Positions 1 to 64,000 of a stretch of 64,000 nucleotides of DNA are shown one piece after another. Positions within the stretch are counted from its first letter, which is position 1; every line of letters begins with the position of its first letter. This stretch comes from Microbulbifer thermotolerans. Its GTDB lineage: Bacteria; Pseudomonadota; Gammaproteobacteria; Pseudomonadales; Cellvibrionaceae. The position numbers and the translations under genes are program-made. The stretch spans positions 124,001 to 188,000 of the forward strand of contig NZ_FOKT01000008.1 in assembly GCF_900112305.1 (NCBI RefSeq). Reading direction: 5' to 3'. The notes below the pieces were generated by a model, which was given only the letters and a program-made list of their open reading frames with translations, was not told the origin of the DNA and ran no database searches.

Positions 1-265
1 ACTCCACCGCGTTCTTGGGGAAGAACTCCTTGAACTCACCGTATAGCTGTGCCGCCAGCGTCTTGTTATGCGCCATTATGATGGCCGGACGCTGTAACCG
101 CTCGATGACATTGGCCATAGTGAAAGTTTTACCAGAACCGGTCACCCCCAACAGGGTCTGGTGGCTGAAGCCATCCTCCACTCCCTCAACCAACTGCTCT
201 ATCGCGGCTGGCTGGTCGCCTGCCGGGCTGTACTTACATATCACCTGAAAAGGACGAGACTCCAT
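1..265 (-). CDS. uvrB: UvrABC excision nuclease subunit B, N-terminal part (runs off the window)
   Basis: Only the first 88 codons are present; the gene continues beyond base 1. UvrB is the damage-verifying helicase-like subunit of nucleotide excision repair and acts with UvrA and UvrC in the cytoplasm. The translated start ([18 protein letters not shown]) and the Walker A motif GVTGSGKT, followed by [19 protein letters not shown], are typical UvrB N-terminal sequence. The start is the ATG whose complement lies at 263-265. The tRNA-Asn gene is divergently oriented upstream. Family assignment is firm; nothing can be said about the missing C-terminal part. Confidence 0.95.
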
Positions 266-450
266 AATCTCACTGCCGACTAGAGTTTAAAGGCAATCCG
301 CGATTGTAGGTTGTCGCCATGGCCACCACAAATGCCCGCACAACGTCAGTAGAATTCGCTCAACCAACGATCCTGCGCCGCTTTTTTAGACAGCCGGAGG
401 GCAGAAATTAAATTACTGGCAAATCAATAAGTTAAAGTGAAAAAAAAGGG

Positions 451-480
451 TTGACCAACAGAGAAAGCGCCTATACTATA
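451..480 (+). promoter_or_regulatory. Likely promoter of tRNA-Asn
   Basis: TTGACC at 451-456 resembles a -35 box and TATACT at 472-477 a -10 box, about 37 bases before the mature tRNA 5' end. The spacing to TATACT is 15 bp, shorter than ideal; the overlapping ACTATA at 475-480 gives 18 bp. The following bases are GC-rich (GCGCGCC-like), as in stable-RNA discriminators. Inference from sequence only. Confidence 0.55.
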
Positions 481-514
481 CGCGCCATCTGAACGGCAAC
501 GGCCGCAAAGATAT

Positions 515-590
<76 letters not shown>

Positions 591-793
591 AACAGAAAGG
601 CCCCGGCGAAAGCCGAGGGCCTTTTTTATTGTATTGCGGCTGAAAAAGCAACCCAGTCTGTTGCCCACTCGCAGAAAATAAAAAGCCCCGCTGAGGTACA
701 GGGGGCTTTCGCATCAGAATAAAAAGTGGAGGGAGACGCGCGGTTTAATCCGCTCGAGGCTCTATCGATGGCCTTCCCCTATATAAATAGGAA
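591..793. other. Non-coding spacer with a second hairpin
   Basis: Beyond the tRNA terminator this stretch holds another inverted repeat near 682-711 (AAAGCCCC ... GGGGGCTTT) with an A-run on its left side. It could act as a terminator for minus-strand transcripts. No gene is visible. The mobile repeat at 798 begins just after it. Confidence 0.5.
597..631 (+). terminator. Rho-independent terminator after tRNA-Asn
   Basis: GGCCCCGGC, a GAAA loop and GCCGAGGGCC form a GC-rich stem with one bulge, followed directly by TTTTTTATT. It lies seven bases after the tRNA CCA end. Confidence 0.85.
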
Positions 794-797
794 TTAG

Positions 798-1010
798 GGG
801 GCCTCTAATTAATTCATTTCCTGGTGGCAGAGGTTCTTCGGGGGCGGATGTGAAGCTCAGGCGATAGGACGGCCATTTCGAAGCAATCGGATACAAGGCG
901 GTATCCGGCGGAGCTACAGGGAAGTACTCGTGCGTTTTCGAAATATCCGTCCTACTGCCTGAGCGCCCCGGAACCTACCATTGTGTTCACGCGAATTAAT
1001 CAGAGGTTCC
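798..1010 (+). mobile_element. MITE-like element, copy 1 (213 bp, 4-bp target duplication TTAG)
   Basis: A 213-bp non-coding palindromic element flanked by the direct repeat TTAG at 794-797 and 1011-1014. The left end GGGGCCTCTAATTAATTC and the right end GAATTAATCAGAGGTTCC are imperfect inverted repeats. Inner arms GGACGGCCATTTCGAA and TTCGAAATATCCGTCC enclose a central hairpin on GGATAC/GTATCC. It aligns without gaps to the copies at 44377-44589 and 60007-60219. The right duplication ends seven bases before the stop codon of the minus-strand CapD-like gene, so a transcript of that gene would run into the element and fold. No ORF is encoded; movement would need a transposase supplied elsewhere. 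Confidence 0.85.
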
Positions 1011-1021
1011 TTAGAGGTTTA

Positions 1022-2974
1022 TCAGCGCCGCGCACCATCCGTCGGCAGCGGCAAGCGCTCTACCTGCCCCACCTTGGCCCGAGTCTGCCTCTCCCGCTTC
1101 TGCTCCCAAACCACATCCACCAAGTTTTGCTTGGGTGCGTAGTCTTTTACCGCTTCCCGCAGAATCCGGTGTACCTGCTCGCAGTCGTGCCGGCTACAAG
1201 CCTCCCGCAACTCCCCGACCAATATTTGCAAACGATCACTGGAAAGCCGCTCTTCCTCGGCACGCATAATCATAGGGTGGTCCGTGCCGGAGACATTGTC
1301 ACCGAGCAGCAGCTCTTCGTAGAGTTTCTCACCCGGTCGCAGACCGGTAATTTGAATTTCAATATCACCGTCAGGATTTTCCTCATCCCGCACGGTGTGC
1401 CCCATAATCTGGATCAGGCGCTTGGCCAGATCGTAAATGCGTACCGGCTCGCCCATATCCAAAACAAAGACCTCGCCGTTACGCCCCATGCTTCCGGCTT
1501 GCAGCACCAACTGAGCGGCCTCGGGAATAGTCATAAAATAGCGGGTGACCTTGGGGTGGGTAACGGTGACCGGACCACCAGCGTTAATCTGATCTGTAAA
1601 TAGCGGGATAACAGACCCGGAAGATCCTAACACATTGCCGAAACGCACCATGCACACACGAGTCTTTGCAAAGCGCCGACCAAAATCCTGGCAGACCAAT
1701 TCGGCAAAACGCTTGGTCGCCCCCATTACATTGGTCGGGCGCACGGCCTTATCCGTGGAAATAAGCACGAACTGCTCCACCCCATAAGCCTCTGCAGCCT
1801 CGAGCACGGACAGAGTCCCAAGCACATTGTTATCGGCGCCTAGCACCACATTCTGTTCCACCAGTGGCACATGCTTGTATGCCGCCGCGTGATAAATAGT
1901 GTTGACAGAAAAGCTTTCAATAATTTCCGCCATTCGCGTGCGGTCGCGCACATCGCCAAGCAAAGCTGTCACTTTTAACGGCTGCCCTTCGTCCTGCTGC
2001 TGCTGTTCGAGCTCACGCTCAATTTGATAAAGGGCATATTCGGAGTTTTCCACCATCACCAGATGCGCGGGCCCCCAGTGTGCGATCTGCCGACACAGCT
2101 CCGAGCCAATGGAACCGCCGGCACCAGTGACCAGAACCACCTTGCCACTGATGGAGCCGGCGATCAGCTTCTTTTCCGGCTCCACCGGTGCACGGCCAAG
2201 GATGTTCTCGTAGATTTGCGAGACATCCGCCACCCGGCCAGCACCATCGACCAGCTCCTCAACCCCTGGTATTACTTTTACCACTAGGCCGCGCTCGCGC
2301 AGCCCACGGGTGATCTCCCGGCGACGGCGCTTAGGTACACCTGGCATCGCCAGGAGCACCTCAGCAATATCCCGTTCGGCAACGACTTCGAGGATATTGG
2401 CCGGATTGTAGACAAGTACACCATCTATCAAGGTGTTCTGCTTGGAAGCATTGTCGTCGAAAAAGGCCACCGGCTTGTAGATCTCACCGTGAATTAGTGC
2501 CTTGTACATTTGAAGGCCGGCAGTACCAGCGCCGTAAATAGCGACGCGGGTCTTGTGGATCTCCAGTGCCATCTGATAATAAATTCGTACTAGCCAGCGG
2601 GAACCGCCCACAGCAATAAGCGCAAAGCACCAATAAATCACCGGCACCGAACGCGGCACGCCAGCAAAGGTCAGGTAGGAGGCCACCGCCAGTACCACAG
2701 CAGAGGCTGTAACCCCCTGCAATACCGCCACAATGGCCTGCTGCCCCATATACCGAATAACGGTACGGTACAGCCCCAAGCGCAGAAAGATAAAACTGCT
2801 GGACCCCAGTGTAAGCACCAGACAGAGCAGCACTTCCACTTCAAATAGCGGGGACAACCCGTTGAGACGAATAGCCATAGCCACAAAAAAAGCGAGGCTC
2901 AACATCAACTGGTCGAACAGCAGCATCAAAAATGGCTTATGGTGTTTTTGCACCGCCCGCCAGATGCGTATCAC
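1022..2974 (-). CDS. CapD/WbpM-type membrane UDP-sugar 4,6-dehydratase
   Basis: A 650-residue polysaccharide-biosynthesis enzyme of the WbpM/CapD/PglF type. Four hydrophobic helices occupy roughly residues 12-128. A first Rossmann-like domain follows (YGAGTAG at 147-153). The catalytic SDR domain has TGAGGSIGS at 283-291 and STDKAVRPTNVMGATKR at 406-422, where the usual YxxxK is replaced by the MxxxK form of this family. Members convert UDP-GlcNAc to a 4-keto-6-deoxy sugar for O-antigen, capsule or glycan synthesis at the inner membrane. It lies downstream of a MraY-like sugar-phosphate transferase and an epimerase on the same strand, the order of the end of many Pseudomonas O-antigen clusters. 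The exact sugar product cannot be read from the sequence. Confidence 0.9.
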   Translation of the reverse strand: MIRIWRAVQKHHKPFLMLLFDQLMLSLAFFVAMAIRLNGLSPLFEVEVLLCLVLTLGSSSFIFLRLGLYRTVIRYMGQQAIVAVLQGVTASAVVLAVASYLTFAGVPRSVPVIYWCFALIAVGGSRWLVRIYYQMALEIHKTRVAIYGAGTAGLQMYKALIHGEIYKPVAFFDDNASKQNTLIDGVLVYNPANILEVVAERDIAEVLLAMPGVPKRRRREITRGLRERGLVVKVIPGVEELVDGAGRVADVSQIYENILGRAPVEPEKKLIAGSISGKVVLVTGAGGSIGSELCRQIAHWGPAHLVMVENSEYALYQIERELEQQQQDEGQPLKVTALLGDVRDRTRMAEIIESFSVNTIYHAAAYKHVPLVEQNVVLGADNNVLGTLSVLEAAEAYGVEQFVLISTDKAVRPTNVMGATKRFAELVCQDFGRRFAKTRVCMVRFGNVLGSSGSVIPLFTDQINAGGPVTVTHPKVTRYFMTIPEAAQLVLQAGSMGRNGEVFVLDMGEPVRIYDLAKRLIQIMGHTVRDEENPDGDIEIQITGLRPGEKLYEELLLGDNVSGTDHPMIMRAEEERLSSDRLQILVGELREACSRHDCEQVHRILREAVKDYAPKQNLVDVVWEQKRERQTRAKVGQVERLPLPTDGARR

Positions 2975-3036
2975 TAGATCCCCCCAAAATTATTCCCAAC
3001 CGCGGGGGACTCTCCCCCATCGCGGCTTTATCCCCA

Positions 3037-3915
3037 CTACGCCATACCAAGCCAGACCAGCGAAAATGCAAGTATAGATGCGGCCAACATTAATCCCAGC
3101 TGCCAATAAAGGGTCTTTTTAACCCCTATTCGAAGGGCACTACGCTGATAAATATGTTCGCGATGGGGCTCCCACCAGCGTTTTCCCGAAATAATACGCC
3201 GCATCAAGGTGAGAGAGGCATCCAGCCAGAATGGAGCAAAGATTACAACTGGCACCAACAGGCCGAAAGCCCCCTTTTGCCAACCGAGCAGGCTGACGGC
3301 AACCGCGGCCAGACCAAGCGATGTAGAACCCGCATCCCCGAGAAAAATACGAGCCTCAGGCCAGTTGTAGCGCAAAAAAACCAATGCGGAGACCACCAGC
3401 AATGCGCAGACTCCCGCCAGCTCTTCCTGCCCCCGCCAAGCAGCCACCAGCCCCAGGGCGCCAAAACCGACCGCCGTCATGCTACCTGCAAGGCCGTCCA
3501 TACCATCCATAAAATTGTACAGATTGACCATCCACACGCCGCCCAGCAACAACAGGGGATACCACCACCAGGAAAGGCTCCCCGACAGCGACAAAAGCAC
3601 CAGGGCCACTGCCAGCAAATGCACGGCAAAACGTACTGGCACGGCGACATTACGCAGATCGTCGATTACAGACACAGCCAGAAGCAGAGCAAACCCAGAC
3701 AGCAGCGGCATTGGCATGGATGCAGGGCTTATCGCCAACGCGACCGCACAACCTGCTATCAGCGCCCAGCCACCTGTACGCGGCACCGGCGTTTGGTGCA
3801 TAGAACGGTGATTGGGCAGATCCAGAGCCAAATCACCCATACGAGACAACAATACAGCGGTCAGGCCGTAACTCACCGTCGCCCCCGCCAACACCGCGAC
3901 AATCCACTCCACCAT
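3037..3915 (-). CDS. MraY/WecA-family polyprenyl-phosphate glycosyl-1-phosphate transferase
   Basis: An integral membrane enzyme that starts lipid-linked polysaccharide synthesis by moving a sugar-1-phosphate onto undecaprenyl phosphate (WbpL/WecA group). Conserved loops are present: DLPNHRSMHQTPVPRTGG near residue 32, DDLRNV near 85, NFMDGMDGLAG at about 134-144, RIFLGDAGSTSLG near 190 and HREHIYQR near the C-terminus, with about ten hydrophobic segments. The ATG at 3915 (MVEWIVAV) is preferred to a GTG at 3972, because it follows the stop of the upstream epimerase by a few bases whereas the longer form would overlap it by about 50 bases. It probably forms one operon with the epimerase upstream and the dehydratase downstream. 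Confidence 0.9.
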   Translation of the reverse strand: MVEWIVAVLAGATVSYGLTAVLLSRMGDLALDLPNHRSMHQTPVPRTGGWALIAGCAVALAISPASMPMPLLSGFALLLAVSVIDDLRNVAVPVRFAVHLLAVALVLLSLSGSLSWWWYPLLLLGGVWMVNLYNFMDGMDGLAGSMTAVGFGALGLVAAWRGQEELAGVCALLVVSALVFLRYNWPEARIFLGDAGSTSLGLAAVAVSLLGWQKGAFGLLVPVVIFAPFWLDASLTLMRRIISGKRWWEPHREHIYQRSALRIGVKKTLYWQLGLMLAASILAFSLVWLGMA

Positions 3916-3923
3916 AAACACTG

Positions 3924-4850
3924 TCACGAAATACTCCGCAAAAAGTGGCAGTAACGCTCTTCCGCACGCCACCGCAGTGCTTTGCGCAACCGGGCAGCGC
4001 TATACAGCTCGCTCTCCTCAAGCTCAAGCAGGGTCCGCGCAATTGGCAGCCGACGCAATGGGCGCGCCGCCGCGAGCAATAGCCGCATCAGGCGAGAACT
4101 GGCTCGCACACGGGCACCGCGGATCGCGCTCACAATAGCTGCCAAGTCATAAAAAGTGGGCTCCGCGGCAATAAACACTTGCCGATTACAGTGCTGCGCC
4201 TCCGCCAGTAGGACAATAGCCTGAACCAGGTCTGAAAGGCTGATAAAACTGCGCCGGCCACTGGCGGGAAGTAGCGGCGCAATGTTTCCGACAAATCCCA
4301 AAAGTCCAAGCCAGCGCCCGGCCCTCCCTCGGGAACCTCTGCCCCCCGTATCAATACCGTAAACGGATGCGGAGCGGATCAGGTTGACACGGCAATTGCC
4401 AAGCTCAGCAAGCAGTAATCGCTCGCCGAGCCATTTACTATGGCCATACACATCGGTGGCCGGCACACCATCGTCTTCACCTGCTACTCGCCCCCTGGGC
4501 GGACGCTTCGCCTTGACACTGGAAATATAAGTAAAGGACTCCGCGCCAGCGCGCTCAGCACAGCGCAGCAACATTAAGGGGCAGTCGCTATTGAGCCAAT
4601 AAGCCTGTCTCGGATGGCGTTCACACTCTGCGCGGCTTGCCAACCCGGCGGCATAAACAACACGATCCCCCGCTTGAAAAATATGTGAAAAGTCGCTGCC
4701 AGGTGACAGCTGTAGAGATAAATGCTTACAGCCTACAGGGCCATCAGGCGCACGTGATACAGATAAAACCCGCCAACCGCTTGAATTCAGGCGGCGGCAC
4801 AATGCCCTTCCAATATAGCCTGTACCGCCAACCACAACCCAGCGCGCCAT
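3924..4850 (-). CDS. NAD-dependent sugar epimerase/dehydratase (extended SDR)
   Basis: A 308-residue extended short-chain dehydrogenase. The nucleotide-binding motif GGTGYIG is at 8-14, a catalytic serine lies near 110, and Y135xxxK139 (YGHSK) completes the active site. The family includes WbpV/Fnl-type UDP-sugar reductases and 4-epimerases. Its position before the MraY-like transferase and the CapD-like dehydratase suggests it makes the nucleotide sugar used by the transferase. The exact substrate is not determinable. About 310 bases upstream are non-coding. Confidence 0.82.
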   Translation of the reverse strand: MARWVVVGGTGYIGRALCRRLNSSGWRVLSVSRAPDGPVGCKHLSLQLSPGSDFSHIFQAGDRVVYAAGLASRAECERHPRQAYWLNSDCPLMLLRCAERAGAESFTYISSVKAKRPPRGRVAGEDDGVPATDVYGHSKWLGERLLLAELGNCRVNLIRSASVYGIDTGGRGSRGRAGRWLGLLGFVGNIAPLLPASGRRSFISLSDLVQAIVLLAEAQHCNRQVFIAAEPTFYDLAAIVSAIRGARVRASSRLMRLLLAAARPLRRLPIARTLLELEESELYSAARLRKALRWRAEERYCHFLRSIS

Positions 4851-5159
4851 TTTCTATTTTCCCCAACAAATCCTTATAATGCGAATTTCTCACCTGTACA
4901 GAAAAAAGCCCTAAGGTGCCGTACTGGCCCTACCTCACTCCCACTGCAACTTATCGGCAACTGCCAACCCGAAATAAGAAAGCAAGGCAATGAAGGGCTT
5001 ATGATTCACAATCAAAACTCATAGCTCCACAGCCGCCCCACTGTTTTCGATTATTTTCGGCCGGGAAAAACGATTACCTCAAAGCCGCGACACTTTATCA
5101 GATTTGAGCGCTAATTTGTTCCTCAGTTGATTACACGGTGTTACACAAAAAAGAGTTCC
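4851..5159. other. Intergenic stretch, no gene seen
   Basis: Between the epimerase and pyrF, both on the minus strand. It is relatively AT-rich. No convincing ORF, strong hairpin or repeat was seen. It should hold the promoter of the epimerase operon. Confidence 0.5.
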
Positions 5160-5888
5160 CTATTTTTTTTCACCGAGCTCAGCCAGGATATTCCGCAAGG
5201 CCATCATGGGATCTGCCGCAGCGGTAATCGGTCTACCAATGACCAGATAATCCGCCCCCCAGGCTAACGCTTGAGCTGGTGTCACAATACGCCGCTGATC
5301 ATCAGCGGCAGCTCCGGCTGGACGGATCCCCGGTGTAACCAGCGCAAATCCATCTCCGCATTGCCGCTTCAGTGCTTGTGCCTCGCGCGCGGAGCAGACG
5401 ACACCATCCAAGCCACTGCTTTTTGCCAGATCGGCCAGGGCTAATACCTGCTCTTCCAGTGGTCGGGTAACACCAACCGCAGACAGCTCTTCCGGTGCTG
5501 TGCTCGTCAACACGGTTACACCGATCAACAGTGGCTTGCTGTCACCGAATGACTGCAGAGCGTCCACAGCGGCACTCATCATTCGCGCGCCACCACTGGC
5601 GTGGACGTTGACCATCCAAACACCCAGTTCAGCCGCGGCCCTGACTGCCGCAGCGACAGTATTGGGGATATCGTGAAACTTGAGATCGAGAAAAACCTGG
5701 AAGCCGCGCTTCACTATATCTCGCACAAGTCCAGGGCCAGCGGAGGTAAAAAGTTCCTTCCCCACTTTTACACGGCACAGGGCGGGATCCAACTGATCCA
5801 CCATACCCAGCGCAGCTGCAGCCGTGTCATAGTCCAGCGCGACGATGACGGGAGAAGAAACGTGACTAAACGAATTTCGGGATTGCAA
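5160..5888 (-). CDS. pyrF: Orotidine 5'-phosphate decarboxylase
   Basis: Last step of de novo UMP synthesis: decarboxylation of OMP in the cytoplasm. The 242-residue protein has IVALDYD near 15-21, the catalytic cluster [10 protein letters not shown] at 68-77 (Asp68, Lys70, Asp73), TPGIRPAG in the phosphate-binding loop region and [11 protein letters not shown] near the C-terminus. Length is typical. It follows lapB with a gap of about 70 bases, as in Pseudomonas and E. coli, where pyrF also lies downstream of the lapA-lapB pair. Confidence 0.96.
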
Positions 5889-5957
5889 AACAGTACCTCT
5901 CAGAGATGCGCAATACGCACGCTGTTTATCATCAAATTCAATGGCGCAATGTACCGC

Positions 5958-7148
5958 TCACTCGCCTTCCACCCCTTTTACTGACCGTACAGAGTCCCAG
6001 TGCTTACAGCTGGGACATAGCCAGTGGAGTTGATTACCGGAGAAACCGCAATTGCTACAGCGGTACTGAGGGCGACTGGCGATCAACTGATCGATCAGTG
6101 TTTTCAATAGGGACAGATTCTCCCGCGCGCGTCCCTGGGTACTGTCAATATGCAAATCGAGGAAATAACCCAGGCCACGCAGTGACGGGCGCAGCGCCAA
6201 CTGCTTGCCCATAAAGGCGGCTGCGGCCGCCTCACTCTGCTGATGTTGAATACGCTCTGTTAGGGCGATGAGCACACTGTTGGACGGATGCTCGCGCAAC
6301 AGGGATTCCAGGTAGCGATCCAACCCTTTTTCATCCCCCACCTGCTCGTAACAGGCAATCAACAACTTGAGAATCTCGGGAATATAATCCGGATTCTGCT
6401 TGGGGATCCTCTGAAGCACCTTTATCGCCTCGCGAGGCCGGTTGAGCAAATGCTCCAAATTGCCCCAAAGCAAATTGGCCCGCACTGAATTGCGATCATA
6501 ACCAAGTGCCGCATCAATATGCCGGCGCGCGCTCAGATAGTCCTTACTGTTGATTGCCTCCTGCGCGAGCTCACAGCAGAAATGTGCTTGAACAGGCGCC
6601 CACTCCGGCGAGAGACGTTTGAAACGGCGGCCGTGTAGTAAATTTACCGCGTGAATTGCCTTGGCCCACTCCCGCTCGTCGCGATATACCTCCACTAAGT
6701 GTTCAAGGCTGGTATTACGCAACTCTGGGGACGTCTCCACCAGCTCCTGGAGCAAACGTTCAGCCCGATCCAGCCAACCAGCAGCAATGTAGTCCCGCGC
6801 CAATTCCAGCTGTGCCTTTTGCTGACTCTGGCGGGCCAAACTGGGCCGGGCGAGAAGGTTCTGATGCACACGAATGGCCTGATCGTACTCACCGCGTTTG
6901 CGCAGCAAATTGCCGAGAGCCAAATGGGTGTCGAAGGTGGCGCTGCTGACTTCGAGCGAGTCAATAAACTTATCAATAGCGTCGTCGTGACGCTCGCTCA
7001 ACAGGTAGTTGAGGCCCTGGGCATAGGAATGCGCCAATGCCCGCTGTTGTTGACTGCGCTCCGCATTCTTCCTGGTGCTGGACCGCCCGAGCCACCAGCC
7101 TATGGCAACGGCGGCGAGCAGAAAAAAGAAAAACGTGAGATCGGCCAT
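5958..7148 (-). CDS. lapB: Lipopolysaccharide assembly protein B (TPR plus rubredoxin-like zinc domain)
   Basis: A 396-residue inner-membrane protein known as YciM/LapB that controls LpxC turnover through FtsH and so balances LPS synthesis. It has an N-terminal transmembrane helix (LTFFFFLLAAVAIGWWLG), a series of tetratricopeptide repeats through the middle, and a C-terminal metal-binding knuckle (CSNCGF ... CPSC, last 35 residues). It is directly adjacent to lapA (stop and start abut) and upstream of pyrF, the conserved neighbourhood of this gene. Confidence 0.95.
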   Translation of the reverse strand: MADLTFFFFLLAAVAIGWWLGRSSTRKNAERSQQQRALAHSYAQGLNYLLSERHDDAIDKFIDSLEVSSATFDTHLALGNLLRKRGEYDQAIRVHQNLLARPSLARQSQQKAQLELARDYIAAGWLDRAERLLQELVETSPELRNTSLEHLVEVYRDEREWAKAIHAVNLLHGRRFKRLSPEWAPVQAHFCCELAQEAINSKDYLSARRHIDAALGYDRNSVRANLLWGNLEHLLNRPREAIKVLQRIPKQNPDYIPEILKLLIACYEQVGDEKGLDRYLESLLREHPSNSVLIALTERIQHQQSEAAAAAFMGKQLALRPSLRGLGYFLDLHIDSTQGRARENLSLLKTLIDQLIASRPQYRCSNCGFSGNQLHWLCPSCKHWDSVRSVKGVEGE

Positions 7149-7457
7149 TCAGTCTCCGGACACTTGGCGTCGCACCGTGTGCAGTTCCCGCTCCAGTCGC
7201 TGCAACTGCCGTTCCAATCCGCGCGCCCGTCGCCGCTCGGCATAAAAAGGCAACAGGCTGGCCACGAAGCCCAGCAGAAGGCCAATCAGCAGAAAGCCGA
7301 TCAACCAGAAGCCAACACCCCCTTCAGGCAGGGCGAAGCCCGCAAGCCTGGGAGCGATGACATCCGGGTTGTCCGCCGCGAAATAAACTCCGGCAACAAT
7401 ACACAGGAGGGCCAACAGCCCATAGATGAGACGCATCAGCCAGCGCAGAAAAGACAA
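7149..7457 (-). CDS. lapA: Lipopolysaccharide assembly protein A (DUF1049)
   Basis: A small inner-membrane protein with two transmembrane helices (RLIYGLLALLCIVAGVYFAA and FWLIGFLLIGLLLGFVASLL) and a basic, coiled-coil-like C-terminal tail rich in Arg, Glu and Leu, as in LapA/YciS. The reading frame is open to 7514, but GGAGG stands five bases before a TTG at 7457. That gives a 102-residue protein beginning MSFLRWLMRLIYG, much closer to family length. An ATG at 7436 is an alternative. It abuts lapB and lies between ihfB and lapB, a conserved order. Confidence 0.85.
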   Translation of the reverse strand: MSFLRWLMRLIYGLLALLCIVAGVYFAADNPDVIAPRLAGFALPEGGVGFWLIGFLLIGLLLGFVASLLPFYAERRRARGLERQLQRLERELHTVRRQVSGD

Positions 7458-7514
7458 GGGAACCTCCGCGTTCCGCAGGGAGTGGTTAAAGCGACAATCG
7501 CACGACTGGCCCAA

Positions 7515-7823
7515 TCATACTTCGGTCTCGGTTTCGCCGTGCATACTCCGGTTGACTCTGTCGCGTAACTCTTTCCCCGGTTTGAAATGAGGCACATACT
7601 TACCCGCGAGAGCCACTGCATCCCCGGTCTTGGGGTTGCGGCCGGTTCTCGGCGCGCGATAGTGCAGGGAAAAGCTGCCAAAGCCGCGGATTTCAATCCG
7701 CTCCCCCCGAGCCAGTACATCTGACATGGTATCCAGCATTACCTTGACCGCCAGCTCGACATCCTTGACCGGCAGCTGATCTAACCGCAACGCAATCCTT
7801 TCGATCAGTTCAGATTTGGTCAT
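7515..7823 (-). CDS. ihfB: Integration host factor subunit beta
   Basis: A DNA-bending nucleoid protein, heterodimeric with IhfA. The 102 residues begin [11 protein letters not shown]. The DNA-contact arm carries the signature [21 protein letters not shown], and [14 protein letters not shown] closes the fold. ATG 7823 is chosen over an in-frame start three codons upstream because it matches the universal IHF-beta start and has GTGGGG just before it. It is downstream of rpsA on the same strand, as in E. coli and Pseudomonas, but a perfect 11-bp hairpin stands between them. Confidence 0.97.
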
Positions 7824-7884
7824 GTGCCCCACAACCTTTTGTAAGTGCTTGATTATTCTAGCTTAAGGCGGCAATCATCTAATA

Positions 7885-7918
7885 GAAAGCCGGACTGGGC
7901 AACCCCGGTCCGGCTTTC
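7885..7918 (-). terminator. Hairpin between rpsA and ihfB
   Basis: A perfect 11-bp stem (GAAAGCCGGAC / GTCCGGCTTTC) with a 12-base loop. On the minus strand it is followed by TATTAG, with only a short T-content. It may attenuate rpsA transcription or mark the 3' end of its transcript. Function inferred. Confidence 0.6.
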
Positions 7919-7965
7919 ATATTACCCAGAGCTATTAGCCAAGGGCACACAACAAATGAGCGCTA

Positions 7966-9645
7966 TTACTCTTTGTTGTTCATCTGCGCTTTGATCAGGT
8001 CACCGATAGTCGCGGGCTGAACCTGCTCAGCCTGCTTCTTACTGTGATCCTTGATCGCCTGCTTCTCTTCATCCTGATCCTTGGCTTTGATAGACAGGCT
8101 GATCACACGGTTTTTGCGATCCACGCTGGTGATTTTGGCTTCGACTTCGTCGCCTTCTTTCAACACATTGCGTGCATCTTCCACTTTATCGCGGCTGATT
8201 TCGGAAGCGCGCAGCACGCCTTCCACTTCATCTGCCAGGGAGATAACCGCCTGCTTGGCGTCAACTTCCTTCACGGTGCCCTTGACGACACTGCCGCGAT
8301 CGTTGGCAGCCACATAGTCTGAGAAGGGATCAGACTCCAGCTGCTTGATGCCCAGAGAGATGCGCTCGCGTTCGGCGTCGATACCCAGGATAACGGTCTC
8401 GATTTCGTCGCCTTTCTTGAACTTGCGCACCGCTTCTTCACCGGCCTCGTTCCAGGAGATATCGGACAGATGCACCAGACCATCGATGCTGCCGTCCAAG
8501 CCGATAAAGATGCCGAAGTCAGTAATTGACTTGATCTTGCCAGAGATACGATCGCCCTTGGCATATTTGCGCGCGAAGGCATCCCAAGGATTCTCCTGGC
8601 ACTGTTTGATACCCAGAGAAATACGGCGGCGCTCCTCGTCGATATCCAGAATCATCACCTCGATCTCGTCGCCAACCTGGACGACTTTGGACGGGTGGAT
8701 GTTCTTGTTGGTCCAGTCCATTTCGGAAACGTGTACCAGACCTTCGACACCCTCTTCCAGCTCGGCAAAGCAGCCATAGTCGGTGAGGTTGGTTACAGTC
8801 GCCTTCACGCGGCTGTTTTCCGGATAGCGCTGCTTGATGGATACCCAAGGATCCTCGCCCAGCTGTTTCAGGCCCAGGGAGACACGCTGGCGCTCGCGGT
8901 CGAACTTCAGCACCTTAACTTCGATTTCATCGCCAACATTGACGATCTCGCTCGGATGCTTGATACGCTTCCAGGCCATATCGGTGATGTGCAGCAGGCC
9001 ATCGATACCACCCAGGTCGACGAAGGCACCGTAGTCGGTCAGGTTCTTCACCACACCTTTCACGGTCATGCCTTCCTGCAGGCTGGCCAGCAGGGCTTCG
9101 CGCTCTTCGGAAGTCGCAGCTTCCATCACGGCGCGGCGGGACACCACCACATTGTTGCGCTTGGCATCCAGCTTGATGACTTTAAATTCGAGCTCTTTGC
9201 CTTCCAGGTGCGAGGTATCGCGAACCGGACGCACATCGACCAGAGAGCCCGGCAGAAACGCGCGGATACTGGCCACATCGACAGTAAAGCCACCTTTGAC
9301 CTTGCCGCTGATAACACCCTTGACCACTTCGTCCGCGGCATGGGCCGCATCGAGGATCTTCCAGGCTTCAGCGCGCTTGGCTTTCTCACGGGACAGACGG
9401 GTTTCACCGAAACCGTCTTCCACCGCTTCCAGGGCAACCTGTACTTCGTCGCCCACTTGCAGGTCCACTTCGCCCTTCTCGTTCGCGAATTGGGAAGCGG
9501 GGATAACGCCTTCGGACTTCAGGCCTGCGTGTACGGTCACCCAGTCTTTGTCCACGTCGATTACCACACCGGTCACAATGGCGCCGGGGGCCATCTCTAC
9601 GCTTTTCAGGCTCTCTTCAAAAAGTTCAGCAAAGCTCTCGCTCAT
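7966..9645 (-). CDS. rpsA: 30S ribosomal protein S1
   Basis: A 559-residue mRNA-binding ribosomal protein with six S1 domains. Repeats such as [41 protein letters not shown] and [20 protein letters not shown] are visible, with the usual RRISLG/RVSLG endings. It recruits structured mRNAs to the 30S subunit. Length and start ([13 protein letters not shown]) are standard. It lies between cmk and ihfB, the conserved order. The coding strand has strong purine-rich codon bias, as expected for a highly expressed gene. Confidence 0.98.
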
Positions 9646-9815
9646 TACATTACCTATATAAATGGGCCCAGCCGTTGGTAACTCTCTAGTCTAGTCAACC
9701 GCCAGCCACTGCCCCACCGCGCTGCCAGCACGCGGGTCGGATTACAACAACGGCCGGGCGATTCTGGCTGAACCCGGCCGCTGTCTTTCAAAACAAATTG
9801 TCGATCTGCCGGTAC

Positions 9816-10514
9816 TCAAGCGCCCGGAAGGCGGATCCGCTCAAGCACCAGCTGCAATACCTTTTCCAGGACTCCGTCGATTGTCACCCCGGTACTGTCC
9901 AGCTCCACCGCGTCTTCGGCGGCAACCAGGGGCGAAGCGGCGCGGTTCATATCGCGGGCGTCGCGGGCGCGGATGTCCTCCAGCAGGTCGCGGAGGCTAA
10001 CAGAAACCCCCTTCTCCCGCAACTGCTCGTAGCGCCGCCGGGCGCGCTCTTCCGCGCTGGCAGTCAGGAAAACCTTGACCGGTGCGTCGGGAAACACAGT
10101 GGTGCCCATATCGCGCCCGTCTGCCACAAGGCCCGGCGGCTTCAGAAAATCCCGCTGACGCTGCAGCAAAGCTGCCCGGACGCCGGGCATGGCGGCCACC
10201 TTAGAGGCCGCCATACTGACCCGTTCCATACGGATATCCCGACTCACATCCCGCCCTTCCAACAGTACCGCGACCTCACCATCGCGCGGCTCGAAACGGA
10301 TATCCAGACCTGAGGCGACCTTTGTCAGCGCAGCCTCGTCGGCCAAATCAATATCGCGACTCAGCGCCGCTAGCGCGGTGAGCCGATAGAGCGCACCGGA
10401 GTCCAACAGTGAGAATTTCAACTTTTCCGCCAGCAGCTTGGCAATGGTCCCCTTACCCGAGCCGCTGGGCCCGTCGATAGTAATAACAGGTGGTTGATTA
10501 TCGGCTTCACTCAT
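9816..10514 (-). CDS. cmk: Cytidylate kinase
   Basis: Phosphorylates CMP and dCMP with ATP in the cytoplasm. The 232-residue protein has the P-loop GPSGSGKGT near residue 15, LDSGALYRL, the CMP-binding insert typical of the longer Cmk type, [12 protein letters not shown] and the lid [16 protein letters not shown] 10514 is preferred to an adjacent TTG at 10517. It is followed by rpsA and preceded by the tyrA-aroA fusion on the same strand, with about 45 bases between the fusion stop and the cmk start. Confidence 0.96.
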
Positions 10515-10559
10515 CAAGATTTAGTTCCCTGAGGCCCGCATTCCAGACCCCGACATCAT

Positions 10560-12791
10560 TTAAACAACCTGCAGCCGAAGGCCCGTCTTTCCAGCCAACT
10601 CGGCAAAATTCGGAAAGGACGTCGCCACATTGGCGCAATGGAGAATGCGGATTGTATCGCTGGCGCGCAGGGATGCCACAGCGAAAGACATGGCGATCCG
10701 GTGATCGCCGAGACTGTCGACGGTACCACCACCGAACACGGCCCCCTCGCCTGCACCGCGAATCACAATGCCATCCGCTGTCGGCTCCGCGCCGATGCCG
10801 AGAATCCGCAGACCGTCCGCCATAGCCTGAATACGGTCACTTTCCTTAACCCGCAGCTCTTCAGCCCCGGTAAGCACCGTCTCTCCCTCCGCACAGGCAG
10901 CGGCGATAAATAGCGCCGGAAACTCATCGATCGCCAGAGGAACCTGCTCCTCCGGGATACGGATACCTTTTAATGGCGCATAGCGTACGCGGATATCCGC
11001 CACCGGTTCTCCACCCACCTCGCGGGGATTTAGCAACTCAATATCCGCACCCATCAGGCGCAATATGTGAATTGCACCATCCCGTGTTGGATTGATGCCC
11101 ACATGCTCCAGCAGCACATCGGAGCCGGGCGAAACGGCCGCAGCGACCATAAAGAAAGTGGCGGAGGAAATATCCGCAGGCACATCGATTTTGGTGCCTG
11201 TGAGTCCGCCACCCCCGCGAAGGGTGGCCCGGGCACCATCTCGCTGCACTTGATAACCAAAGCCAGCGAGCATTCGCTCTGTGTGGTCGCGGGTCGGCGC
11301 CGGCTCGACAGTGCTGGTTTCACCTTCGGCATAGAGCCCGGCGAGCAATACACAGGACTTCACCTGAGCGCTGGCCATAGGAAGGCGGTAGTCGATCCCG
11401 CGTAATTTGCGCCCACCTTTAATCAACAACGGCGGCCGCCCTTCCGGGCCTGTCTCGATCTCCGCCCCCATTTGACGCAAGGGCTCGGCCACGCGGTTCA
11501 TGGGACGCTTGGACAGGGATTCATCCCCCGTCAGCGTCACATCAAAATCCTGACCGGCGAGCAGGCCGGCAAGCAGTCGCATGGAAGTTCCGGAGTTGCC
11601 CAGATACAGCGGTCCCGGAGGCGCCTTCAATCCGCGCGGCCCCACACCGTGAATCACCACGCGGCCGTCCACCGGCCCCTCGATCACCACCCCCATGTCG
11701 CGGAACGCCTGCAACGTCGCCAAAGCGTCCTCCCCCTCCAGAAAACCCTCCACTTCGGTAATGCCATCCGCCAGAGAGCCGAGCATAATGGAGCGGTGGG
11801 ACATGGATTTATCGCCGGGCACTCTCAGCTTGCCGCTGACCTTTCCCCCCGGCTGCGCGATATAAGTAACTTCCTGTGCTTGCATATTTTCTGTGTACGC
11901 TCTTCTGGCCAACATTTTTGTAAAGTGGTCCCGCGCCGCCTTGGCCCGGGTAAAAATCCCCATCAGATGCTCGCCGTCTCCAGCGGCAATGGCCCCGCGC
12001 AACGAAGCGAGATTCGTGCTGTAAAGATCGATTGCCCTCAAGATCGCTTCGCGGTTTGCCAACATAATATCCCGCCACATCACCGGATCACTGGAAGCGA
12101 TACGCGTGAAATCGCGAAAGCCGCCCGCGGCATAGCGGAATATATTTTCGTTCTCGGCATCGTGCGCCAGGGTATCCACCAGGCCGTAGGCAATTACATG
12201 AGGTAAGTGGCTGGTGGCAGCGAGCACCTCGTCATGCTCCCGCACCGGCATACTCAACACCTCCGCCCCCGTCGCCTGCCACATTTCTACAATGCGCCTC
12301 AGGTGCTCCGATCCGGTATTCTCCAGCGGAGTCAGGATAATGCGGTGGGCGGCATAGAGGTCGTCGCGCGCAGCGCTGACCCCGCTCTTCTCAGAACCGG
12401 CAATCGGGTGACCGGGCACCAGAAATTCCGGCACCCCACCCCAGACTTTTTCCGCCGCAGCGACAACGTTGCCTTTGACACTGGCGCCATCGGTAACGGT
12501 AACACCAGCCGGCAGCCCCTCACGGAGCGCCACAAATACTTGCTCAACTGCCAGGGTAGGCACCGCGATAAACACCACGTCACCCGGTTCAAGCTGCGGC
12601 AGAATCGCGCCGAGATCCGTCACTGCCCGATCGACGACCCCCAGCTCCAGCGCTTGCTCACAGGTGCGCTGACGCCGCGCAACGCCGATTACCTCGCGAC
12701 AGGCGCCGGCGGCCTTCAAAGCCAGGGCCAGACTGCCGCCAATCAGGCCGATACCAACCACCAGCAGACGGCCAATCTTCACCGTTCCCAT
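10560..12791 (-). CDS. tyrA-aroA: Bifunctional prephenate dehydrogenase / EPSP synthase fusion
   Basis: A single 743-residue polypeptide joining two aromatic-pathway enzymes. The N-terminal 300 residues are a TyrA-type NAD-dependent dehydrogenase (LLVVGIGLIGGSLALAL at 8-24; PGHPIAGSEKSG; HDEVLAATSHLPH). From about residue 303 comes a full-length 3-phosphoshikimate 1-carboxyvinyltransferase (GKLRVPGDKSMSHRS, LGNSGTSMRLL, RPMNRVAEPLR, KESDRI, DHRIAMS). The fusion is known in Pseudomonas and relatives. ATG 12791 is selected: it shares one base with the pheA stop (TGATG), implying translational coupling, while the open frame upstream is pheA in another frame. It feeds tyrosine synthesis and chorismate formation. 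Confidence 0.95.
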   Translation of the reverse strand: MGTVKIGRLLVVGIGLIGGSLALALKAAGACREVIGVARRQRTCEQALELGVVDRAVTDLGAILPQLEPGDVVFIAVPTLAVEQVFVALREGLPAGVTVTDGASVKGNVVAAAEKVWGGVPEFLVPGHPIAGSEKSGVSAARDDLYAAHRIILTPLENTGSEHLRRIVEMWQATGAEVLSMPVREHDEVLAATSHLPHVIAYGLVDTLAHDAENENIFRYAAGGFRDFTRIASSDPVMWRDIMLANREAILRAIDLYSTNLASLRGAIAAGDGEHLMGIFTRAKAARDHFTKMLARRAYTENMQAQEVTYIAQPGGKVSGKLRVPGDKSMSHRSIMLGSLADGITEVEGFLEGEDALATLQAFRDMGVVIEGPVDGRVVIHGVGPRGLKAPPGPLYLGNSGTSMRLLAGLLAGQDFDVTLTGDESLSKRPMNRVAEPLRQMGAEIETGPEGRPPLLIKGGRKLRGIDYRLPMASAQVKSCVLLAGLYAEGETSTVEPAPTRDHTERMLAGFGYQVQRDGARATLRGGGGLTGTKIDVPADISSATFFMVAAAVSPGSDVLLEHVGINPTRDGAIHILRLMGADIELLNPREVGGEPVADIRVRYAPLKGIRIPEEQVPLAIDEFPALFIAAACAEGETVLTGAEELRVKESDRIQAMADGLRILGIGAEPTADGIVIRGAGEGAVFGGGTVDSLGDHRIAMSFAVASLRASDTIRILHCANVATSFPNFAELAGKTGLRLQVV

Positions 12792-13894
12792 CACAAAACA
12801 CCGCGGGGATAAGAACCGAGTACTTTCATGTCCGAAGCGCAGGCACCCACTTCTTTCAAAGCCTCTGAGATCTCGGGCTTGTCGCGGTGACCTTTGAAAT
12901 CGATAAAAAATACATAGGTCCAATTGCCGGACTGGGACGGGCGCGTCTCCACCCGCGTGAGGTCGATATTGTGGCGGCGGAAAGGTTCCAACAGATCATG
13001 CAGTGCGCCAGGCTCATTGCGCATGGATACCATCAGGGAAGTTTTATCGTCACCACTGGCGGGCACCACCTGGGTGCCGATAATCAAAAAGCGGGTGGAA
13101 TTATCCGGGCGATCCTCGATTTTTTCCGCCAACACCTTGAGGCCGTACAGCTCAGCCGCCATATCGCCGGCGATGGCCGCCGCATTCCACTCCCCTTTCA
13201 CCCGCTTTGCCGCCTCGGCATTGCTGGCCACCGCCACCCGCTCAACATTCGGGTAGTGAGAATCGAGCCACTTGCGGCACTGGGCCAGACTCTGGGCGTG
13301 GGAATAAATGCGGGTAATCGCATCCGGTCGAGTAATATCCGAAATCATCAGGTGGTGGTGGATACGCAGCTCCACCTCACCGCAAATCTTCAGATTGGAA
13401 TTCATAAAATTATCGAGTGTGTGATTGATCACCCCCTCGGTCGAATTCTCTACCGGTACGACACCATAACTAACCGCTCCAGCCTCTACCTCTCGAAACA
13501 CTTCGTCGATCGCAGCCAAGGGACGGCATTGTGCCGAGTGCCCAAAGTGTTTCAGCGCTGCCTGCTGGGTAAAAGTACCCTCCGGTCCCAGATAGGCGAT
13601 TTTCACCGGCTCTTCCAGAGCCAGGCAGGCGGACATGATTTCACGGAACAACCGCGCCATTTCCTCGTCGGTCAGCGGCCCCTCATTGCGCTCCATCGCC
13701 CGGCGCAACACCTGCGCCTCCCGCTCCGGACGGTAATAGAGAACATCCTCGCCGGAAGCTTTTTTTACTTCCGCCACTTCCAGCGCACACTTTGCGCGCT
13801 CACTGATCAGACGGCCAATGTCGCCGTCAATCTCATCAATGCGATTGCGCAACTCCAGCAGGCGCCGGTCGCTGCTCACAATTTCTTCTGTCAT
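12791..13894 (-). CDS. pheA: Bifunctional chorismate mutase / prephenate dehydratase
   Basis: The P-protein of phenylalanine synthesis, 367 residues. An AroQ chorismate mutase occupies about residues 1-95 (LRNRIDEIDGDIGRLISER). Prephenate dehydratase follows from about 97 (IAYLGPEGTFTQQAALKHFG; VPVENSTEGVINHTLDN; STRFLIIG). A C-terminal ACT domain has the phenylalanine-binding motifs PGALHDLL and ETRPSQ, so feedback inhibition by Phe is expected. It is coupled to the downstream tyrA-aroA by a TGATG junction and preceded by serC, as in Pseudomonas, although the hisC copy found between them in some relatives is absent here. Confidence 0.96.
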   Translation of the reverse strand: MTEEIVSSDRRLLELRNRIDEIDGDIGRLISERAKCALEVAEVKKASGEDVLYYRPEREAQVLRRAMERNEGPLTDEEMARLFREIMSACLALEEPVKIAYLGPEGTFTQQAALKHFGHSAQCRPLAAIDEVFREVEAGAVSYGVVPVENSTEGVINHTLDNFMNSNLKICGEVELRIHHHLMISDITRPDAITRIYSHAQSLAQCRKWLDSHYPNVERVAVASNAEAAKRVKGEWNAAAIAGDMAAELYGLKVLAEKIEDRPDNSTRFLIIGTQVVPASGDDKTSLMVSMRNEPGALHDLLEPFRRHNIDLTRVETRPSQSGNWTYVFFIDFKGHRDKPEISEALKEVGACASDMKVLGSYPRGVL

Positions 13895-14040
13895 CCGTTT
13901 TGCCTACATATTTCCTGAGTAATTGCAGAGCGCGCTGAGGAACCAGCACATAGCACACGAAATCCCGGCACCAGTGCCCTCCCCTTAAAACACCCTATGC
14001 GACTACTAGAGCGATATTCGCCCAAGAGCGGCAGTGCAAC

Positions 14041-15120
14041 CTACGCACAGCGCTTTTCGAAATCAGCCATAAAGGAAACCAGCGCCTCCACCGCTTCCAG
14101 CGGCACTGCGTTGTATAGAGAGGCACGCATGCCACCCACGGAACGGTGCCCCTTGAGATTCAGCAACCCGGCCTCCTCAGACTGGCGCAGAAATTCCTTG
14201 TCCAGGCGCTCGTCCGCCAATACGAAGGGGACATTCATACGCGAGCGGCTGGATTTCTCCACTGGACAAGAATAAAAATCACTGCGATCGATAAATTCAT
14301 ACAACAGGGTGGATTTCCTGTCCGCCAGAGTAGACATCGCCTCGACGCCGCCCTGCCCTTTCAGCCAGCGAAATACCAGCCCAGCCAGGTACCAAGCAAA
14401 CGTCGGCGGCGTGTTGTCCATGGAGCCCGCTTCCGCCGCGACCTTCCAACTCAAACTGCGGGGAATACCCTCCATGGCCCGATCCAGCAAGTCGTCGCGC
14501 ACAATCCCCACTGCAATGCCGGAGGGACCGATATTCTTCTGTGCACCAGCATAGATCACACCAAATTTCTCCACCGGAATAGGGCGCGACAGGATATTTG
14601 AGGACATGTCTGCGACTAATGGACAAGTCACATCCGGCACATAATCAAATTCCACCCCGCCGATGGTTTCGTTGGGCGTATAGTGGAAATAAGCTGCGTT
14701 GTCACTCTGTGTCCAACTTTCCGCTCCCGGCGCATAGGTGAAACCGCGGTCTTCACCGGAAGCCACGATATTGACCTGTCCATAACGCTTGGCCTCACGA
14801 ATCGCCTTGTCCGCCCACTGACCAGAATGAATATAGTCAGCAACCTTGTCACCGACACCAAACAAGTTCCAGGGCACGGCACTGAATTGTGCGGTAGCGC
14901 CGCCCTGCAGGAAGAGCACCTTATAATTGTCCGGAATTGACAGGAGGTCGCGCAGGTCCTGCTCGGCACGCTCTGCCACCTCGAGAAATTCCGCTGACCG
15001 GTGGCTGACCTCCATCACCGAGCAGCCGCGGCCACCCCAATCGAGCAGCTCTTGCTGCGCCTGGCGCAAAACTGGCTCCGGCAACGCAGCGGGGCCGGCG
15101 CAGAAATTAAACTTCCTCAT
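14041..15120 (-). CDS. serC: Phosphoserine aminotransferase
   Basis: A PLP enzyme of serine and pyridoxine synthesis, 359 residues. It starts MRKFNFCAGPAALPE, contains FLQGGATAQFSAVPWNL, and has the PLP-lysine motif YAGAQKNIGPSG. HRSVGGMRASLYNA near the end forms part of the phosphate/substrate site. It lies between gyrA and pheA on the same strand, the conserved Pseudomonas order. A bidirectional-type terminator separates it from gyrA, so serC-pheA-tyrA/aroA is probably a separate transcription unit. Confidence 0.97.
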   Translation of the reverse strand: MRKFNFCAGPAALPEPVLRQAQQELLDWGGRGCSVMEVSHRSAEFLEVAERAEQDLRDLLSIPDNYKVLFLQGGATAQFSAVPWNLFGVGDKVADYIHSGQWADKAIREAKRYGQVNIVASGEDRGFTYAPGAESWTQSDNAAYFHYTPNETIGGVEFDYVPDVTCPLVADMSSNILSRPIPVEKFGVIYAGAQKNIGPSGIAVGIVRDDLLDRAMEGIPRSLSWKVAAEAGSMDNTPPTFAWYLAGLVFRWLKGQGGVEAMSTLADRKSTLLYEFIDRSDFYSCPVEKSSRSRMNVPFVLADERLDKEFLRQSEEAGLLNLKGHRSVGGMRASLYNAVPLEAVEALVSFMADFEKRCA

Positions 15121-15240
15121 AAATCAACTTCCAGAAGGGCTAAATTTGGTTTCAAAATAAACTAGATATAGCGACGCAAAAAAACACAAAAAAGGAAAGG
15201 AACATCATTCGTAAACGGCATTTTTTAGGGCACCAGAGTC

Positions 15241-15271
15241 AAAAAAGGCCGCGAGAATCGCAGCCTTTTTT
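15241..15271 (-). terminator. gyrA terminator
   Basis: AAAAAAGGCCGCGA (15241-15254) and TCGCAGCCTTTTTT (15258-15271) form a near-perfect stem with a GAA loop and one mismatch. On the minus strand it ends in a T-run just after the gyrA stop, a strong intrinsic terminator. Confidence 0.85.
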
Positions 15272-15288
15272 GAGAGTCCTTACGGGAA

Positions 15289-17841
15289 TCACTCTTCATC
15301 CCCCTGGTCTTCCGTCTCCTGAACCCGGGCCAGCCCCACCAACTGTTCACCCGTCTTGAGGCGAATCACGCGCACGCCCTGGGTATTTCGGCCCAGTACT
15401 GAAACTTCATCGACGCGGGTCCGCACCAGCGTACCCTGATCGGAAATCAGCATAATCTCTTCACCGGGGAACACCTGACAAGCACCGACGAGGGCGCCGT
15501 TGCGCTCGCTCTCGGCAATGGCGATCACTCCCTGGGTGCCACGACCCTTGGTGGGGAAATCCGCGGTGGCAGTGCGCTTACCGTAACCGTTTTCAGTCAC
15601 CATCATTACAGTCCCACCCTCTTCCGGGATGACCATGGCGATGACCGAGACTCCATCTGGCATACGGATACCACGCACACCACGGGATACACGCCCCATA
15701 GGCCGCACATTCTCTTCCGCGAAGCGCGCCGCCTTGCCGGCGCTGGTCAACAACAACACATCGCGACGGCCGTCGGTAATGGCAGTGGCTACCAGGCGGT
15801 CCCCTTCATCCAACTCTATCGCTTTCAACCCCACGCTGCGGGGGCGGGCGAAAGCGGAAAGCGGCGTCTTCTTCACAGTGCCATTGGCGGTAGCGAAGAA
15901 AATAAAATGATCTTCGTCATATTCGGACACCGGCAACATACTGCTGATACGCTCGCCCTCCTCCAACTGCAGCATGTTAACCATCGGTCGCCCGCGGGAA
16001 GCACGCCCAGCAGTGGGGACTTCGTAGACCTTCAGCCAGTAGACCTTACCCTTATTGGAGAAGCAGAGAATCGTATCGTGGGAGTTGGCGATCAGCAGAT
16101 GCTCAACGAAATCCTCATCTTTTACCTGGATAGCGGACTTACCCATACCACCGCGGCGCTGCGCCTGATAATCGGCCAGAGGCTGGCTTTTGGCGTAACC
16201 ACTGTGGGAGATAGTTACCACCTTGTCTTCCGGAGTGATAAGGTCCTCTACAGTCAGATCCTGACGGGAGGCCACTATGTCAGTGCGGCGCGCATCTCCG
16301 AACTCTTTATCAAGCTGCTCAAGTTCCTCGCGGATCACCTCCATCAGGCGATCGAAACTACCGAGGATATGCAGGTACTCTGCAATCTGCTCAAGGCGCT
16401 CCTTGTATTCGGCCAGAAGCTTGTCGTGCTCCATACCGGTCAGGCGGTGTAAGCGCAACTCCAAAATAGCCTGGGCCTGAGCCGGCGACAGATAGTATGC
16501 GCCGTCATCCCGGAGACCGTATTCCCTCGGCAAATCATCCGGTCGACAGGCATCAGCGCCGGCGCGTTCCAGGAATTGTTGCACATCTCCAACAGCCCAG
16601 CCCCGGGCCAACAACGCCTCGCGGGCATCCGCCGGGGTGGCAGAGGACTTGATCAGCTCGATCACAGGGTCGATGTTGGCGATGGCGATTGCCAGCCCCT
16701 CGAGGATATGCCCCCGCTCCCGCGCCTTGCGCAACAGGTACACGGTGCGGCGAGTAACCACTTCCTGGCGGTGGCGGATGAAGTGCTCAAGCAACTCCTT
16801 GAGGTTTAACACCTTGGGCTGCCCTTCTACCAGGGCCACCATGTTAATGCCAAAGACACTCTCTAATTGCGTCTGCGAATAGAGGTTGTTCAACACCACC
16901 TCGCCGAGCTCGCCGCGCTTCAGCTCAATCACCACCCTCAGGCCGTCTTTGTCAGACTCATCGCGCAGCTCGGAGATACCCTCGATCTTCTTCTCCTTGA
17001 CCAGCTCGGCGATGCGCTCTATGAGGCGCGCCTTGTTCAGCTGGTAAGGAATCTCGGTGATAATAATCGTCTCGCGATTGGACTTGTCATCGCGGACTAC
17101 TTCCGCTTTTGCCCGCACGTAGATGCGCCCACGCCCAGTGCGGTAGGCCATCAAAATACCAGCGCGGCCGTTGATGGTAGCGCCGGTAGGGAAATCCGGC
17201 CCCGGAATATGCTCCATTAGCTCATCGACGGAGAGATCAGGGTTATCGATCAACGCCAAACAAGCGCGCACCACCTCACCCATGTTGTGCGGCGGGATAT
17301 TTGTGGCCATACCCACAGCGATACCCGAGGAGCCATTTACCAACAGATTGGGCACCCGCGACGGCAACACTTCCGGCATCTGCTCGGAGCCATCGTAGTT
17401 GTCGATAAAATTGACTGTTTCCTTATCTAGGTCAGACAACAGCTCGTGGGCCAGCTTGTCCATGCGGATCTCGGTGTACCGCATGGCCGCCGGGCTGTCG
17501 CCATCGATAGAGCCGAAATTGCCCTGGCCGTCAACCAGGGGGTAGCGCATGGAGAAGGGCTGCGCCATGCGCACAATAGTGTCGTACACCGCAGTATCGC
17601 CGTGGGGATGGTATTTACCGATCACATCGCCAACGACACGCGCCGACTTTTTGTAGGGCTTGTTCCAATCGTTTTTGAGTTCATTCATGGCGAAGAGCAC
17701 TCGCCGGTGTACCGGCTTGAGGCCGTCGCGCACATCCGGCAGCGCACGCCCCACAATCACGCTCATCGCATAGTCGAGATAAGACTGCTTGAGTTCTTCT
17801 TCGATATTGATCGGAGAAATTTCTTTGGCTAATTCGCCCAT
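15289..17841 (-). CDS. gyrA: DNA gyrase subunit A
   Basis: The breakage-reunion subunit of type II topoisomerase, 850 residues. The catalytic tyrosine is Y122 in AAMRYTEIR. The quinolone-resistance-determining segment is [10 protein letters not shown] with Thr83 and Asp87; Thr83 is also the normal Pseudomonas residue, so it does not by itself indicate resistance. The GyrA box QRRGGMG and the beta-pinwheel repeats occupy the C-terminal third, ending in an acidic tail. It is divergent from mtaD and upstream of serC. Confidence 0.98.
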
Positions 17842-18078
17842 AGCTTACCGCGTTCCTTTTATAACGCAGGCCGCTGAAACCTGGCCCGGATAAGCGGGCG
17901 ATTCTACCACAGATTTGAGTGTGGGACTCAGTCACCACCGGGGCGAGTAGCTACCCCGCCCTTAAAGGGCGACAACCGTATCTCCATGTTTCTGCCTGGA
18001 CTTCCGCACCGCGGCATTCAGCCTTCCCCCAAAGGGGCTGGTATCATCTGTCGGTCATCCGCATCTTCCACCCCGAAT

Positions 18079-19392
18079 ATGATCGATACACTGATACACG
18101 CACGCTGGATCATCCCCGTCGTACCCGAACAAAAAGTGTACGAAAACTGCTCTCTTGCAATCGATAAAGGGAAAATCATCGGCCTACTTCCCTCCCCGGA
18201 GGCCGCCGCGCGATTCGAAGCCAGCGAAGAGATTCACCTGGATCAGCATGCACTGATCCCCGGCCTAATCAATACGCACAACCACGCTGCCATGACACTG
18301 CTGCGTGGGTTTGCCGACGACCGGCCATTGATGGAGTGGTTGGAAAATCACATCTGGCCTAATGAGCGCAAATGGGTGGACCCGGAGTTCGCCACCGACG
18401 GCAGCCGTCTTGCGGTGGCGGAGATGCTTCGCAGCGGCACCACCACCTTTTCGGATCAATACTTCTTCCCCGAAGCCACGGCTCAGGTGGCCAGGGAAAC
18501 GGGAGTGCGCGCGCAGATCGCCTTCCCCGTTATCGACTTTCCCACCCCCTGGAGCCGGAACAGCGAAGACGCCTTGCAAAAAGGCCTCGCTCTGCGCGAC
18601 GACTACAAAGCCAATGAACGCATCGATGTGGTCTTCGCTCCCCACGCCCCCTACACGGTCGGCGATGCCACCCTGGAAAGAATCGCGGTATACGCCGCCG
18701 AGGCCCAGATCGCAGTGCAGATGCACCTGCACGAAACCGCCACTGAAGTGGAACGGGCTCTTGCTGAAACCGGTGAGCGGCCAACCGAACGGCTGCTGCG
18801 CCTGGGGCTGCTGGGCCCACAGACCCTGTGCGTACACATGACAGCAGTAAACGAACGGGACATCGAGCTGTTACAAAGCAGCGGCGCTCACGTGGCGCAC
18901 TGCCCCAGATCCAACCTGAAACTGGCTTCCGGCTTCTGCCCTACGGCCAGACTTCTACAGGCTGGCGTCAACGTGGCCTTAGGCACCGATGGCGCCGCCA
19001 GCAACAACAGCCTGGATCTTTTCACCGAAGCCAATACTGCCGCCCTGCTGGCCAAGGCAGTCAGCGGTGACGCCGCCGCCCTACCCGCACATCAGGTACT
19101 GGCCATGGCAACAATCAACGGCGCGCGGGCATTGGGAATCGACCAAATCACCGGCAGTCTTGAAACCGGCAAAAGTGCGGATCTGGCCGCCATCCACCTG
19201 GGCCAACTGGAGCAGCAGCCGCTCCACGACCCCGTATCGCAACTCATCTATACCGCCGCCGGTCACAACGTCAGTGATGTGTGGGTTGCCGGTAGGCGGC
19301 TTCTGAGAGACCGCCAACTGCAAACAATAAACGAGATTGAGGTCATTCAGCGGGCACAGCAGTGGCGTGCTAGAATCGCAGGCCAAGCCTGA
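18079..19392 (+). CDS. mtaD: 5-methylthioadenosine / S-adenosylhomocysteine deaminase (amidohydrolase superfamily)
   Basis: A 437-residue TRZ/ATZ-type metal-dependent hydrolase predicted to deaminate methylthioadenosine or SAH in the methionine salvage branch. Metal and active-site motifs are HNHAAM (His67, His69), [29 protein letters not shown] and [13 protein letters not shown] 18079 ([10 protein letters not shown]) matches the family start; the frame is open further upstream but carries no family-like sequence. It heads a plus-strand cluster mtaD-ubiG-mupP-yciK. In Pseudomonas mtnA sits between gyrA and this gene; here it does not. Confidence 0.9.
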
Positions 19393-19484
19393 TGGGAGTT
19401 ACAAAGAGCTCCGTATCCTACACCGATGCGGAGATATTGCCTCCCGTAAGCGCCATAGAGCCCAGAAGTAAGCACGGACACCAG

Positions 19485-20186
19485 ATGACCAATCTAGACC
19501 CGGTAGAAATCGCCAAGTTCGAACAGATCGCCAGCCGCTGGTGGGATCTTGAAGGCGAGTTCAAACCACTGCACGAAATCAATCCGCTGCGTGCCAACTA
19601 TATCGACCGGTGCGCCCCGGTAGCCGGGAAAAAACTGCTCGATGTAGGCTGCGGTGGCGGCATACTCACGGAAGCCATGGCCCAACGCGGCGCTGAAGTA
19701 ACCGGTATCGATATGGGCGAAGCGCCGCTAAAAGTGGCCAAGCTGCACGCGGCCGAGAGTGGCGTCCAGGTGAACTACCAGCGCCTGACGGTGGAAGAGC
19801 TGGCCGCAAAGCAACCGGGCAGCTTCGACATCGTTACCTGTCTGGAAATGCTCGAACATGTGCCAGACCCGGCCTCGGTAATCCGCGCTTGCGCACAACT
19901 GGTCAGACCCGGCGGCCACCTGTTCTTCTCCACCATCAACCGCACAGCCAAAGGGTGGCTCTTCGCCGTAGTCGGCGCGGAATACCTATTGCGCCTCTTG
20001 CCCAAAGGGACCCATGAATACGGCAAGTTTATCCGTCCCTCGGAACTCGGCGCCTGGCTGCGCGAAAGCGGCCTGGAGATCCGCGATATAACCGGTATGA
20101 CTTACAACCCGCTGACCCGCAGCTACAAGCTGAACCCGCGGGACGTGGACGTAAACTACCTGGTACATGCAAGCAGACCGGCGTGA
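19485..20186 (+). CDS. ubiG: Ubiquinone biosynthesis O-methyltransferase
   Basis: A SAM-dependent methyltransferase that performs the two O-methylations of ubiquinone synthesis. [29 protein letters not shown] is the family hallmark (given here as motif), followed by the SAM loop [16 protein letters not shown] and the MLEHVPDP segment. The start at 19485 ([13 protein letters not shown]) matches Pseudomonas UbiG length. An in-frame ATG at 19392 overlaps the mtaD stop (TGATG) and could add 31 residues; translation from there cannot be excluded. It overlaps the upstream open frame of mupP slightly, consistent with an operon. Confidence 0.94.
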
Positions 20187-20214
20187 AGGCCAGGAACAGC
20201 TGATCGGAAACAGA

Positions 20215-20925
20215 ATGAAAGCGGTTTTATTTGACCTGGACGGCACTCTCTTCGACACAGCTCCCGACTTTATCCGGGTGCTGAATCAGTTGCGCAGAGA
20301 AGAGCAGCTGCCGCCACTGCCCGACAGCGAAATACGCGCAGTGGTCTCCAACGGTGCTCGCGCACTAGTGACACTTGGATTTGGAACCGACGAAAACCAT
20401 CCCACCTTTGAGGGGCTGCGCCAGCGCCTGCTGGATTTGTATCTCGCACACTTGGCCGAAAAAACCCAACCCTTCCCGGGCATTGAACCCCTGCTCCACA
20501 GACTTTCCGAACGGGGGATCGCCTGGGGCATAGTGACCAATAAACCGGAAGCCTACACAACACCGCTGATGCGGGCCTTCAGTCATCTGCCGACACCAGG
20601 CGCCGTGATCTGTCCCGAGCATGTCGCCAACCGCAAGCCCGATCCAGAGCCCATACTACTCGCCTGTCAACAGATCGGCTGCCGCCCGGAGGAGGCCATC
20701 TACGCCGGTGACCACGAACGGGATATTGCCGCAGGTCGCGCGGCAGGCCTGCCGACCATCGCCTGCAGCTACGGCTATATCGACAATGGCGACGACCCGG
20801 CGCGCTGGGGGGCCGACCACTTGGTGCACTCCGCGGAGGAAATCTGGCCCCTGTTGCAACGCCACTACATTGAAAATAGTGAATTGGGCCCCTTCAACAC
20901 CTCTGGGCTGAAAACCTCTCTTTAG
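20215..20925 (+). CDS. mupP: HAD-family sugar-phosphate phosphatase, MupP/Gph type
   Basis: A 236-residue haloacid-dehalogenase hydrolase. It carries the nucleophile motif DLDGTLFDTAPDF, motif II TNKPEAYT, and motif IV GDHERDIAAGRAAG. The position between ubiG and yciK matches Pseudomonas MupP, the MurNAc-6-phosphate phosphatase of peptidoglycan recycling; phosphoglycolate phosphatase (Gph) is the alternative reading. ATG 20215, preceded by GGAAA, is preferred to a start 16 codons upstream inside ubiG. Confidence 0.85.
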   Translation: MKAVLFDLDGTLFDTAPDFIRVLNQLRREEQLPPLPDSEIRAVVSNGARALVTLGFGTDENHPTFEGLRQRLLDLYLAHLAEKTQPFPGIEPLLHRLSERGIAWGIVTNKPEAYTTPLMRAFSHLPTPGAVICPEHVANRKPDPEPILLACQQIGCRPEEAIYAGDHERDIAAGRAAGLPTIACSYGYIDNGDDPARWGADHLVHSAEEIWPLLQRHYIENSELGPFNTSGLKTSL

Positions 20926-21031
20926 GAGACTCCCGAGCAGGCCGGAAGATCGCTCCCCGAGGCTCCCCCCTATCGGCGAGCGCTGTCGGCCCGGCAGAAC
21001 TACGGAAAATAGGAAGAAATCTGGAAGCCTT

Positions 21032-21787
21032 ATGTCTGAGTTTATCGGCGACTACCACGCCCCCAAAGAACTTCTCAAAGACAAGATCATACTGGTCACA
21101 GGTGCCGGTGACGGCATAGGCCGTACCGCCGCCAAAACCTTTGCCGCCCATGGTGCCACAGTGATACTGCTCGGGCGCACCACACCTAAACTGGAAAAGG
21201 TCTACGACGAAATTGAAGCCGCCGGGGGTCCCCAACCGGCCATCTTCCCGATGGACCTGAACGAAGCGCGCATCGAAGCTTTTGAACACTTTGCAGAAGC
21301 CGTAGACCAGGAATTCGGCCGCCTCGACGGTCTGCTACACAACGCCGGTTTGCTCGGCCAGCGCACCCCGATCGCCAGCTATCACTTCGACACTTGGCAA
21401 CAGGTGATGCAAGTCAACGTCAATGCGGCCTTTGGCCTTACTAAAGTCCTGCTGCCGCTGTTGGAAAAGTCTGATGCGGGGTCGGTTGTCTTTACCGGCT
21501 CCGGTGTCGGCCTCAAAGGACGCGCCTACTGGGGTGCCTACTCGGTCTCCAAGTTCGCAACCGAAGGCCTGATGCAGGTACTGGCGGACGAACTGGACGG
21601 GGTTTCCAATATCCGTGTCAACAGCGTCAATCCCGGCGCCACCCGCACCAACATGCGCGCTGCGGCTTACCCCGCCGAAAATCCAGCTTCCGTTACCACT
21701 CCGGAAGAGATTATGCCCACCTATTTGTACCTGATGGGCGACGACAGCCGGGGCGTGAGCGGGCGGCAATTCAACGCCCAGCAATAG
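21032..21787 (+). CDS. yciK: YciK-family short-chain oxidoreductase
   Basis: A 251-residue classical SDR with VTGAGDGIGRTAA (cofactor loop), HNAGLLG, a serine near residue 155 and YSVSK as the YxxxK pair. YciK proteins are conserved next to ubiG/mupP-type genes in gammaproteobacteria but their substrate is unknown. It closes the plus-strand cluster. Downstream, CCCGGCCA ... TGGCCGGG near 21817-21839 forms a hairpin without a T-run. Confidence 0.88.
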   Translation: MSEFIGDYHAPKELLKDKIILVTGAGDGIGRTAAKTFAAHGATVILLGRTTPKLEKVYDEIEAAGGPQPAIFPMDLNEARIEAFEHFAEAVDQEFGRLDGLLHNAGLLGQRTPIASYHFDTWQQVMQVNVNAAFGLTKVLLPLLEKSDAGSVVFTGSGVGLKGRAYWGAYSVSKFATEGLMQVLADELDGVSNIRVNSVNPGATRTNMRAAAYPAENPASVTTPEEIMPTYLYLMGDDSRGVSGRQFNAQQ

Positions 21788-21869
21788 CGGCCACCTTTTT
21801 CCCGGGCAATACACTACCCGGCCACTACGACTGGCCGGGTATATACGAGGCCCTTACGGCAGGAGTGGA

Positions 21870-22181
21870 TTACCCCTCCGTGCGGCCGGTCGCCTCCTGC
21901 GGTACACCTTCATCCACCGTTTCTCCAGCGCCACCATTTTGGCCCGCGGAATCCACCATATGCTCGGGGACATCGGCAAATACGTCACCCTCGAACTCCA
22001 TCATCTCGCTGTCGGCGACCATGTCTGCCCCCGCGGACATCTCCGCCCCTGCGGCCTCTTCCACCGCAGCCTCCAGCTGTCGGGCAACGGTTTCCTCAGC
22101 GCCAGCGGAATCCATGTTTTGAAAGTAGAGGTAGCCCCCGACAGCGGCAACGGCGATCGCGGGAACAATCAGTTTTTTCAT
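21870..22181 (-). CDS. Small acidic exported or membrane-anchored protein, function unknown
   Basis: 103 residues. An N-terminal hydrophobic stretch (LIVPAIAVAAVGGYLYF) could be a signal anchor. The remainder is very rich in Glu, Asp, Ala, Gly and Met with no cysteine, probably disordered (EEAAGAEMSAGADMVADSEM). No family is recognised. The start has AAAAA-rich sequence after it but only a weak ribosome site (GGGGTCG) before it. Upstream lie two 28-bp direct repeats that could regulate it. It is convergent with yciK. Confidence 0.6.
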   Translation of the reverse strand: MKKLIVPAIAVAAVGGYLYFQNMDSAGAEETVARQLEAAVEEAAGAEMSAGADMVADSEMMEFEGDVFADVPEHMVDSAGQNGGAGETVDEGVPQEATGRTEG

Positions 22182-22539
22182 TTTTCGACCCCTGCATAGT
22201 GTGGATTTATCATTGCTATCGGCTTCAATTGGTACGGATTTATAGTTGTAATCGGCCTCAATTCTTCCACGCTGGCCTTGACAAAAATGTGATGACGGAC
22301 ACGTTTTTGTTTGTCGATCAACAGTTTAAAAGGCAAAATTCACTGATATATCCGCAGATTCGTGCGCGCATGCTGTAGCACCCCTTTAGCAGCGCTCTCA
22401 GAGAAATGAACATTAGGGGGCACACGGACACACTCATTTGCGGCCAAACCTGGCTCATCGCCCGAACAGTCGCATGAGATGCAATATGCCCCGAAAAGCA
22501 GATGAATCACAAACTCACTCAACAGCCCAAGCAGAAGTT
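22182..22539. other. Intergenic region with paired direct repeats
   Basis: Non-coding by eye, AT-richer than the surroundings. It holds the two 28-bp repeats at 22203 and 22236 and a TTGACA at 22278-22283 without an evident -10 partner. It separates the small acidic protein (minus) from a secreted protein (plus). Confidence 0.5.
22203..22263. repeat. Two 28-bp imperfect direct repeats, 33-bp period
   Basis: 22203-22230 and 22236-22263 both begin GGATTTAT and share ATCGGC-TCAATT. They match at about 23 of 28 positions. The 33-bp spacing is close to three helical turns, placing both copies on one face of the DNA. They lie just upstream of the minus-strand acidic protein. Confidence 0.6.
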
Positions 22540-22962
22540 ATGCGAACTCTACTGATAATCCCTACCCTGGTCCTTGCCGCGGCCGGCGCCAGCGCCGACA
22601 CCCTCAGTAAACAACTGCGAGCCTGCGCAGCCATTGAGGCAAGTGATAAGCGCCTGGCCTGCTACGACACCTTGAGTGGAACCCTCGACCAGCGCGCTGA
22701 ACAAAACTTCGGCCAAGAACAGTTGCGTATCACTGAAGATGCTCCTGACACCATAGAGGCTGCCATCGCCGATATCAGCAAGACCGCTTACAACAAGGCT
22801 CTGATCACTCTGGACAACGGGCAGGTATGGCGGCAGAACGACAGTACGCGGCTGACCTGGAAGGTTGGCGATGCAGTCGTCCTTGAGCGTGGCCTATTGG
22901 GTTCCTTTTTTATGAAGCAAGCCGATGGCGGGCGCAAGATCCGCGTTAAACGCATTCGCTAG
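22540..22962 (+). CDS. Secreted small protein with CxxI...RLACYD motif, function unknown
   Basis: About 140 residues. It has a clear signal peptide (MRTLLIIPTLVLAAAGASA, cleavage near ASA-D). The mature N-terminus carries RACAAIEASDKRLACYDTLSG, a paired-cysteine motif seen in several periplasmic families including TagO-type proteins. A small C-terminal beta domain follows (ALITLDNGQVWRQNDSTRLTWKVGD ... RKIRVKRIR). ATG 22540 is chosen because it places the signal peptide at the N-terminus; the frame is open further upstream. No specific function can be assigned. Confidence 0.75.
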   Translation: MRTLLIIPTLVLAAAGASADTLSKQLRACAAIEASDKRLACYDTLSGTLDQRAEQNFGQEQLRITEDAPDTIEAAIADISKTAYNKALITLDNGQVWRQNDSTRLTWKVGDAVVLERGLLGSFFMKQADGGRKIRVKRIR

Positions 22963-23008
22963 CGCCCCGCTCAAGTCGTATGAGCGCTGTCGCTGATTGC
23001 GGGGCGCT
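22961..23008. repeat. Inverted repeat after the secreted-protein gene
   Basis: AGCGCCCCGC at 22961-22970 pairs perfectly with GCGGGGCGCT at 22999-23008, overlapping the stop codon. There is no T-run, so it is at best a weak terminator. The rest of the 350-bp gap to the sigma-factor gene shows no ORF. Confidence 0.5.
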
Positions 23009-23314
23009 CATGCGAGAACTGCCCGGTAAAAGGACGAGCCTACAGGGAAGTGTCCGCAGACACCCGCAAAGCCTCCTATTACTACAGGAGCCCCCACTCG
23101 GATCTTTTCCCACAGTCCCCCAGCCCCCATTTGGGCGATTATAACCGCCAGCTTTTGTCATTTAGCGAAAGTTCACTTTGGCCCAATCAAAGATAAAACT
23201 CCCTGGTCAAACAAAGTAAGGCGCCCCATTCCACATTCATCTATATTAAAAATGAATTCCGCGCCATCCTGTTGCGGGTGCTGTCGCGGCCACGCCAACA
23301 GCCAATAGAAGGTT

Positions 23315-24451
23315 TTGCACTTGTCCCGAGACAATTTTTACTCAAGGGATGAAGCCTGGCTGAAGGATGCAGACACCCCTCCTCCCGAGGCATCGCCGCT
23401 GGATGACAATGCCATCGAGGATTTGAGCAAAGCCCCCCTGGTAGAGGACAACGGTACGGAGGGCGGCAGCTCTCCAATGCAAAATTACCTAAAACATCTA
23501 TACCGCCTGCAACTGCTCACCCCCGAGGAGGAGCAGTGCACCACCAGTCTATTGCGGGAGCTTGAAGACAAACTGATTGCACTGCTGCAAAAGCGCGGGG
23601 TGGAACTGGTGGCACTGCGGAGCGAGGGCGTCGAGCAGCGCGGCAGCACCGGAGCCTACGACCACGGATTGATCATCGCCCACGCAGAGGAGCTACTCGC
23701 CTCTGAGAGGCTATCCAAGCGAGACCGCAACAGCCTAAGGAGCCTCTTGCGGCGTTTCCGGGAACAGCGCCAAAAGCTGATTCAGTGTAACCTGCGCCTG
23801 GTGATCGCCATTGCAAAACGCTTCCGAAACCCATCGATCCCCTTTATCGATTTGATCCAGGAAGGCAATGTGGGCCTGATGAAGGCCATAGAGCGCTTCA
23901 AACCGCAAATGGGTTACCGCTTCTCCACTTACGCCTACTGGTGGATACAGCAGGAGATCCAGCTGGCCCTGCGCCGCAACGACGACCTGGTGCGCCAACC
24001 CGCCAATGTGCAGGATGACCTGCGTGCCATCTACCGAGCAATCGCCGATGTGCACGCGCAAGGGCTGCCCGCCTCCGATGAAAACCTGGCCAGACAGTCC
24101 GGTCTTGACCTCGAAAGGGTTCAGGCACTGCTCAAATTACCGGGACCCACGGGGTCGCTGGACGAACCCTTGGCTGAAGATCAGAGCAGCACCCGTCTGG
24201 ACTATGCACCAGCGGACGAGCTCTACAATACCGATGAACTGGTTACCAATCAGGAGCTGGCGGAGCGCCTTCGGGAAGCGGTAGCGCGCCTGCCGATGCG
24301 GCAGCGCACAGTACTGTACCTGCGCTACGGCCTCATCTCCGACCACGACTGCTCCTTCCGCGTTATCGGCGAGCAGTTGGGGCTCAGTCAGGAACGCGCG
24401 CGCCAGCTGCACGCAGATGCACTGCGCCAGTTAAAGCGCCAGTGGAGGTGA
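23315..24451 (+). CDS. Sigma-70-family RNA polymerase sigma factor (divergent)
   Basis: About 378 residues. Region 1.2 is near 55-72 (MQNYLKHLYRLQLLTPEEE). A basic/acidic spacer of about 80 residues follows. Region 2 starts near 159 (NLRLVIAIAKRF, FIDLIQEGNVGLMKAIERF, FSTYAYWWIQQEI), then region 3, then region 4 (LPMRQRTVLYLRYGL ... LGLSQERARQLHADALRQL). Region 2.4, normally close to RTIRLPxH in RpoD/RpoS, reads RRNDDLVRQPANV, so -10 recognition may differ. No ATG occurs before region 1.2. TTG at 23315 or, better spaced from AGAAGG at 23307-23312, TTG at 23321 is the likely start. An RpoS-like stationary or stress role is possible, not shown. Confidence 0.82.
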   Translation: MHLSRDNFYSRDEAWLKDADTPPPEASPLDDNAIEDLSKAPLVEDNGTEGGSSPMQNYLKHLYRLQLLTPEEEQCTTSLLRELEDKLIALLQKRGVELVALRSEGVEQRGSTGAYDHGLIIAHAEELLASERLSKRDRNSLRSLLRRFREQRQKLIQCNLRLVIAIAKRFRNPSIPFIDLIQEGNVGLMKAIERFKPQMGYRFSTYAYWWIQQEIQLALRRNDDLVRQPANVQDDLRAIYRAIADVHAQGLPASDENLARQSGLDLERVQALLKLPGPTGSLDEPLAEDQSSTRLDYAPADELYNTDELVTNQELAERLREAVARLPMRQRTVLYLRYGLISDHDCSFRVIGEQLGLSQERARQLHADALRQLKRQWR

Positions 24452-24547
24452 TTTCGACATCGACGCCCGATCACGCTTGTCATCGCCGAATATACCGCTA
24501 GGCTTATGGAATCTCTGTTCAGTTCCGCGATAAACGTTCCATAAGTC

Positions 24548-25123
24548 ATGTGTAACAATCCGCCCGCGCCCGCCTTTCTGTCCCTGCTGGCTTGCACACT
24601 CTGCTGCGGATTGTTGTCTTCCCCCCCTGCCTTAGCAGAACGGGAGCTAATTCTCAGTGCCGGAAAAGGACTGGGGGACGCACTGATTCAGCAAGATTCC
24701 ATTGCTGACGCCGAAATGGCGGGGCTGAACTACGCGCAACTTTTCTCCGAGCACAGCTTCGGCTCCGGCCAGTGGCAGTGGTGGGCTCAAGGCAGTTACG
24801 CATTTTTGCATCAGGACTATCGCGGCGAGACACAGCAACAAAATATTATCGAACTGAAACCCGTACTGCGCTGGTACCCCCACCAGGAAGCTTATGGCCT
24901 CTTCGGAGAATTCGGCATCGGTGCCGCCTACCTGACGAACAAAGACTTCGGGGACATCCACTTATCCACCAAGCTCAATTTTGCCCTGCACTTTGCCGCA
25001 GGCTACCGGCTGCGCAACGGCTATATTCTGTCACTGCGCTACAGCCACTTCTCCAATGCCTATACCAACACCCCCAATCCCGGGTTCGACTTTGCCTCTT
25101 TGAATGGGCATTTCAGTTTCTAA
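24548..25123 (+). CDS. PagL-like lipid A 3-O-deacylase (acyloxyacyl hydrolase family)
   Basis: A 191-residue outer-membrane beta-barrel protein. The signal peptide ends near ALA-ER (residue 30) and the C-terminus ends in Phe (LNGHFSF). RYSHFSNAYTNTPNPGFD carries the PagL catalytic pair H167xS169 plus N170. In Pseudomonas PagL the third catalytic residue is a Glu twelve residues after the Ser; here that position is Asp181. PagL removes the 3-position acyl chain of lipid A. The gene follows the sigma factor and precedes two glycosyltransferases that may act on the cell surface. Family confident, activity uncertain because of the Asp. Confidence 0.85.
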   Translation: MCNNPPAPAFLSLLACTLCCGLLSSPPALAERELILSAGKGLGDALIQQDSIADAEMAGLNYAQLFSEHSFGSGQWQWWAQGSYAFLHQDYRGETQQQNIIELKPVLRWYPHQEAYGLFGEFGIGAAYLTNKDFGDIHLSTKLNFALHFAAGYRLRNGYILSLRYSHFSNAYTNTPNPGFDFASLNGHFSF

Positions 25124-25302
25124 TCTCCGCCCTGCCAGCGCACCGTCATCTCTGTCACAGCAGAACTCGTTGAAGCATCCAAGCGCGGATTAACGGCGCG
25201 CTTCCACTTGCTGGGAACCGCATACAGGAACCGTCACATCCCGATCAAAATTCTGTAATGTCACCGATTCAGAATACCCCGCACAAGAACACGGGGGGAC
25301 CT

Positions 25303-26436
25303 ATGAGCCTTAAACGTTCGGCGTCACAGAGCGGCGATTTTACGATTCCGCCAGTTGGCCCTGCGCCCCACCCTGCCGCAGTCAAATCAGCGCCTCGAAA
25401 AGATGCCCAGGACGGCGACATCAAATCGATTCAACGCATTTGTCACTTGGTGGCGAGCCGCGAGCACGGCGAGCTGGAAAAACACGTGGCAGACCTTTCC
25501 CGCTGGCAGGCGCACAATACCAACGCGCAAGTCTCGGTTATCGCCCACCCCCGCTACCAGAACACGCTGGATCAAAGGGTCAACTTCATTCCGCTGAATA
25601 CCGACCGCAGCCGCCACCACCCGACTTTGATCTGGCGCTTGGCCAACCATATCCGCGCCGGTGGCTTCCAGATCGCCCACGGGCACGGCAGCAAATCGGC
25701 ACAGCTGCTCGCGGCAGTACAGAAATACACAGACGCCCGACAGGTTATCACCCGCCACAATGTGCGCCACCCTAGGGACAAACTCGCCAGTGCCTTCGAC
25801 GCGAGAATCGCTGTCAGCCGCAGTGCCGTCGCCAACTCACGGCTGGATTGGAATATCATTCCCAACGGTATCGAAGTAAAGTGGCAAGCGAGCGCTCCCC
25901 TGGACCTCCAGCTGTCCCCTGAGCCCAAAGCTCTGGTGGCCGCACGCCTAATCAGGCTCAGGGGCACCGAGCCGCTGCTGCAAGCGTTGAACCAAGTGTC
26001 CGGGGTACAGTTAATCATCCTCGGAGACGGTCCCGAAAAAAGCGCCCTGGAACAGCAAAGCCGCGAATTAAAGCTCGACAAACGGGTAATATTCGTTGGC
26101 CGCACCGACAAGGCCAGTGCCTTTCTGCGCACTGCCGATCTGCTGGTGATATTGTCGCGCAATGAGAGTCCCCCTTACGCCCTGGCCGAAGCGCTGCAGA
26201 ACCGCTGTCCAGTCATTGCCAGCCGCGAGGGAGACGCAGAAGACTATGTGCCCCCGGAATACCTTTTGGACAACCTGGACCCGGCCCACTTGGCGAAAAA
26301 ACTCCGCTTCGCACTGACGAACAAAGATCGGCTGCACAAAGACTTCAGCACCGCCTTCGAACGCGCCGCCAATGAACTCTCACTGGACAATACCGCACGC
26401 GCTATCTGGCGCGTCTACGCACAACTTGTGTCTTGA
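25303..26436 (+). CDS. GT4-type glycosyltransferase
   Basis: About 377 residues. The N-terminal half has the GT-B acceptor-side fold with HGHGSKSAQLL and ITRHNVRHP. The C-terminal half has the donor-binding half (ALVAARLIRLRGTEPLLQAL, IILGDGPEKSALEQ, RVIFVGRTDKASAFL, and SRNESPPYALAEALQNRCPVIAS, the ExxxxxxxE-like segment). ATG 25303 is chosen because GGGGGACCT precedes it at good spacing. It converges on a second glycosyltransferase at 26510. Likely LPS or surface-glycan modification; acceptor and donor unknown. Confidence 0.8.
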   Translation: MSLKRSASQSGDFTIPPVGPAPHPAAVKSAPRKDAQDGDIKSIQRICHLVASREHGELEKHVADLSRWQAHNTNAQVSVIAHPRYQNTLDQRVNFIPLNTDRSRHHPTLIWRLANHIRAGGFQIAHGHGSKSAQLLAAVQKYTDARQVITRHNVRHPRDKLASAFDARIAVSRSAVANSRLDWNIIPNGIEVKWQASAPLDLQLSPEPKALVAARLIRLRGTEPLLQALNQVSGVQLIILGDGPEKSALEQQSRELKLDKRVIFVGRTDKASAFLRTADLLVILSRNESPPYALAEALQNRCPVIASREGDAEDYVPPEYLLDNLDPAHLAKKLRFALTNKDRLHKDFSTAFERAANELSLDNTARAIWRVYAQLVS

Positions 26437-26509
26437 GTGATACGCATGGGAATCTCTGCTGTATTTGGCTTCCGGGCGATTAGCTTCGCAAGCGATTGTC
26501 AAGCAAGCG

Positions 26510-27610
26510 TCACGCGGTCTGCAGCAGCTCACGGTACAGTGCCAAGGTCTGCGCCGCAGTATCCTCGTGGGTAAAATCGCTAAAGCGGACCATCTGCGGC
26601 TGATCGAGGATACGCAGAGTGGTTTCCACCAAGGCATCGGGGTTGCCGCGCTCCACCAATCCCTGGGGAAAACACCGCTGCAGCACCTCCGCAGAGCCGC
26701 AGTCTGCGTAGGCTACAACCGGACAGTTCATCGCCAACGCCTCGGCGGCGACACGCCCGTAAGGCTCCGGCTGCTCAGCCAGGCTGTAGCAGACCTGCGA
26801 GCTCGCGTAGAGTTCGCGCATATCCCGGCGCGGGCCGAGAAACAGAACCCTGTCGGCAAGCCCCAGCTCCACGGCCATTTGTTCCAGTTTCCGCGAGTAC
26901 TTTTCTCCACCCGCACAGGAATCTCCAACAATCAGACCGAACACATCCCGCTGCGAAACCACAGCAGCCAGCATCCGCAGAAATGGAATCAGCCCCTGGC
27001 CAGGCTCCAAACGTGCGGGCATCAGCAGCCAGTGCCGGCCCTCAAGCTGTGGGTACTGATTGAGCAAACGCAGCTGCCACTGACCGGATACCGGCGCATC
27101 GCGATCAAATTCGCGCGTGTTTACACCGTAGTGCACCACCCGTGGTGGCTGGTTCAATTTCCCACTAAAGTGCAACTGTAGGGAATCTGCCACACACCGG
27201 GAGACAGCGGTTACACGCTCCCCAGCGGCAAGCGCCGCACCATAGAAACTCTTGCGGTAAAAATCGTGCGCCCCAGTAACCAGACGCGGCCGCTTGTCAG
27301 CGGGCATCCCCCGCCAAGCGCGCCAGGCGATCCACGCGGGAAGCGCACCGCGGGCGTGTACCACATCCACCTCCAATTCCGCCAACGTCCGCCTCAAGCG
27401 ACGGACAAGGCGCAGCGACCACAAGGGGTTTCCCTGTAGTGGCATACGGATATGGCGCCCGCCGCGCAAAGTGAGACGCGGCACCAGCTCGCCACCATTG
27501 GATATCACAATGGCTTCATGGCCGAGCCGCAACAGTTCGCCGGCAAAATCCAGGGTGGTGCGCGCCAGATCCCCCGAATCAAGCTCAGGCAGCAATTGAA
27601 CAATTCGCAT
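26510..27610 (-). CDS. GT4-type glycosyltransferase, LPS-core like
   Basis: 366 residues, starting MRIVQLLPELDSGDLARTTLDFA, the usual GT-B N-terminal strand. It contains DVVHARGALPAWIAW, VTAVSRCVADSL, VHYGVNTREFD, WLLMPARLEPGQGLIPFLRML, VGDSCAGGEKYSRKLE and EQPEPYGRVAAEALAMNCPVVAYADCGSAEVL (the conserved donor-site loop). Similar proteins act in lipopolysaccharide core or exopolysaccharide assembly at the cytoplasmic face. It is convergent with the GT4 gene at 25303. The pair, next to a PagL-like enzyme, suggests an LPS-modification neighbourhood. Confidence 0.82.
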   Translation of the reverse strand: MRIVQLLPELDSGDLARTTLDFAGELLRLGHEAIVISNGGELVPRLTLRGGRHIRMPLQGNPLWSLRLVRRLRRTLAELEVDVVHARGALPAWIAWRAWRGMPADKRPRLVTGAHDFYRKSFYGAALAAGERVTAVSRCVADSLQLHFSGKLNQPPRVVHYGVNTREFDRDAPVSGQWQLRLLNQYPQLEGRHWLLMPARLEPGQGLIPFLRMLAAVVSQRDVFGLIVGDSCAGGEKYSRKLEQMAVELGLADRVLFLGPRRDMRELYASSQVCYSLAEQPEPYGRVAAEALAMNCPVVAYADCGSAEVLQRCFPQGLVERGNPDALVETTLRILDQPQMVRFSDFTHEDTAAQTLALYRELLQTA

Positions 27611-27827
27611 AAATCCCGCCCGGTTTCCCGGGTACTCTCAACTTTGTTACATCTAGCCTTGTTAAGTGGCGCCTATTTTGCGGTATTCCGCGGCGCTTGC
27701 CGAGCAGCAAAATGCCCCTCTCATCACACTTCTTGGGATCAGCCCCCATTACGGCGCAAAGCACTATCGAATTTGGTGTGGGCAAACCCTAAGATGTTGT
27801 ATTCAATCACTTGACGAAAGGTCTCCC

Positions 27828-28727
27828 ATGGAAATCTCGAACCCGATCAAGCTGCTCAGGTACGTCTCTCTCACCGCGTTATTGCTCTTCAGCGGATACG
27901 CATCTAGCGCGAACGACAAGGGGCTTTTCTGGCTTGCACAGAAAGACGGCCACAGCGTGTATCTACTGGGATCAGTGCACTTAGCCAGCGACGATTTCTA
28001 CCCTCTGCGCAAAAAAATCCAACAGGCCTACAAAAACAGTGACGTTCTGGTAGTCGAAGCCGATATTCTGGCTGCGGAAAGTGATCCGGCGCTGCAACAG
28101 CAAATCATGCAAGAATCCCTCTATCTGGACGAGCGCACCCTGCGCGACGACCTGTCGCCAACGGTATACAGCCAACTGCAGAAATGGCTGCAAAAACATC
28201 AGCTGCCGGAACCGATGTTTATCCGTCAACGCCCCGCCATCGCAATGATCACTATGAGCATGATGGAGCTGAAGGCACAGGGGCTAAACCCCGGTCTCGG
28301 CATCGATCGCCACTTTCTTCAGCAAGCGAAACAGAGTGGCAAACCCATTGTAGAACTGGAGGGCGTACTGCAGCAGCTACGACTGTTAAATCAACTGGAA
28401 AGTCCAGATCTGCTGATGCAGCAGACACTGGAACAACTGGATGAGATCAAGACATTTGCACCGCGCATGGTAAAGGCATGGAAAAATGGCGACGCAGATC
28501 ACCTCTACCAACTGATCATTGCCGACAGCCTGAACGAACACCCGGAATTCAAGCCACTCTATGAAACACTGTTCTTTCGCCGCAACCGGGACATGGCCAA
28601 ACGCATCATCCATACAAGCGACTCGTATAAATCGCAGTTCGTAATTATCGGCGCCGGCCACCTGGTGGGAGAACACAGCGTCATAGAATTGTTGCAACGA
28701 CAAGGCTACAACATTGAACAACTGTAA
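27828..28727 (+). CDS. TraB/GumN-family protein
   Basis: About 299 residues. A signal peptide (LLRYVSLTALLLFSGYASSA) is followed by the family motif VYLLGSVHLASDDFYPL, DVLVVEADI, a central helical part, and VIIGAGHLVGEHSVIELL near the C-terminus, which supplies the second GxxH motif. The related TIKI proteins are metal-dependent proteases; bacterial members are uncharacterised periplasmic proteins. ATG 27828, seven bases after GAAAGG, gives the signal peptide at the N-terminus; the frame is open further upstream without family-like sequence. Confidence 0.88.
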   Translation: MEISNPIKLLRYVSLTALLLFSGYASSANDKGLFWLAQKDGHSVYLLGSVHLASDDFYPLRKKIQQAYKNSDVLVVEADILAAESDPALQQQIMQESLYLDERTLRDDLSPTVYSQLQKWLQKHQLPEPMFIRQRPAIAMITMSMMELKAQGLNPGLGIDRHFLQQAKQSGKPIVELEGVLQQLRLLNQLESPDLLMQQTLEQLDEIKTFAPRMVKAWKNGDADHLYQLIIADSLNEHPEFKPLYETLFFRRNRDMAKRIIHTSDSYKSQFVIIGAGHLVGEHSVIELLQRQGYNIEQL

Positions 28728-28868
28728 GGCGTACTCCTGCGCCTCTTGCGACAGAAGGCGTTTACTTGACATCAATATTTAATACAAGCCGCGCCTTGCG
28801 CCGTTGCTAAACTCAGGAGGCATTGAGCAGGGAAACATTCGCTGAGCTGGCACACAGGGAGGTGTCCG

Positions 28869-30152
28869 GTGTATTGCCGCGGCTTTATTTTTTCTTTTAT
28901 GGGGGCCGCATTATTTCATCCTGCGGTTGCGGATCAGCCGGAGACCAAAAGTTGGTTAAAGATTTCTGCAAACGAAGGAAACTTCTCCGCCGAACTTGGC
29001 GGTCGCATCCACTTTGACACCTACCTATTCGACAGCGATATCGAAGATCCCATCAGTACGACGGAATTCCGCCGCGTGCGCCTGGCGGTGACGGGGCATC
29101 TGTGGAAATGGAAATACAAACTGGAACGGGATTTCTCCTCCAGCGGCACCAGTGGTCTGCGCGATGTATATATCGCCACGGAGGTACTTGGCGGCAAACT
29201 CACCATCGGCAATTTCAAACCCTACCGCTCCATGGAAGAGCTGACCAGCTCCAATGAAATTACAATGATGGAACGCTCCTTCACCAGCGCCAGCGGTATT
29301 TATTTCGATCGATCGCGCCAACAGGGTATCGGCTGGCACACCCATTGGGGCTGCTACACCTTCGGCGCAGCCGGATTTAACCTGCGCAATCCCGGTGCCC
29401 CTCGCAATGAAGGTCTTGGCGCCGCCGGGCGTATTACCTGGGCACCGATCAACGACCAAATCAGCACAGTGCACCTCGGTATCTCCGCCAGCCACGAAAA
29501 CGCCAACCGCAATTCAAATCCCATTGAAGCCGATGTCGCATACGCCGGCCGCCGCGGCCCCACTCAGCTGACCGCACTGACACCAGGGGGCAGAGACTTC
29601 TTTTTCGATAAAGTCAACGATAATGGCGATCAGCTCTTCTTCTTTGGCAACCAAGGCGGCAAGACCGATATCGCGGGATTGGAGTTCGCGGCTACCTACG
29701 GCCCCGTTTATCTGCAATCAGAATACGCCTATGGCAAATTTGACGGCGACTACTATCTGTCAGAGGTTGTGTTCGAGGACTTCTACGGCATACCTCCCAC
29801 ATTCGCCTGCGACCCGGACAACGGCTGCTTTATCGGCGATCAGGATGTGAAGACCTGGTACATCATGGGCAGCTGGATGATTACCGGGGAGCACAAGCCC
29901 TACGACAGCGCGAAAGGCGTATTCAGATCCGCCAAGCCTCACAGCGACTGGGGTGCCTGGGAGCTGACCGCCCGCTATGAAACCATCGAGAACAAGGACA
30001 TTCCCGACCTGGAGGCGGACAGCTTCAGGCTGGGTGTCAATGTCTACCTCAACCCCCGAGTACGCTTTATGCTCAACATTGTACTGGGGGACGATGAATT
30101 TACCGGCGACAAAACCAGGCAACTGGCGTTTCGCGCTCAGGCGAGCTGGTAA
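28869..30152 (+). CDS. Phosphate-selective porin O/P-family outer-membrane protein
   Basis: 427 residues. The signal peptide (FIFSFMGAALFHPAVA) is followed by FSAELGGRIHFDTYLFD, RRVRLAVTGHLWKWKYKLERDF and YIATEVLGGKLTIGNFKPYRSMEELTSSNEITMMERS, a typical OprO/OprP barrel N-terminal half, and it ends QLAFRAQASW. Members form trimeric anion-selective channels; polyphosphate or phosphate specificity cannot be judged here. The start is GTG 28869, six bases after GGGAGG. A Cys pair near FACDPDNGCF may form a disulphide in an external loop. Confidence 0.88.
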   Translation: MYCRGFIFSFMGAALFHPAVADQPETKSWLKISANEGNFSAELGGRIHFDTYLFDSDIEDPISTTEFRRVRLAVTGHLWKWKYKLERDFSSSGTSGLRDVYIATEVLGGKLTIGNFKPYRSMEELTSSNEITMMERSFTSASGIYFDRSRQQGIGWHTHWGCYTFGAAGFNLRNPGAPRNEGLGAAGRITWAPINDQISTVHLGISASHENANRNSNPIEADVAYAGRRGPTQLTALTPGGRDFFFDKVNDNGDQLFFFGNQGGKTDIAGLEFAATYGPVYLQSEYAYGKFDGDYYLSEVVFEDFYGIPPTFACDPDNGCFIGDQDVKTWYIMGSWMITGEHKPYDSAKGVFRSAKPHSDWGAWELTARYETIENKDIPDLEADSFRLGVNVYLNPRVRFMLNIVLGDDEFTGDKTRQLAFRAQASW

Positions 30153-30166
30153 CCCGCCCGCACGAA

Positions 30167-33100
30167 TTAACCCACCTGTTGTGCCTTGGCTGGATCAAAA
30201 ACCGCCACTGGCGCTGATTCATTTAGCTCCGCCCCCGGATTTTCAAAGCGCCGCAGAGCGGCCGACCGCAACTTCCGCGCCCGGTCCAGACTGGCTTCCT
30301 TGACCGGACCATAACCGCGTATCGCATCCGGATAGCTGAGCAGCTCAATCGCTGCGGCGTGGTTCTCGGCGTTCAGTTCTCCGATCACCCTGTCTACCAG
30401 CTGCTCGTACTCGCCGATCAAGGTGCGCTCGATTTTGCGCTCGGCCGTGTAACCGAAGATATCCAGCGGCGTGCCGCGCAGGACTTTGAGTTTTGCCAGC
30501 AAGCCAAAAGCTTTGTACATCCAACCGCCGAATTTGAGCTTGCGCGGACGGCCCAATGCCTTATCAAAAGGAGACAGCAGTGGTGGGGCCAAATTGAATT
30601 CCAGGGCAAAATCGCCGGAGAAATTTTCCCGCAGAGCTTTGGCAAACTCGCCGTCAGTGTAGAGCCGGGCCACTTCGTACTCATCCTTGTATGCCAGTAG
30701 CTTGGCGTAATTGCGGGCGACGACCTCCGCTAGCGCTTCACTGCCAGGCACTTTGAGAATTTCCGCGGCTTTTACCCGATCCACCAGGTCGCGGTAGCGT
30801 CGCGCGAGCTTGCTGTTCTGATACCCGGTGAGGTGGTGCACGCGGTGAGCAACGATTTCTTCCAAGCCTCGGGGCAGTCCGACCTCTTCAGCCGCCCCCG
30901 CCAAGAGAGCGTCCAACTTGTCACGGTTAGCCGCGGCTAAGCGGCCGGCGGCAAACCCCTGCAGATTGGCCTCCACCGCTACACCGTTTAAGGCAATCGC
31001 CTGTGTCAGAGCCTCCCGACCGAGAGGGATAAGCCCCTTCTGCCAGGCAAAACCGAGCATGAAAATATTCGCAGCCAGAGTGTCGCCCAGCGCCGCGCTG
31101 GTAAGCTTGTGCGCTTCCACTGTTTCCAGCACTTTCACCGCCGCACCCAGGCTATCCAATACCACTTGCGGCGAATGCACATCTTCACGACCGAGCACCG
31201 ACGCCGCAGTGGGCGTCAGGTGCGTGTTCACCACCGCACGGCTGTGGGTTTCGTCCAGCTTGGCCAGACAGGCCTGGAGATTGCCCGCAGCTATCAGGTC
31301 GCAGGCCATCAATGCATCCGCGCGACCGTCGGAAATACGCACCGCCTTCAGTTCGCCCGGCGCCGCGGCCAAGCGTACATGGGAGTATACCGCCCCTCCC
31401 TTTTGTGCCAGACCGGTTTGATCCAAGGTGCTGCTAGCCTTGCCTTCAATGTGCGCCGCCATTGCCAGCAGTGCACCAATCGTCACCACGCCGGTGCCAC
31501 CAACGCCAGTCACCAGTAGATTGTATGGCGCATCCAGTGATGGCAACTCCGGCTGCGGAAGCTTGTCCGCCTCGGTGAGCAACACATCGCCGACACCTGC
31601 CCGCTTCGCCAACTCGCCGCCCTTGACTGTGACAAAAGATGGGCAGAAACCATTGACACAGGACATATCCTGATTACAGCCGGTTTGGTTAACCCGGCGC
31701 TTATCGCCAAATGCCGTCTCGACCTTTTCCACCGCAATACAGCTGGACTGTTGCACACAGTCTCCACAGCCTTCACAGACCCGCTCGTTGATAAACGGGC
31801 GCCCCTCGGCCTTCGGCAACAATCCGCGCTTGCGCTTGCGGCGCAGCTCCGTGGCACAAGTCTGGTCGTAAAGGATAACGGTACAACCTTCGATTTCGCG
31901 CAGCGCCTCCATAACCACCGGCAGGTGGTCCCGGTGGCGAACCTCTACTTCTCTAGGAAAATGCAAGGCGCCTTTATATTTGTCCAGGTTGTCCAGAACC
32001 AGCACAACTTTGCGCACGCCTTCCGACAGTACCTGGCGGCAAATCATATCCGGCGTCAGCTCGCCGTCATGGGGCTGGCCGCCAGTCATGGCCACGGCAT
32101 CGTTGAACAAAATCTTGTAAGTGATATTTACCTTTGCCGCCACTGCCGCGCGGATGGCGAGAATACCGGAATGGAAATAGGTACCGTCCCCCAAGTTGAC
32201 GAACACGTGTTTTTCCCGCGTAAACGCGGACTGACCAATCCAGTTCACCCCCTCTCCACCCATCTGGGTAAAAGTGTAGGTTTCGCGGTCGAGCCACTGG
32301 GCCATATAGTGACAGCCGATGCCCGCCAAGGCCCGGCTGCCCTCAGGCACCCGGGTGGAGCGGTTGTGTGGGCAACCGGCGCAGAACATCGGCAGACGCG
32401 AAACGTTGGCACCGGCATTCTGCGAGATCCGCTGGGCCAGCGCGTCCAGGCGGCTCAGCCTGTGCCGGGCCGTCTCATCGAGTTTTTCCCCGAGAATCTT
32501 GCCCAACACCTGCGCCACAATCGCCGGGGACAGTTCGCCGTACATGGGCATCAGCGGGCGGTCATTTTCATCCACTTTGCCCAGGATGCGCGGGAAATGG
32601 GGATCTTTCAGGTGTACGTTGTACAGCTCTTCCTTAAGCTGCACTTCCATCAGGCTGCGTTTTTCCTCAAGCACCAGCAAGGTGTCCAGGCCGCGGGCAA
32701 ACTCCTGAATGCCTGGTACATCCAGTGGATAGGTCATGCCCACTTTGAGGATGCGAATGCCGAGAGCTCTCGCCTTCCGCTCATCGATACCCATATCCTC
32801 AAAGGCCTGCATTAAATCCAGGTGCGCCTTGCCGGTACTAACAATACCCAGGCTCGCATCGGGGTTTTCCAGCACCACCCTGTTTAATTTGTTGGCGCGG
32901 GCAAAGGCTAAGGCCGCCGGGCGCTTGTAGCGCCAGAGACGCTCTTCTTGCTCCAGTGGGTTATCCTGTTTGCGGATGTTGAGCCCGCCTTCCGGGCGCT
33001 CTATTTCGGGATAGGAAAACTGCACCCGCTCCGGGTCAACATCGACGGTAGCGGAACTGTCCATATTTTCCGCCAGTGTGATCATGGCCACCCAGCAACC

Positions 33101-33730
33101 GCTGAAGCGGGACAACTCCAGGCCGTAATGGCCATAGTCCAGCACCTCCTGCACCGTGGCCGGATTCAGCACCGGGATATGCATATCAACGAAAGCGAAC
33201 TCGGACTGACCGGGATAGGAAGAAGATTTGCAACCGTGATCGTCGCCGGCAACGATCAATGCGCCGCCATGTGCCGAGGAACCCGCCGCATTCGCATGGC
33301 GAAAGGCATCGCAGGAGCGGTCCACTCCGGGGGTCTTGCCGTACCAAATGCCGCAAACACCGTCCACCTCGGCACCTTCAAACAGGCCCACCTGCTGTGA
33401 ACCCCAGACCGCCGTGGCCGCCAGCTCCTCGTTCACTCCCGGCTGGAAACGAATATTGTGCGCATCGAGTAATTTTTTCGCCCGGACCAGCTGCTGATCG
33501 TAGCCACCCAATGGGGAACCGCGGTAACCGGAAATAAATACGGCCGTCTTGAGCCCCCGGGCCCGATCCATACGCATCTGGTCGATGGGCAGGCGCACCA
33601 GCGCCTGAATACCGGACAATAGTACCCGCCCTTTGAGGGTGGTATAACGATCGTCCAGGGATACTTCTCTCACAGGACCGGACTCCTGCGCCCGGGCGGT
33701 ATCTTGCACACCGCTCGCGATTTCACTCAT
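30167..33730 (-). CDS. Indolepyruvate ferredoxin oxidoreductase, fused alpha-beta form
   Basis: A single 1187-residue 2-oxoacid:acceptor oxidoreductase that oxidatively decarboxylates aryl pyruvates from aromatic amino-acid breakdown. The N-terminal third has pyruvate-oxidoreductase-like sequence (FISGYRGSPLGGYDQQL). A CxxC segment (FCAGCPHNRST) precedes the thiamine-diphosphate domain (GDGTYFHSG, NDAVAMTGGQPHDG). A second cysteine cluster (CEGCGDCVQQSSC, NQDMSCVNGFCPSF) binds Fe-S. The gamma-like domain (LLVTGVGGTGVVTIGALLAMAAH) begins near residue 720, followed by a DUF6537-like tail. It is divergent from an Lrp-type regulator that probably controls it. Confidence 0.92.
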   Translation of the reverse strand: MSEIASGVQDTARAQESGPVREVSLDDRYTTLKGRVLLSGIQALVRLPIDQMRMDRARGLKTAVFISGYRGSPLGGYDQQLVRAKKLLDAHNIRFQPGVNEELAATAVWGSQQVGLFEGAEVDGVCGIWYGKTPGVDRSCDAFRHANAAGSSAHGGALIVAGDDHGCKSSSYPGQSEFAFVDMHIPVLNPATVQEVLDYGHYGLELSRFSGCWVAMITLAENMDSSATVDVDPERVQFSYPEIERPEGGLNIRKQDNPLEQEERLWRYKRPAALAFARANKLNRVVLENPDASLGIVSTGKAHLDLMQAFEDMGIDERKARALGIRILKVGMTYPLDVPGIQEFARGLDTLLVLEEKRSLMEVQLKEELYNVHLKDPHFPRILGKVDENDRPLMPMYGELSPAIVAQVLGKILGEKLDETARHRLSRLDALAQRISQNAGANVSRLPMFCAGCPHNRSTRVPEGSRALAGIGCHYMAQWLDRETYTFTQMGGEGVNWIGQSAFTREKHVFVNLGDGTYFHSGILAIRAAVAAKVNITYKILFNDAVAMTGGQPHDGELTPDMICRQVLSEGVRKVVLVLDNLDKYKGALHFPREVEVRHRDHLPVVMEALREIEGCTVILYDQTCATELRRKRKRGLLPKAEGRPFINERVCEGCGDCVQQSSCIAVEKVETAFGDKRRVNQTGCNQDMSCVNGFCPSFVTVKGGELAKRAGVGDVLLTEADKLPQPELPSLDAPYNLLVTGVGGTGVVTIGALLAMAAHIEGKASSTLDQTGLAQKGGAVYSHVRLAAAPGELKAVRISDGRADALMACDLIAAGNLQACLAKLDETHSRAVVNTHLTPTAASVLGREDVHSPQVVLDSLGAAVKVLETVEAHKLTSAALGDTLAANIFMLGFAWQKGLIPLGREALTQAIALNGVAVEANLQGFAAGRLAAANRDKLDALLAGAAEEVGLPRGLEEIVAHRVHHLTGYQNSKLARRYRDLVDRVKAAEILKVPGSEALAEVVARNYAKLLAYKDEYEVARLYTDGEFAKALRENFSGDFALEFNLAPPLLSPFDKALGRPRKLKFGGWMYKAFGLLAKLKVLRGTPLDIFGYTAERKIERTLIGEYEQLVDRVIGELNAENHAAAIELLSYPDAIRGYGPVKEASLDRARKLRSAALRRFENPGAELNESAPVAVFDPAKAQQVG

Positions 33731-33754
33731 AGGCCTACTTCCGATTATCTGTCT

Positions 33755-33776
33755 AATTCGAAACCAGTTTCGAATT
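33755..33776. promoter_or_regulatory. Perfect palindrome, likely operator of the oxidoreductase gene
   Basis: AATTCGAAAC at 33755-33764 and GTTTCGAATT at 33767-33776 are exact reverse complements with CA between. It lies 25-46 bases before the ior start codon, in the 5' leader or promoter. Regulator inferred, not known. Confidence 0.6.
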
Positions 33777-33919
33777 TTTAGTCATTATTTTTTCGGCTAT
33801 TCCGCCGTCTGCCGTCCCGTACCGGCAAGCGGACTGGCGGGCAATCACAAAAAAATCTTCCAGTGCGAAGATTTGTCCAGACCATACTAGTGCGTTCAAC
33901 GCAATAGAGCATTGCTTTA

Positions 33920-33939
33920 TTTACGCATATATGCGTAAA
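33920..33939. promoter_or_regulatory. Perfect 20-bp palindrome between ior and the Lrp-type gene
   Basis: TTTACGCATATATGCGTAAA is an uninterrupted palindrome centred 60 bases upstream of the lrp-type start and about 200 bases upstream of ior. A dyad with an AT-rich centre is compatible with an Lrp/AsnC operator, probably for autoregulation. Confidence 0.65.
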
Positions 33940-33989
33940 ATTATGATAGAAATCTCGAACAACACAATTATTATAGGATAGGAGTTTAT

Positions 33990-34460
33990 ATGAAGCGTTC
34001 AGCGGACTTGGATGATTTCGACCGCAAGATTCTGCGGGCGCTGCAGGAGAACGCCGATTATTCCATGGCGGAACTCGGAGACAAAGTGGGCTTATCCCAC
34101 ACACCCTGCTGGCGCAGAATTAAACGCCTGGAGGCAGAGGGCATTATCCGCGGTCGCGTTACCCTCTTAGACCCCCGAAAACTCGACCTGGGGGTCACAG
34201 TATACTGCTATGTCACCATACACAACCACGACGAGGAGTCCCTAAACAACTTCGAGTCAGCGGTGCAGGATGTGCAGGAAGTAGTGGAATGCTATTCCAC
34301 CAGTGGTGACAAGGATTATGTCCTGCGAGTGGTTGTGGACAGTGTAGAGCACTACGAACAGCTGTTAAAGCGCTCACTGGTGCACCTGCCCAATGTTGCT
34401 TCCGTTAACTCCACCTTCGCCCTGAAGCAGGTGAAGTACACCACTCAGCTACCGCTTTGA
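33990..34460 (+). CDS. Lrp/AsnC-family transcriptional regulator
   Basis: 156 residues. An N-terminal helix-turn-helix (DLDDFDRKILRALQENADYSMAELGDKVGLSHTPCWRRIKRL, given as motif) is followed by the RAM/AsnC ligand-binding domain (VECYSTSGDKDYVLRVVV; LVHLPNVASVNSTFALKQVKYTT). Such proteins sense amino acids and often regulate the divergent gene, here indolepyruvate oxidoreductase. AGGATAGGAG stands just before the ATG. Ligand unknown; an aromatic amino acid is a reasonable guess from the neighbour. Confidence 0.92.
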   Translation: MKRSADLDDFDRKILRALQENADYSMAELGDKVGLSHTPCWRRIKRLEAEGIIRGRVTLLDPRKLDLGVTVYCYVTIHNHDEESLNNFESAVQDVQEVVECYSTSGDKDYVLRVVVDSVEHYEQLLKRSLVHLPNVASVNSTFALKQVKYTTQLPL

Positions 34461-34544
34461 TTCTGCTTGGGGAAAGCGCACTGAGACCGAGGTAAAGGTC
34501 CCGCCAGTATCGGCGGGGCCCGGTCCGTGCACAGGCCTTGCCAC

Positions 34545-35057
34545 CTAGATCCGGGCCTCCAGCTCCCTGCATACTTGATCCAGCACTTGCTGCAGACTTC
34601 TGCCATCGCAATCAACGGTAATATCCGCATACTTGCGGTACAGCGCCTGCCGCTCGGCGAACAATTCCTCGAACGACTGCCCCGGCGCCTTGGCGATACC
34701 GCGCTGTTCATAATTGTGAATACGCCGGCGCAACTCCTCTGCAGAACAATTCAGGAAAATCGCGGGCCCGAACCGCTTCAAGTTGGCCATTCCCTCCTCG
34801 CTATACACGGCACTGCCGCCGGTAGCAATCACATGATTTGGCAGATCGGCAGACGCAATCACCTCTCCCTCTATGCGGCGCAGATTCAAATAATCGCTCT
34901 CATTAATGATCTCCTGAAGCGTCTTACCCTCCCGCAGCTGGATCAACATGTCGGTATCGACAAAATCCAATGCCAGCTCTTTGGCCAGCAATACTCCCAA
35001 AGTACTCTTGCCGGCACCCGGCATACCGATTAATACGATGCTATTGTATTTCTTCAT
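34545..35057 (-). CDS. Shikimate kinase
   Basis: 170 residues, P-loop kinase of the chorismate pathway. It contains Walker A GMPGAGKST, DTDMLIQL (the DxD of shikimate kinases), LRRIEGEVI (shikimate-contacting Arg), IATGGSAVY and a lid RGIAKAPGQSFEELFAERQALYRKYAD. It resembles AroK/AroL in length. It is not next to aroB as housekeeping aroK usually is, so it may be a second copy. It follows the acyltransferase gene by about 50 bases on the same strand. Confidence 0.85.
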   Translation of the reverse strand: MKKYNSIVLIGMPGAGKSTLGVLLAKELALDFVDTDMLIQLREGKTLQEIINESDYLNLRRIEGEVIASADLPNHVIATGGSAVYSEEGMANLKRFGPAIFLNCSAEELRRRIHNYEQRGIAKAPGQSFEELFAERQALYRKYADITVDCDGRSLQQVLDQVCRELEARI

Positions 35058-35107
35058 TTGGCTATTCTATTACTTGCCCGGCGGGCAGTCAGTTACTGCT
35101 GCAACCA

Positions 35108-35830
35108 TCAATCGCCCCGCCTCGGCAATACCAGCGAGCGCAACCACCCCCAAAGCGAATTGCCATCCAGTAGCATCTTATCCAGCGCATCCATATTGTG
35201 AGCCTGGCGGAAGGCGTCAGCGAACAAGGCCTCGCGGGTGATCATTCTCCGGCGGGGATTGAGCTTTTTGATCTCGCGGGCGGGGTTGCCAGCCACCACA
35301 GTATTATCGGGCACGTCTTTTGTCACCACGCTACCCGCGCCGACAACCGAATTGTCTCCAATATGAACTCCCTTGCAAATTATTGCACTGTCCCCCACCC
35401 AAACGTTATTACCCAGGCTCACGGGTGCCGTACAGCGGAAAGGTCGTGTTCTATTGTACAACCCATGCCAGTCGGAATCGGAAATGTAGACATTGGCAGC
35501 AATCATACAGGCGTCGCCAATGGCGATCGATTCAGCTGCGGAAATTCGCACACCGGGGGAAATCAGCACATAATCACCGATTGTGATAAAAGCATCCGCG
35601 CCCTTGTGGCCCAATGTAGTCAGGCGGATACAATTGTCCGGCGTGGAAATCAGATGCGGGTAATCTCCCAAACGGATATTCCCACCAAATACGTGCACCG
35701 AACCTGGATTCATAATTTCCGGATCCTTCCCCACGGAATCAAATTGCGGCAATAAAAAATACCGCGCACGCCATTTTCGCAACTTATATTGCCAGCGCTT
35801 TAACCAGTAGGGCTTATGATCCCTGCGCAT
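35108..35830 (-). CDS. Hexapeptide-repeat O-acyltransferase (LbH)
   Basis: 240 residues with left-handed beta-helix repeats ([35 protein letters not shown] ... [51 protein letters not shown], shown in part). [11 protein letters not shown] carries a likely catalytic His in the xylose/maltose-acetyltransferase style. Such enzymes acetylate sugars of surface polysaccharides. The basic N-terminus ([24 protein letters not shown]) may contact membrane lipid. It is divergent from the methyltransferase at 35962. Confidence 0.85.
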
Positions 35831-35961
35831 CTTAAACTCCTCTGATTAATCCCGGCATATTATGCACGCTCACGGAAAACAACGCGCATTTGGAAACACA
35901 ATTGCATTTCCTCTCCATGCGGTTTAGTGTGTGCGCCACTGAAAAAAAAGAGCGGTATACC

Positions 35962-36579
35962 ATGTCTCTCAAACTGCCAATAAATATTCACAATATCAAA
36001 GGTTTTCTCGCCGCCCGCGAGGGAGAAGCCCTCTATCACTTAGCTGCAGAAGCCAGCAGTCTTGGTCCCAGCCTGGAGGTGGGCAGTTACTGTGGTAAAT
36101 CCACAATTTATCTCGCCTCAGCGTGCAAACTGACAGACAGGGTACTGTTTGCAGTGGATCACCACCGCGGCTCAGAAGAACATCAACCAGGCGAGGAATA
36201 CCACGACCCCGATTTGTTCGACAAAAACACGCAGCTCATGGATAGCTTTCGCACCTTCCGCGAAAATATCCGAGCGGCGCACCTCGAAAACTGGGTGGCA
36301 CCCATCGTTGCGCCTTCCGCGGTAGCTGCGCGCTGCTGGAACACCCCCCTGGGCCTGGTATTTATCGACGGCGGACACTCGCTCGAAGCGGCCATGACAG
36401 ACTACCGCAGTTGGTCCCGCCACATTGTGCCCGGTGGCTACCTCGCCATTCACGATATATTCCCCGATCCCGCCGACGGCGGACAGGCGCCCTATGAAAT
36501 CTACAAAATGGCCCTGGCATCAGCACAATTCGAACTGGTGGAGATGGTGGATACTCTCGGAATTCTGCGGAGGATCTGA
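35962..36579 (+). CDS. Class I SAM-dependent methyltransferase (Methyltransf_24-like)
   Basis: About 205 residues. LEVGSYCGKSTIYLASACK is the SAM-binding loop, AVDHHRGSEEH the acidic strand II end, and LVFIDGGHSLEAAMTDYRSWSRHIVPGGYLAIHDIF the late catalytic region. This is the layout of small CmcI/TylF-like or sugar-linked methyltransferases. ATG 35962 (MSLKLPINI) is preferred to 35890 because the upstream residues are not family-like and GAGCGG precedes it. Its neighbours are acyl- and glycosyltransferases, so a cell-surface glycan or small-metabolite role is plausible. Confidence 0.78.
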   Translation: MSLKLPINIHNIKGFLAAREGEALYHLAAEASSLGPSLEVGSYCGKSTIYLASACKLTDRVLFAVDHHRGSEEHQPGEEYHDPDLFDKNTQLMDSFRTFRENIRAAHLENWVAPIVAPSAVAARCWNTPLGLVFIDGGHSLEAAMTDYRSWSRHIVPGGYLAIHDIFPDPADGGQAPYEIYKMALASAQFELVEMVDTLGILRRI

Positions 36580-36686
36580 AGGGCCCCGGATTCGTTCGCA
36601 CCCGGGCCGCTCCCTACAAAAAGTGTTTCAGACACAGGAGCGGTCCGAAACTATCCACAGTCCTCAGGCGTATTTGCAGAAACTCG

Positions 36687-37760
36687 CTAGCTCAGCGCCA
36701 CCAGCGCAGGGTCCTGCAACAGCCGCACAGAAGTAAAAAGTTTACTTGCCGGCGTCAGTCCGGCCAGGGCGTCAGCGGCAAGTAACATGGCACCCACTGT
36801 CCAGGTGGTTTTCTCCTCCGGCCAGATGGCCATATCCCGGTAGACATAACCCGTCCAGTAACCGCCATCCCTGTCTTGCCAGCGGTGCAAGCCACGGTAA
36901 AGTTTCGCCGCACGACCGCGCTCTCCCACCGCCAGCAGCGCCATGGTCAACTCACAACTCTCTGCCACCGTCACCCAGGGCTCGTCGTTTACACAACGGC
37001 AGCCGAGGCCAGCAACCACAAATTCATCCCATTTTTTCTGTAGGCGCGCGCGCGCAGCAGCGCCGGAGAACACACCAGTCAACACCGGATAAAACCAATC
37101 CATCGAGAAGCGCGCTTTGCTCTCCCAAGTGCGATCAAAACGCTGTGGCTTCTCTCGTAGGGCAAAACCAAGTGCCCGTCTGGCGTGCATCCAACGGGGG
37201 CGGGAACAACCGAGGCGGTGCGCGATATTGAGCGCACACTCCAGACTCTTATAAATGGAGGAACAGCCGGTGATCAACGCGTCCAGCAAAGGGCGTCCAT
37301 CAGTGTCAACGGCCCAGTGAATTTCTCCGTGCTCCGTCTGCAAGCCGAGTACAAAATCCACCGCGCGCTCAACCACGGGCCAGTAGCGCCGCAAGAATGC
37401 TTCGTCGCCACTAATTAAATAATGATGCCAAATACCCGTGGCAATATAGGCAACAAAATTACTTTCCCGCCGTTCGGTGTTGTGTGCCCTACCGTTTTTA
37501 TAGGCTACCCACCAACTGCCGTCGGGCAACTGGTTGTCCGCCAGCCAGCGGTAGGCCTTTTCCGCCGCGGCAAATTCACCAGCGATACTGAGCCCCATGG
37601 CCGCTTCCACATGATCCCATGGGTCCGCATAATGGCCATCGAACCAGGGTATGGCGCCGTCAGTTTGCTGACGTGCCAGAATATATCGAGCACTGTCACG
37701 CACAAATCCTGCCGGAAAAAATTCTGTAGGAACAAGGGCGGGCATTGTGAGACCGTTCAA
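36687..37760 (-). CDS. Alpha-toroid protein (prenyltransferase/six-hairpin-glycosidase-like)
   Basis: 357 residues built from helical hairpins with QxxDGxxPW- and PDGSWW-type turns (ARQQTDGAIPWFDGHYADPWDHVEAAMGL; DNQLPDGSWWVAYKNG; RWQDRDGGYWTGYVY, shown in part). This resembles terpene cyclase/prenyltransferase and six-hairpin glycosidase toroids. No DxDD or zinc-binding motif is obvious, so the catalytic class is open. The ATG overlaps the stop of the upstream methyltransferase by four bases (ATGA), which overlaps a glycosyltransferase the same way: a compact three-gene operon. Confidence 0.72.
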   Translation of the reverse strand: MNGLTMPALVPTEFFPAGFVRDSARYILARQQTDGAIPWFDGHYADPWDHVEAAMGLSIAGEFAAAEKAYRWLADNQLPDGSWWVAYKNGRAHNTERRESNFVAYIATGIWHHYLISGDEAFLRRYWPVVERAVDFVLGLQTEHGEIHWAVDTDGRPLLDALITGCSSIYKSLECALNIAHRLGCSRPRWMHARRALGFALREKPQRFDRTWESKARFSMDWFYPVLTGVFSGAAARARLQKKWDEFVVAGLGCRCVNDEPWVTVAESCELTMALLAVGERGRAAKLYRGLHRWQDRDGGYWTGYVYRDMAIWPEEKTTWTVGAMLLAADALAGLTPASKLFTSVRLLQDPALVALS

Positions 37761-38533
37761 GACCGCCCCTCCACTGCAACAGAAGCACCCGCTCGAGGGT
37801 ATTCGGCACCAGCCGTTTCACAATCGCGGGGCTTCACAAAATACAAGACAATGCTCTTGCCCAACAGGGGATTCAGTAGCCGCTCCAAGACACGGGTCAG
37901 CCGCGGTTTTTGCATCATGTCCCACACCAACAGCTTGTGGTACGCCGCAAGGACTCTGGACTCCGGCTTGTGCCAGAGCAGGCATTTCAGCCACCAATAA
38001 GGGGAGTGCAGAGCATGCGCCTTGTGCCGGAAGTAAAGGCGGTGCCCCAGGTCCTCAATACTGCCGCGCAGTACCCGCTCACGAAAAATACGGATATGGC
38101 CACCTTCCACCTGATGGTATTCGTCGCTCAGGCGCCAACAGATCCACTCGGGAAAAAATGCGGGCACACTTGCGGAGAAAACGCCCGCAGGCTTCAAAAC
38201 CCGGTCGATTTCCGCCAGCAACCCGCGGTAATCCTCGATATGCTCCAACACTTCCGAGCAAATCACCACATCAAAGGTATTATCTGCAAAGGGTAACTGC
38301 TGCCCGTCGGCGACGCCGAGAAGTAATCGTCCGGGAGGGGTCGCATTTTCAGCAAATGGCCGGGCGCGGTCACAGGCTGTGCGTACATCGGTAAAATTGA
38401 GGTCAACCCCGACAACATCCACTGCATCGGAAAGCCATAAGTGAATTGCATGGCGCCCCTCCCCGCACCCTAGATCCAATACTTTCTGCCCCGGCTGTAA
38501 GTGCAGTCTTTGCGGCTCCACTGTGATCATCAA
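37757..38533 (-). CDS. Class I SAM-dependent methyltransferase (Methyltransf_11-like)
   Basis: 258 residues. KVLDLGCGEGRHAIHL is the SAM loop, VVGVDLNFTDVRTA the acidic strand, and FDVVICSEVLEHIEDYRGLLAEIDRVLKPAGVFSASVPAFFPEWI the UbiE-like core. It overlaps both neighbours by four bases (glycosyltransferase upstream, toroid protein downstream), so all three are translationally coupled. It probably methylates a glycan or lipid-linked product handled by the neighbouring glycosyltransferase; inference from context. Confidence 0.83.
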   Translation of the reverse strand: MMITVEPQRLHLQPGQKVLDLGCGEGRHAIHLWLSDAVDVVGVDLNFTDVRTACDRARPFAENATPPGRLLLGVADGQQLPFADNTFDVVICSEVLEHIEDYRGLLAEIDRVLKPAGVFSASVPAFFPEWICWRLSDEYHQVEGGHIRIFRERVLRGSIEDLGHRLYFRHKAHALHSPYWWLKCLLWHKPESRVLAAYHKLLVWDMMQKPRLTRVLERLLNPLLGKSIVLYFVKPRDCETAGAEYPRAGASVAVEGRS

Positions 38534-39873
38534 GCAGCCTCCACACGACTGTTCCCGGCGGCCCCTCGCTCCCGCAACGGCAGTGATTTAATTTTTTTCT
38601 GCCCCAGTATCTCGCGGTAATAATTTACCAAGTGCGCTGCGGCCAAGCGCCAAGAGAACTGCTGCTCTATACGCTGTCGGCCCTTCTCACCAAGCTCCGC
38701 GCGGAGTTTGTCGTCAGACAGTAATTTTTTCAGAGCTCGCACCAGCGCCGCGCTGTCTCCGGCAGGCACAATGATGCCCGCATCGCCGACAACTTCCGGC
38801 AGCGCGCCGCCATCGCTGGAAATCACCGGCACACCACAGGCCATGGCCTCCCCAGCCGGCAGCCCAAAGCCCTCGTAAAGTGAAGGGCATACCACCACGC
38901 TGGCACTCGCGTAGTAGTCCACCATTTGCTGGTTGGAAATACCGGAAACAAAGTGCACCGCATCCTGCAGTCCCAATTGATGCAAGAGCTGTTCGGTAGC
39001 GCCCCCCTTCTGCAACCGTCCCACTACCAGCAACTCAAGCTCCGGCTGACTGTGGCGCAACTGAGCCACTGCCTGGAGCAAAAAACGCAGGCCTTTGAGC
39101 GGCTGATCCGCTGAAGCGGTGGTCATAATCCGCTGTGTCCTGCGCTGAATCTGGGGTTGGGGCTTGAATACATCGGTATCTATACCGTTGTAGATAAGCC
39201 GAATCTGCTCAGGCTGCACACCGAATTGATCGATAATATCCCGCTTAGACTGCTGCGAAACGGTAACTATGTTGCGCAGCTTCCGCGCCACCTTTATTTG
39301 CATATTCAGGAAGCTGTGCCAGCGACGCACCAGCAGGCGATAGCGCCAATCGGGCGCTGCCTCCAGCGCCAGCTGGCGGTCGCGGGTAATCGGGTGATGG
39401 ATAGTGGCGACAACCGGCAAACCGCTCTTTTCTATATTGAGCAGTCCGTAGCAGAGAGATTGGTTATCATGCACTATGTCGTAGCGATGGCCGTGTTGGC
39501 GCAGATATTTTGCCGCGCGCCGGCCGAACGTGTAGGGTTCGGCGAAGCCGCCACTCAGCTTGGTCCACCACTCGTAGAAATCTGTCCAGGACAAGAGATG
39601 CCGCCAGCGCAGAGCGCGGGTCGGGTTTTCCACCTCAAAGAGGTTCAGGCCCGGCATCTTGATAAGCTTTACACGCGGGTCCAGTTCCGGATAAGGCTGG
39701 CCGGAGATCACATCCACCGAGTGGCCGGCCTCTACCAGCGCTTTACTCAGATAGTGAAGGTAGATTCCCTGACCTCCGCAGTACGGGTGACTGCGATATC
39801 CCAGCAGGCATATTTTCAGCGGCCGCGTGTCCGCGGCCGGCAGACCGTCTGCACAATTCTCCAAGGCGGTCAT
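38530..39873 (-). CDS. GT4-type glycosyltransferase
   Basis: 447 residues. KICLLGYRSHPYCGGQGIYLHYLSKALVEAGH is the N-terminal acceptor domain. The donor domain has LIYNGIDTDVFKP, TTASADQPLKGLRFLLQAV and PSLYEGFGLPAGEAMACGVPVISSDGGALPEVVGDAG, with the conserved ExxxxxxxE pair. It heads the overlapping operon glycosyltransferase-methyltransferase-toroid. Retaining GT4 enzymes use nucleotide sugars; substrate unknown. Confidence 0.87.
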   Translation of the reverse strand: MTALENCADGLPAADTRPLKICLLGYRSHPYCGGQGIYLHYLSKALVEAGHSVDVISGQPYPELDPRVKLIKMPGLNLFEVENPTRALRWRHLLSWTDFYEWWTKLSGGFAEPYTFGRRAAKYLRQHGHRYDIVHDNQSLCYGLLNIEKSGLPVVATIHHPITRDRQLALEAAPDWRYRLLVRRWHSFLNMQIKVARKLRNIVTVSQQSKRDIIDQFGVQPEQIRLIYNGIDTDVFKPQPQIQRRTQRIMTTASADQPLKGLRFLLQAVAQLRHSQPELELLVVGRLQKGGATEQLLHQLGLQDAVHFVSGISNQQMVDYYASASVVVCPSLYEGFGLPAGEAMACGVPVISSDGGALPEVVGDAGIIVPAGDSAALVRALKKLLSDDKLRAELGEKGRQRIEQQFSWRLAAAHLVNYYREILGQKKIKSLPLRERGAAGNSRVEAA

Positions 39874-40147
39874 GAATTCCCCATTTGCGTTGTTATGGTG
39901 CCGATGGCGAGTGCGAAGAATACACTGGTGCAGAAATGACTGCCAGAAGGAAATAATTCACATTAATGGAACACTGCTAATACCGAACAGGCGATTCCTT
40001 CACCTTTCAGTCACCTCAGGTGGCGCTCTCCGACCGCCCGGCAAAGTGCGGGTGCCCGCCCGGCCAGCAAAATCACGGCGCCGTCGCGAACCGCAGCTAC
40101 ACAGTGGTAGTGCAGGCCGCCCCGGCTGCCGGAGTGTAAAACGGCGC
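39874..40147. other. Intergenic region, no gene seen
   Basis: Lies between the OmpW-like gene stop and the GT4 start, both minus strand. It is GC-rich in the half next to the OmpW-like gene. No supported ORF or repeat; presumably holds the GT operon promoter. Confidence 0.4.
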
Positions 40148-40993
40148 CTAGAAGCTAAAGCGGTAACCCACCCCCAGATTGATTATCCACGGATCGAAGT
40201 CCAGATCACTGCGGATACGTACCGGAAGCACTACCGACTCACCAAATCCAGCCGGCTGAGTCGTGGTATCGTAGCCCAATTCGAGACTGGGGTCGGACTT
40301 CACGTACATTGCAGAGAGATTGATCAACCAACCATTGTCGCGGCCAAAGTTAAAATCCACACCTACCTGCGCGGACCAATTGAAGTCGCTGCCGAGACGG
40401 AGTACTCCAAATTCTTCCCCAAATGCTCGGAACACCGGTCGGATAAATTCATCCTCGAAATCGACATAACTGACGCCAATACCCACATAAGGCTGTATCA
40501 AACATGTCGGGTCCATTGGATACCAATTGGCATACAGGCTGGTCGTATAGCTGTCAAAATCGCTAATTCCCGTAGAAAAATCACCGACAAAAGCCCCCTC
40601 ACTTCGAGCCGACGAAAAAAGTGACGCATCGTGGCTGCCATCGGCTGCAAAGTACAACTCCAGGCCAAAGTGTTCTATCGGTAACCAGACACCGCTGATA
40701 TACCAGGTGGTATCGTCGTCCAGGTTCACTCTGGTAAACACGTCTACCGGCACCTCACCGACAACATCACCGGACGGATCCTCCACGAGGAAAGACTGAG
40801 TACCCTCGTATACATCCTTATTGTCTGGCTCTATGTAAGCAGCGCCAATGCGCACTAAAACGGTACCGGCGGTGTATATCCCTTGAGGCGGCGCCTGAAC
40901 CGGGTAACCGGAAGGACCCGCCAGCACCGATGGGGCGGCAAGGCCGGTGAAAACCGCCATTGCCAGTGGGACTAGGAGGGACTTCAATCTCAT
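40148..40993 (-). CDS. OmpW-family outer-membrane protein
   Basis: About 281 residues. The signal peptide (LLVPLAMAVFTGLAAPSVLA) is followed by TVLVRIGAAYIEPDNK, WYISGVWLPIEHFGLELYFA, YANWYPMDPTCLIQPYVGIGVSYVDFEDEF and the C-terminal strand PWIINLGVGYRFSF, ending in Phe as outer-membrane barrels do. It is longer than E. coli OmpW because of extra loops. ATG 40993 is chosen: AAGGAG stands seven bases before it and the signal peptide begins there. OmpW proteins form small hydrophobic channels; cargo here unknown. Confidence 0.85.
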   Translation of the reverse strand: MRLKSLLVPLAMAVFTGLAAPSVLAGPSGYPVQAPPQGIYTAGTVLVRIGAAYIEPDNKDVYEGTQSFLVEDPSGDVVGEVPVDVFTRVNLDDDTTWYISGVWLPIEHFGLELYFAADGSHDASLFSSARSEGAFVGDFSTGISDFDSYTTSLYANWYPMDPTCLIQPYVGIGVSYVDFEDEFIRPVFRAFGEEFGVLRLGSDFNWSAQVGVDFNFGRDNGWLINLSAMYVKSDPSLELGYDTTTQPAGFGESVVLPVRIRSDLDFDPWIINLGVGYRFSF

Positions 40994-41377
40994 GGGGCAA
41001 CTCCTTGTAACGCTCAAAAGCTCCTTTGCCGCCGCTGCGGCTACCTCCAGTATAGGCAGGCTGTTTCCGACTGCAGCCAAGCGCATCAAGTCCCCAGTAA
41101 AATTGAGGAAAGAAATACCGTCAAATTTCTGCAGTAAAAAAATGCCCGCCAAGAGGCGGGCCAGCTTTCTCGAACACACTTTCAGGAGGAGAGTCTCAAG
41201 CGCGTCACGCGCTTAAACTAGGTATAGCAGAGGATGCTCCACCCTGCCTCGCTTGTCGCTAAAGCCGTTTCCCAGGCTATTGCGGACCGACTCACTAGTC
41301 CAACATCTGCAGGGATCCGATGTCCGGGGCCTGCGCAATACACAGCGAAGGCAGCGAATAGCTGAAAGCCACCAATT
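40994..41377. other. Intergenic region with two inverted repeats
   Basis: No gene. It contains the terminator at 41136-41161 and, at 41198-41214, AAGCGCG-TCA-CGCGCTT, a perfect 7-bp stem of unknown role. The rest should include the OmpW-like gene's promoter. Confidence 0.5.
41136..41161 (-). terminator. Terminator for minus-strand transcription
   Basis: GCCCGCC (41144-41150) pairs with GGCGGGC (41155-41161). On the minus strand the stem is followed by ATTTTTTT. It lies about 220 bases after the gamma-glutamylpolyamine synthetase stop and before the OmpW-like gene start. Confidence 0.75.
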
Positions 41378-42763
41378 TCACACCCGGTGCAGGTAGCTCT
41401 GATACTCCACGTCTGTAACGCGCGCGCCAATCTCCGCCAGCTCCTGGTGTTTCAACAATAGGAATAGCTCGACAAACCGCGGGTCAAGATATTCCTTCCA
41501 CAGGGCACTGCGTGCAAAGCGGTCGAGCGCACCGCTCCAGGTATTGATGAGCTGTTCACTCTCCACCTGATAAGCATCGCCCTCGACCGCTTCCGGCGGC
41601 TCCAGCTTGTGCTCGAGCCCGTGACAAACAGCGGCGAGAATCGCCGCCAGCACCAGATACGGATTGGTATCGGCACCGGCGATGCGGTGCTCGATACGGC
41701 GCGCTTCGGGCTGGCTCGCCGGGACACGCAGTGTGGTCGTGCGGTTGTCGTAACCCCAGCACAGGTTGAGCGGCGCATGCGAACTTTCCTGAAAACGGCG
41801 GTATGAGTTGCTGTGCGGCGCAAAGAAGGCCATAGCATCATTGGCGCTGGCCAGCATGCCAGCAACAGCGTGACGCAACAAATCGGACCCCCGCTCACTG
41901 CCGTCATCGAAGACATTCTTGCCGCGGCTGTCGACCAAACTCAGGTGCACATGCATACCGTTGCCGGCCTGCCCGCCAAACGGTTTGGCCATGGTGCTGA
42001 CGCGCAGTCCGTGGCTGCGCGCCACCCCTTTGAGCAGACGCTTGAACAACAGCGTCTGGTCGGCGACCTGCACCGCATCGGCACTGTGCAACAGATTGAT
42101 CTCAAACTGCCCCGGAGCGCACTCGGAGAGAATTGAATCCGCGGGAATCCCCTGCTCCACACAGGCTGCGCGCACATCGGCGAAGAAATGCCGCTGGGCA
42201 TCCAGCTCGGACAAATCATAGACATCGGTGGAGGGCACCAAGTCAGCGTCATTGTCACTGACCGGTCGCGGCCGCTCCAAGTGATCTACTTCTTCCCGCA
42301 GCAGATAAAATTCCAACTCGGTGGCACACACCGCCGTATATCCCAGCGCCTTCAATTTCTCCACCACCCGCTGCAGCTGGGTGCGTGGATCTGCATAGAG
42401 GGGGGAGCCATCCGCCTCATGCAGCTGCATATGCAGCTGTGCCGTCGCCTCCCGGTGCCAGGGTGCCAGGCAGATTGGGGATACCGGGATACAGACCCCG
42501 TCGCTGTCGCCACTGGCAAACACCAACGGGCTGTTTTCAATATCCCGCCCCCAGATATCCAGGCTGACCGCACTGCGCGGCATTTGCAGGCCGCCCTTGA
42601 GCAGCTTCTCCGCCGACGCCGCGGGCAGCCATTTGCCACGGGGCACGCCGTTGATATCGAACACAAAGCCCTCAATCCATTTCAGCTCGGAGTGTTCATC
42701 AAGGAAACGCCGCGATTGCTGCAATAACCCTGTCTGCGGAGCAAGTTCTTTTTCTGTAGACAT
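41378..42763 (-). CDS. puuA: Glutamine-synthetase-like gamma-glutamylpolyamine synthetase
   Basis: 461 residues of the GlnA-type ligase fold. It carries IEGFVFDINGVPRGKWLPA at the N-terminus, ELEFYLL with the first metal-binding Glu, GQFEINLLHS, AKPFGGQAGNGMHVHLSL, SSHAPLNLCWGYDNRTTTLRVP and RIEHRIAGADTNPYLVLAAILA. GlnA-like enzymes of this subtype (PuuA, PauA, SpuI) glutamylate putrescine or other polyamines rather than ammonia. It follows a putrescine-type aminotransferase with a gap of about 36 bases, which supports polyamine use. ATG 42763, preceded by AAAGGC, is chosen over 42799, which would abut the aminotransferase stop. Confidence 0.85.
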   Translation of the reverse strand: MSTEKELAPQTGLLQQSRRFLDEHSELKWIEGFVFDINGVPRGKWLPAASAEKLLKGGLQMPRSAVSLDIWGRDIENSPLVFASGDSDGVCIPVSPICLAPWHREATAQLHMQLHEADGSPLYADPRTQLQRVVEKLKALGYTAVCATELEFYLLREEVDHLERPRPVSDNDADLVPSTDVYDLSELDAQRHFFADVRAACVEQGIPADSILSECAPGQFEINLLHSADAVQVADQTLLFKRLLKGVARSHGLRVSTMAKPFGGQAGNGMHVHLSLVDSRGKNVFDDGSERGSDLLRHAVAGMLASANDAMAFFAPHSNSYRRFQESSHAPLNLCWGYDNRTTTLRVPASQPEARRIEHRIAGADTNPYLVLAAILAAVCHGLEHKLEPPEAVEGDAYQVESEQLINTWSGALDRFARSALWKEYLDPRFVELFLLLKHQELAEIGARVTDVEYQSYLHRV

Positions 42764-42798
42764 AAATTGCCTTTTCGGTGTCCCCGATCCCGGGACCA

Positions 42799-44151
42799 TT
42801 ACGCCAGTGCCTTGGCTGTATCATCCAGTGCCCGGCGGGCTTTTTCCACCAGCTCGTCCACCTGCTCTTTAGTCAGAATCAGCGGCGGAGCAATGATCAT
42901 AGTATCGCCAGTAGCCCGCATGACCAGACCGTTTTTGATGCTCAGATCCCGGCAGACGCCGCCAGCAGTGCACTTGTCGTCGAAGCGCGCGCGGCTGGAC
43001 TTGTCCTTGACCAGTTCCAGCGCACCCACCAGACCGAGGCTGCGCGCCTCACCAACAATCGGATGATCCGCCAGTTCCGCCCAGCGCTTGGCCAGATAAG
43101 GGGCGGTATTTTCGCGCACGTTTTCAATGATCTTCTCGTTGCGCAGGATATTGATAGTCGCCAAACCGGCTTTACAGGCCGCCGGGTGCGCGGAATAAGT
43201 GTAGCCGTGGGTGAACTCTCCGCCCTTGGCTTTGATCACCTCCGCCACACGGTCCCCCACCATGGTGCCGCCGAGCGGGAAATACCCGTTGGTCACCGCC
43301 TTGGCGAAAGTCATAAGATCCGGCTGCATGCCATAGTAATCGGCGCCGAACCATTCACCGGTGCGGCCGAAGCCAAAGATCACTTCATCCATTACCAGAA
43401 GGATATCGCCGTACTGATCCAGCACCTTCTTTACTTCCGGCCAATAGGTTTCCGGAGGAATAATTACGCCGCCGGCCCCCTGGATGGGCTCGGCAATAAA
43501 AGCCGCCACGTTTTCGGGCCCCAGCTCCTGGATTTTTTCATCCAGACAGCGGGCAGCGTAAACGCCAAACTCCTCCGGGGACATATCCCCACCCTCACCA
43601 AACCAGTACGGCTGCTGGATGTGCTCAATATAGTCCAGGGCCTGAAACTGCTTGTGCATGCCGCTCATGCCTCCCAGGCTGGCACCGCCGATGGTGGAAC
43701 CGTGGTAAGCATTTTTGCGTGAAATAACAATTCGCTTCTCGGGCCGCTCCATCAAGTCCCAGTAACGGCGGATAATGCGCAGATTGGTATCGTTCGCCTC
43801 ACTGCCAGAGCCGGTGAAGAAGACATTATTCATGTGCGCCGGAGCCACTGCCGCCAATGCATCCGCCAGCTCAATAGATGGGACGGTGGTGCACTGGAAG
43901 AAGCTGTTGTAGAAAGGCAGGGTATTCAGCTGTTCATAGATGGCATCGGAAATTTCCCTGCGGCTGTAGCCGAGGTTACAGCACCAAAGGCCGGACATGC
44001 CATCGAGCATTTTGTGACCATCGATATCGGTGATATAGACCCCCTCGGCACCGGTGATCACCCGGGTGCCCTGCTCACCCAGCTCGTGGAAATCGGTAAA
44101 GGGGTGCAGTAAGTGCTCCCGGTCCTGTTGTTGCAGTTCGCTCTTGTTCAT
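42799..44151 (-). CDS. spuC: Class III aminotransferase, putrescine-pyruvate type
   Basis: 450 residues, PLP-dependent fold type I. It has MLDGMSGLWCCNLGYSRREI, FFTGSGSEANDTNLRI, AFIAEPIQGAGGVIIPP, MDEVIFGFGRTGEWFG and the PLP lysine in LMTFAKAVTNGYFPLGG. SpuC converts putrescine with pyruvate to 4-aminobutanal and alanine. Coupled to the downstream PuuA-like ligase, it suggests both transamination and glutamylation routes of polyamine breakdown. Mobile-element copy 2 lies about 220 bases upstream, in the possible promoter region. Confidence 0.86.
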   Translation of the reverse strand: MNKSELQQQDREHLLHPFTDFHELGEQGTRVITGAEGVYITDIDGHKMLDGMSGLWCCNLGYSRREISDAIYEQLNTLPFYNSFFQCTTVPSIELADALAAVAPAHMNNVFFTGSGSEANDTNLRIIRRYWDLMERPEKRIVISRKNAYHGSTIGGASLGGMSGMHKQFQALDYIEHIQQPYWFGEGGDMSPEEFGVYAARCLDEKIQELGPENVAAFIAEPIQGAGGVIIPPETYWPEVKKVLDQYGDILLVMDEVIFGFGRTGEWFGADYYGMQPDLMTFAKAVTNGYFPLGGTMVGDRVAEVIKAKGGEFTHGYTYSAHPAACKAGLATINILRNEKIIENVRENTAPYLAKRWAELADHPIVGEARSLGLVGALELVKDKSSRARFDDKCTAGGVCRDLSIKNGLVMRATGDTMIIAPPLILTKEQVDELVEKARRALDDTAKALA

Positions 44152-44693
44152 TGCTCACTCCTGGCTATCTGGCTGCAACGACCGGCAACGGGCCGGCCTC
44201 TATGCGATTCGTCATCAGTCATTCACGGCGGCCAAGTCCAGCCCGGCCCGTTTGTGATCACATTTTAGGGGCGGGTTCGGGCGGAGCGCAAGATCTGCCG
44301 GAACCGCACGCACTGGTTCCGCTGTTGGGTAAGAGGCACCGGTGACGGAGATAAAAGCTTTGCAATCAGCAGCTAGGGAGCCTCTGATTAATTCATTTCC
44401 TGGTGGCAGAGGTTCTTCGAGGGCGGATGTGAAGCTCAGGTGGTAGGACGGACATTTCGAAACCGTCGGATACAAGGCGGTATCCGACGGAGCTACAGGG
44501 AAATACTCGTGCGCTTTCGAAATGTCCGTCCTATTGTCTGAGCGCCCCGGAACCTACCACTAGGTTCACGCGAATTAATCAGAGGTTCCCTAGGGGGATA
44601 CAAGTGACAAGGGGACACCAGCGCCTTTTCGACAAGCGCATGGCTTGAGCGCCGAGAAACCAACTTCAGCGCCCACAGAGGCCAAGCAGCCCT
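44152..44693. other. Intergenic region holding mobile-element copy 2
   Basis: Besides the 213-bp element and its duplications at 44373-44593, the flanks are non-coding. The spuC-puuA promoter must lie in or downstream of the element (minus-strand sense). Confidence 0.6.
44377..44589 (+). mobile_element. MITE-like element, copy 2 (213 bp, target duplication CTAG)
   Basis: Same element as at 798-1010 and 60007-60219, flanked by CTAG at 44373-44376 and 44590-44593. Its ends are GGAGCCTCTGATTAATTC and GAATTAATCAGAGGTTCC. The inner arms are perfectly complementary: GGACGGACATTTCGAA (44446-44461) with TTCGAAATGTCCGTCC (44516-44531), enclosing CGTCGGATAC-AAGGCG-GTATCCGACG. This is the best preserved copy, so probably the youngest. 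No ORF. Confidence 0.88.
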
Positions 44694-45002
44694 TTAGACA
44701 CCACAGTCCAAGGCATCCAGCAACATATGGGTAACCAGACCGATCCCCAGGTAGCGCACCGGCTTCCAGGGCAGAAACATCATGGCACCGTAAAGAGAGA
44801 TCGGCAGCATCTTGTGTAACGGATGAAAGTTGATACTGCAGCGGTTAGGGTCGTACACGGGACTGGCGAGAAAATGGTCCAAATCGACCAGATTGGCGGC
44901 GAGCATGATCAACGCGGCCCTTTTCCAGTCCGTGCGGAAGAAAAACCAGGCAATGCCCACCGGCACAAGAAAGTGCAAGGCAATATGGAGATATGCAAAC
45001 AT
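44694..45002 (-). CDS. Small membrane protein, DUF6122-like
   Basis: 102 residues with three or four hydrophobic helices (LHIALHFLVPVGIAWFF, LIMLAANLVDLDHFLA, ISLYGAMMFLPW, YLGIGLVTHMLLDAL). Conserved-looking residues are LVDLDHFLASPVYDPNRCSINFHPLHK and THMLLDALDC, whose His/Asp pairs recall YdjM/LexA-regulated membrane hydrolases. It starts two bases after the GntR-family stop, so it is probably co-transcribed with the GntR and patatin-like genes. Function unknown. Confidence 0.75.
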   Translation of the reverse strand: MFAYLHIALHFLVPVGIAWFFFRTDWKRAALIMLAANLVDLDHFLASPVYDPNRCSINFHPLHKMLPISLYGAMMFLPWKPVRYLGIGLVTHMLLDALDCGV

Positions 45003-45004
45003 CG

Positions 45005-45676
45005 TTATAAAAGCTCTTCTGCAGAGATGGAGCCAAGCCCCTCCTCGATATCCTGACGGATGGCGGTGCGCACCCGCACGGGGTCACCAGCGGAGATGGC
45101 CTCGAGAAGATCCCGGTGCCGGTCGGGCAGTTCCTGCACGCCAAAGCGCCGGAAAACCAGGTGCTGCAGAGGCGCCGTCTGCAGCCACAGACTCTCTATC
45201 AAGGACAGGATGATATGCGGTCGACCTAGACGGTACAGGGTGAAGTGGAACTCCAAATTAGCGGTGACATACGCTTCCGTATCTCCATCCGCAAGCGCCG
45301 CACTGACCCGGTCGTCCAGACTGCGCAGCCGTTCCAGCTCGTCCGGGCCCACATAGGGCAGTGCCCGCTCCGCGGCCTGGCACTCGAGCGCCACCCGCGC
45401 CGCGCAAATCTCGGCCAGCTTTTCCGGGGTCATAGTGGGCACCGTCACCCGCCGCGTGTCCGACAACTCCAGCGCACGCTCGGAGGTAAGGCGGCGCAGC
45501 GCCTCGCGTACCGGCATGGGACTGCAGCCGAGCTCCGCGGCCAGCCCGCGAATCGTGACTGGATGGCCAGGCAAAAATTTTCCACGCAGAATAGCCTCCC
45601 GCACCTGGTGGTAGACCCACTCCTGGGTGGTACGGAATTCCTCCTGGGACACTCCCAGTTCCCGCGCACCACTCAT
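45005..45676 (-). CDS. GntR-family regulator with FCD domain
   Basis: 223 residues. The winged helix-turn-helix is at about 17-80 (VYHQVREAILRGKFLPG; IRGLAAELGCSPMPVREALRRLTSERAL). A FadR-C/FCD helical domain follows (FHFTLYRLGRPHIILSLIESLWLQTAPLQ; RHRDLLEAISAGD), with the metal-site His/Asp pattern of this family. Such regulators usually respond to an organic acid. It overlaps the upstream patatin-like gene by four bases, suggesting they share a function or are co-regulated. Confidence 0.88.
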   Translation of the reverse strand: MSGARELGVSQEEFRTTQEWVYHQVREAILRGKFLPGHPVTIRGLAAELGCSPMPVREALRRLTSERALELSDTRRVTVPTMTPEKLAEICAARVALECQAAERALPYVGPDELERLRSLDDRVSAALADGDTEAYVTANLEFHFTLYRLGRPHIILSLIESLWLQTAPLQHLVFRRFGVQELPDRHRDLLEAISAGDPVRVRTAIRQDIEEGLGSISAEELL

Positions 45677-46779
45677 ATGGCTGCCACCTGCGACAGCTTG
45701 TGAGGACTTTCATCTCGCCCAACTTCGATCAAGTGATCGGCGACGGCCCCCGTCTGCCAGAGCTCATAGAAGTCATCAGCCACCCGCCTGCCCATATCCA
45801 CCACGGTATTCCAGTACTTCAACCGTTCATCGGTGCCGAGCTGGTAGAAGTCGTTGCGGTCAGGAATCTTGCCGTAGGGCAAGCGAGCAACGAACGCCGG
45901 GGACGGCGCTACCAGTAATGTGTTTTCCATGGCATCCCCCCTGACGCGGCGCCAAGGCAGGCTTTTATCAAACCAACCTGGCACAAGAAAAGGGAAAAAG
46001 TGCGGATAAAAGACCAGCCCCTCCGGATGCTCGAAGCGCAGATCGAAGTGATAGTCGGTGATACCGCCATCGCGATAGTTGCCCGCTGGCGCCCCCCGTG
46101 GATTTTGCACCCCGGCCATTACCAGCGGAATCGAGCCACTGGCCAATACGGCATCGCAGACATTTTCCTCCGATAGCGCCGCATTGATCGTTCGCAGCTT
46201 GTCGAAACGAACACCGGCGGCGCTGCCCGAGTGGAATACCACCCTGTCCCAGAAGCAACTCAAGCTGTCTCTGGACAGGGCGTTTGCCAGCATTGAGGCA
46301 AGGAGCGCCGGCGCCAGCAGTGCGCGCCGCTCGCTGGCCAGAAGGCCGCGCCCTCGCACAGTGACAAAGTGGCTGTGCCAGAGGCGGTTTTCCGCGACTT
46401 CTCGTGCCCCTCCCCGCCCCAGAACTTCTTTAAGGATCTTCTCAGCGGCAGCGGTGATCTCCGCGGGCGCGGGTTTTGCGGAGGCATAAGTTTGGTTGAT
46501 ATAGCCGTACTCGAGGCGCTCCAGAGCGCCCAGGGAGTCCTCCATCGCATAGCACAGGTTGCGGAAACTGCCTATGGATGAACCAAGAGTTACGATGGGC
46601 CGACTGCGCCCCTTGAAAAACTCTCCTATAAGCACCCTGTCAAGCTGACTGATCACCAGCCACTTGGGCCCTCCGGAAGCCCCCACCAGAGTGGAGAACT
46701 GCTCCTGGCGCAACCCCTCCGCGCGGATGCGATCCGCTGCCGATTTACCGGCCAGTAATACGCAATTAGATCTTTTCAC
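45673..46779 (-). CDS. Patatin-like phospholipase family protein
   Basis: 368 residues. Patatin hallmarks are GASGGPKWLV at 33-42 (glycine-rich oxyanion stretch), the nucleophile elbow GSSIG at 66-70 (Ser68), and a catalytic DGG in NYRDGGITDYHFDL. The order matches cytoplasmic patatin-like lipid acyl hydrolases. It overlaps a GntR-type regulator by four bases and is followed by a small membrane protein. Substrate unknown; membrane lipid turnover or storage-lipid breakdown are possibilities. Confidence 0.8.
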   Translation of the reverse strand: MKRSNCVLLAGKSAADRIRAEGLRQEQFSTLVGASGGPKWLVISQLDRVLIGEFFKGRSRPIVTLGSSIGSFRNLCYAMEDSLGALERLEYGYINQTYASAKPAPAEITAAAEKILKEVLGRGGAREVAENRLWHSHFVTVRGRGLLASERRALLAPALLASMLANALSRDSLSCFWDRVVFHSGSAAGVRFDKLRTINAALSEENVCDAVLASGSIPLVMAGVQNPRGAPAGNYRDGGITDYHFDLRFEHPEGLVFYPHFFPFLVPGWFDKSLPWRRVRGDAMENTLLVAPSPAFVARLPYGKIPDRNDFYQLGTDERLKYWNTVVDMGRRVADDFYELWQTGAVADHLIEVGRDESPHKLSQVAAI

Positions 46780-46843
46780 TGCCTTTCTCTAACCTTGCGG
46801 ACGGGCACTGCGCCCGCCCCTGCAAGCACTCCTGCCGGTATGC

Positions 46844-47284
46844 TTACCACTCGCCGGTATTTTCCATGGATGCCCAGGGCTCCTGCGGTTCCAGCGGCTC
46901 ACCTTTCTGCAACAACTCAATGGAAATGCCGTCCGGGGAACGCACAAACGCCATATGACCGTCCCGCGGCGGACGGTTAATGGTGACACCCTTATCCATC
47001 AGCTGCTGACAAGTTGCGTAGATATTATCCACCCGGTAGGCCAAATGGCCAAAATTGCGTCCCCCGGTATAGGTTTCCGGGTCCCAGTTGTATGTGAGTT
47101 CAAGGCAGGGCGCCAGCTTCTCCCGCGCAGTTTCCGCATCGCCCGGAGCGGCCAGGAACACCAGCGTAAAGCGGCCCTTTTCGTAATCCTTGCGGCTGAC
47201 CTCCTGCAACCCCAGTTTGTTGCAATAAAACTCCAAAGACTCATCCAGATCCGAAACTCGCACCATCGTGTGCAGATATTCCAC
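46844..47284 (-). CDS. gloA: Lactoylglutathione lyase (glyoxalase I)
   Basis: About 146 residues, a metal-dependent vicinal-oxygen-chelate enzyme that isomerises the methylglyoxal-glutathione hemithioacetal. It carries [23 protein letters not shown] (metal His), [38 protein letters not shown] (metal His/Glu) and [15 protein letters not shown]. The GTG at 47284 is chosen because AGGAGT stands six bases before it; an ATG at 47311 would add nine residues. The C-terminal tail after LLQKG is slightly longer than in E. coli. Confidence 0.92.
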
Positions 47285-47363
47285 AGTACTACTCCTTCTA
47301 TCCGTCACCATCTAAAATGCCGGCAACAATTTATTACACTCGGTTTGCCGGCGCCAAAACCAA

Positions 47364-48527
47364 ATGTATCAAAAATACTATCGACAATTTTTACAATCCC
47401 AGTGCAGCCGCTTTGAAAACCCGCTGCACATGGCGTGCCACTCCCACCACTACTGGCCGGACGTGACCTTCGAAGCAGCGCAACAGTATTGGCGCGACGC
47501 CGCTATGCTGGCCGATGACAAGTGGCGCCTTCTGTTCGAGAAGAAGATCCCGGCCTGGCAAGCTGCGGTGGCGCGCACCCTGCGTTTACCAGCCCCCGAC
47601 CGGGTCGCTATAGCGCCCAATACCCACGAGTTGGTTTTCCGCTTGATCAGCGCCTTCGATTTGACCAAGCCGCTGCGCATTCTCACCACCGATGGCGAAT
47701 TCTACAGCTTCGCCCGTCAACTGCAGCGGTTGGAGGAGCTGCCAACGATCGAAGTCACCCGCGTTGCCAAAGAACCCTACGCTACCCTGGCCGCCCGCTT
47801 CGAGCGGGAACTCCAGCGTGGTGACTACCAACTGGCCTACGCGAGCTTGGTTTTCTTTGATTCCGGCGTCGAGTTTCCCCAACTGCTCAAGATCGCCGCG
47901 CGCAAACCGCAATCCACAGAATTTGTTATCGACGGCTACCACGCTTTTTTCGCCCTGCCCATTGATCTTAGCGAAGCCGCGGACAAGGTCTACTTTACCG
48001 CAGGTTCCTACAAATACCTCGGTGCCGGCGAAGGTTTGTGCTTTATGACCATTCCCGCCAACTGCCAACTGCGCCCCTTGAATACCGGCTGGTTCGCCGA
48101 ATTAACGGAGCTGGAAAACCGCAGTGGCAGAGTCCAGTTTGACGACAACTGGCTGCGTTTTGCCGGCGCCACCATGGATTACTCAGCCCTTTACAAAGGC
48201 CTTGCGGTCTTCGAGCTGTTCGAGCGCGAGGGCATCACCGTAGAAAAAATTCATTCCTATGTACTGGCCGCACAGCGGCGCTTTCTCACCGCGATGGACC
48301 AAGCCCATCACCCGCTTCTGAACCGGAGCAACCTCATCTGTCACGATCTGGAAAACGGCCACGGCCATTTCTTTGCCTTCGACTGCGGCAGCGGGGAAAA
48401 ATCGGAACAGCTGCAGCGGGAACTCGAATCCCGCGGGGTACTGTGCGACCGACGCCAGCGGTTACTGCGCCTGGGCTTTGCGATCTATCACGGCGAAGCG
48501 GAAGATTACCGGCGGGTATTCGGCTGA
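47364..48527 (+). CDS. Class V aminotransferase-fold PLP enzyme (kynureninase-like)
   Basis: 387 residues. It starts with NPLHMACHSHHYWPDVT, has the aspartate for PLP in FVIDGYHAFFALP, and the PLP lysine in YFTAGSYKYLGAGEGLCFM, a layout shared with kynureninases and related class V proteins. LRLGFAIYHGEAEDYRRVFG closes the small domain. No kynurenine-pathway neighbours are present, so the substrate is open. It is divergent from gloA with about 80 bases between. Confidence 0.75.
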   Translation: MYQKYYRQFLQSQCSRFENPLHMACHSHHYWPDVTFEAAQQYWRDAAMLADDKWRLLFEKKIPAWQAAVARTLRLPAPDRVAIAPNTHELVFRLISAFDLTKPLRILTTDGEFYSFARQLQRLEELPTIEVTRVAKEPYATLAARFERELQRGDYQLAYASLVFFDSGVEFPQLLKIAARKPQSTEFVIDGYHAFFALPIDLSEAADKVYFTAGSYKYLGAGEGLCFMTIPANCQLRPLNTGWFAELTELENRSGRVQFDDNWLRFAGATMDYSALYKGLAVFELFEREGITVEKIHSYVLAAQRRFLTAMDQAHHPLLNRSNLICHDLENGHGHFFAFDCGSGEKSEQLQRELESRGVLCDRRQRLLRLGFAIYHGEAEDYRRVFG

Positions 48528-48621
48528 CGCAACCCGCTCAGTGCCTGTTCAGCTAACGGAGGTTACTGTTCCGCCTTCTGTTTGTCACAAAATTTTCACT
48601 GCAACCCACAAGGAAAACGTC

Positions 48622-49332
48622 ATGAAGGTTGTCAAATTGTCCACCATCGCCCTGTTCACCCTGCTGGCCACTGCCTGCGGCGGCGACCGCTCCCCGGCCG
48701 AGCGCGGCACTCTCATTTCCATCTCCGCAACCGGCGAGGCAAGTCAAGCACCAGATGTAGCCAACATTTCGGCGGGCGTGGTCACTGAATCGGAAGACAG
48801 CGAGCAAGCTATGCGCGATAACGCCACGCAAATGGACAAACTGATAAAGGCGATCAAAAAAGCCGGCATCGACGAAAAAGATGTACAAACCAGTGGCATC
48901 AGCCTGTCGCCGCGTTATGACTACCAACAGGGCCGCAAACCCCAAATCACCGGCTACCAGGCTAGAAATACCGTCAGTATCAAGGTGCGCGATCTGCCGG
49001 CGCTGGGCGAGGTGCTGGACACATTGGCCGCAGCCGGCGCCAACCAAATCCACGGGCCCAGCCTGGAAATCGGCGAGCCGGAACCGGTGTTGGCCGAAGC
49101 GCGCAAGCGGGCACTGGACATAGCCCGCGCCCGAGCGGAAACCTACGCCAAAGCGCTAGACATGAGGGTGCGCCGTATCGTCAGCATTTCAGAACAAGGA
49201 GGCCGTATCCCCCAACCAATGCCGATGATGCGCGCGGAGATAGCGGCGGCAAAAGACAGCGCGGCCACACCGGTAGCCCCCGGAGAAACCACCCTGTCCG
49301 TCAACCTGGACCTGGTATTCGAATTGCGATAA
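48622..49332 (+). CDS. SIMPL-domain (DUF541) periplasmic protein
   Basis: About 236 residues. An N-terminal signal (LSTIALFTLLATACGGD) with a cysteine resembles a lipoprotein signal, although the lipobox is weak. The SIMPL domain follows: ISATGEASQAPDVANISAGVVTE, KAIKKAGIDEKDVQTSGISLSPRYDY, GYQARNTVSIKVRDL and ALDIARARAETYAKAL. YggE-type members are linked to oxidative-stress defence, others have unknown roles. ATG 48622 has AAGGA upstream. A stem CCGGAAGC/GCTTCCGG at 49339-49369 follows the gene without a T-run. Confidence 0.86.
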   Translation: MKVVKLSTIALFTLLATACGGDRSPAERGTLISISATGEASQAPDVANISAGVVTESEDSEQAMRDNATQMDKLIKAIKKAGIDEKDVQTSGISLSPRYDYQQGRKPQITGYQARNTVSIKVRDLPALGEVLDTLAAAGANQIHGPSLEIGEPEPVLAEARKRALDIARARAETYAKALDMRVRRIVSISEQGGRIPQPMPMMRAEIAAAKDSAATPVAPGETTLSVNLDLVFELR

Positions 49333-49404
49333 CTGTGGCCCGGAAGCGCTGATTACTCAGGGCTTCCGGACCTTATCAAGAAATATTGCAAGCGCGTAGT
49401 AGCG

Positions 49405-50724
49405 TCATGGGGCCTTGTAAATTTTTCCGTCCTTCATCACGAAGGCCACCCGCTGCAACTCAGTGATATCTTCCAACGGGTTACCACTTACCGCGACAAT
49501 ATCCGCTCTCTTACCTTCACTGATACTCCCCAGCTCATCCCCCATTTTTAGCAGCTGCGCCGCATTCCAGGTGGCGCTGCGGATGGCGTCTGCAGGGGTC
49601 ATACCAGCGGCCACCATCAGGGCGAATTCACGCGCATTGTCGCCGTGCCGGCTGACACCACTATCGGTACCAAAGGCAATTTTCACGCCGCGCTTGTAGG
49701 CATCGGCGAAGGTGTTTTGAAGCAGTGGGCCTATGGTGGACGCTTTTCCCCGCACCACCTCGGGGAAAAAACCGTCCAGCATAGCTTTCTGTGTAACCCA
49801 TTCACCCGCCAGTAGTGTGGGCACATACCAGACGTTGTGGCGCCGCATCAGCTCAATGGTTTCCCCATCCATATAGGTGCCGTGCTCAATGGAGTCGACA
49901 CCCGCGCGTATGGCGCGATCCATCCCTTCTTTGCCGTGGGCGTGTACCGCCACTGTAAAGCCGTAATCCCTCGCCGCGGCGACAATAGCCTCCAGTTCAT
50001 CCTGCATAAACTGCGGATTCTGGCCGCTCCTGGCCACACTCAATACACCACCGGTCGCGGTGATCTTGATCAAATCGGCACCGTCCTTATAGCGTTGCCG
50101 CACGGCCTCGCGAGCACTGACCGGACCGTTGATAACGCCATCCGCGGGGCCGGGACTACCCATCAGGTCGTAACGGAAGCTGTTGGTGGGGTCGGCGTGA
50201 CCACCGGTGGTAGCGATGGCCTTGCCAGCGGTAAAAATCCGCGGACCTTCAATGGTGCCGGCCTCTATCGCCTTGCGCAGACTGATGGTGACATTGTCGC
50301 TGTCACCCAGATCCCGCACCGTGGTAAACCCGGCCCGCAGAGTGCGCCGCGCCGTATCCACGGCACGCAAAGTGTAATCCGCTGGATTCCAGGTGAAGGG
50401 CTCCATATAGGTCCGCGGGCCATACTCATAGGCCAGATGGGTGTGCATATCCATCAGCCCCGGCAACACTGTGTAGTTGCGCAGATCCACCAAACGCTCC
50501 CGATCGCGCTTGGCAAACCCTTTCTGCACCGACTCGATACGGCCATCGACAATATGAATAGTGCGATTTTCCAACAGCTTGCCACTCTCGCTGTCGAACA
50601 GTTTTCCCGCATAGACCGCCGTAGATTCCGCCGATGCCAAGCTGCTACACAGGCCGCTCAATAAGGCCAGCAACAGAGCAGCAGCGCGGTTGCGGAAGTG
50701 GCCTCCTTTGGTATTTGTTGTCAT
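49405..50724 (-). CDS. Secreted amidohydrolase-family protein (imidazolonepropionase/prolidase-like)
   Basis: 439 residues. A signal peptide ([17 protein letters not shown]) is followed by the metal-dependent hydrolase core: [13 protein letters not shown] (HxH), [21 protein letters not shown] (the Lys position often carbamylated), [28 protein letters not shown] and [13 protein letters not shown]. These Xaa-Pro dipeptidase-like amidohydrolases are common exported enzymes of marine bacteria. The frame runs to 50724, with the signal peptide at its N-terminus. A decayed copy of the mobile element lies just upstream. Confidence 0.86.
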
Positions 50725-51028
50725 TGCCCCACCCGTTTAATCCCTCTTAAAGTCGTTCGTTCAGGCGAACCTCTGATTCTTTCGCGTGAGCGCTGTAGTC
50801 AGCTCTATGCGCTCTTCAAAAGCGCTCGAGTACTTTCCTTTAGCGCCGCCGGGCACCTTCTTGTATCAGGTATCAGGTAGTTTCGAAGTGCAGCCCATCA
50901 CCCGCACAGCTCATTTGACTTCCAACTATCTTTACCGCCGGGAAGCGAATGAATCAGAGCCCCTGACAAAGCGTACAATGTACCCCAAGCTTATGCTCAC
51001 CCCAAGAATCGCGTCGAGAGGAAACCCA
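50725..51028. other. Intergenic region containing a decayed mobile-element copy
   Basis: Between the divergent amidohydrolase and GST genes. Most of it is the degraded repeat described at 50766-50930. No ORF is supported. Confidence 0.6.
50766..50930 (-). repeat. Degenerate MITE relic (reverse orientation)
   Basis: Read on the plus strand, GAACCTCTGATTCTTTCGCG at 50767-50786 matches the reverse complement of the element's right end with two differences. AAAAGCGCTCGAGTACTTTC and following TAGCGCCGCCGGGCACC, CTTGTATC and TTTCGAAGTG align in order with the element interior in reverse orientation. About 20 bp is missing after the end repeat and no target duplication was recognised. An old, decayed copy. 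Confidence 0.7.
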
Positions 51029-51643
51029 ATGAAAATCTACGAGTTCGCCAGCGCGCCCAACTGTCGCCGGGTACGCATGTACCTGGCGGAAAAAGGCATC
51101 GACAATATCGAGTTTGTTCAAGTGGACATCACCAAGGGGGAAAATCTCACAGAGGATTACCGGCGCCGGGACATTAACGGCAAAGTTCCGGTGCTGGAAC
51201 TGGACGACGGTACCTGCATCGCGGAATCCGTCGCCATCCAGCGCTATTTCGAAGAGCTGTACCCAGAACCACCCCTCTTTGGCCGCGATCCCAAAGAGAA
51301 AGCACTGGTAGAAATGTGGCACCGCCGCGCCGATCTGAACATGATGATGAATATCGGCGGCTGCTTCCAGCACGGCACCGGCTTCTTTAAAGACCGCATG
51401 AAAGTATTCCCCGACTTTGGCGAAGAGTGCGGCAAGAAGGCACTGCAATTTTTTGACTTGCTGGACCACCATCTGGCGGATAACCAATACTTGGTAGGGG
51501 ATTACCTATCGGTAGCGGATCTCAGCATGCTGTGCATACTGGATTTCGGCAAAGTCGTGCAATTGCGGCCCGCCCCGGAAAAGTACCCTCACCTGGCGCG
51601 CTGGCATGGACAACTGAGCGCACGCCCCAGTGCCAAGGCTTGA
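51029..51643 (+). CDS. Glutathione S-transferase
   Basis: 204 residues. The thioredoxin-like N-terminal domain (MKIYEFASAPNCRRVRMYLAEKGI) has NGKVPVLELDDGTCIAESVAIQRYFEELYP, the cis-Pro and glutathione gamma-Glu contact region. The helical domain has VGDYLSVADLSMLCILDFGKV with the conserved N-capping D. ATG 51029 follows GAGAGGAAACCC; an in-frame start at 50786 lies inside the relic repeat and is rejected. A hairpin terminator follows. Substrate unknown. Confidence 0.9.
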   Translation: MKIYEFASAPNCRRVRMYLAEKGIDNIEFVQVDITKGENLTEDYRRRDINGKVPVLELDDGTCIAESVAIQRYFEELYPEPPLFGRDPKEKALVEMWHRRADLNMMMNIGGCFQHGTGFFKDRMKVFPDFGEECGKKALQFFDLLDHHLADNQYLVGDYLSVADLSMLCILDFGKVVQLRPAPEKYPHLARWHGQLSARPSAKA

Positions 51644-51691
51644 GCCGCCAAATCAACTTTGCACCTACAGCAACTGATTTCGGGGCGCCCG

Positions 51692-51730
51692 CCGGGAAAC
51701 CGGCCGGGGCCCCTTGCTTTTACCAAGCGC
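51692..51730 (+). terminator. Terminator after the GST gene
   Basis: GGGGCGCCCGCCGG, GAAA loop, CCGGCCGGGGCCCC (12 of 14 paired), then TTGCTTTT. It lies in the gap between the convergent GST and M16 peptidase genes and could serve both. Confidence 0.75.
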
Positions 51731-51743
51731 AACCCGCGCCCAG

Positions 51744-54560
51744 CTAATCGCCGGGAGACAGCACTTCCACCGGCCCTATATTCAGTGCCTCCACTTCTTT
51801 TTGTATCCGACTCAGGTCTCCGATGATTACCCAGGTAAATTGATCTGGTTGCAGGAACTGCCTTGCAGAGGACTCCACCTCATCCACCGTCAGTACCTCC
51901 ACCCGCTGTGGATATTCGGAGATATACTCCGGCGGCAAGCCCTTCTCCACCTGCCAGGCAATACTCGACAGCAGCTGCCCCTTGGTCTGGAAGCGAGCAC
52001 TCTGCTTGAGTACTTCATCGTCTCTGTAGTCCGCCAACTCCCGCTCAGTGACCGGCTTATCGCCGAGGAAGCTGCGGTATTCCTTCAACAATTCAAGAAT
52101 GGCCGGGGCCGTCTTGTCGGTCTGCACAGGTGCAAAGAGGATATAGGGGCGCTGCCCTTCTGTGTCCAGAGAAACAGCGCGGGCACCGTAAGTCCAGTGT
52201 TTGTCTTCACGGAGGTTCATATTCACCCGTGAAGTAAATTTGCCGGCGATTACCGCCGCCATCGCCTCAAAAGCTTCCGCTCCCTGCGGCTGCCAAGGCG
52301 GCATCACCAGGCCGGCCATAATATAGCTCTGTTCGGCACCGGGACGGTCCACCAAATAGATCCTGGTCTTTTGCGGCCGCTTCACCGTCGGCACCTCGAT
52401 ACGCGCCAATTCAGTTTTTGGCGCCCGCCAATCCGCCAGTGCACGGTTCAGCGACGCCTGGATCTCCTCCCGGGTGACATCACCGACAACGATCAGAACC
52501 GCGTTGTCCGGGCGCACCCAGGTATTGTGGAAGCGCACCAAGTCATCGCGCTCAATTGCTTCAATTCCCTCAACAGTGCCGGAACCGGTCAACGGTGCCC
52601 CGTAGGGGTGCTTGTCGCCAAACAACAGCGGCGGCAGGGTGCGCAACGCCAGTCCCTGCGGCTGCGCCTTCTCCTGGGCAATAGCATCGAGCCGGTTGGA
52701 CTTAACCCGAGCAAGATCTTTCTCCGGGAACAGCGGTTCCAGCACTACCTTGGCAAACAGCTCGAGAGAGGGCTCCAGCTGATTTTTGAGGGCACTCAAA
52801 GTGATGTTGTTGTAATCCAATCCACTACCGGTGCCAATGCTGGCCCCCAGCTCCTCTTGGCGCGCGCTGAACGCCAGCGCATCCAGGTCTCCCGCACCCT
52901 CGCTCAACATGCTTGCGGCCATGGAAGCCAGACCCGGCTTGTCGCCATCGGCAGCCGCGCCGCTTTTGAATTGCAGGTTCATCAGCACGACCGGCGTATC
53001 GTGGCGTTCCGCCAGCACCACTTTCAGGCCATTATCGAGTGTGAAGGACTCCTGCTTGGGCAACTCCAGCTCCACCTTTTTATCCACCGGCGGTAAACGG
53101 CTGCGATCGACCTTTTTTTCCGAGGTGGCATACTTTTCCCGCGGGCGAATGATCAAGGTATAGCTTTCCGGTGTGAGCCAACGGGCGGCAACAGCTTGAA
53201 CTTCCTGCGCGGAGACACCAGCGTAGTGCTGCAGGCCTTCTATCAGCGCACCGGGGTCACCGTAGTAAAACTCGGACTGAGCGAGGATATCGCTTTTGCC
53301 TCCGAAGCCGCCGATTTTTTCCAGTCCTTTTACCAAGCTGGCAAATTCACTCTGCTTGATACGGCGCAATTCCCGGGCATCCACACCATTATTTACGAAA
53401 GCCCAAAGCGACTCATCCAGCACTGCCTCCACTTTTTCTACCGACTGACCGGGTTTGACATCCACAATAATCATCAGCTGGCCCGCCAGCTGACGCCCGT
53501 AATAAAAGGCGCTGACGCTGGTAGCCAGTTGCTCATCGCGCACCAGGCGGCGGTATAACAGCGAGTTTTTGCGGTTCGCCAGCAGAGAAGTGATCAGGTC
53601 CAAAGCATCCTCTTCCTCGCTGCCGACCGCCGGAACATTCCACACTTTGTAGATGCGGGTCTGCGGCACCTGATCAAACATCTCTTCGCGCTTATTGGGC
53701 TGCACTGGCAATTCCCAGTTTTTCAGTCGCGGCTGCACGCCACTGCTGGGAATATTCCCGAAGTATTGCCGCGCCTTGGCCATGGCTTCTTCGACAGTGA
53801 TATCACCTGCGATCACCAGTATTGCGTTGGCTGGCTGATAGTAGTCCCGGAACCACTGCTTCACATCTTCGAGGCTGGCGTTGTCCAGATCCTCCATGGA
53901 GCCGATGGTTGTCCACGAATAGGGGTGGTACGGCGGGAAGGTGCCACTGGCAATGCGCTCGAAAGCCTGACCATATGGCGTATTTTCGCGCTGACGTTTT
54001 TCGTTTTTGACTACACCGCGCTGCTCATCCAGCGTCTCCTGGGTAATCGCCCCCACGAAGTGGCCCATCCGGTCAGACTCCATCCACAGTGCCATATCCA
54101 GGGCCCCGGTGGGAACTGTCTCGAAATAGTTGGTGCGGTCATTATTGGTGGTGCCGTTCATATCCGTGGCACCGGAGCGCTGAAAGGGTTCGAAGTACTC
54201 GCCGGGATAGTTTTCCGAGCCGTTAAACATCAGGTGCTCAAATAGGTGTGCAAAGCCCGTCTTGCCCGGCACTTCATCCTTTGAGCCCACCTTATACCAG
54301 ATATTGACCGCCACCACTGGCGCCTTGTGGTCCTCGTGCACAATTACTGTCAGACCGTTCTCCAGCTTCTCCTTATAAAACGGAATATCCAATTCGGGCG
54401 CCGCCACATAGGCGGGGTTGTCGGACTGCGCGCGGGCGCCATCCACCGACTCGCCAGCCACAGCCTGTACACGATGGCGCCCCTCATCCGGCTTACCGCA
54501 GGCACCGAGAGAGAGCGCTCCTAGGGACAGGAAAATGATAAGAATGCTGCGCAGTGTCAT
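51744..54560 (-). CDS. Secreted M16-family zinc metallopeptidase (two-domain, pitrilysin-like)
   Basis: 938 residues. The signal IIFLSLGALSLGAC is a lipoprotein signal with LGAC as lipobox. The N-terminal half is the active peptidase: HLFEHLMFNGSENYPG contains the inverted zinc motif HxxEH, and the distal Glu lies in the VVKNEKRQRENTPYGQ helix. The second half repeats the fold without the motif (SFTLDNGLKVVLAERHDTPVV) and should form the closing half of the chamber. Such enzymes degrade short peptides in the periplasm. It is convergent with GST. Confidence 0.9.
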   Translation of the reverse strand: MTLRSILIIFLSLGALSLGACGKPDEGRHRVQAVAGESVDGARAQSDNPAYVAAPELDIPFYKEKLENGLTVIVHEDHKAPVVAVNIWYKVGSKDEVPGKTGFAHLFEHLMFNGSENYPGEYFEPFQRSGATDMNGTTNNDRTNYFETVPTGALDMALWMESDRMGHFVGAITQETLDEQRGVVKNEKRQRENTPYGQAFERIASGTFPPYHPYSWTTIGSMEDLDNASLEDVKQWFRDYYQPANAILVIAGDITVEEAMAKARQYFGNIPSSGVQPRLKNWELPVQPNKREEMFDQVPQTRIYKVWNVPAVGSEEEDALDLITSLLANRKNSLLYRRLVRDEQLATSVSAFYYGRQLAGQLMIIVDVKPGQSVEKVEAVLDESLWAFVNNGVDARELRRIKQSEFASLVKGLEKIGGFGGKSDILAQSEFYYGDPGALIEGLQHYAGVSAQEVQAVAARWLTPESYTLIIRPREKYATSEKKVDRSRLPPVDKKVELELPKQESFTLDNGLKVVLAERHDTPVVLMNLQFKSGAAADGDKPGLASMAASMLSEGAGDLDALAFSARQEELGASIGTGSGLDYNNITLSALKNQLEPSLELFAKVVLEPLFPEKDLARVKSNRLDAIAQEKAQPQGLALRTLPPLLFGDKHPYGAPLTGSGTVEGIEAIERDDLVRFHNTWVRPDNAVLIVVGDVTREEIQASLNRALADWRAPKTELARIEVPTVKRPQKTRIYLVDRPGAEQSYIMAGLVMPPWQPQGAEAFEAMAAVIAGKFTSRVNMNLREDKHWTYGARAVSLDTEGQRPYILFAPVQTDKTAPAILELLKEYRSFLGDKPVTERELADYRDDEVLKQSARFQTKGQLLSSIAWQVEKGLPPEYISEYPQRVEVLTVDEVESSARQFLQPDQFTWVIIGDLSRIQKEVEALNIGPVEVLSPGD

Positions 54561-54673
54561 AGATCGGATATCTCCAGAGGTAGTTCGGGCGGCCGCCGGC
54601 TTCCGTTACAGCGGACTCTAGCACTTCAGTCAGCGTAGCACCGGGCATTTGGCCATATTGCGGTGTATCAGAC

Positions 54674-54697
54674 AAAAAAACGGGCACCGAAGTGCCC
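54674..54697 (-). terminator. Terminator after the leucine-type dehydrogenase
   Basis: GGGCAC-CGAA-GTGCCC at 54682-54697, followed on the minus strand by TTTTTTT (54674-54680). It sits between the dehydrogenase stop and the M16 peptidase start, ending the dehydrogenase transcript. Confidence 0.85.
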
Positions 54698-54779
54698 AAA
54701 TAAATACCTCAAAGAGAAGCGATGACGCAAATCGCTCCAGGGGAGAGAGTGACTCAACGGACTTATGCCCGCTCAATAA

Positions 54780-55856
54780 TCAAGCGGCCGCCGGGTCAAT
54801 GTTTTTTGACGCGTCCTCGTGACCAAAACGCTCTTCCGCGATGCGGTCGGCCACGTGCGCAGTGGTCTCACCTGTCTCGGCCGCGCGCTGGAAAATTTCC
54901 TGCATGGTGCTGCCGATGGTTTCAATATGTGCCTTCACACGCGCGGGGTCGTAGTCGCCCTGCTGCTGGTAATAAACATCGATAATGCCGCCGGCGTTGA
55001 TGACATAATCCGGCGCATACAGAATGCCCTTCTCACCGAGGGCCGCAGCGTGACGCATCTCCGTCAGCTGATTATTTGCCGCGCCAGCCACTGCCCCCAC
55101 TTTTAAGCGGGCAATGGTATCGTCATTCAGTACGGCACCCAGGGCACAGGGGGCGAAGAGATCCACGTCCAGGTCGAAGATCTCATCTGCACTGACCGCC
55201 GTTGCGCCCAACTCGCTGACAGCGCGGTCGATATTGTCCTGGAAGATATCTGTAACAAAGAGTTCAGCGCCCGCGTCCTTCAACAGCTTGGCCAGACGGA
55301 AGCCCACATTGCCCACCCCCTGCAGGGAGACCTTGAGGCCACTCAAATCACTTTTGCCCCAACGGTGCTCCACCGCCGCCTTCAAGCCGACAAATACACC
55401 GTAAGCGGTAGAGGGCGATGGATCACCGCCGTGCTCCGACTCGGCGATCAGGCCGGAAACATACTGAGTTCGCTCACCGATGATATGCATATCCGCGACG
55501 CTGGTGCCGGAATCCTCAGCGGTGATATAGCGGCCGCCCAACGTGTTGATGAAGTCTCCCATAGCGCGCAGCAGCTCAGGGGTCTTCTCCTTGCGCGGAT
55601 CTCCGATGATGACCGCCTTGCCGCCCCCGAGTTTCAGCCCGGCCATAGCGGATTTATAAGTCATACCTCTGGAGAGGCGCAGTACGTCGTTCAGCGCTTC
55701 ACCGTCATCCGCATAGGGCCACATACGGCAGCCGCCCAGCGAGGGTCCCAAATTGGTGTTGTGCACCGCAATAATCGCCTTCAGGCCGCTTTTGGCGTCC
55801 TGGCAGAAAGCCACCTGTTCGTGCTTGTCATAGGCGGGATGGGAAAAAATACTCAT
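54780..55856 (-). CDS. Leucine/phenylalanine-type amino-acid dehydrogenase
   Basis: 358 residues of the Glu/Leu/Phe/Val dehydrogenase family, converting a branched or aromatic amino acid to its 2-oxo acid with NAD. It has [36 protein letters not shown] (catalytic Lys), [14 protein letters not shown] (catalytic Asp), [16 protein letters not shown] (Rossmann motif) and [11 protein letters not shown]. Length and Leu-dehydrogenase-type motifs favour leucine, but substrate class is not certain. A matching T-run terminator follows. Confidence 0.9.
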
Positions 55857-56207
55857 TTACTGTTCCTCTCCGGAGACCGGTTCCACTGCTGGGGAACAAC
55901 CACAGTCTTTATCTGTTTTATAAGAAGCTAAGATTATATCCACCTGGGGCAGATAGAGTTTGCAAATTTTGCTCGCCAACATCAAATCAAAGCGAAAACA
56001 TCACGCAATAACAGCCAATTTAGGATAAACAACCACACGGAAACGCTCTTTGCGGCCCAGTCATCAAACCGCCCCTGGCGTCCCCGCGACGGCGGCAGGC
56101 CGCTACCAATGCGCCGTACGGAGCGAAAACCGGCGCTGGCGCGTTACCCCGTTTCACTGGGGTCTGGTAGAATCCGCGCGCAAAATCGACCCGCAGAGAC
56201 TGTTTCA

Positions 56208-58154
56208 ATGCTGAATGCCGACGCGCTCCAAAAACTCAAACAACTGAAATCCGACATCCGCTCCAACAAGGAATTCGCCGAAGGGCGGGTACGTGGCAGC
56301 AACGGCAAGTTTGGTTTTGTCGTGCTGGACGACGGGCGCGAAGCCTTCCTGCCGCCGGCAGAAATGGAGCGTGTGTTTCCCGGTGACCGGGTGCGCGTCA
56401 GCCTTACCGAAGAGGACAAAGGCAAGCTGTCAGCCGAACTGGACGAACTGCTGGAAAGTGAGCTCAAATTCCTTGTCGGCCAGTATGTACAGCGGGGCCA
56501 GGGGCACTTTGTGCAGCCCAGTGAAGTGGGGCTGAACCGCTGGATCTTTCTGCCGCCCAAAGCCCGTGGCAAGGCGCAGCCGGGGGAGTTCATCGCCTGC
56601 AAGATCAGCCGCCACCCGTTCCGGGACGGCAAGGCCCAGGCCAAGGTGGAAACCGTCATCGGCAAACCGGATATGCCCGGTATTGAACACGCCTACGTGG
56701 TCGCCCAACACCAGTTGCCGGAGCGCTTCAGCCCGGCGGCAATGAAGCAGGCGGAAGAAATCAAAGGGCGAATCGAGGCAATCACCGCCGAGCGCACAGA
56801 TCTCTCGGAGCTGGGCTTCGTTACCATCGACGCCCCGACCACACTGGATATGGATGACGCACTTGCCGTCAGCAAGCGCGACAGTGGCTGGTCCCTACAC
56901 ATTGCCATCGCCGATCCCTCCTGCCTGATCGAAGAAGGTAGCCCGCTGGATAAAGAGGCATTCAAGCGCGCCCACAGCCAATACCTGCCCGGCGAAACCC
57001 TGCCGATGCTGCCCAACGATCTGTGTGAAAACCTCTTTTCACTGGTGCAGGGCGAGCTGCGCCCCGCTCTGGTGCTGCATATCGATATCGAAAGCGACGG
57101 CACCATCGGCGACAGCCGCTATGAGTTCGCGGCCATCCGCTCCCGCCACAAACTCAGCTACGAGCAGGTAGCAAACTTTATCGAAGGCGATGACAGCGCC
57201 GTGCCCGAGGACCAAAAGGAAAGCCTGCGCAACCTGTCCGACCTCTGCACAGCGCGTACGGCCTACCGCGCCAGCCACTCGCTGACTATGGAGGAGCGCC
57301 CCGACTACGCCATCTTCCTGAACGAACAGCGCAAAATCGAACGCATCGAGAAACAGGAGCGCAACGTCGCCCAGCGCATGGTGGAAGAGGCAATGCTCGC
57401 CGCCAATATCTCCGTCGGGCGCCAGCTCGCAGCGATGCAAAAGGGCTGCTTCTCCGTGCATTTAGGTTTCCGCGACGAACGCATGGGTGAAATCAGAAGC
57501 CTGCTCAAGGAAACCCTGCCGGAATACGCAGACAAAGATCTGCACCAACTGGACAATTACCTGGCGCTGGTCAAGCATCTGGAGAACCACAGCGAACCGC
57601 AAATGCAGGACCTGCTCGCGGTGCTCAAGCGCATGCTGCGCCCCGGCCAGCTCGCCAACAAACCCGGCGCTCACTTGGGCCTGGGCCTGGAAGCCTACGC
57701 CACTGTCACTTCACCGATCCGCAAATACAACGACCTGCACAACCACCGGGTACTGCGTGCCGCCGCGCAGAGTCAGCAGGCCAAGGCTCTGAGTGACGAG
57801 CAAGTCGAGGCCCTTCAAGACAGCCTGATCCGCGGCCGCCAGGCCAACCGCGCCCTGGAGCAGTGGCTCTACGCACAGTATCTGCAAGACAAGACAGGCC
57901 AGGTCTTCGAAGGAAAAATTACCCAGGTCAACGGCGCAGGCCTCGGCGTAAGGCTGGATGAAAATGGCATTGACGGCTTTGTTCGCCTAAATGGCGACAA
58001 GAAAAACCTGCCCGAGTTTGATGGCAAATACCTCAAACTGACCCACAACAAAGTCACTTACAAACTCGACCAGCCAGTGACCGTGAAGGTAAGCGCTGTC
58101 GATATCGACAAGCGCCGTATTGCCCTGGAACTGGTCGCCACCGAAAACGCATAA
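56208..58154 (+). CDS. rnb: Exoribonuclease II-family 3'-5' ribonuclease
   Basis: 648 residues. An N-terminal cold-shock/OB domain (GRVRGSNGKFGFVVLDDGREAFLPPAEMERVFPGD) precedes the catalytic RNB domain, TIDAPTTLDMDDALAV, which supplies the four magnesium-binding aspartates. YATVTSPIRKYNDLHNHR forms the RNA-contacting end. A C-terminal S1 domain follows (GQVFEGKITQVNGAGLGVRLDENGIDGFVRL). ATG 56208 (MLNADALQKL) is chosen; the frame is open further upstream but without conserved sequence. RNase II rather than RNase R length. Confidence 0.9.
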   Translation: MLNADALQKLKQLKSDIRSNKEFAEGRVRGSNGKFGFVVLDDGREAFLPPAEMERVFPGDRVRVSLTEEDKGKLSAELDELLESELKFLVGQYVQRGQGHFVQPSEVGLNRWIFLPPKARGKAQPGEFIACKISRHPFRDGKAQAKVETVIGKPDMPGIEHAYVVAQHQLPERFSPAAMKQAEEIKGRIEAITAERTDLSELGFVTIDAPTTLDMDDALAVSKRDSGWSLHIAIADPSCLIEEGSPLDKEAFKRAHSQYLPGETLPMLPNDLCENLFSLVQGELRPALVLHIDIESDGTIGDSRYEFAAIRSRHKLSYEQVANFIEGDDSAVPEDQKESLRNLSDLCTARTAYRASHSLTMEERPDYAIFLNEQRKIERIEKQERNVAQRMVEEAMLAANISVGRQLAAMQKGCFSVHLGFRDERMGEIRSLLKETLPEYADKDLHQLDNYLALVKHLENHSEPQMQDLLAVLKRMLRPGQLANKPGAHLGLGLEAYATVTSPIRKYNDLHNHRVLRAAAQSQQAKALSDEQVEALQDSLIRGRQANRALEQWLYAQYLQDKTGQVFEGKITQVNGAGLGVRLDENGIDGFVRLNGDKKNLPEFDGKYLKLTHNKVTYKLDQPVTVKVSAVDIDKRRIALELVATENA

Positions 58155-58297
58155 GCCTCCAGCAGAACCCCGGTGCGCCAATGCGGTTGCACCGGGACTG
58201 CAGAACTCGGTAAACGGGCACAATTCCGGTCCCGGGCCAAAAGCCCGGCGATAACCCAGACCGCTGCATCCGGCGGTCCAGATAAAAAGGAAGCACT

Positions 58298-59770
58298 ATG
58301 TCATCCATTGCCGAACTATCCCCCAAACCTCTGTGGAAACACTTCTCCAAACTCTGCGCGATTCCCCACCCTTCCAAACACGAAGAAAAAGTGGTCGCCC
58401 ACGTACTCGACTTCTGTAGGGAGCGCGGGCTGGAAGTGAAGCAGGACGAAATCGGCAACGTCATTATTAAAAAACCTGCCACGCCGGGAATGGAGGACCG
58501 TAAAACTCTTGCCCTGCAGGGGCACCTGGACATGGTGCCGCAGAAAAACGCCGACTCCGACCACGACTTTCTGAAAGACCCAATTCGCCCGCGCATTGAC
58601 GGTGAGTGGGTTACCGCCACCGGCACCACTCTGGGCGCTGACAACGGCATCGGCGTGGCCGCCATACTCGCTCTTTTGGAGAGCACCGATATTCCCCACC
58701 CCGCGCTCGAAGCCCTGCTCACTATCGACGAAGAGGCGGGCATGACCGGAGCCAAGCATCTGCAACCGGGCCACTTCGAAGCAGAACTGCTGCTGAACCT
58801 GGATGCGGAGGGTGAGGGAGAACTGTATATCGGTTGTGCCGGCGGCGTGGATATCAATGCACTGCTGCCCTACTCAGCGGAACCGGTGCCTGAGGGGCAC
58901 TTGGCCTTCGAACTCAGCGTTCGCGGGTTGAGAGGCGGTCACTCCGGCCTGGACATAGATAAAGGACGGGGCAACGCGAATAAAATAGCCAACCGCATTC
59001 TCGATGCGGCCAATCGCGCTATCGCCGATCTGCGTATCGCCGCTCTCAATGGCGGCAGCCTGCGCAACGCCATACCGCGGGAGTCATTCAGTGTTGTGAC
59101 CGTACCGGCGGACAAGGCTGCCTTGCTAGTGCAAATCACCCAGCGGGAAACACTGGACATCATTGCCGAATTCGACAACGAAAGCGGGCTGACCATTTCA
59201 CTGGATGCGGCGGAAATGCCCGCTTCTGTGATGGACCGCGACACCCAGCAAAAATTGATCCGCGCCATCCGCTGCTGCCCCAACGGCGTGGAACGCCCGA
59301 GCACCGCGCTGGAAGGCATTGCCGACACTTCCAACAACCTCGCCCGGGTAGTGACGGAAACTGCGGACGGAAAAAGCCAAGTGCACATCCAGAGCCTGGT
59401 GCGCAGCCTGTCCGACAGCGCCCGAGACCAGCACGGCCTCAATGTCGCCGCCGCCTTTGAACTGGCCGGCGCCGAAACCTCGCTGGACAACGCCTACCCC
59501 GGCTGGAAGCCGAATCCCCAGTCGCCACTGCTGGCAGTAATGAAAAGTATCTACCGGGAAATGACCGGCGAAGAGCCGGAGGTAAAAGTCATTCACGCCG
59601 GCCTTGAGTGCGGCCTCCTCGCCAAACCCTACCCGCACTGGGATATGGTCTCCTTCGGCCCCACCATCCGCCGGGCCCACTCACCAGAGGAGCGGGTGCA
59701 TATTCAGAGCGTGGCTAACTTTTGGGAATATCTCTTGCAAGTGGTGCAAGCCATTCCCGCCAAAGACTGA
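58298..59770 (+). CDS. pepD: Cytosolic nonspecific dipeptidase (aminoacyl-histidine dipeptidase)
   Basis: 490 residues, M20 zinc peptidase. Metal ligands are seen in LQGHLDMVPQ (His, Asp), TTLGADNGIG (bridging Asp) and TIDEEAGMTGA (catalytic and metal Glu). IGCAGGVDINA, GLRGGHSGLDIDKGRGNA and IHAGLECGLLAKPYPHWDMVSFGP are typical PepD segments. It degrades dipeptides in the cytoplasm. Preceded by AAAAGGA; followed by a strong hairpin terminator and then by a cluster of mobile-element remnants. Confidence 0.94.
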   Translation: MSSIAELSPKPLWKHFSKLCAIPHPSKHEEKVVAHVLDFCRERGLEVKQDEIGNVIIKKPATPGMEDRKTLALQGHLDMVPQKNADSDHDFLKDPIRPRIDGEWVTATGTTLGADNGIGVAAILALLESTDIPHPALEALLTIDEEAGMTGAKHLQPGHFEAELLLNLDAEGEGELYIGCAGGVDINALLPYSAEPVPEGHLAFELSVRGLRGGHSGLDIDKGRGNANKIANRILDAANRAIADLRIAALNGGSLRNAIPRESFSVVTVPADKAALLVQITQRETLDIIAEFDNESGLTISLDAAEMPASVMDRDTQQKLIRAIRCCPNGVERPSTALEGIADTSNNLARVVTETADGKSQVHIQSLVRSLSDSARDQHGLNVAAAFELAGAETSLDNAYPGWKPNPQSPLLAVMKSIYREMTGEEPEVKVIHAGLECGLLAKPYPHWDMVSFGPTIRRAHSPEERVHIQSVANFWEYLLQVVQAIPAKD

Positions 59771-59788
59771 TCGGAGCACAAGCAATAA

Positions 59789-59818
59789 GTCCAGCGGAAA
59801 GAATCCGCTGGACCTTTT
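59789..59818 (+). terminator. pepD terminator
   Basis: GTCCAGCGGA (59789-59798) and TCCGCTGGAC (59804-59813) form a perfect 10-bp stem, followed by CTTTTGCATTT. It lies 19 bases after the pepD stop. Confidence 0.85.
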
Positions 59819-60006
59819 GCATTTCCCCTGACAACAACGGTGGTTCTGATAAATTTGCGTCCTGCGATTTTTCAGCCCCGGATAAGTCTCTCAAGCAATG
59901 GGATAGCCCCCCAAAGCGGTGGATACAAGGAAGTGCCTCATTGTCTGAGCACACTAAATTCGCTACAGTATTCTAAAAATAAATCAGAGCCTCTTTAATA
60001 AATTAA
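59819..60006. other. Intergenic region with element relic
   Basis: No gene. Contains a decayed copy of the 213-bp element (59888-59997) immediately before the intact copy 3. Confidence 0.5.
59888..59997 (+). repeat. Degenerate MITE relic next to copy 3
   Basis: TCTCAAGCAATGGGATAGCC resembles the element's GCTCAGGCGATAGGACGGCC. GGATACAAGG, CATTGTCTGAGC and AAATCAGAGCCTC match later element positions in order, but the centre is deleted and the end repeat is mutated. Probably an old copy; copy 3 lies beside it. Alignment by eye. Confidence 0.6.
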
Positions 60007-60219
60007 GGAATCTCTGATTAATTCGCTTCCTGACGGTAAAAATTCTTTGGAGCTAGATGAGAAGCTCAGGTGACAGGATGGCCATTTCGAAACCGACGGA
60101 TACAGGGATGTATCCGTCGGAGCTACAGGGAATTACTCGTGCGTTTTCGAAATGGCCATCCTATTGCCTGAGCCCCACGGAACTAACCAAAGCGTCCACG
60201 CGAATTAATCAGAAGTTCC
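60007..60219 (+). mobile_element. MITE-like element, copy 3 (213 bp, target duplication TTAA)
   Basis: Same 213-bp element, flanked by TTAA at 60003-60006 and 60220-60223. Ends are GGAATCTCTGATTAATTC and GAATTAATCAGAAGTTCC. It is the most diverged of the three full copies, yet its inner arms are perfectly complementary (GGATGGCCATTTCGAA with TTCGAAATGGCCATCC; CGACGGATAC with GTATCCGTCG). The right duplication ends 28 bases before the start codon of a small lipoprotein gene, so that gene's promoter or leader should lie within it. Confidence 0.85.
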
Positions 60220-60251
60220 TTAAGTCTGCACAAATTAAAGGATGAACAATA

Positions 60252-60572
60252 ATGAGACTGATTTGGATACTACTCATCTGTACAGCACTTACAGCCTGCG
60301 GCACTGTTAGCACTTTAACCAAATCCGACCACCAGATTTCAGCAAATCTCAAAAGAAAAAATTCGAGTTGCGAATCCATTCCAAGAGTTTACAGTGGAGT
60401 GTCCTACAACCTCTGCAAGATGCACTCCAACAGCAATTCAATCTATTACGCATGGGAACTTGGTTTCTATCTGTTCGATAGTGTCGCATCCGCGGCGACA
60501 GACACTATTGTATTACCCTATACAATTTATGATCAAAGCAAGAACGGCAATTTGGTCGTTGATACATACTAA
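60252..60572 (+). CDS. Small YceK/YidQ-type lipoprotein
   Basis: 106 residues. The lipoprotein signal is MRLIWILLICTALTACG, with LTAC as lipobox and Cys15 or 16 as the lipidated residue. The mature part has SIPRVYSGVSYNLC and ends with FDSVASAATDTIVLPYTIYDQ, the pattern of the DUF1375 YceK family: outer-membrane lipoproteins of unknown role. It is clearly AT-richer than its neighbours, suggesting acquisition by transfer. AAAGGATG precedes the ATG. It is flanked by mobile-element copy 3 on one side and a relic on the other. Confidence 0.75.
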   Translation: MRLIWILLICTALTACGTVSTLTKSDHQISANLKRKNSSCESIPRVYSGVSYNLCKMHSNSNSIYYAWELGFYLFDSVASAATDTIVLPYTIYDQSKNGNLVVDTY

Positions 60573-61063
60573 AAAATCTTGAGTTATTCGCCTCCCGGCA
60601 CTAATTCTTCAGACCCGGAAATACCGCTCAGGTGACGGAACGGACACTTCCGAACCCTCTACCTGAGCGCAACTCCGAACAGCCAGAACAATACCCAGCA
60701 GGAAGTACGGGCACAGGCTTTCGGCCCCGAGAAATCGACCTGCTCCACTTTTCCTACACCAGCACAGATCCCCCTTGAGGACGCGAGCCCGGAACCCTAT
60801 CAGGTCACCACTTCCTCTCTTGCCCTCGGTCAGGTGGAAGCGGGTAGCCACTTCATATCTGTCACTAGTGCCGGGCGATGCGCGCAGCATCTGAGCGCTG
60901 GCCGAAGGAGAAGCAATTACCCTGCTCTCGGAATTCGGAACTTTCGCCGCAGATCTGAGCAACCGGCTGAACAACAGCAATTCAAGACAGAGCACCTGGA
61001 TGTTATCGCTCGCCTTCCGCATAATTGCCGCCTGCTTCGAACAACAGAATCAACGGCCGATCT
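60573..61063. other. Intergenic region with element fragment and possible gene remnant
   Basis: The left part contains the internally deleted element fragment at 60626-60670. From 60895 to 61074 one plus-strand frame is open without a start (residues include LLSEFGTFAADLSNRLNN) and ends inside rdgC's first codons. It looks like the 3' end of a broken gene, but no family is recognised. Confidence 0.4.
60626..60670 (+). repeat. Internally deleted fragment of the mobile element
   Basis: GCTCAGGTGAC-GGAACGGACACTTCCGAAC followed at once by CCTGAGCGC matches the left inner arm of the element joined to its right CCTGAGCGC, without the central hairpin or end repeats. About 45 bp remains. Confidence 0.5.
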
Positions 61064-62056
61064 ATGTGGTTTAAGAATCTCCGCGTCTACCGCCTCACCA
61101 AAGCATTCTCCCTTACCGCAGAAAAATTGAACGAACTGCTGGAACCGCACGCGTTCGTGCCCTGCGGCAGCCAGGACGCGGCCCGTTACGGCTGGGTTCC
61201 ACCCCTGGGGCGCCACGGCAACCAACTGGTGCACGCGGCCAACGGTTACCTGATGGTGTGTGCCAAAAAACAAGAGAAAGTGATCCCGGCTGCCGTGGTA
61301 AACGAGAAAGTGGAAGAGCTAGCTCAGGCTATCTCAGACAAAGAGGCGCGCCAGGTGGGGCGCAAAGAACGGCAGAACCTAAAAGACGAAGTGCTGCTGG
61401 AAATGCGCCCCAAAGCCTTTGCCAAATCGCGCCTGCAATACGCCTATATCGCGCCGAAAGACGGCTGGGTCGTGATCGATGCCGCCTCAGCCTCGGCTGC
61501 CGAAGAGCTGCTGGAAAACCTGCGCGAGGCCATCAGTAGCCTCGCAGTGGTGCCACTGGCAGCCAAAAACCTGCCCCAGCAAACCATGACCCACTGGTTA
61601 ACCGCACCTGAGGCACCGGCCCAGTTCGAATTCGGTCACGAAACAGAACTGCGCGATCCCAAGGACAGCGGCAGCGTGATTCGCTGCAAAAACCAGGATC
61701 TCTGCGCAGAGGAAATCCACAATCACCTAGTGGCGGGACTGCAGGTTCACAAACTGGGGCTCGTCTGGCGCGGGGGTGTCGAGTTTATCGTCGACGACCA
61801 GCTGGCGATCAAAAAGCTGAAATTCAGCGATGCGCTGCTCGAAAAGGCAGACAGCATTGATTCGGAGAATGCGGCCCAACGCTTCGACGCGGACTTTTCG
61901 GTAATGACACTGGAAATCTCCGCCCTACTCAAAGATCTGCTCGCCGCCTTCGGCGGTGCAAATACCGAATCCGTCAGTGTCGAAGAAGTCATGGTGCGCG
62001 CCGCACGCGCCGAGGCCGAGCGGCATGCGGCGGAAGTCGAGGAAGTGGCCTTCTAG
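61064..62056 (+). CDS. rdgC: Recombination-associated protein RdgC
   Basis: 330 residues, somewhat longer than the E. coli protein of about 300. It starts MWFKNLRVYRLTKAFSL, the conserved RdgC N-terminus, and has EPHAFVPCGSQDAARYGWVPPLG and FGHETELRDPKDSGSVIRCKNQDL. RdgC is a ring-shaped DNA-binding protein that limits RecA loading. The ATG at 61064 is preferred to 61025 because the upstream codons are unlike the family. The long tail ends in repeated Ala-Glu. Confidence 0.95.
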   Translation: MWFKNLRVYRLTKAFSLTAEKLNELLEPHAFVPCGSQDAARYGWVPPLGRHGNQLVHAANGYLMVCAKKQEKVIPAAVVNEKVEELAQAISDKEARQVGRKERQNLKDEVLLEMRPKAFAKSRLQYAYIAPKDGWVVIDAASASAAEELLENLREAISSLAVVPLAAKNLPQQTMTHWLTAPEAPAQFEFGHETELRDPKDSGSVIRCKNQDLCAEEIHNHLVAGLQVHKLGLVWRGGVEFIVDDQLAIKKLKFSDALLEKADSIDSENAAQRFDADFSVMTLEISALLKDLLAAFGGANTESVSVEEVMVRAARAEAERHAAEVEEVAF

Positions 62057-62102
62057 TCAGCCCCACCGCCGGATACAGGCCCCTGCGGCGGAGCGACAGG
62101 GT

Positions 62103-63635
62103 TCACACTGTCACCACCGGCCGCTCCGGCCGGCTCCACTGCACGTGGTATTTCTCCTGCTCCGGGCGATCTACCCGCGAGAAGGTGTGGGCCCCAAAGA
62201 AATCCCGCTGCCCCTGCAGCAAATTGGCGGGCAGGGACTCGGTGCGGAAGGCATCGTAATAGCTCAGCGCCGAAGACAGGGCCGGCACCGGAATCCCATT
62301 TAGAGTCGCATCCGCCACCGCCCGGCGCCAACTTCCCTGACGCTCGGCAATCTGCCCGGCAAAGAAATCGTCCAACAGCAAGTTGGACAGCTTCACATCG
62401 CGCTCATAGGCGTCACTGATCGACTGCAAGAAAGCCGCGCGGATAATGCAGCCAGCACGCCAGATACGTGCAATTTCAGCAAAATTCAGCTGCCAACCCT
62501 GCTCCCGTGCCGCCAACTTCATCAGGTCGAATCCCTGCGCGTAAACACAAATCTTGGCGCAGTAGAGAGCATCGTGCAGCTGCGCAATTACCTCGGCACG
62601 CCGGGCCGGCCCGACCGCCTCCAGCTCCGGCCCCTGCAGCTTTTTGGATGCCCGCGTGCGCAGCACCTTGCGGGTAGACAGCGCGCGGGCGAAAACCGCC
62701 TCGGCGATACTGGGCGCCGGGCAGCCCACTTCCAAACTGCTGACCGCAGTCCACAAGCCGGTGCCCTTCTGGCCCGCGCGGTCGAGGATCACATCCACCA
62801 GCGGCTGCCCCGTCTCTCCATCCTTGGTGGCCAATACCTCTGCACTGATGTTAATCAGGTAACTGTTGAGCGGCCCTTTATTCCACTCCCGCAGCACCTG
62901 AGCGATATCCGCCGGCGCCATGCCCAGCGCGCTGCGCATCACGTGGTAAGCCTCGCAAATCATTTGCATATCGGCATACTCGATACCGTTATGCACCATC
63001 TTCACATAATGGCCGGAACCTATGGGGCCGATATAGGCCGCACAGGGCTCCCCTTCTTTTACCGGTTTACCCGGTACAGAACGCTCTATCGGCTGGCCCG
63101 TGGCCGGATCCACCTTGGCGGCAATGGCGTGCCAAACCGGTTCTATACGGCTCCAGGCGTAGGGATCGCCGCTCGGCATCAAAGACGGCCCAAAGCGGGC
63201 TCCCATCTCCCCACCCGAAACCGCGGTGGTAAAGAAAATCAGCCGCCCCTCGTAGCGCTTACAACGCTCCACCGAATCGCTCCACAGGCTATTGCCCGTA
63301 TCTACCACGATATCGTCCGCCTTCAACCCGGCATCCAGCAGCTTGTTGCAAACATCGTCCACCGGTGCACCGGCGGGGACAGAGAGAATGATCAAATGTG
63401 GTGCTTTCACCTTGGCCAGCAATTCAGTGTAGGAATTGCACGTCTGCACCAAGGGCGGCAAATCACCGCGCTCTCGGATATGCTGATCCAGCAACGCATT
63501 GAGTCGGCTCTGGTCCAGATCAAACGCACACACGCGGTAACCATTATCGGCCAGGTTCAATATCAGGTTTTTACCCATCACCCCGGCGCCGATAAAGCCG
63601 ATATCACAAAGAGAGTCACTCAGGGAATCAGACAT
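62103..63635 (-). CDS. gnd: 6-phosphogluconate dehydrogenase, decarboxylating
   Basis: 510 residues. An NADP-binding Rossmann motif (DIGFIGAGVMGKNLILNLADNG) is near residue 10. AVSGGEMGARFGPSLMPSG is the substrate-site loop, and YVKMVHNGIEYADMQMICEAY contains the catalytic Lys and Glu. RAGCIIRAAFLQSI lies in the C-terminal helical part. It makes ribulose 5-phosphate in the pentose phosphate pathway. ATG 63635 (MSDSLSDSL) is chosen; a longer open frame to 63830 lacks family-like residues. It is convergent with rdgC. Confidence 0.94.
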   Translation of the reverse strand: MSDSLSDSLCDIGFIGAGVMGKNLILNLADNGYRVCAFDLDQSRLNALLDQHIRERGDLPPLVQTCNSYTELLAKVKAPHLIILSVPAGAPVDDVCNKLLDAGLKADDIVVDTGNSLWSDSVERCKRYEGRLIFFTTAVSGGEMGARFGPSLMPSGDPYAWSRIEPVWHAIAAKVDPATGQPIERSVPGKPVKEGEPCAAYIGPIGSGHYVKMVHNGIEYADMQMICEAYHVMRSALGMAPADIAQVLREWNKGPLNSYLINISAEVLATKDGETGQPLVDVILDRAGQKGTGLWTAVSSLEVGCPAPSIAEAVFARALSTRKVLRTRASKKLQGPELEAVGPARRAEVIAQLHDALYCAKICVYAQGFDLMKLAAREQGWQLNFAEIARIWRAGCIIRAAFLQSISDAYERDVKLSNLLLDDFFAGQIAERQGSWRRAVADATLNGIPVPALSSALSYYDAFRTESLPANLLQGQRDFFGAHTFSRVDRPEQEKYHVQWSRPERPVVTV

Positions 63636-64000
63636 GGAATTCTCCGAAAACACGCGCTGCTGGCGCCAAAAGGCGCGGAGTATAGCAATAGGAAAGCCGG
63701 GGTGGGAGAGTGAAAGCGGCCACCACTGCGGCTGCCCGGACAGGCTGCAGGGACTCCCGATAAGCGATTCTGTTGCGCCAATGAAGCCTTGCTCAATCCC
63801 CATAAGCGCCGCGATTAGCTTCCAGGGCACTCAGGCAATGGGATGAACACAGCAGAAATCAGAAGAATATTCCGATAGCTAGCAAACGGACGCTACTTGC
63901 CTCCAAAAAAGGCGGCTATAGCAGCAATTTATCTATATGCAATTGCAGCCGATGACTTAAACTGCAATACCCCTGCCGCGGAGGTGCGCCATTCCCGCCT
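63636..64000. other. Window end, no gene seen
   Basis: About 365 bases upstream of gnd. No supported ORF, RNA or repeat. It should include the gnd promoter. Confidence 0.4.

What the first reader, a model, noticed from the sequence alone, without database searches (positions are those of the whole stretch)
44446..60180. Compensatory base changes preserve the element's hairpins
In copy 2 the inner arms are GGACGGACATTTCGAA/TTCGAAATGTCCGTCC; in copy 3 they are GGATGGCCATTTCGAA/TTCGAAATGGCCATCC. Both are perfectly paired although two positions differ. The central hairpin also covaries: CGTCGGATAC/GTATCCGACG versus CGACGGATAC/GTATCCGTCG. Copy 1 has mismatches at these places. Three paired changes imply that folding, as RNA or single-stranded DNA, matters for function or for movement, beyond what simple end-recognition requires.
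Basis: seen in the sequence. Interest (0 to 1): 0.68.

Follow-up and report, generated by a model that had tools for sequence, protein, structure and literature searches.

The report
Ancient folding repeat captured by MITE

Summary
The paired differences are real and correctly placed, but three copies cannot carry the conclusion. The window lies in a Microbulbifer genome with about 150 or more copies of a 213-bp MITE with IS5-type ends and YTAR duplications. Inside sits a three-stem core homologous to the Yersinia repeat YPAL/RU-2. Among this genome's copies no pair covaries beyond descent (0 of 88) and core mismatches are strand-symmetric (G.T 174, A.C 152): a decaying passenger. In relatives the picture reverses. 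The core, without these ends, occurs in 22 of 23 other Microbulbifer genomes and 73 of 368 other class genomes. There the significant covarying pairs all lie in the structure (21 of 21; 15 of 15 in a set chosen without regard to the arms), and G.T outnumbers A.C 32 to 2 in that set: one folded strand, RNA or ssDNA, is selected. At orthologous sites copies stay paired, partly by compensatory change, partly by replacement of whole copies. Folding matters for the ancestral family, not demonstrably here.

The parts
798..1010 (+). MITE copy 1 (213 bp; left end 798-815, right end 993-1010; target duplication TTAG at 794-797 and 1011-1014); arms with mismatches
   Evidence: coordinates read off the sequence
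44377..44589 (+). MITE copy 2 (213 bp; left end 44377-44394, right end 44572-44589; target duplication CTAG at 44373-44376 and 44590-44593)
   Evidence: coordinates read off the sequence
44434..44543 (+). YPAL-like core of copy 2: outer stem 44434-44461/44516-44543, hairpin 2 44463-44473/44480-44490, conserved hairpin 3 TACAGGGAAATA 44494-44505
60007..60219 (+). MITE copy 3 (213 bp; left end 60007-60024, right end 60202-60219; target duplication TTAA at 60003-60006 and 60220-60223)
   Evidence: coordinates read off the sequence
60064..60173 (+). YPAL-like core of copy 3: outer stem 60064-60091/60146-60173, hairpin 2 60093-60103/60110-60120

Best explanation
Each copy is a non-autonomous 213-bp element with 18-bp inverted ends of an IS5-type insertion sequence, moved in trans by an IS5-family transposase into YTAR sites (ends and duplications shown; the moving enzyme inferred). 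Between the ends it carries a captured copy of an older structured intergenic repeat, homologous to the Yersinia YPAL/RU-2 repeat: a long outer stem enclosing two small hairpins with CAGGGA-type loops. In other Microbulbifer and elsewhere in Gammaproteobacteria this core exists without the IS5 ends, from none or a few to at least 98 copies per genome, and the fold of one strand (the CAGGGA strand) is under selection. In the present genome, amplified as MITE cargo, the core is no longer detectably constrained; the paired differences between copies 2 and 3 descend from different source sub-families. For the ancestral core the most likely state is a top-strand fold that acts in place (RNA, or single-stranded DNA bound by a protein), since copies at orthologous sites keep their pairing; what binds it is unknown.
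For: MITE: 340 end-motif matches with at most 2 mismatches against 0 for the reversed pattern; 151 model matches with only 150 of 1582 candidates scored; 136 of 157 copies with both ends, 85 of 136 with identical 4-bp flanks, 76 of those 85 YTAR, 83 of 136 exactly 213 bp. An IS with ends matching 16 of 18 positions lies at two contig ends; its C-terminal 51 aa match NF033581 IS5 family, 5.8e-12. Capture: the MITE ends (at most 4 of 18 mismatches, within 150 nt) flank 0 of 153 relatives' and class cores and 0 of 96 motif-selected cores, against 145 of 157 own copies with at least one end; 130 of 151 intact cores here have both ends, 15 one, 6 none. Homology with YPAL: RU-2 hits a sequence-only profile of the cores at 1.7e-12, with no hit listed for 200 shuffles; Rfam Ysr224 matches at up to 30.4 bits. 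Selection in the family. In place: at 24 orthologous pairs of copies, 136 changes from one Watson-Crick pair to another; per pair of copies 6.3 both-sided and 2.1 one-sided changes in 29 arm pairs, at four-fold divergence 0.33. Relaxation here: core G.T 174, A.C 152, p 0.24.
Against: The pooled relatives' figure (G.T 103, A.C 31; Fisher against own copies p 2e-6) comes mostly from copies found with the structure model, which favours G.U, and counts a few copies twice; the fair sets are smaller (32:2; 24:4 in loci found by sequence alone). In the fair set 58 mismatches are of the transversion kind, more than G.T, clustered at arm positions 15, 20 and 23. 7 of 103 motif-selected places were dropped because no arm alignment was found. 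Of the 24 orthologous pairs only 13 have 5 or fewer both-sided changes; the other 11 (8 to 13) are as different as unrelated copies (mean 8.85, sd 2.84), so in-place persistence is shown for about half, and the pairs share loci. The covariation test is my own version of the R-scape idea with 20 simulations. No transcript data. Elements show no orientation preference to co-directional genes (19 sense, 17 antisense, by a crude ORF picker). No complete autonomous IS with these ends was seen: two copies end at contig ends and a third end-match borders decayed sequence.
Confidence: 0.78

Rival explanations
1. One reading: in this genome the MITE's own fold is selected, for function or for movement.
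For: Cores in the window fold with z -6 to -11; the conserved wobble columns 68-163 and 69-162 persist (T.G 122 and G.T 138 of 157).
Against: 0 of 88 structural pairs significant on 142 copies; G.T 174 to A.C 152; only 29 of 157 copies free of mismatch in the 28-pair arm outside the wobble columns; non-Watson-Crick fraction in the core (8.8%) close to that in the ends (10.4%).
Confidence: 0.08
2. Arm-to-arm templated correction (hairpin-directed strand switching) keeps the arms complementary in the bare family, without selection on the fold.
For: All four Watson-Crick pairs occur at arm positions 12 and 13 with 96 of 96 paired; double changes outnumber single ones at orthologous sites; 11 of 24 orthologous pairs changed at 8-13 of 29 arm pairs.
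Against: Correction alone is strand-symmetric and predicts equal G.T and A.C, but 32:2 was seen and 24:4 in loci selected by sequence. At the SulP-Usp locus two G.T pairs and no A.C are seen among the 10 of 11 sequences tabulated (two of them are one record held twice). At strongly changed sites leader and tail differ too, pointing to replacement of whole copies.
Confidence: 0.15
3. The bare core acts in host mRNA (terminator, stabiliser or processing site), as proposed for YPAL.
For: Median 68 nt from the stop codon of the upstream gene in co-directional settings (crude ORF picker); RNA-like wobble tolerance; a related family is annotated as an sRNA (Ysr224).
Against: Element orientation is 19 sense to 17 antisense. 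In the motif-selected set the asymmetry stays on the element's own strand in copies antisense to the flanking genes (G.T 4, A.C 0) as in sense (5:0) and convergent (8:0) ones, with divergent 1:1 and unassigned 14:1; in the structure-selected set it is 4:2 sense, 22:11 antisense, 31:10 convergent, 19:4 divergent. Counts are small.
Confidence: 0.25
4. The folded top strand is a single-stranded DNA substrate of a Y1/HUH enzyme or a reverse-transcription intermediate needed for movement.
For: Strand-specific fold in several gene settings; inverted pairs of cores, as in REPINs; variable target duplications are described for YPAL (PMC2229807, passages).
Against: Element-rich genomes G011 and G021 have no PF01797 match at E<=0.001; element-rich G002, G007, G011, G012, G014, G016, G019, G021 and G023 have no PF00078 match; 1 of 29 Y1 loci has a core-model match nearby, a weak one of 39.8 bits; copies at about half of the orthologous sites stay folded without replacement.
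Confidence: 0.12

Closest known systems
YPAL / RU-2 (Yersinia palindromic sequence, 168 bp)
   Same: Homologous central core (45.6 bits, 1.7e-12); RU-2 folds into the same layout; intergenic, many copies; YPAL was already predicted to be structured (PMC2267715, passages). One Microbulbifer copy has a duplicated terminator at both sides (L117, 20 identical nt), as described for YPAL targets (PMC2229807, passages).
   Different: Here the core sits inside IS5-type ends with 4-bp YTAR duplications; arms unrelated; relatives without these ends are found over the class, not only in Yersinia and Erwinia.
IS5-derived MITEs (IS5 family, YTAR targets)
   Same: Short, non-coding, inverted ends shared with an IS5-family IS, 4-bp YTAR duplication, over 100 copies.
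   Different: Interior is not a deleted IS but an unrelated captured structured repeat.
Rfam RF02770 Ysr224 (Yersinia sRNA 224)
   Same: Matches cores in 3 of 5 loci tested (E 0.0016 to 0.33; 4.1e-5 on a shorter stretch).
   Different: Best 30.4 bits, below the gathering score 70; matches the strand opposite to the one that the G.T asymmetry marks; no match in the own-genome locus L001.
REP / REPIN with RAYT
   Same: Dispersed extragenic palindromes, often in inverted pairs.
   Different: Much larger fold; Y1 genes neither adjacent nor always present. The short GTAG- or CGTC-tagged hairpin that defines REPs (PMC3733652, abstract) was not searched for.

Membership tests
IS5-group MITE | Terminal inverted repeats shared with an IS5-family IS of the same genome | tested here: met
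   IS ends GGAACCTCTGATCAACTC, 16 of 18 identical to the MITE end; C-terminal fragment NF033581 5.8e-12, 45.6 bits (below that model's cut-off of 140 for a whole protein, the fragment being 51 aa)
IS5-group MITE | 4-bp YTAR target duplication | tested here: met
   76 of 85 identical flanks are YTAR; left flank YTAR in 105 of 136
IS5-group MITE | Mobilised in trans by the transposase | not testable with these tools
   needs a transposition assay
YPAL/RU-2 | Sequence homology of the core | tested here: met
YPAL/RU-2 | Target duplication of 3-26 bp at or beside dyad symmetry (described in PMC2229807) | tested here: inconclusive
   5 of 153 relatives' copies (a few counted twice) have a shared flank of 12 nt or more, two of them in one tandem array (L177), against 0.13% of shuffled flank pairs; one clear terminator duplication, L117
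YPAL/RU-2 | Own termini, not those of an IS | tested here: not met
   the window copies have IS5-type ends; the 249 relatives' cores examined lack them (some copies counted twice)
Rfam Ysr224 | Gathering score 70 | tested here: not met
   best 30.4 bits
REP/REPIN | Associated RAYT (Y1) gene | tested here: not met
Structured RNA | Covariation beyond phylogeny | tested here: met
   met in relatives; not met in this genome's MITE copies

The most novel reading that the evidence does not exclude
The bare core is a large, so far unnamed family of structured intergenic elements spread over Gammaproteobacteria, of which YPAL and Ysr224 are the Yersinia branch. Many of its copies are maintained in place by selection on one folded strand, whatever the direction of neighbouring genes; stems vary freely while pairing is kept, and copies are often replaced whole. 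In this Microbulbifer an IS5-type MITE captured one copy and multiplied it, releasing it from the constraint, a natural experiment in structural decay.
Probability: 0.4. Interest if true: 0.8.

Novelty: new variant of a known kind. Interest (0 to 1): 0.62.

Why it matters
A repeat described in Yersinia turns out to be part of a class-wide structured family with very clean covariation, and its G.T/A.C asymmetry gives a test of which strand folds. The captured copies serve as an internal control: same core, same genus, constraint gone. It also warns that paired changes among a few transposon copies can be inherited sub-family differences.

Tried and rejected
Rfam at gathering thresholds: only a tRNA in the window. 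BLAST of one bare core (L103) against plasmids and phages: no match. RAYT/Y1 as mover: not associated. Reverse transcriptase as mover: absent from many element-rich genomes. Long direct duplications around bare copies: rare. Empty sites by comparing named species: intergenic regions too diverged. Bare cores inside this genome as an internal control: few and mostly weak, one well paired (L260:809-932). Core words in papers found only RU-2 and one unrelated paper. Two papers name Ysr224 (listing only). De Gregorio 2006 on YPAL is not held, so its content is taken from PMC2229807 and PMC2759123 (passages). Also seen: PMC2267715 (passages), PMC5193452 (passages), PMC3733652 (abstract and outline). 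That the wider family is unreported rests on the listings in an open-licence library only.

Rows dropped before counts: one search left out hits at locus ends and counted 157 of 180 unique hits (at least 150 of 219 columns; some of the 157 are tandem units or cores without ends); one search used 142 of them. One search left out L096, L109-L112 and L165-L180 (divergent or weaker matches, several from the same genus) and identical sequences (68 used). One search failed to tabulate L313. One search dropped 7 of 103 (fewer than 18 of 30 Watson-Crick pairs) and counted arm positions 1-26; positions 1-29 give G.T 49, A.C 4, transversion type 76. In the first class-wide run only 4 of 14 significant pairs were marked as structural, because the reference row was out of register; one search shows all 14 on the two stem diagonals. 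Sets count a few copies twice, where two loci overlap.
Full report
OBSERVATION. Copies 2 and 3 differ at two arm pairs and one hairpin pair and stay paired; copy 1 has mismatches there. The cores fold with z-scores of -11.0, -11.2 and -6.3.

WHAT THE ELEMENT IS. The window lies in a 3.92-Mb genome in 30 contigs. The genus is Microbulbifer, from the named records with the closest homologues of a protein beside a core in a same-genus genome; the genome itself is not named by any search. The end motif occurs 340 times with up to 2 mismatches, against none for the reversed pattern. A sequence-only model finds 151 matches with 150 of 1582 candidates scored, so the true number may be higher. Of 157 non-redundant copies covering at least 150 of 219 columns, 136 have both ends. 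Of these 136, 85 have identical 4-bp flanks, 76 of the 85 being YTAR, and 83 are exactly 213 bp. An insertion sequence with ends identical at 16 of 18 positions lies at two contig ends, and its C-terminal 51 residues match IS5-family transposases. This is a MITE of the IS5 kind.

A CAPTURED CORE. In relatives none of the listed matches of the same model spans both ends (capped list), and the end motifs are absent within 150 nt of all 249 relatives' cores examined, some of them counted twice. A covariance model of the core (R2) matches in 23 of 24 genus genomes searched, own included; eight of the 24 have 12 matches or fewer, and at most 98 candidates per genome were scored. Class-wide it matches in 74 of 369 genomes, own included, in 67 of 272 genera (9 scored per genome). 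In this genome 130 of 151 intact cores sit between both MITE ends, 15 have one end and 6 none. The core is homologous to the Yersinia repeat YPAL/RU-2: the published 168-nt RU-2 hits a sequence-only profile of the cores at E 1.7e-12, and no hit is listed for any of 200 shuffles. Rfam's Ysr224 matches cores at up to 30.4 bits, below its gathering score.

IS FOLDING SELECTED? IN THIS GENOME, NOT DETECTABLY. The third pair is T.T in 86 of 157 copies. In the core, G.T (174) and A.C (152) mismatches are about equally common (p 0.24), as in neutral decay; the MITE ends give 77:56 (p 0.08).

IN THE BARE FAMILY, CLEARLY. On 33 cores (two from the window) 35 of 42 pairs show both-sided changes; the covariation score is 0.621 against 0.187 in shuffles and at most 0.128 when slid. 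On 68 genus sequences aligned by sequence alone, 21 of 21 significant pairs are structural. On 55 class-wide sequences all 14 significant pairs lie on the two stem diagonals. The fairest set was chosen only by the hairpin-3 motif in three Microbulbifer genomes: 103 places, 96 with arms, 7 dropped. There 15 of 15 significant pairs are structural. Arm positions 12 and 13 show all four Watson-Crick pairs with 96 of 96 paired. Outside two conserved wobble positions, positions 1-26 hold 2212 Watson-Crick pairs, 32 G.T, 2 A.C (p 7e-8) and 58 transversion-type mismatches, many of the last at positions 15, 20 and 23. Loci selected by the sequence-only model R1 give G.T 24 to A.C 4. The pooled relatives give 103 to 31, but most of those were chosen with the structure model, which favours G.U. 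A G.T on one strand is an A.C on the other, so one folded strand is what selection sees.

WHERE IT ACTS. Elements show no orientation preference to co-directional genes (19 sense, 17 antisense in relatives; 34 and 46 for the MITE copies; crude ORF picker). In the motif-selected set G.T to A.C is 5:0 in sense, 4:0 in antisense, 8:0 in convergent, 1:1 in divergent and 14:1 in unassigned settings (small counts). Of copies in the three genomes, 24 pairs lie at orthologous sites with both flanks matching. They differ by 6.3 both-sided and 2.1 one-sided changes per 29 arm pairs, at a four-fold site divergence of 0.33, while unrelated copies differ by 8.85 both-sided changes. Counting the rows (recounted), 13 of 24 have 5 or fewer both-sided changes, 40 in all, against 28 one-sided ones; neutral arms would have accumulated many more one-sided changes (inference). 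The other 11 have 8 to 13 both-sided changes and look like replacement of whole copies by conversion or re-insertion. An example is L388/L452, with 12 pairs changed at four-fold divergence 0.10. At the SulP-Usp gap, where all seven named Microbulbifer records carry a core (two carry a different sub-type), three of 29 arm pairs show both-sided changes, with two G.T and no A.C among the 10 of 11 sequences tabulated, of which one record is present twice.

MECHANISM. Shown: IS5-type ends, YTAR duplications, capture, loss of detectable constraint here, strand-specific constraint in relatives, persistence at about half of the orthologous sites examined. Inferred: movement by an IS5-type transposase; that the folded form is RNA or protein-bound single-stranded DNA. 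Y1 transposases and reverse transcriptases are not consistently present in element-rich genomes, so neither is needed for the copies to be maintained.

STANDING. MITEs with IS5 ends are known, and YPAL is known in Yersinia and Erwinia (PMC2229807 and PMC2759123, passages) and was predicted to be structured (PMC2267715, passages). New here, as far as the listings go, are the class-wide family, its strand-specific constraint, and its capture and release inside a MITE. On checking, the number of genus genomes with a match was corrected upward by one, and the probability of the most novel reading was lowered from 0.45 to 0.40 because 11 of 24 orthologous pairs look replaced rather than persisting.

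Noticed in passing
G000:C14:16321-16878 (L271): Three core units of the MITE in tandem, about 171 bp apart; the first carries the left end, the last the right end.
   Followed up: no
L177:1268-1856 (G046): Three YPAL-like cores in tandem, about 234 bp apart, in a genome of another family of the order.
   Followed up: no
L314:2754-2933, L319:4468-4704: Other inserts sit inside the hairpin loops of bare cores, as if the loops were preferred targets.
   Followed up: no
L220, L223-L225, L235, L245, L252: Bare cores often come in inverted pairs: divergent in one Microbulbifer (G001), convergent at a constant spacing of about 321 bp in another genome (G344).
   Followed up: partly
L327:1630-2250 (G000:C5): Remnant of an IS end beside a decayed reading frame that resembles a Y1-type transposase (the resemblance is recalled, not searched).
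   Followed up: no
A3 columns 16-115 and 17-114: Conserved tandem U.G/G.U pair in the long stem, flanked by frequent purine-purine mismatches: a possible protein-recognition site.
   Followed up: partly
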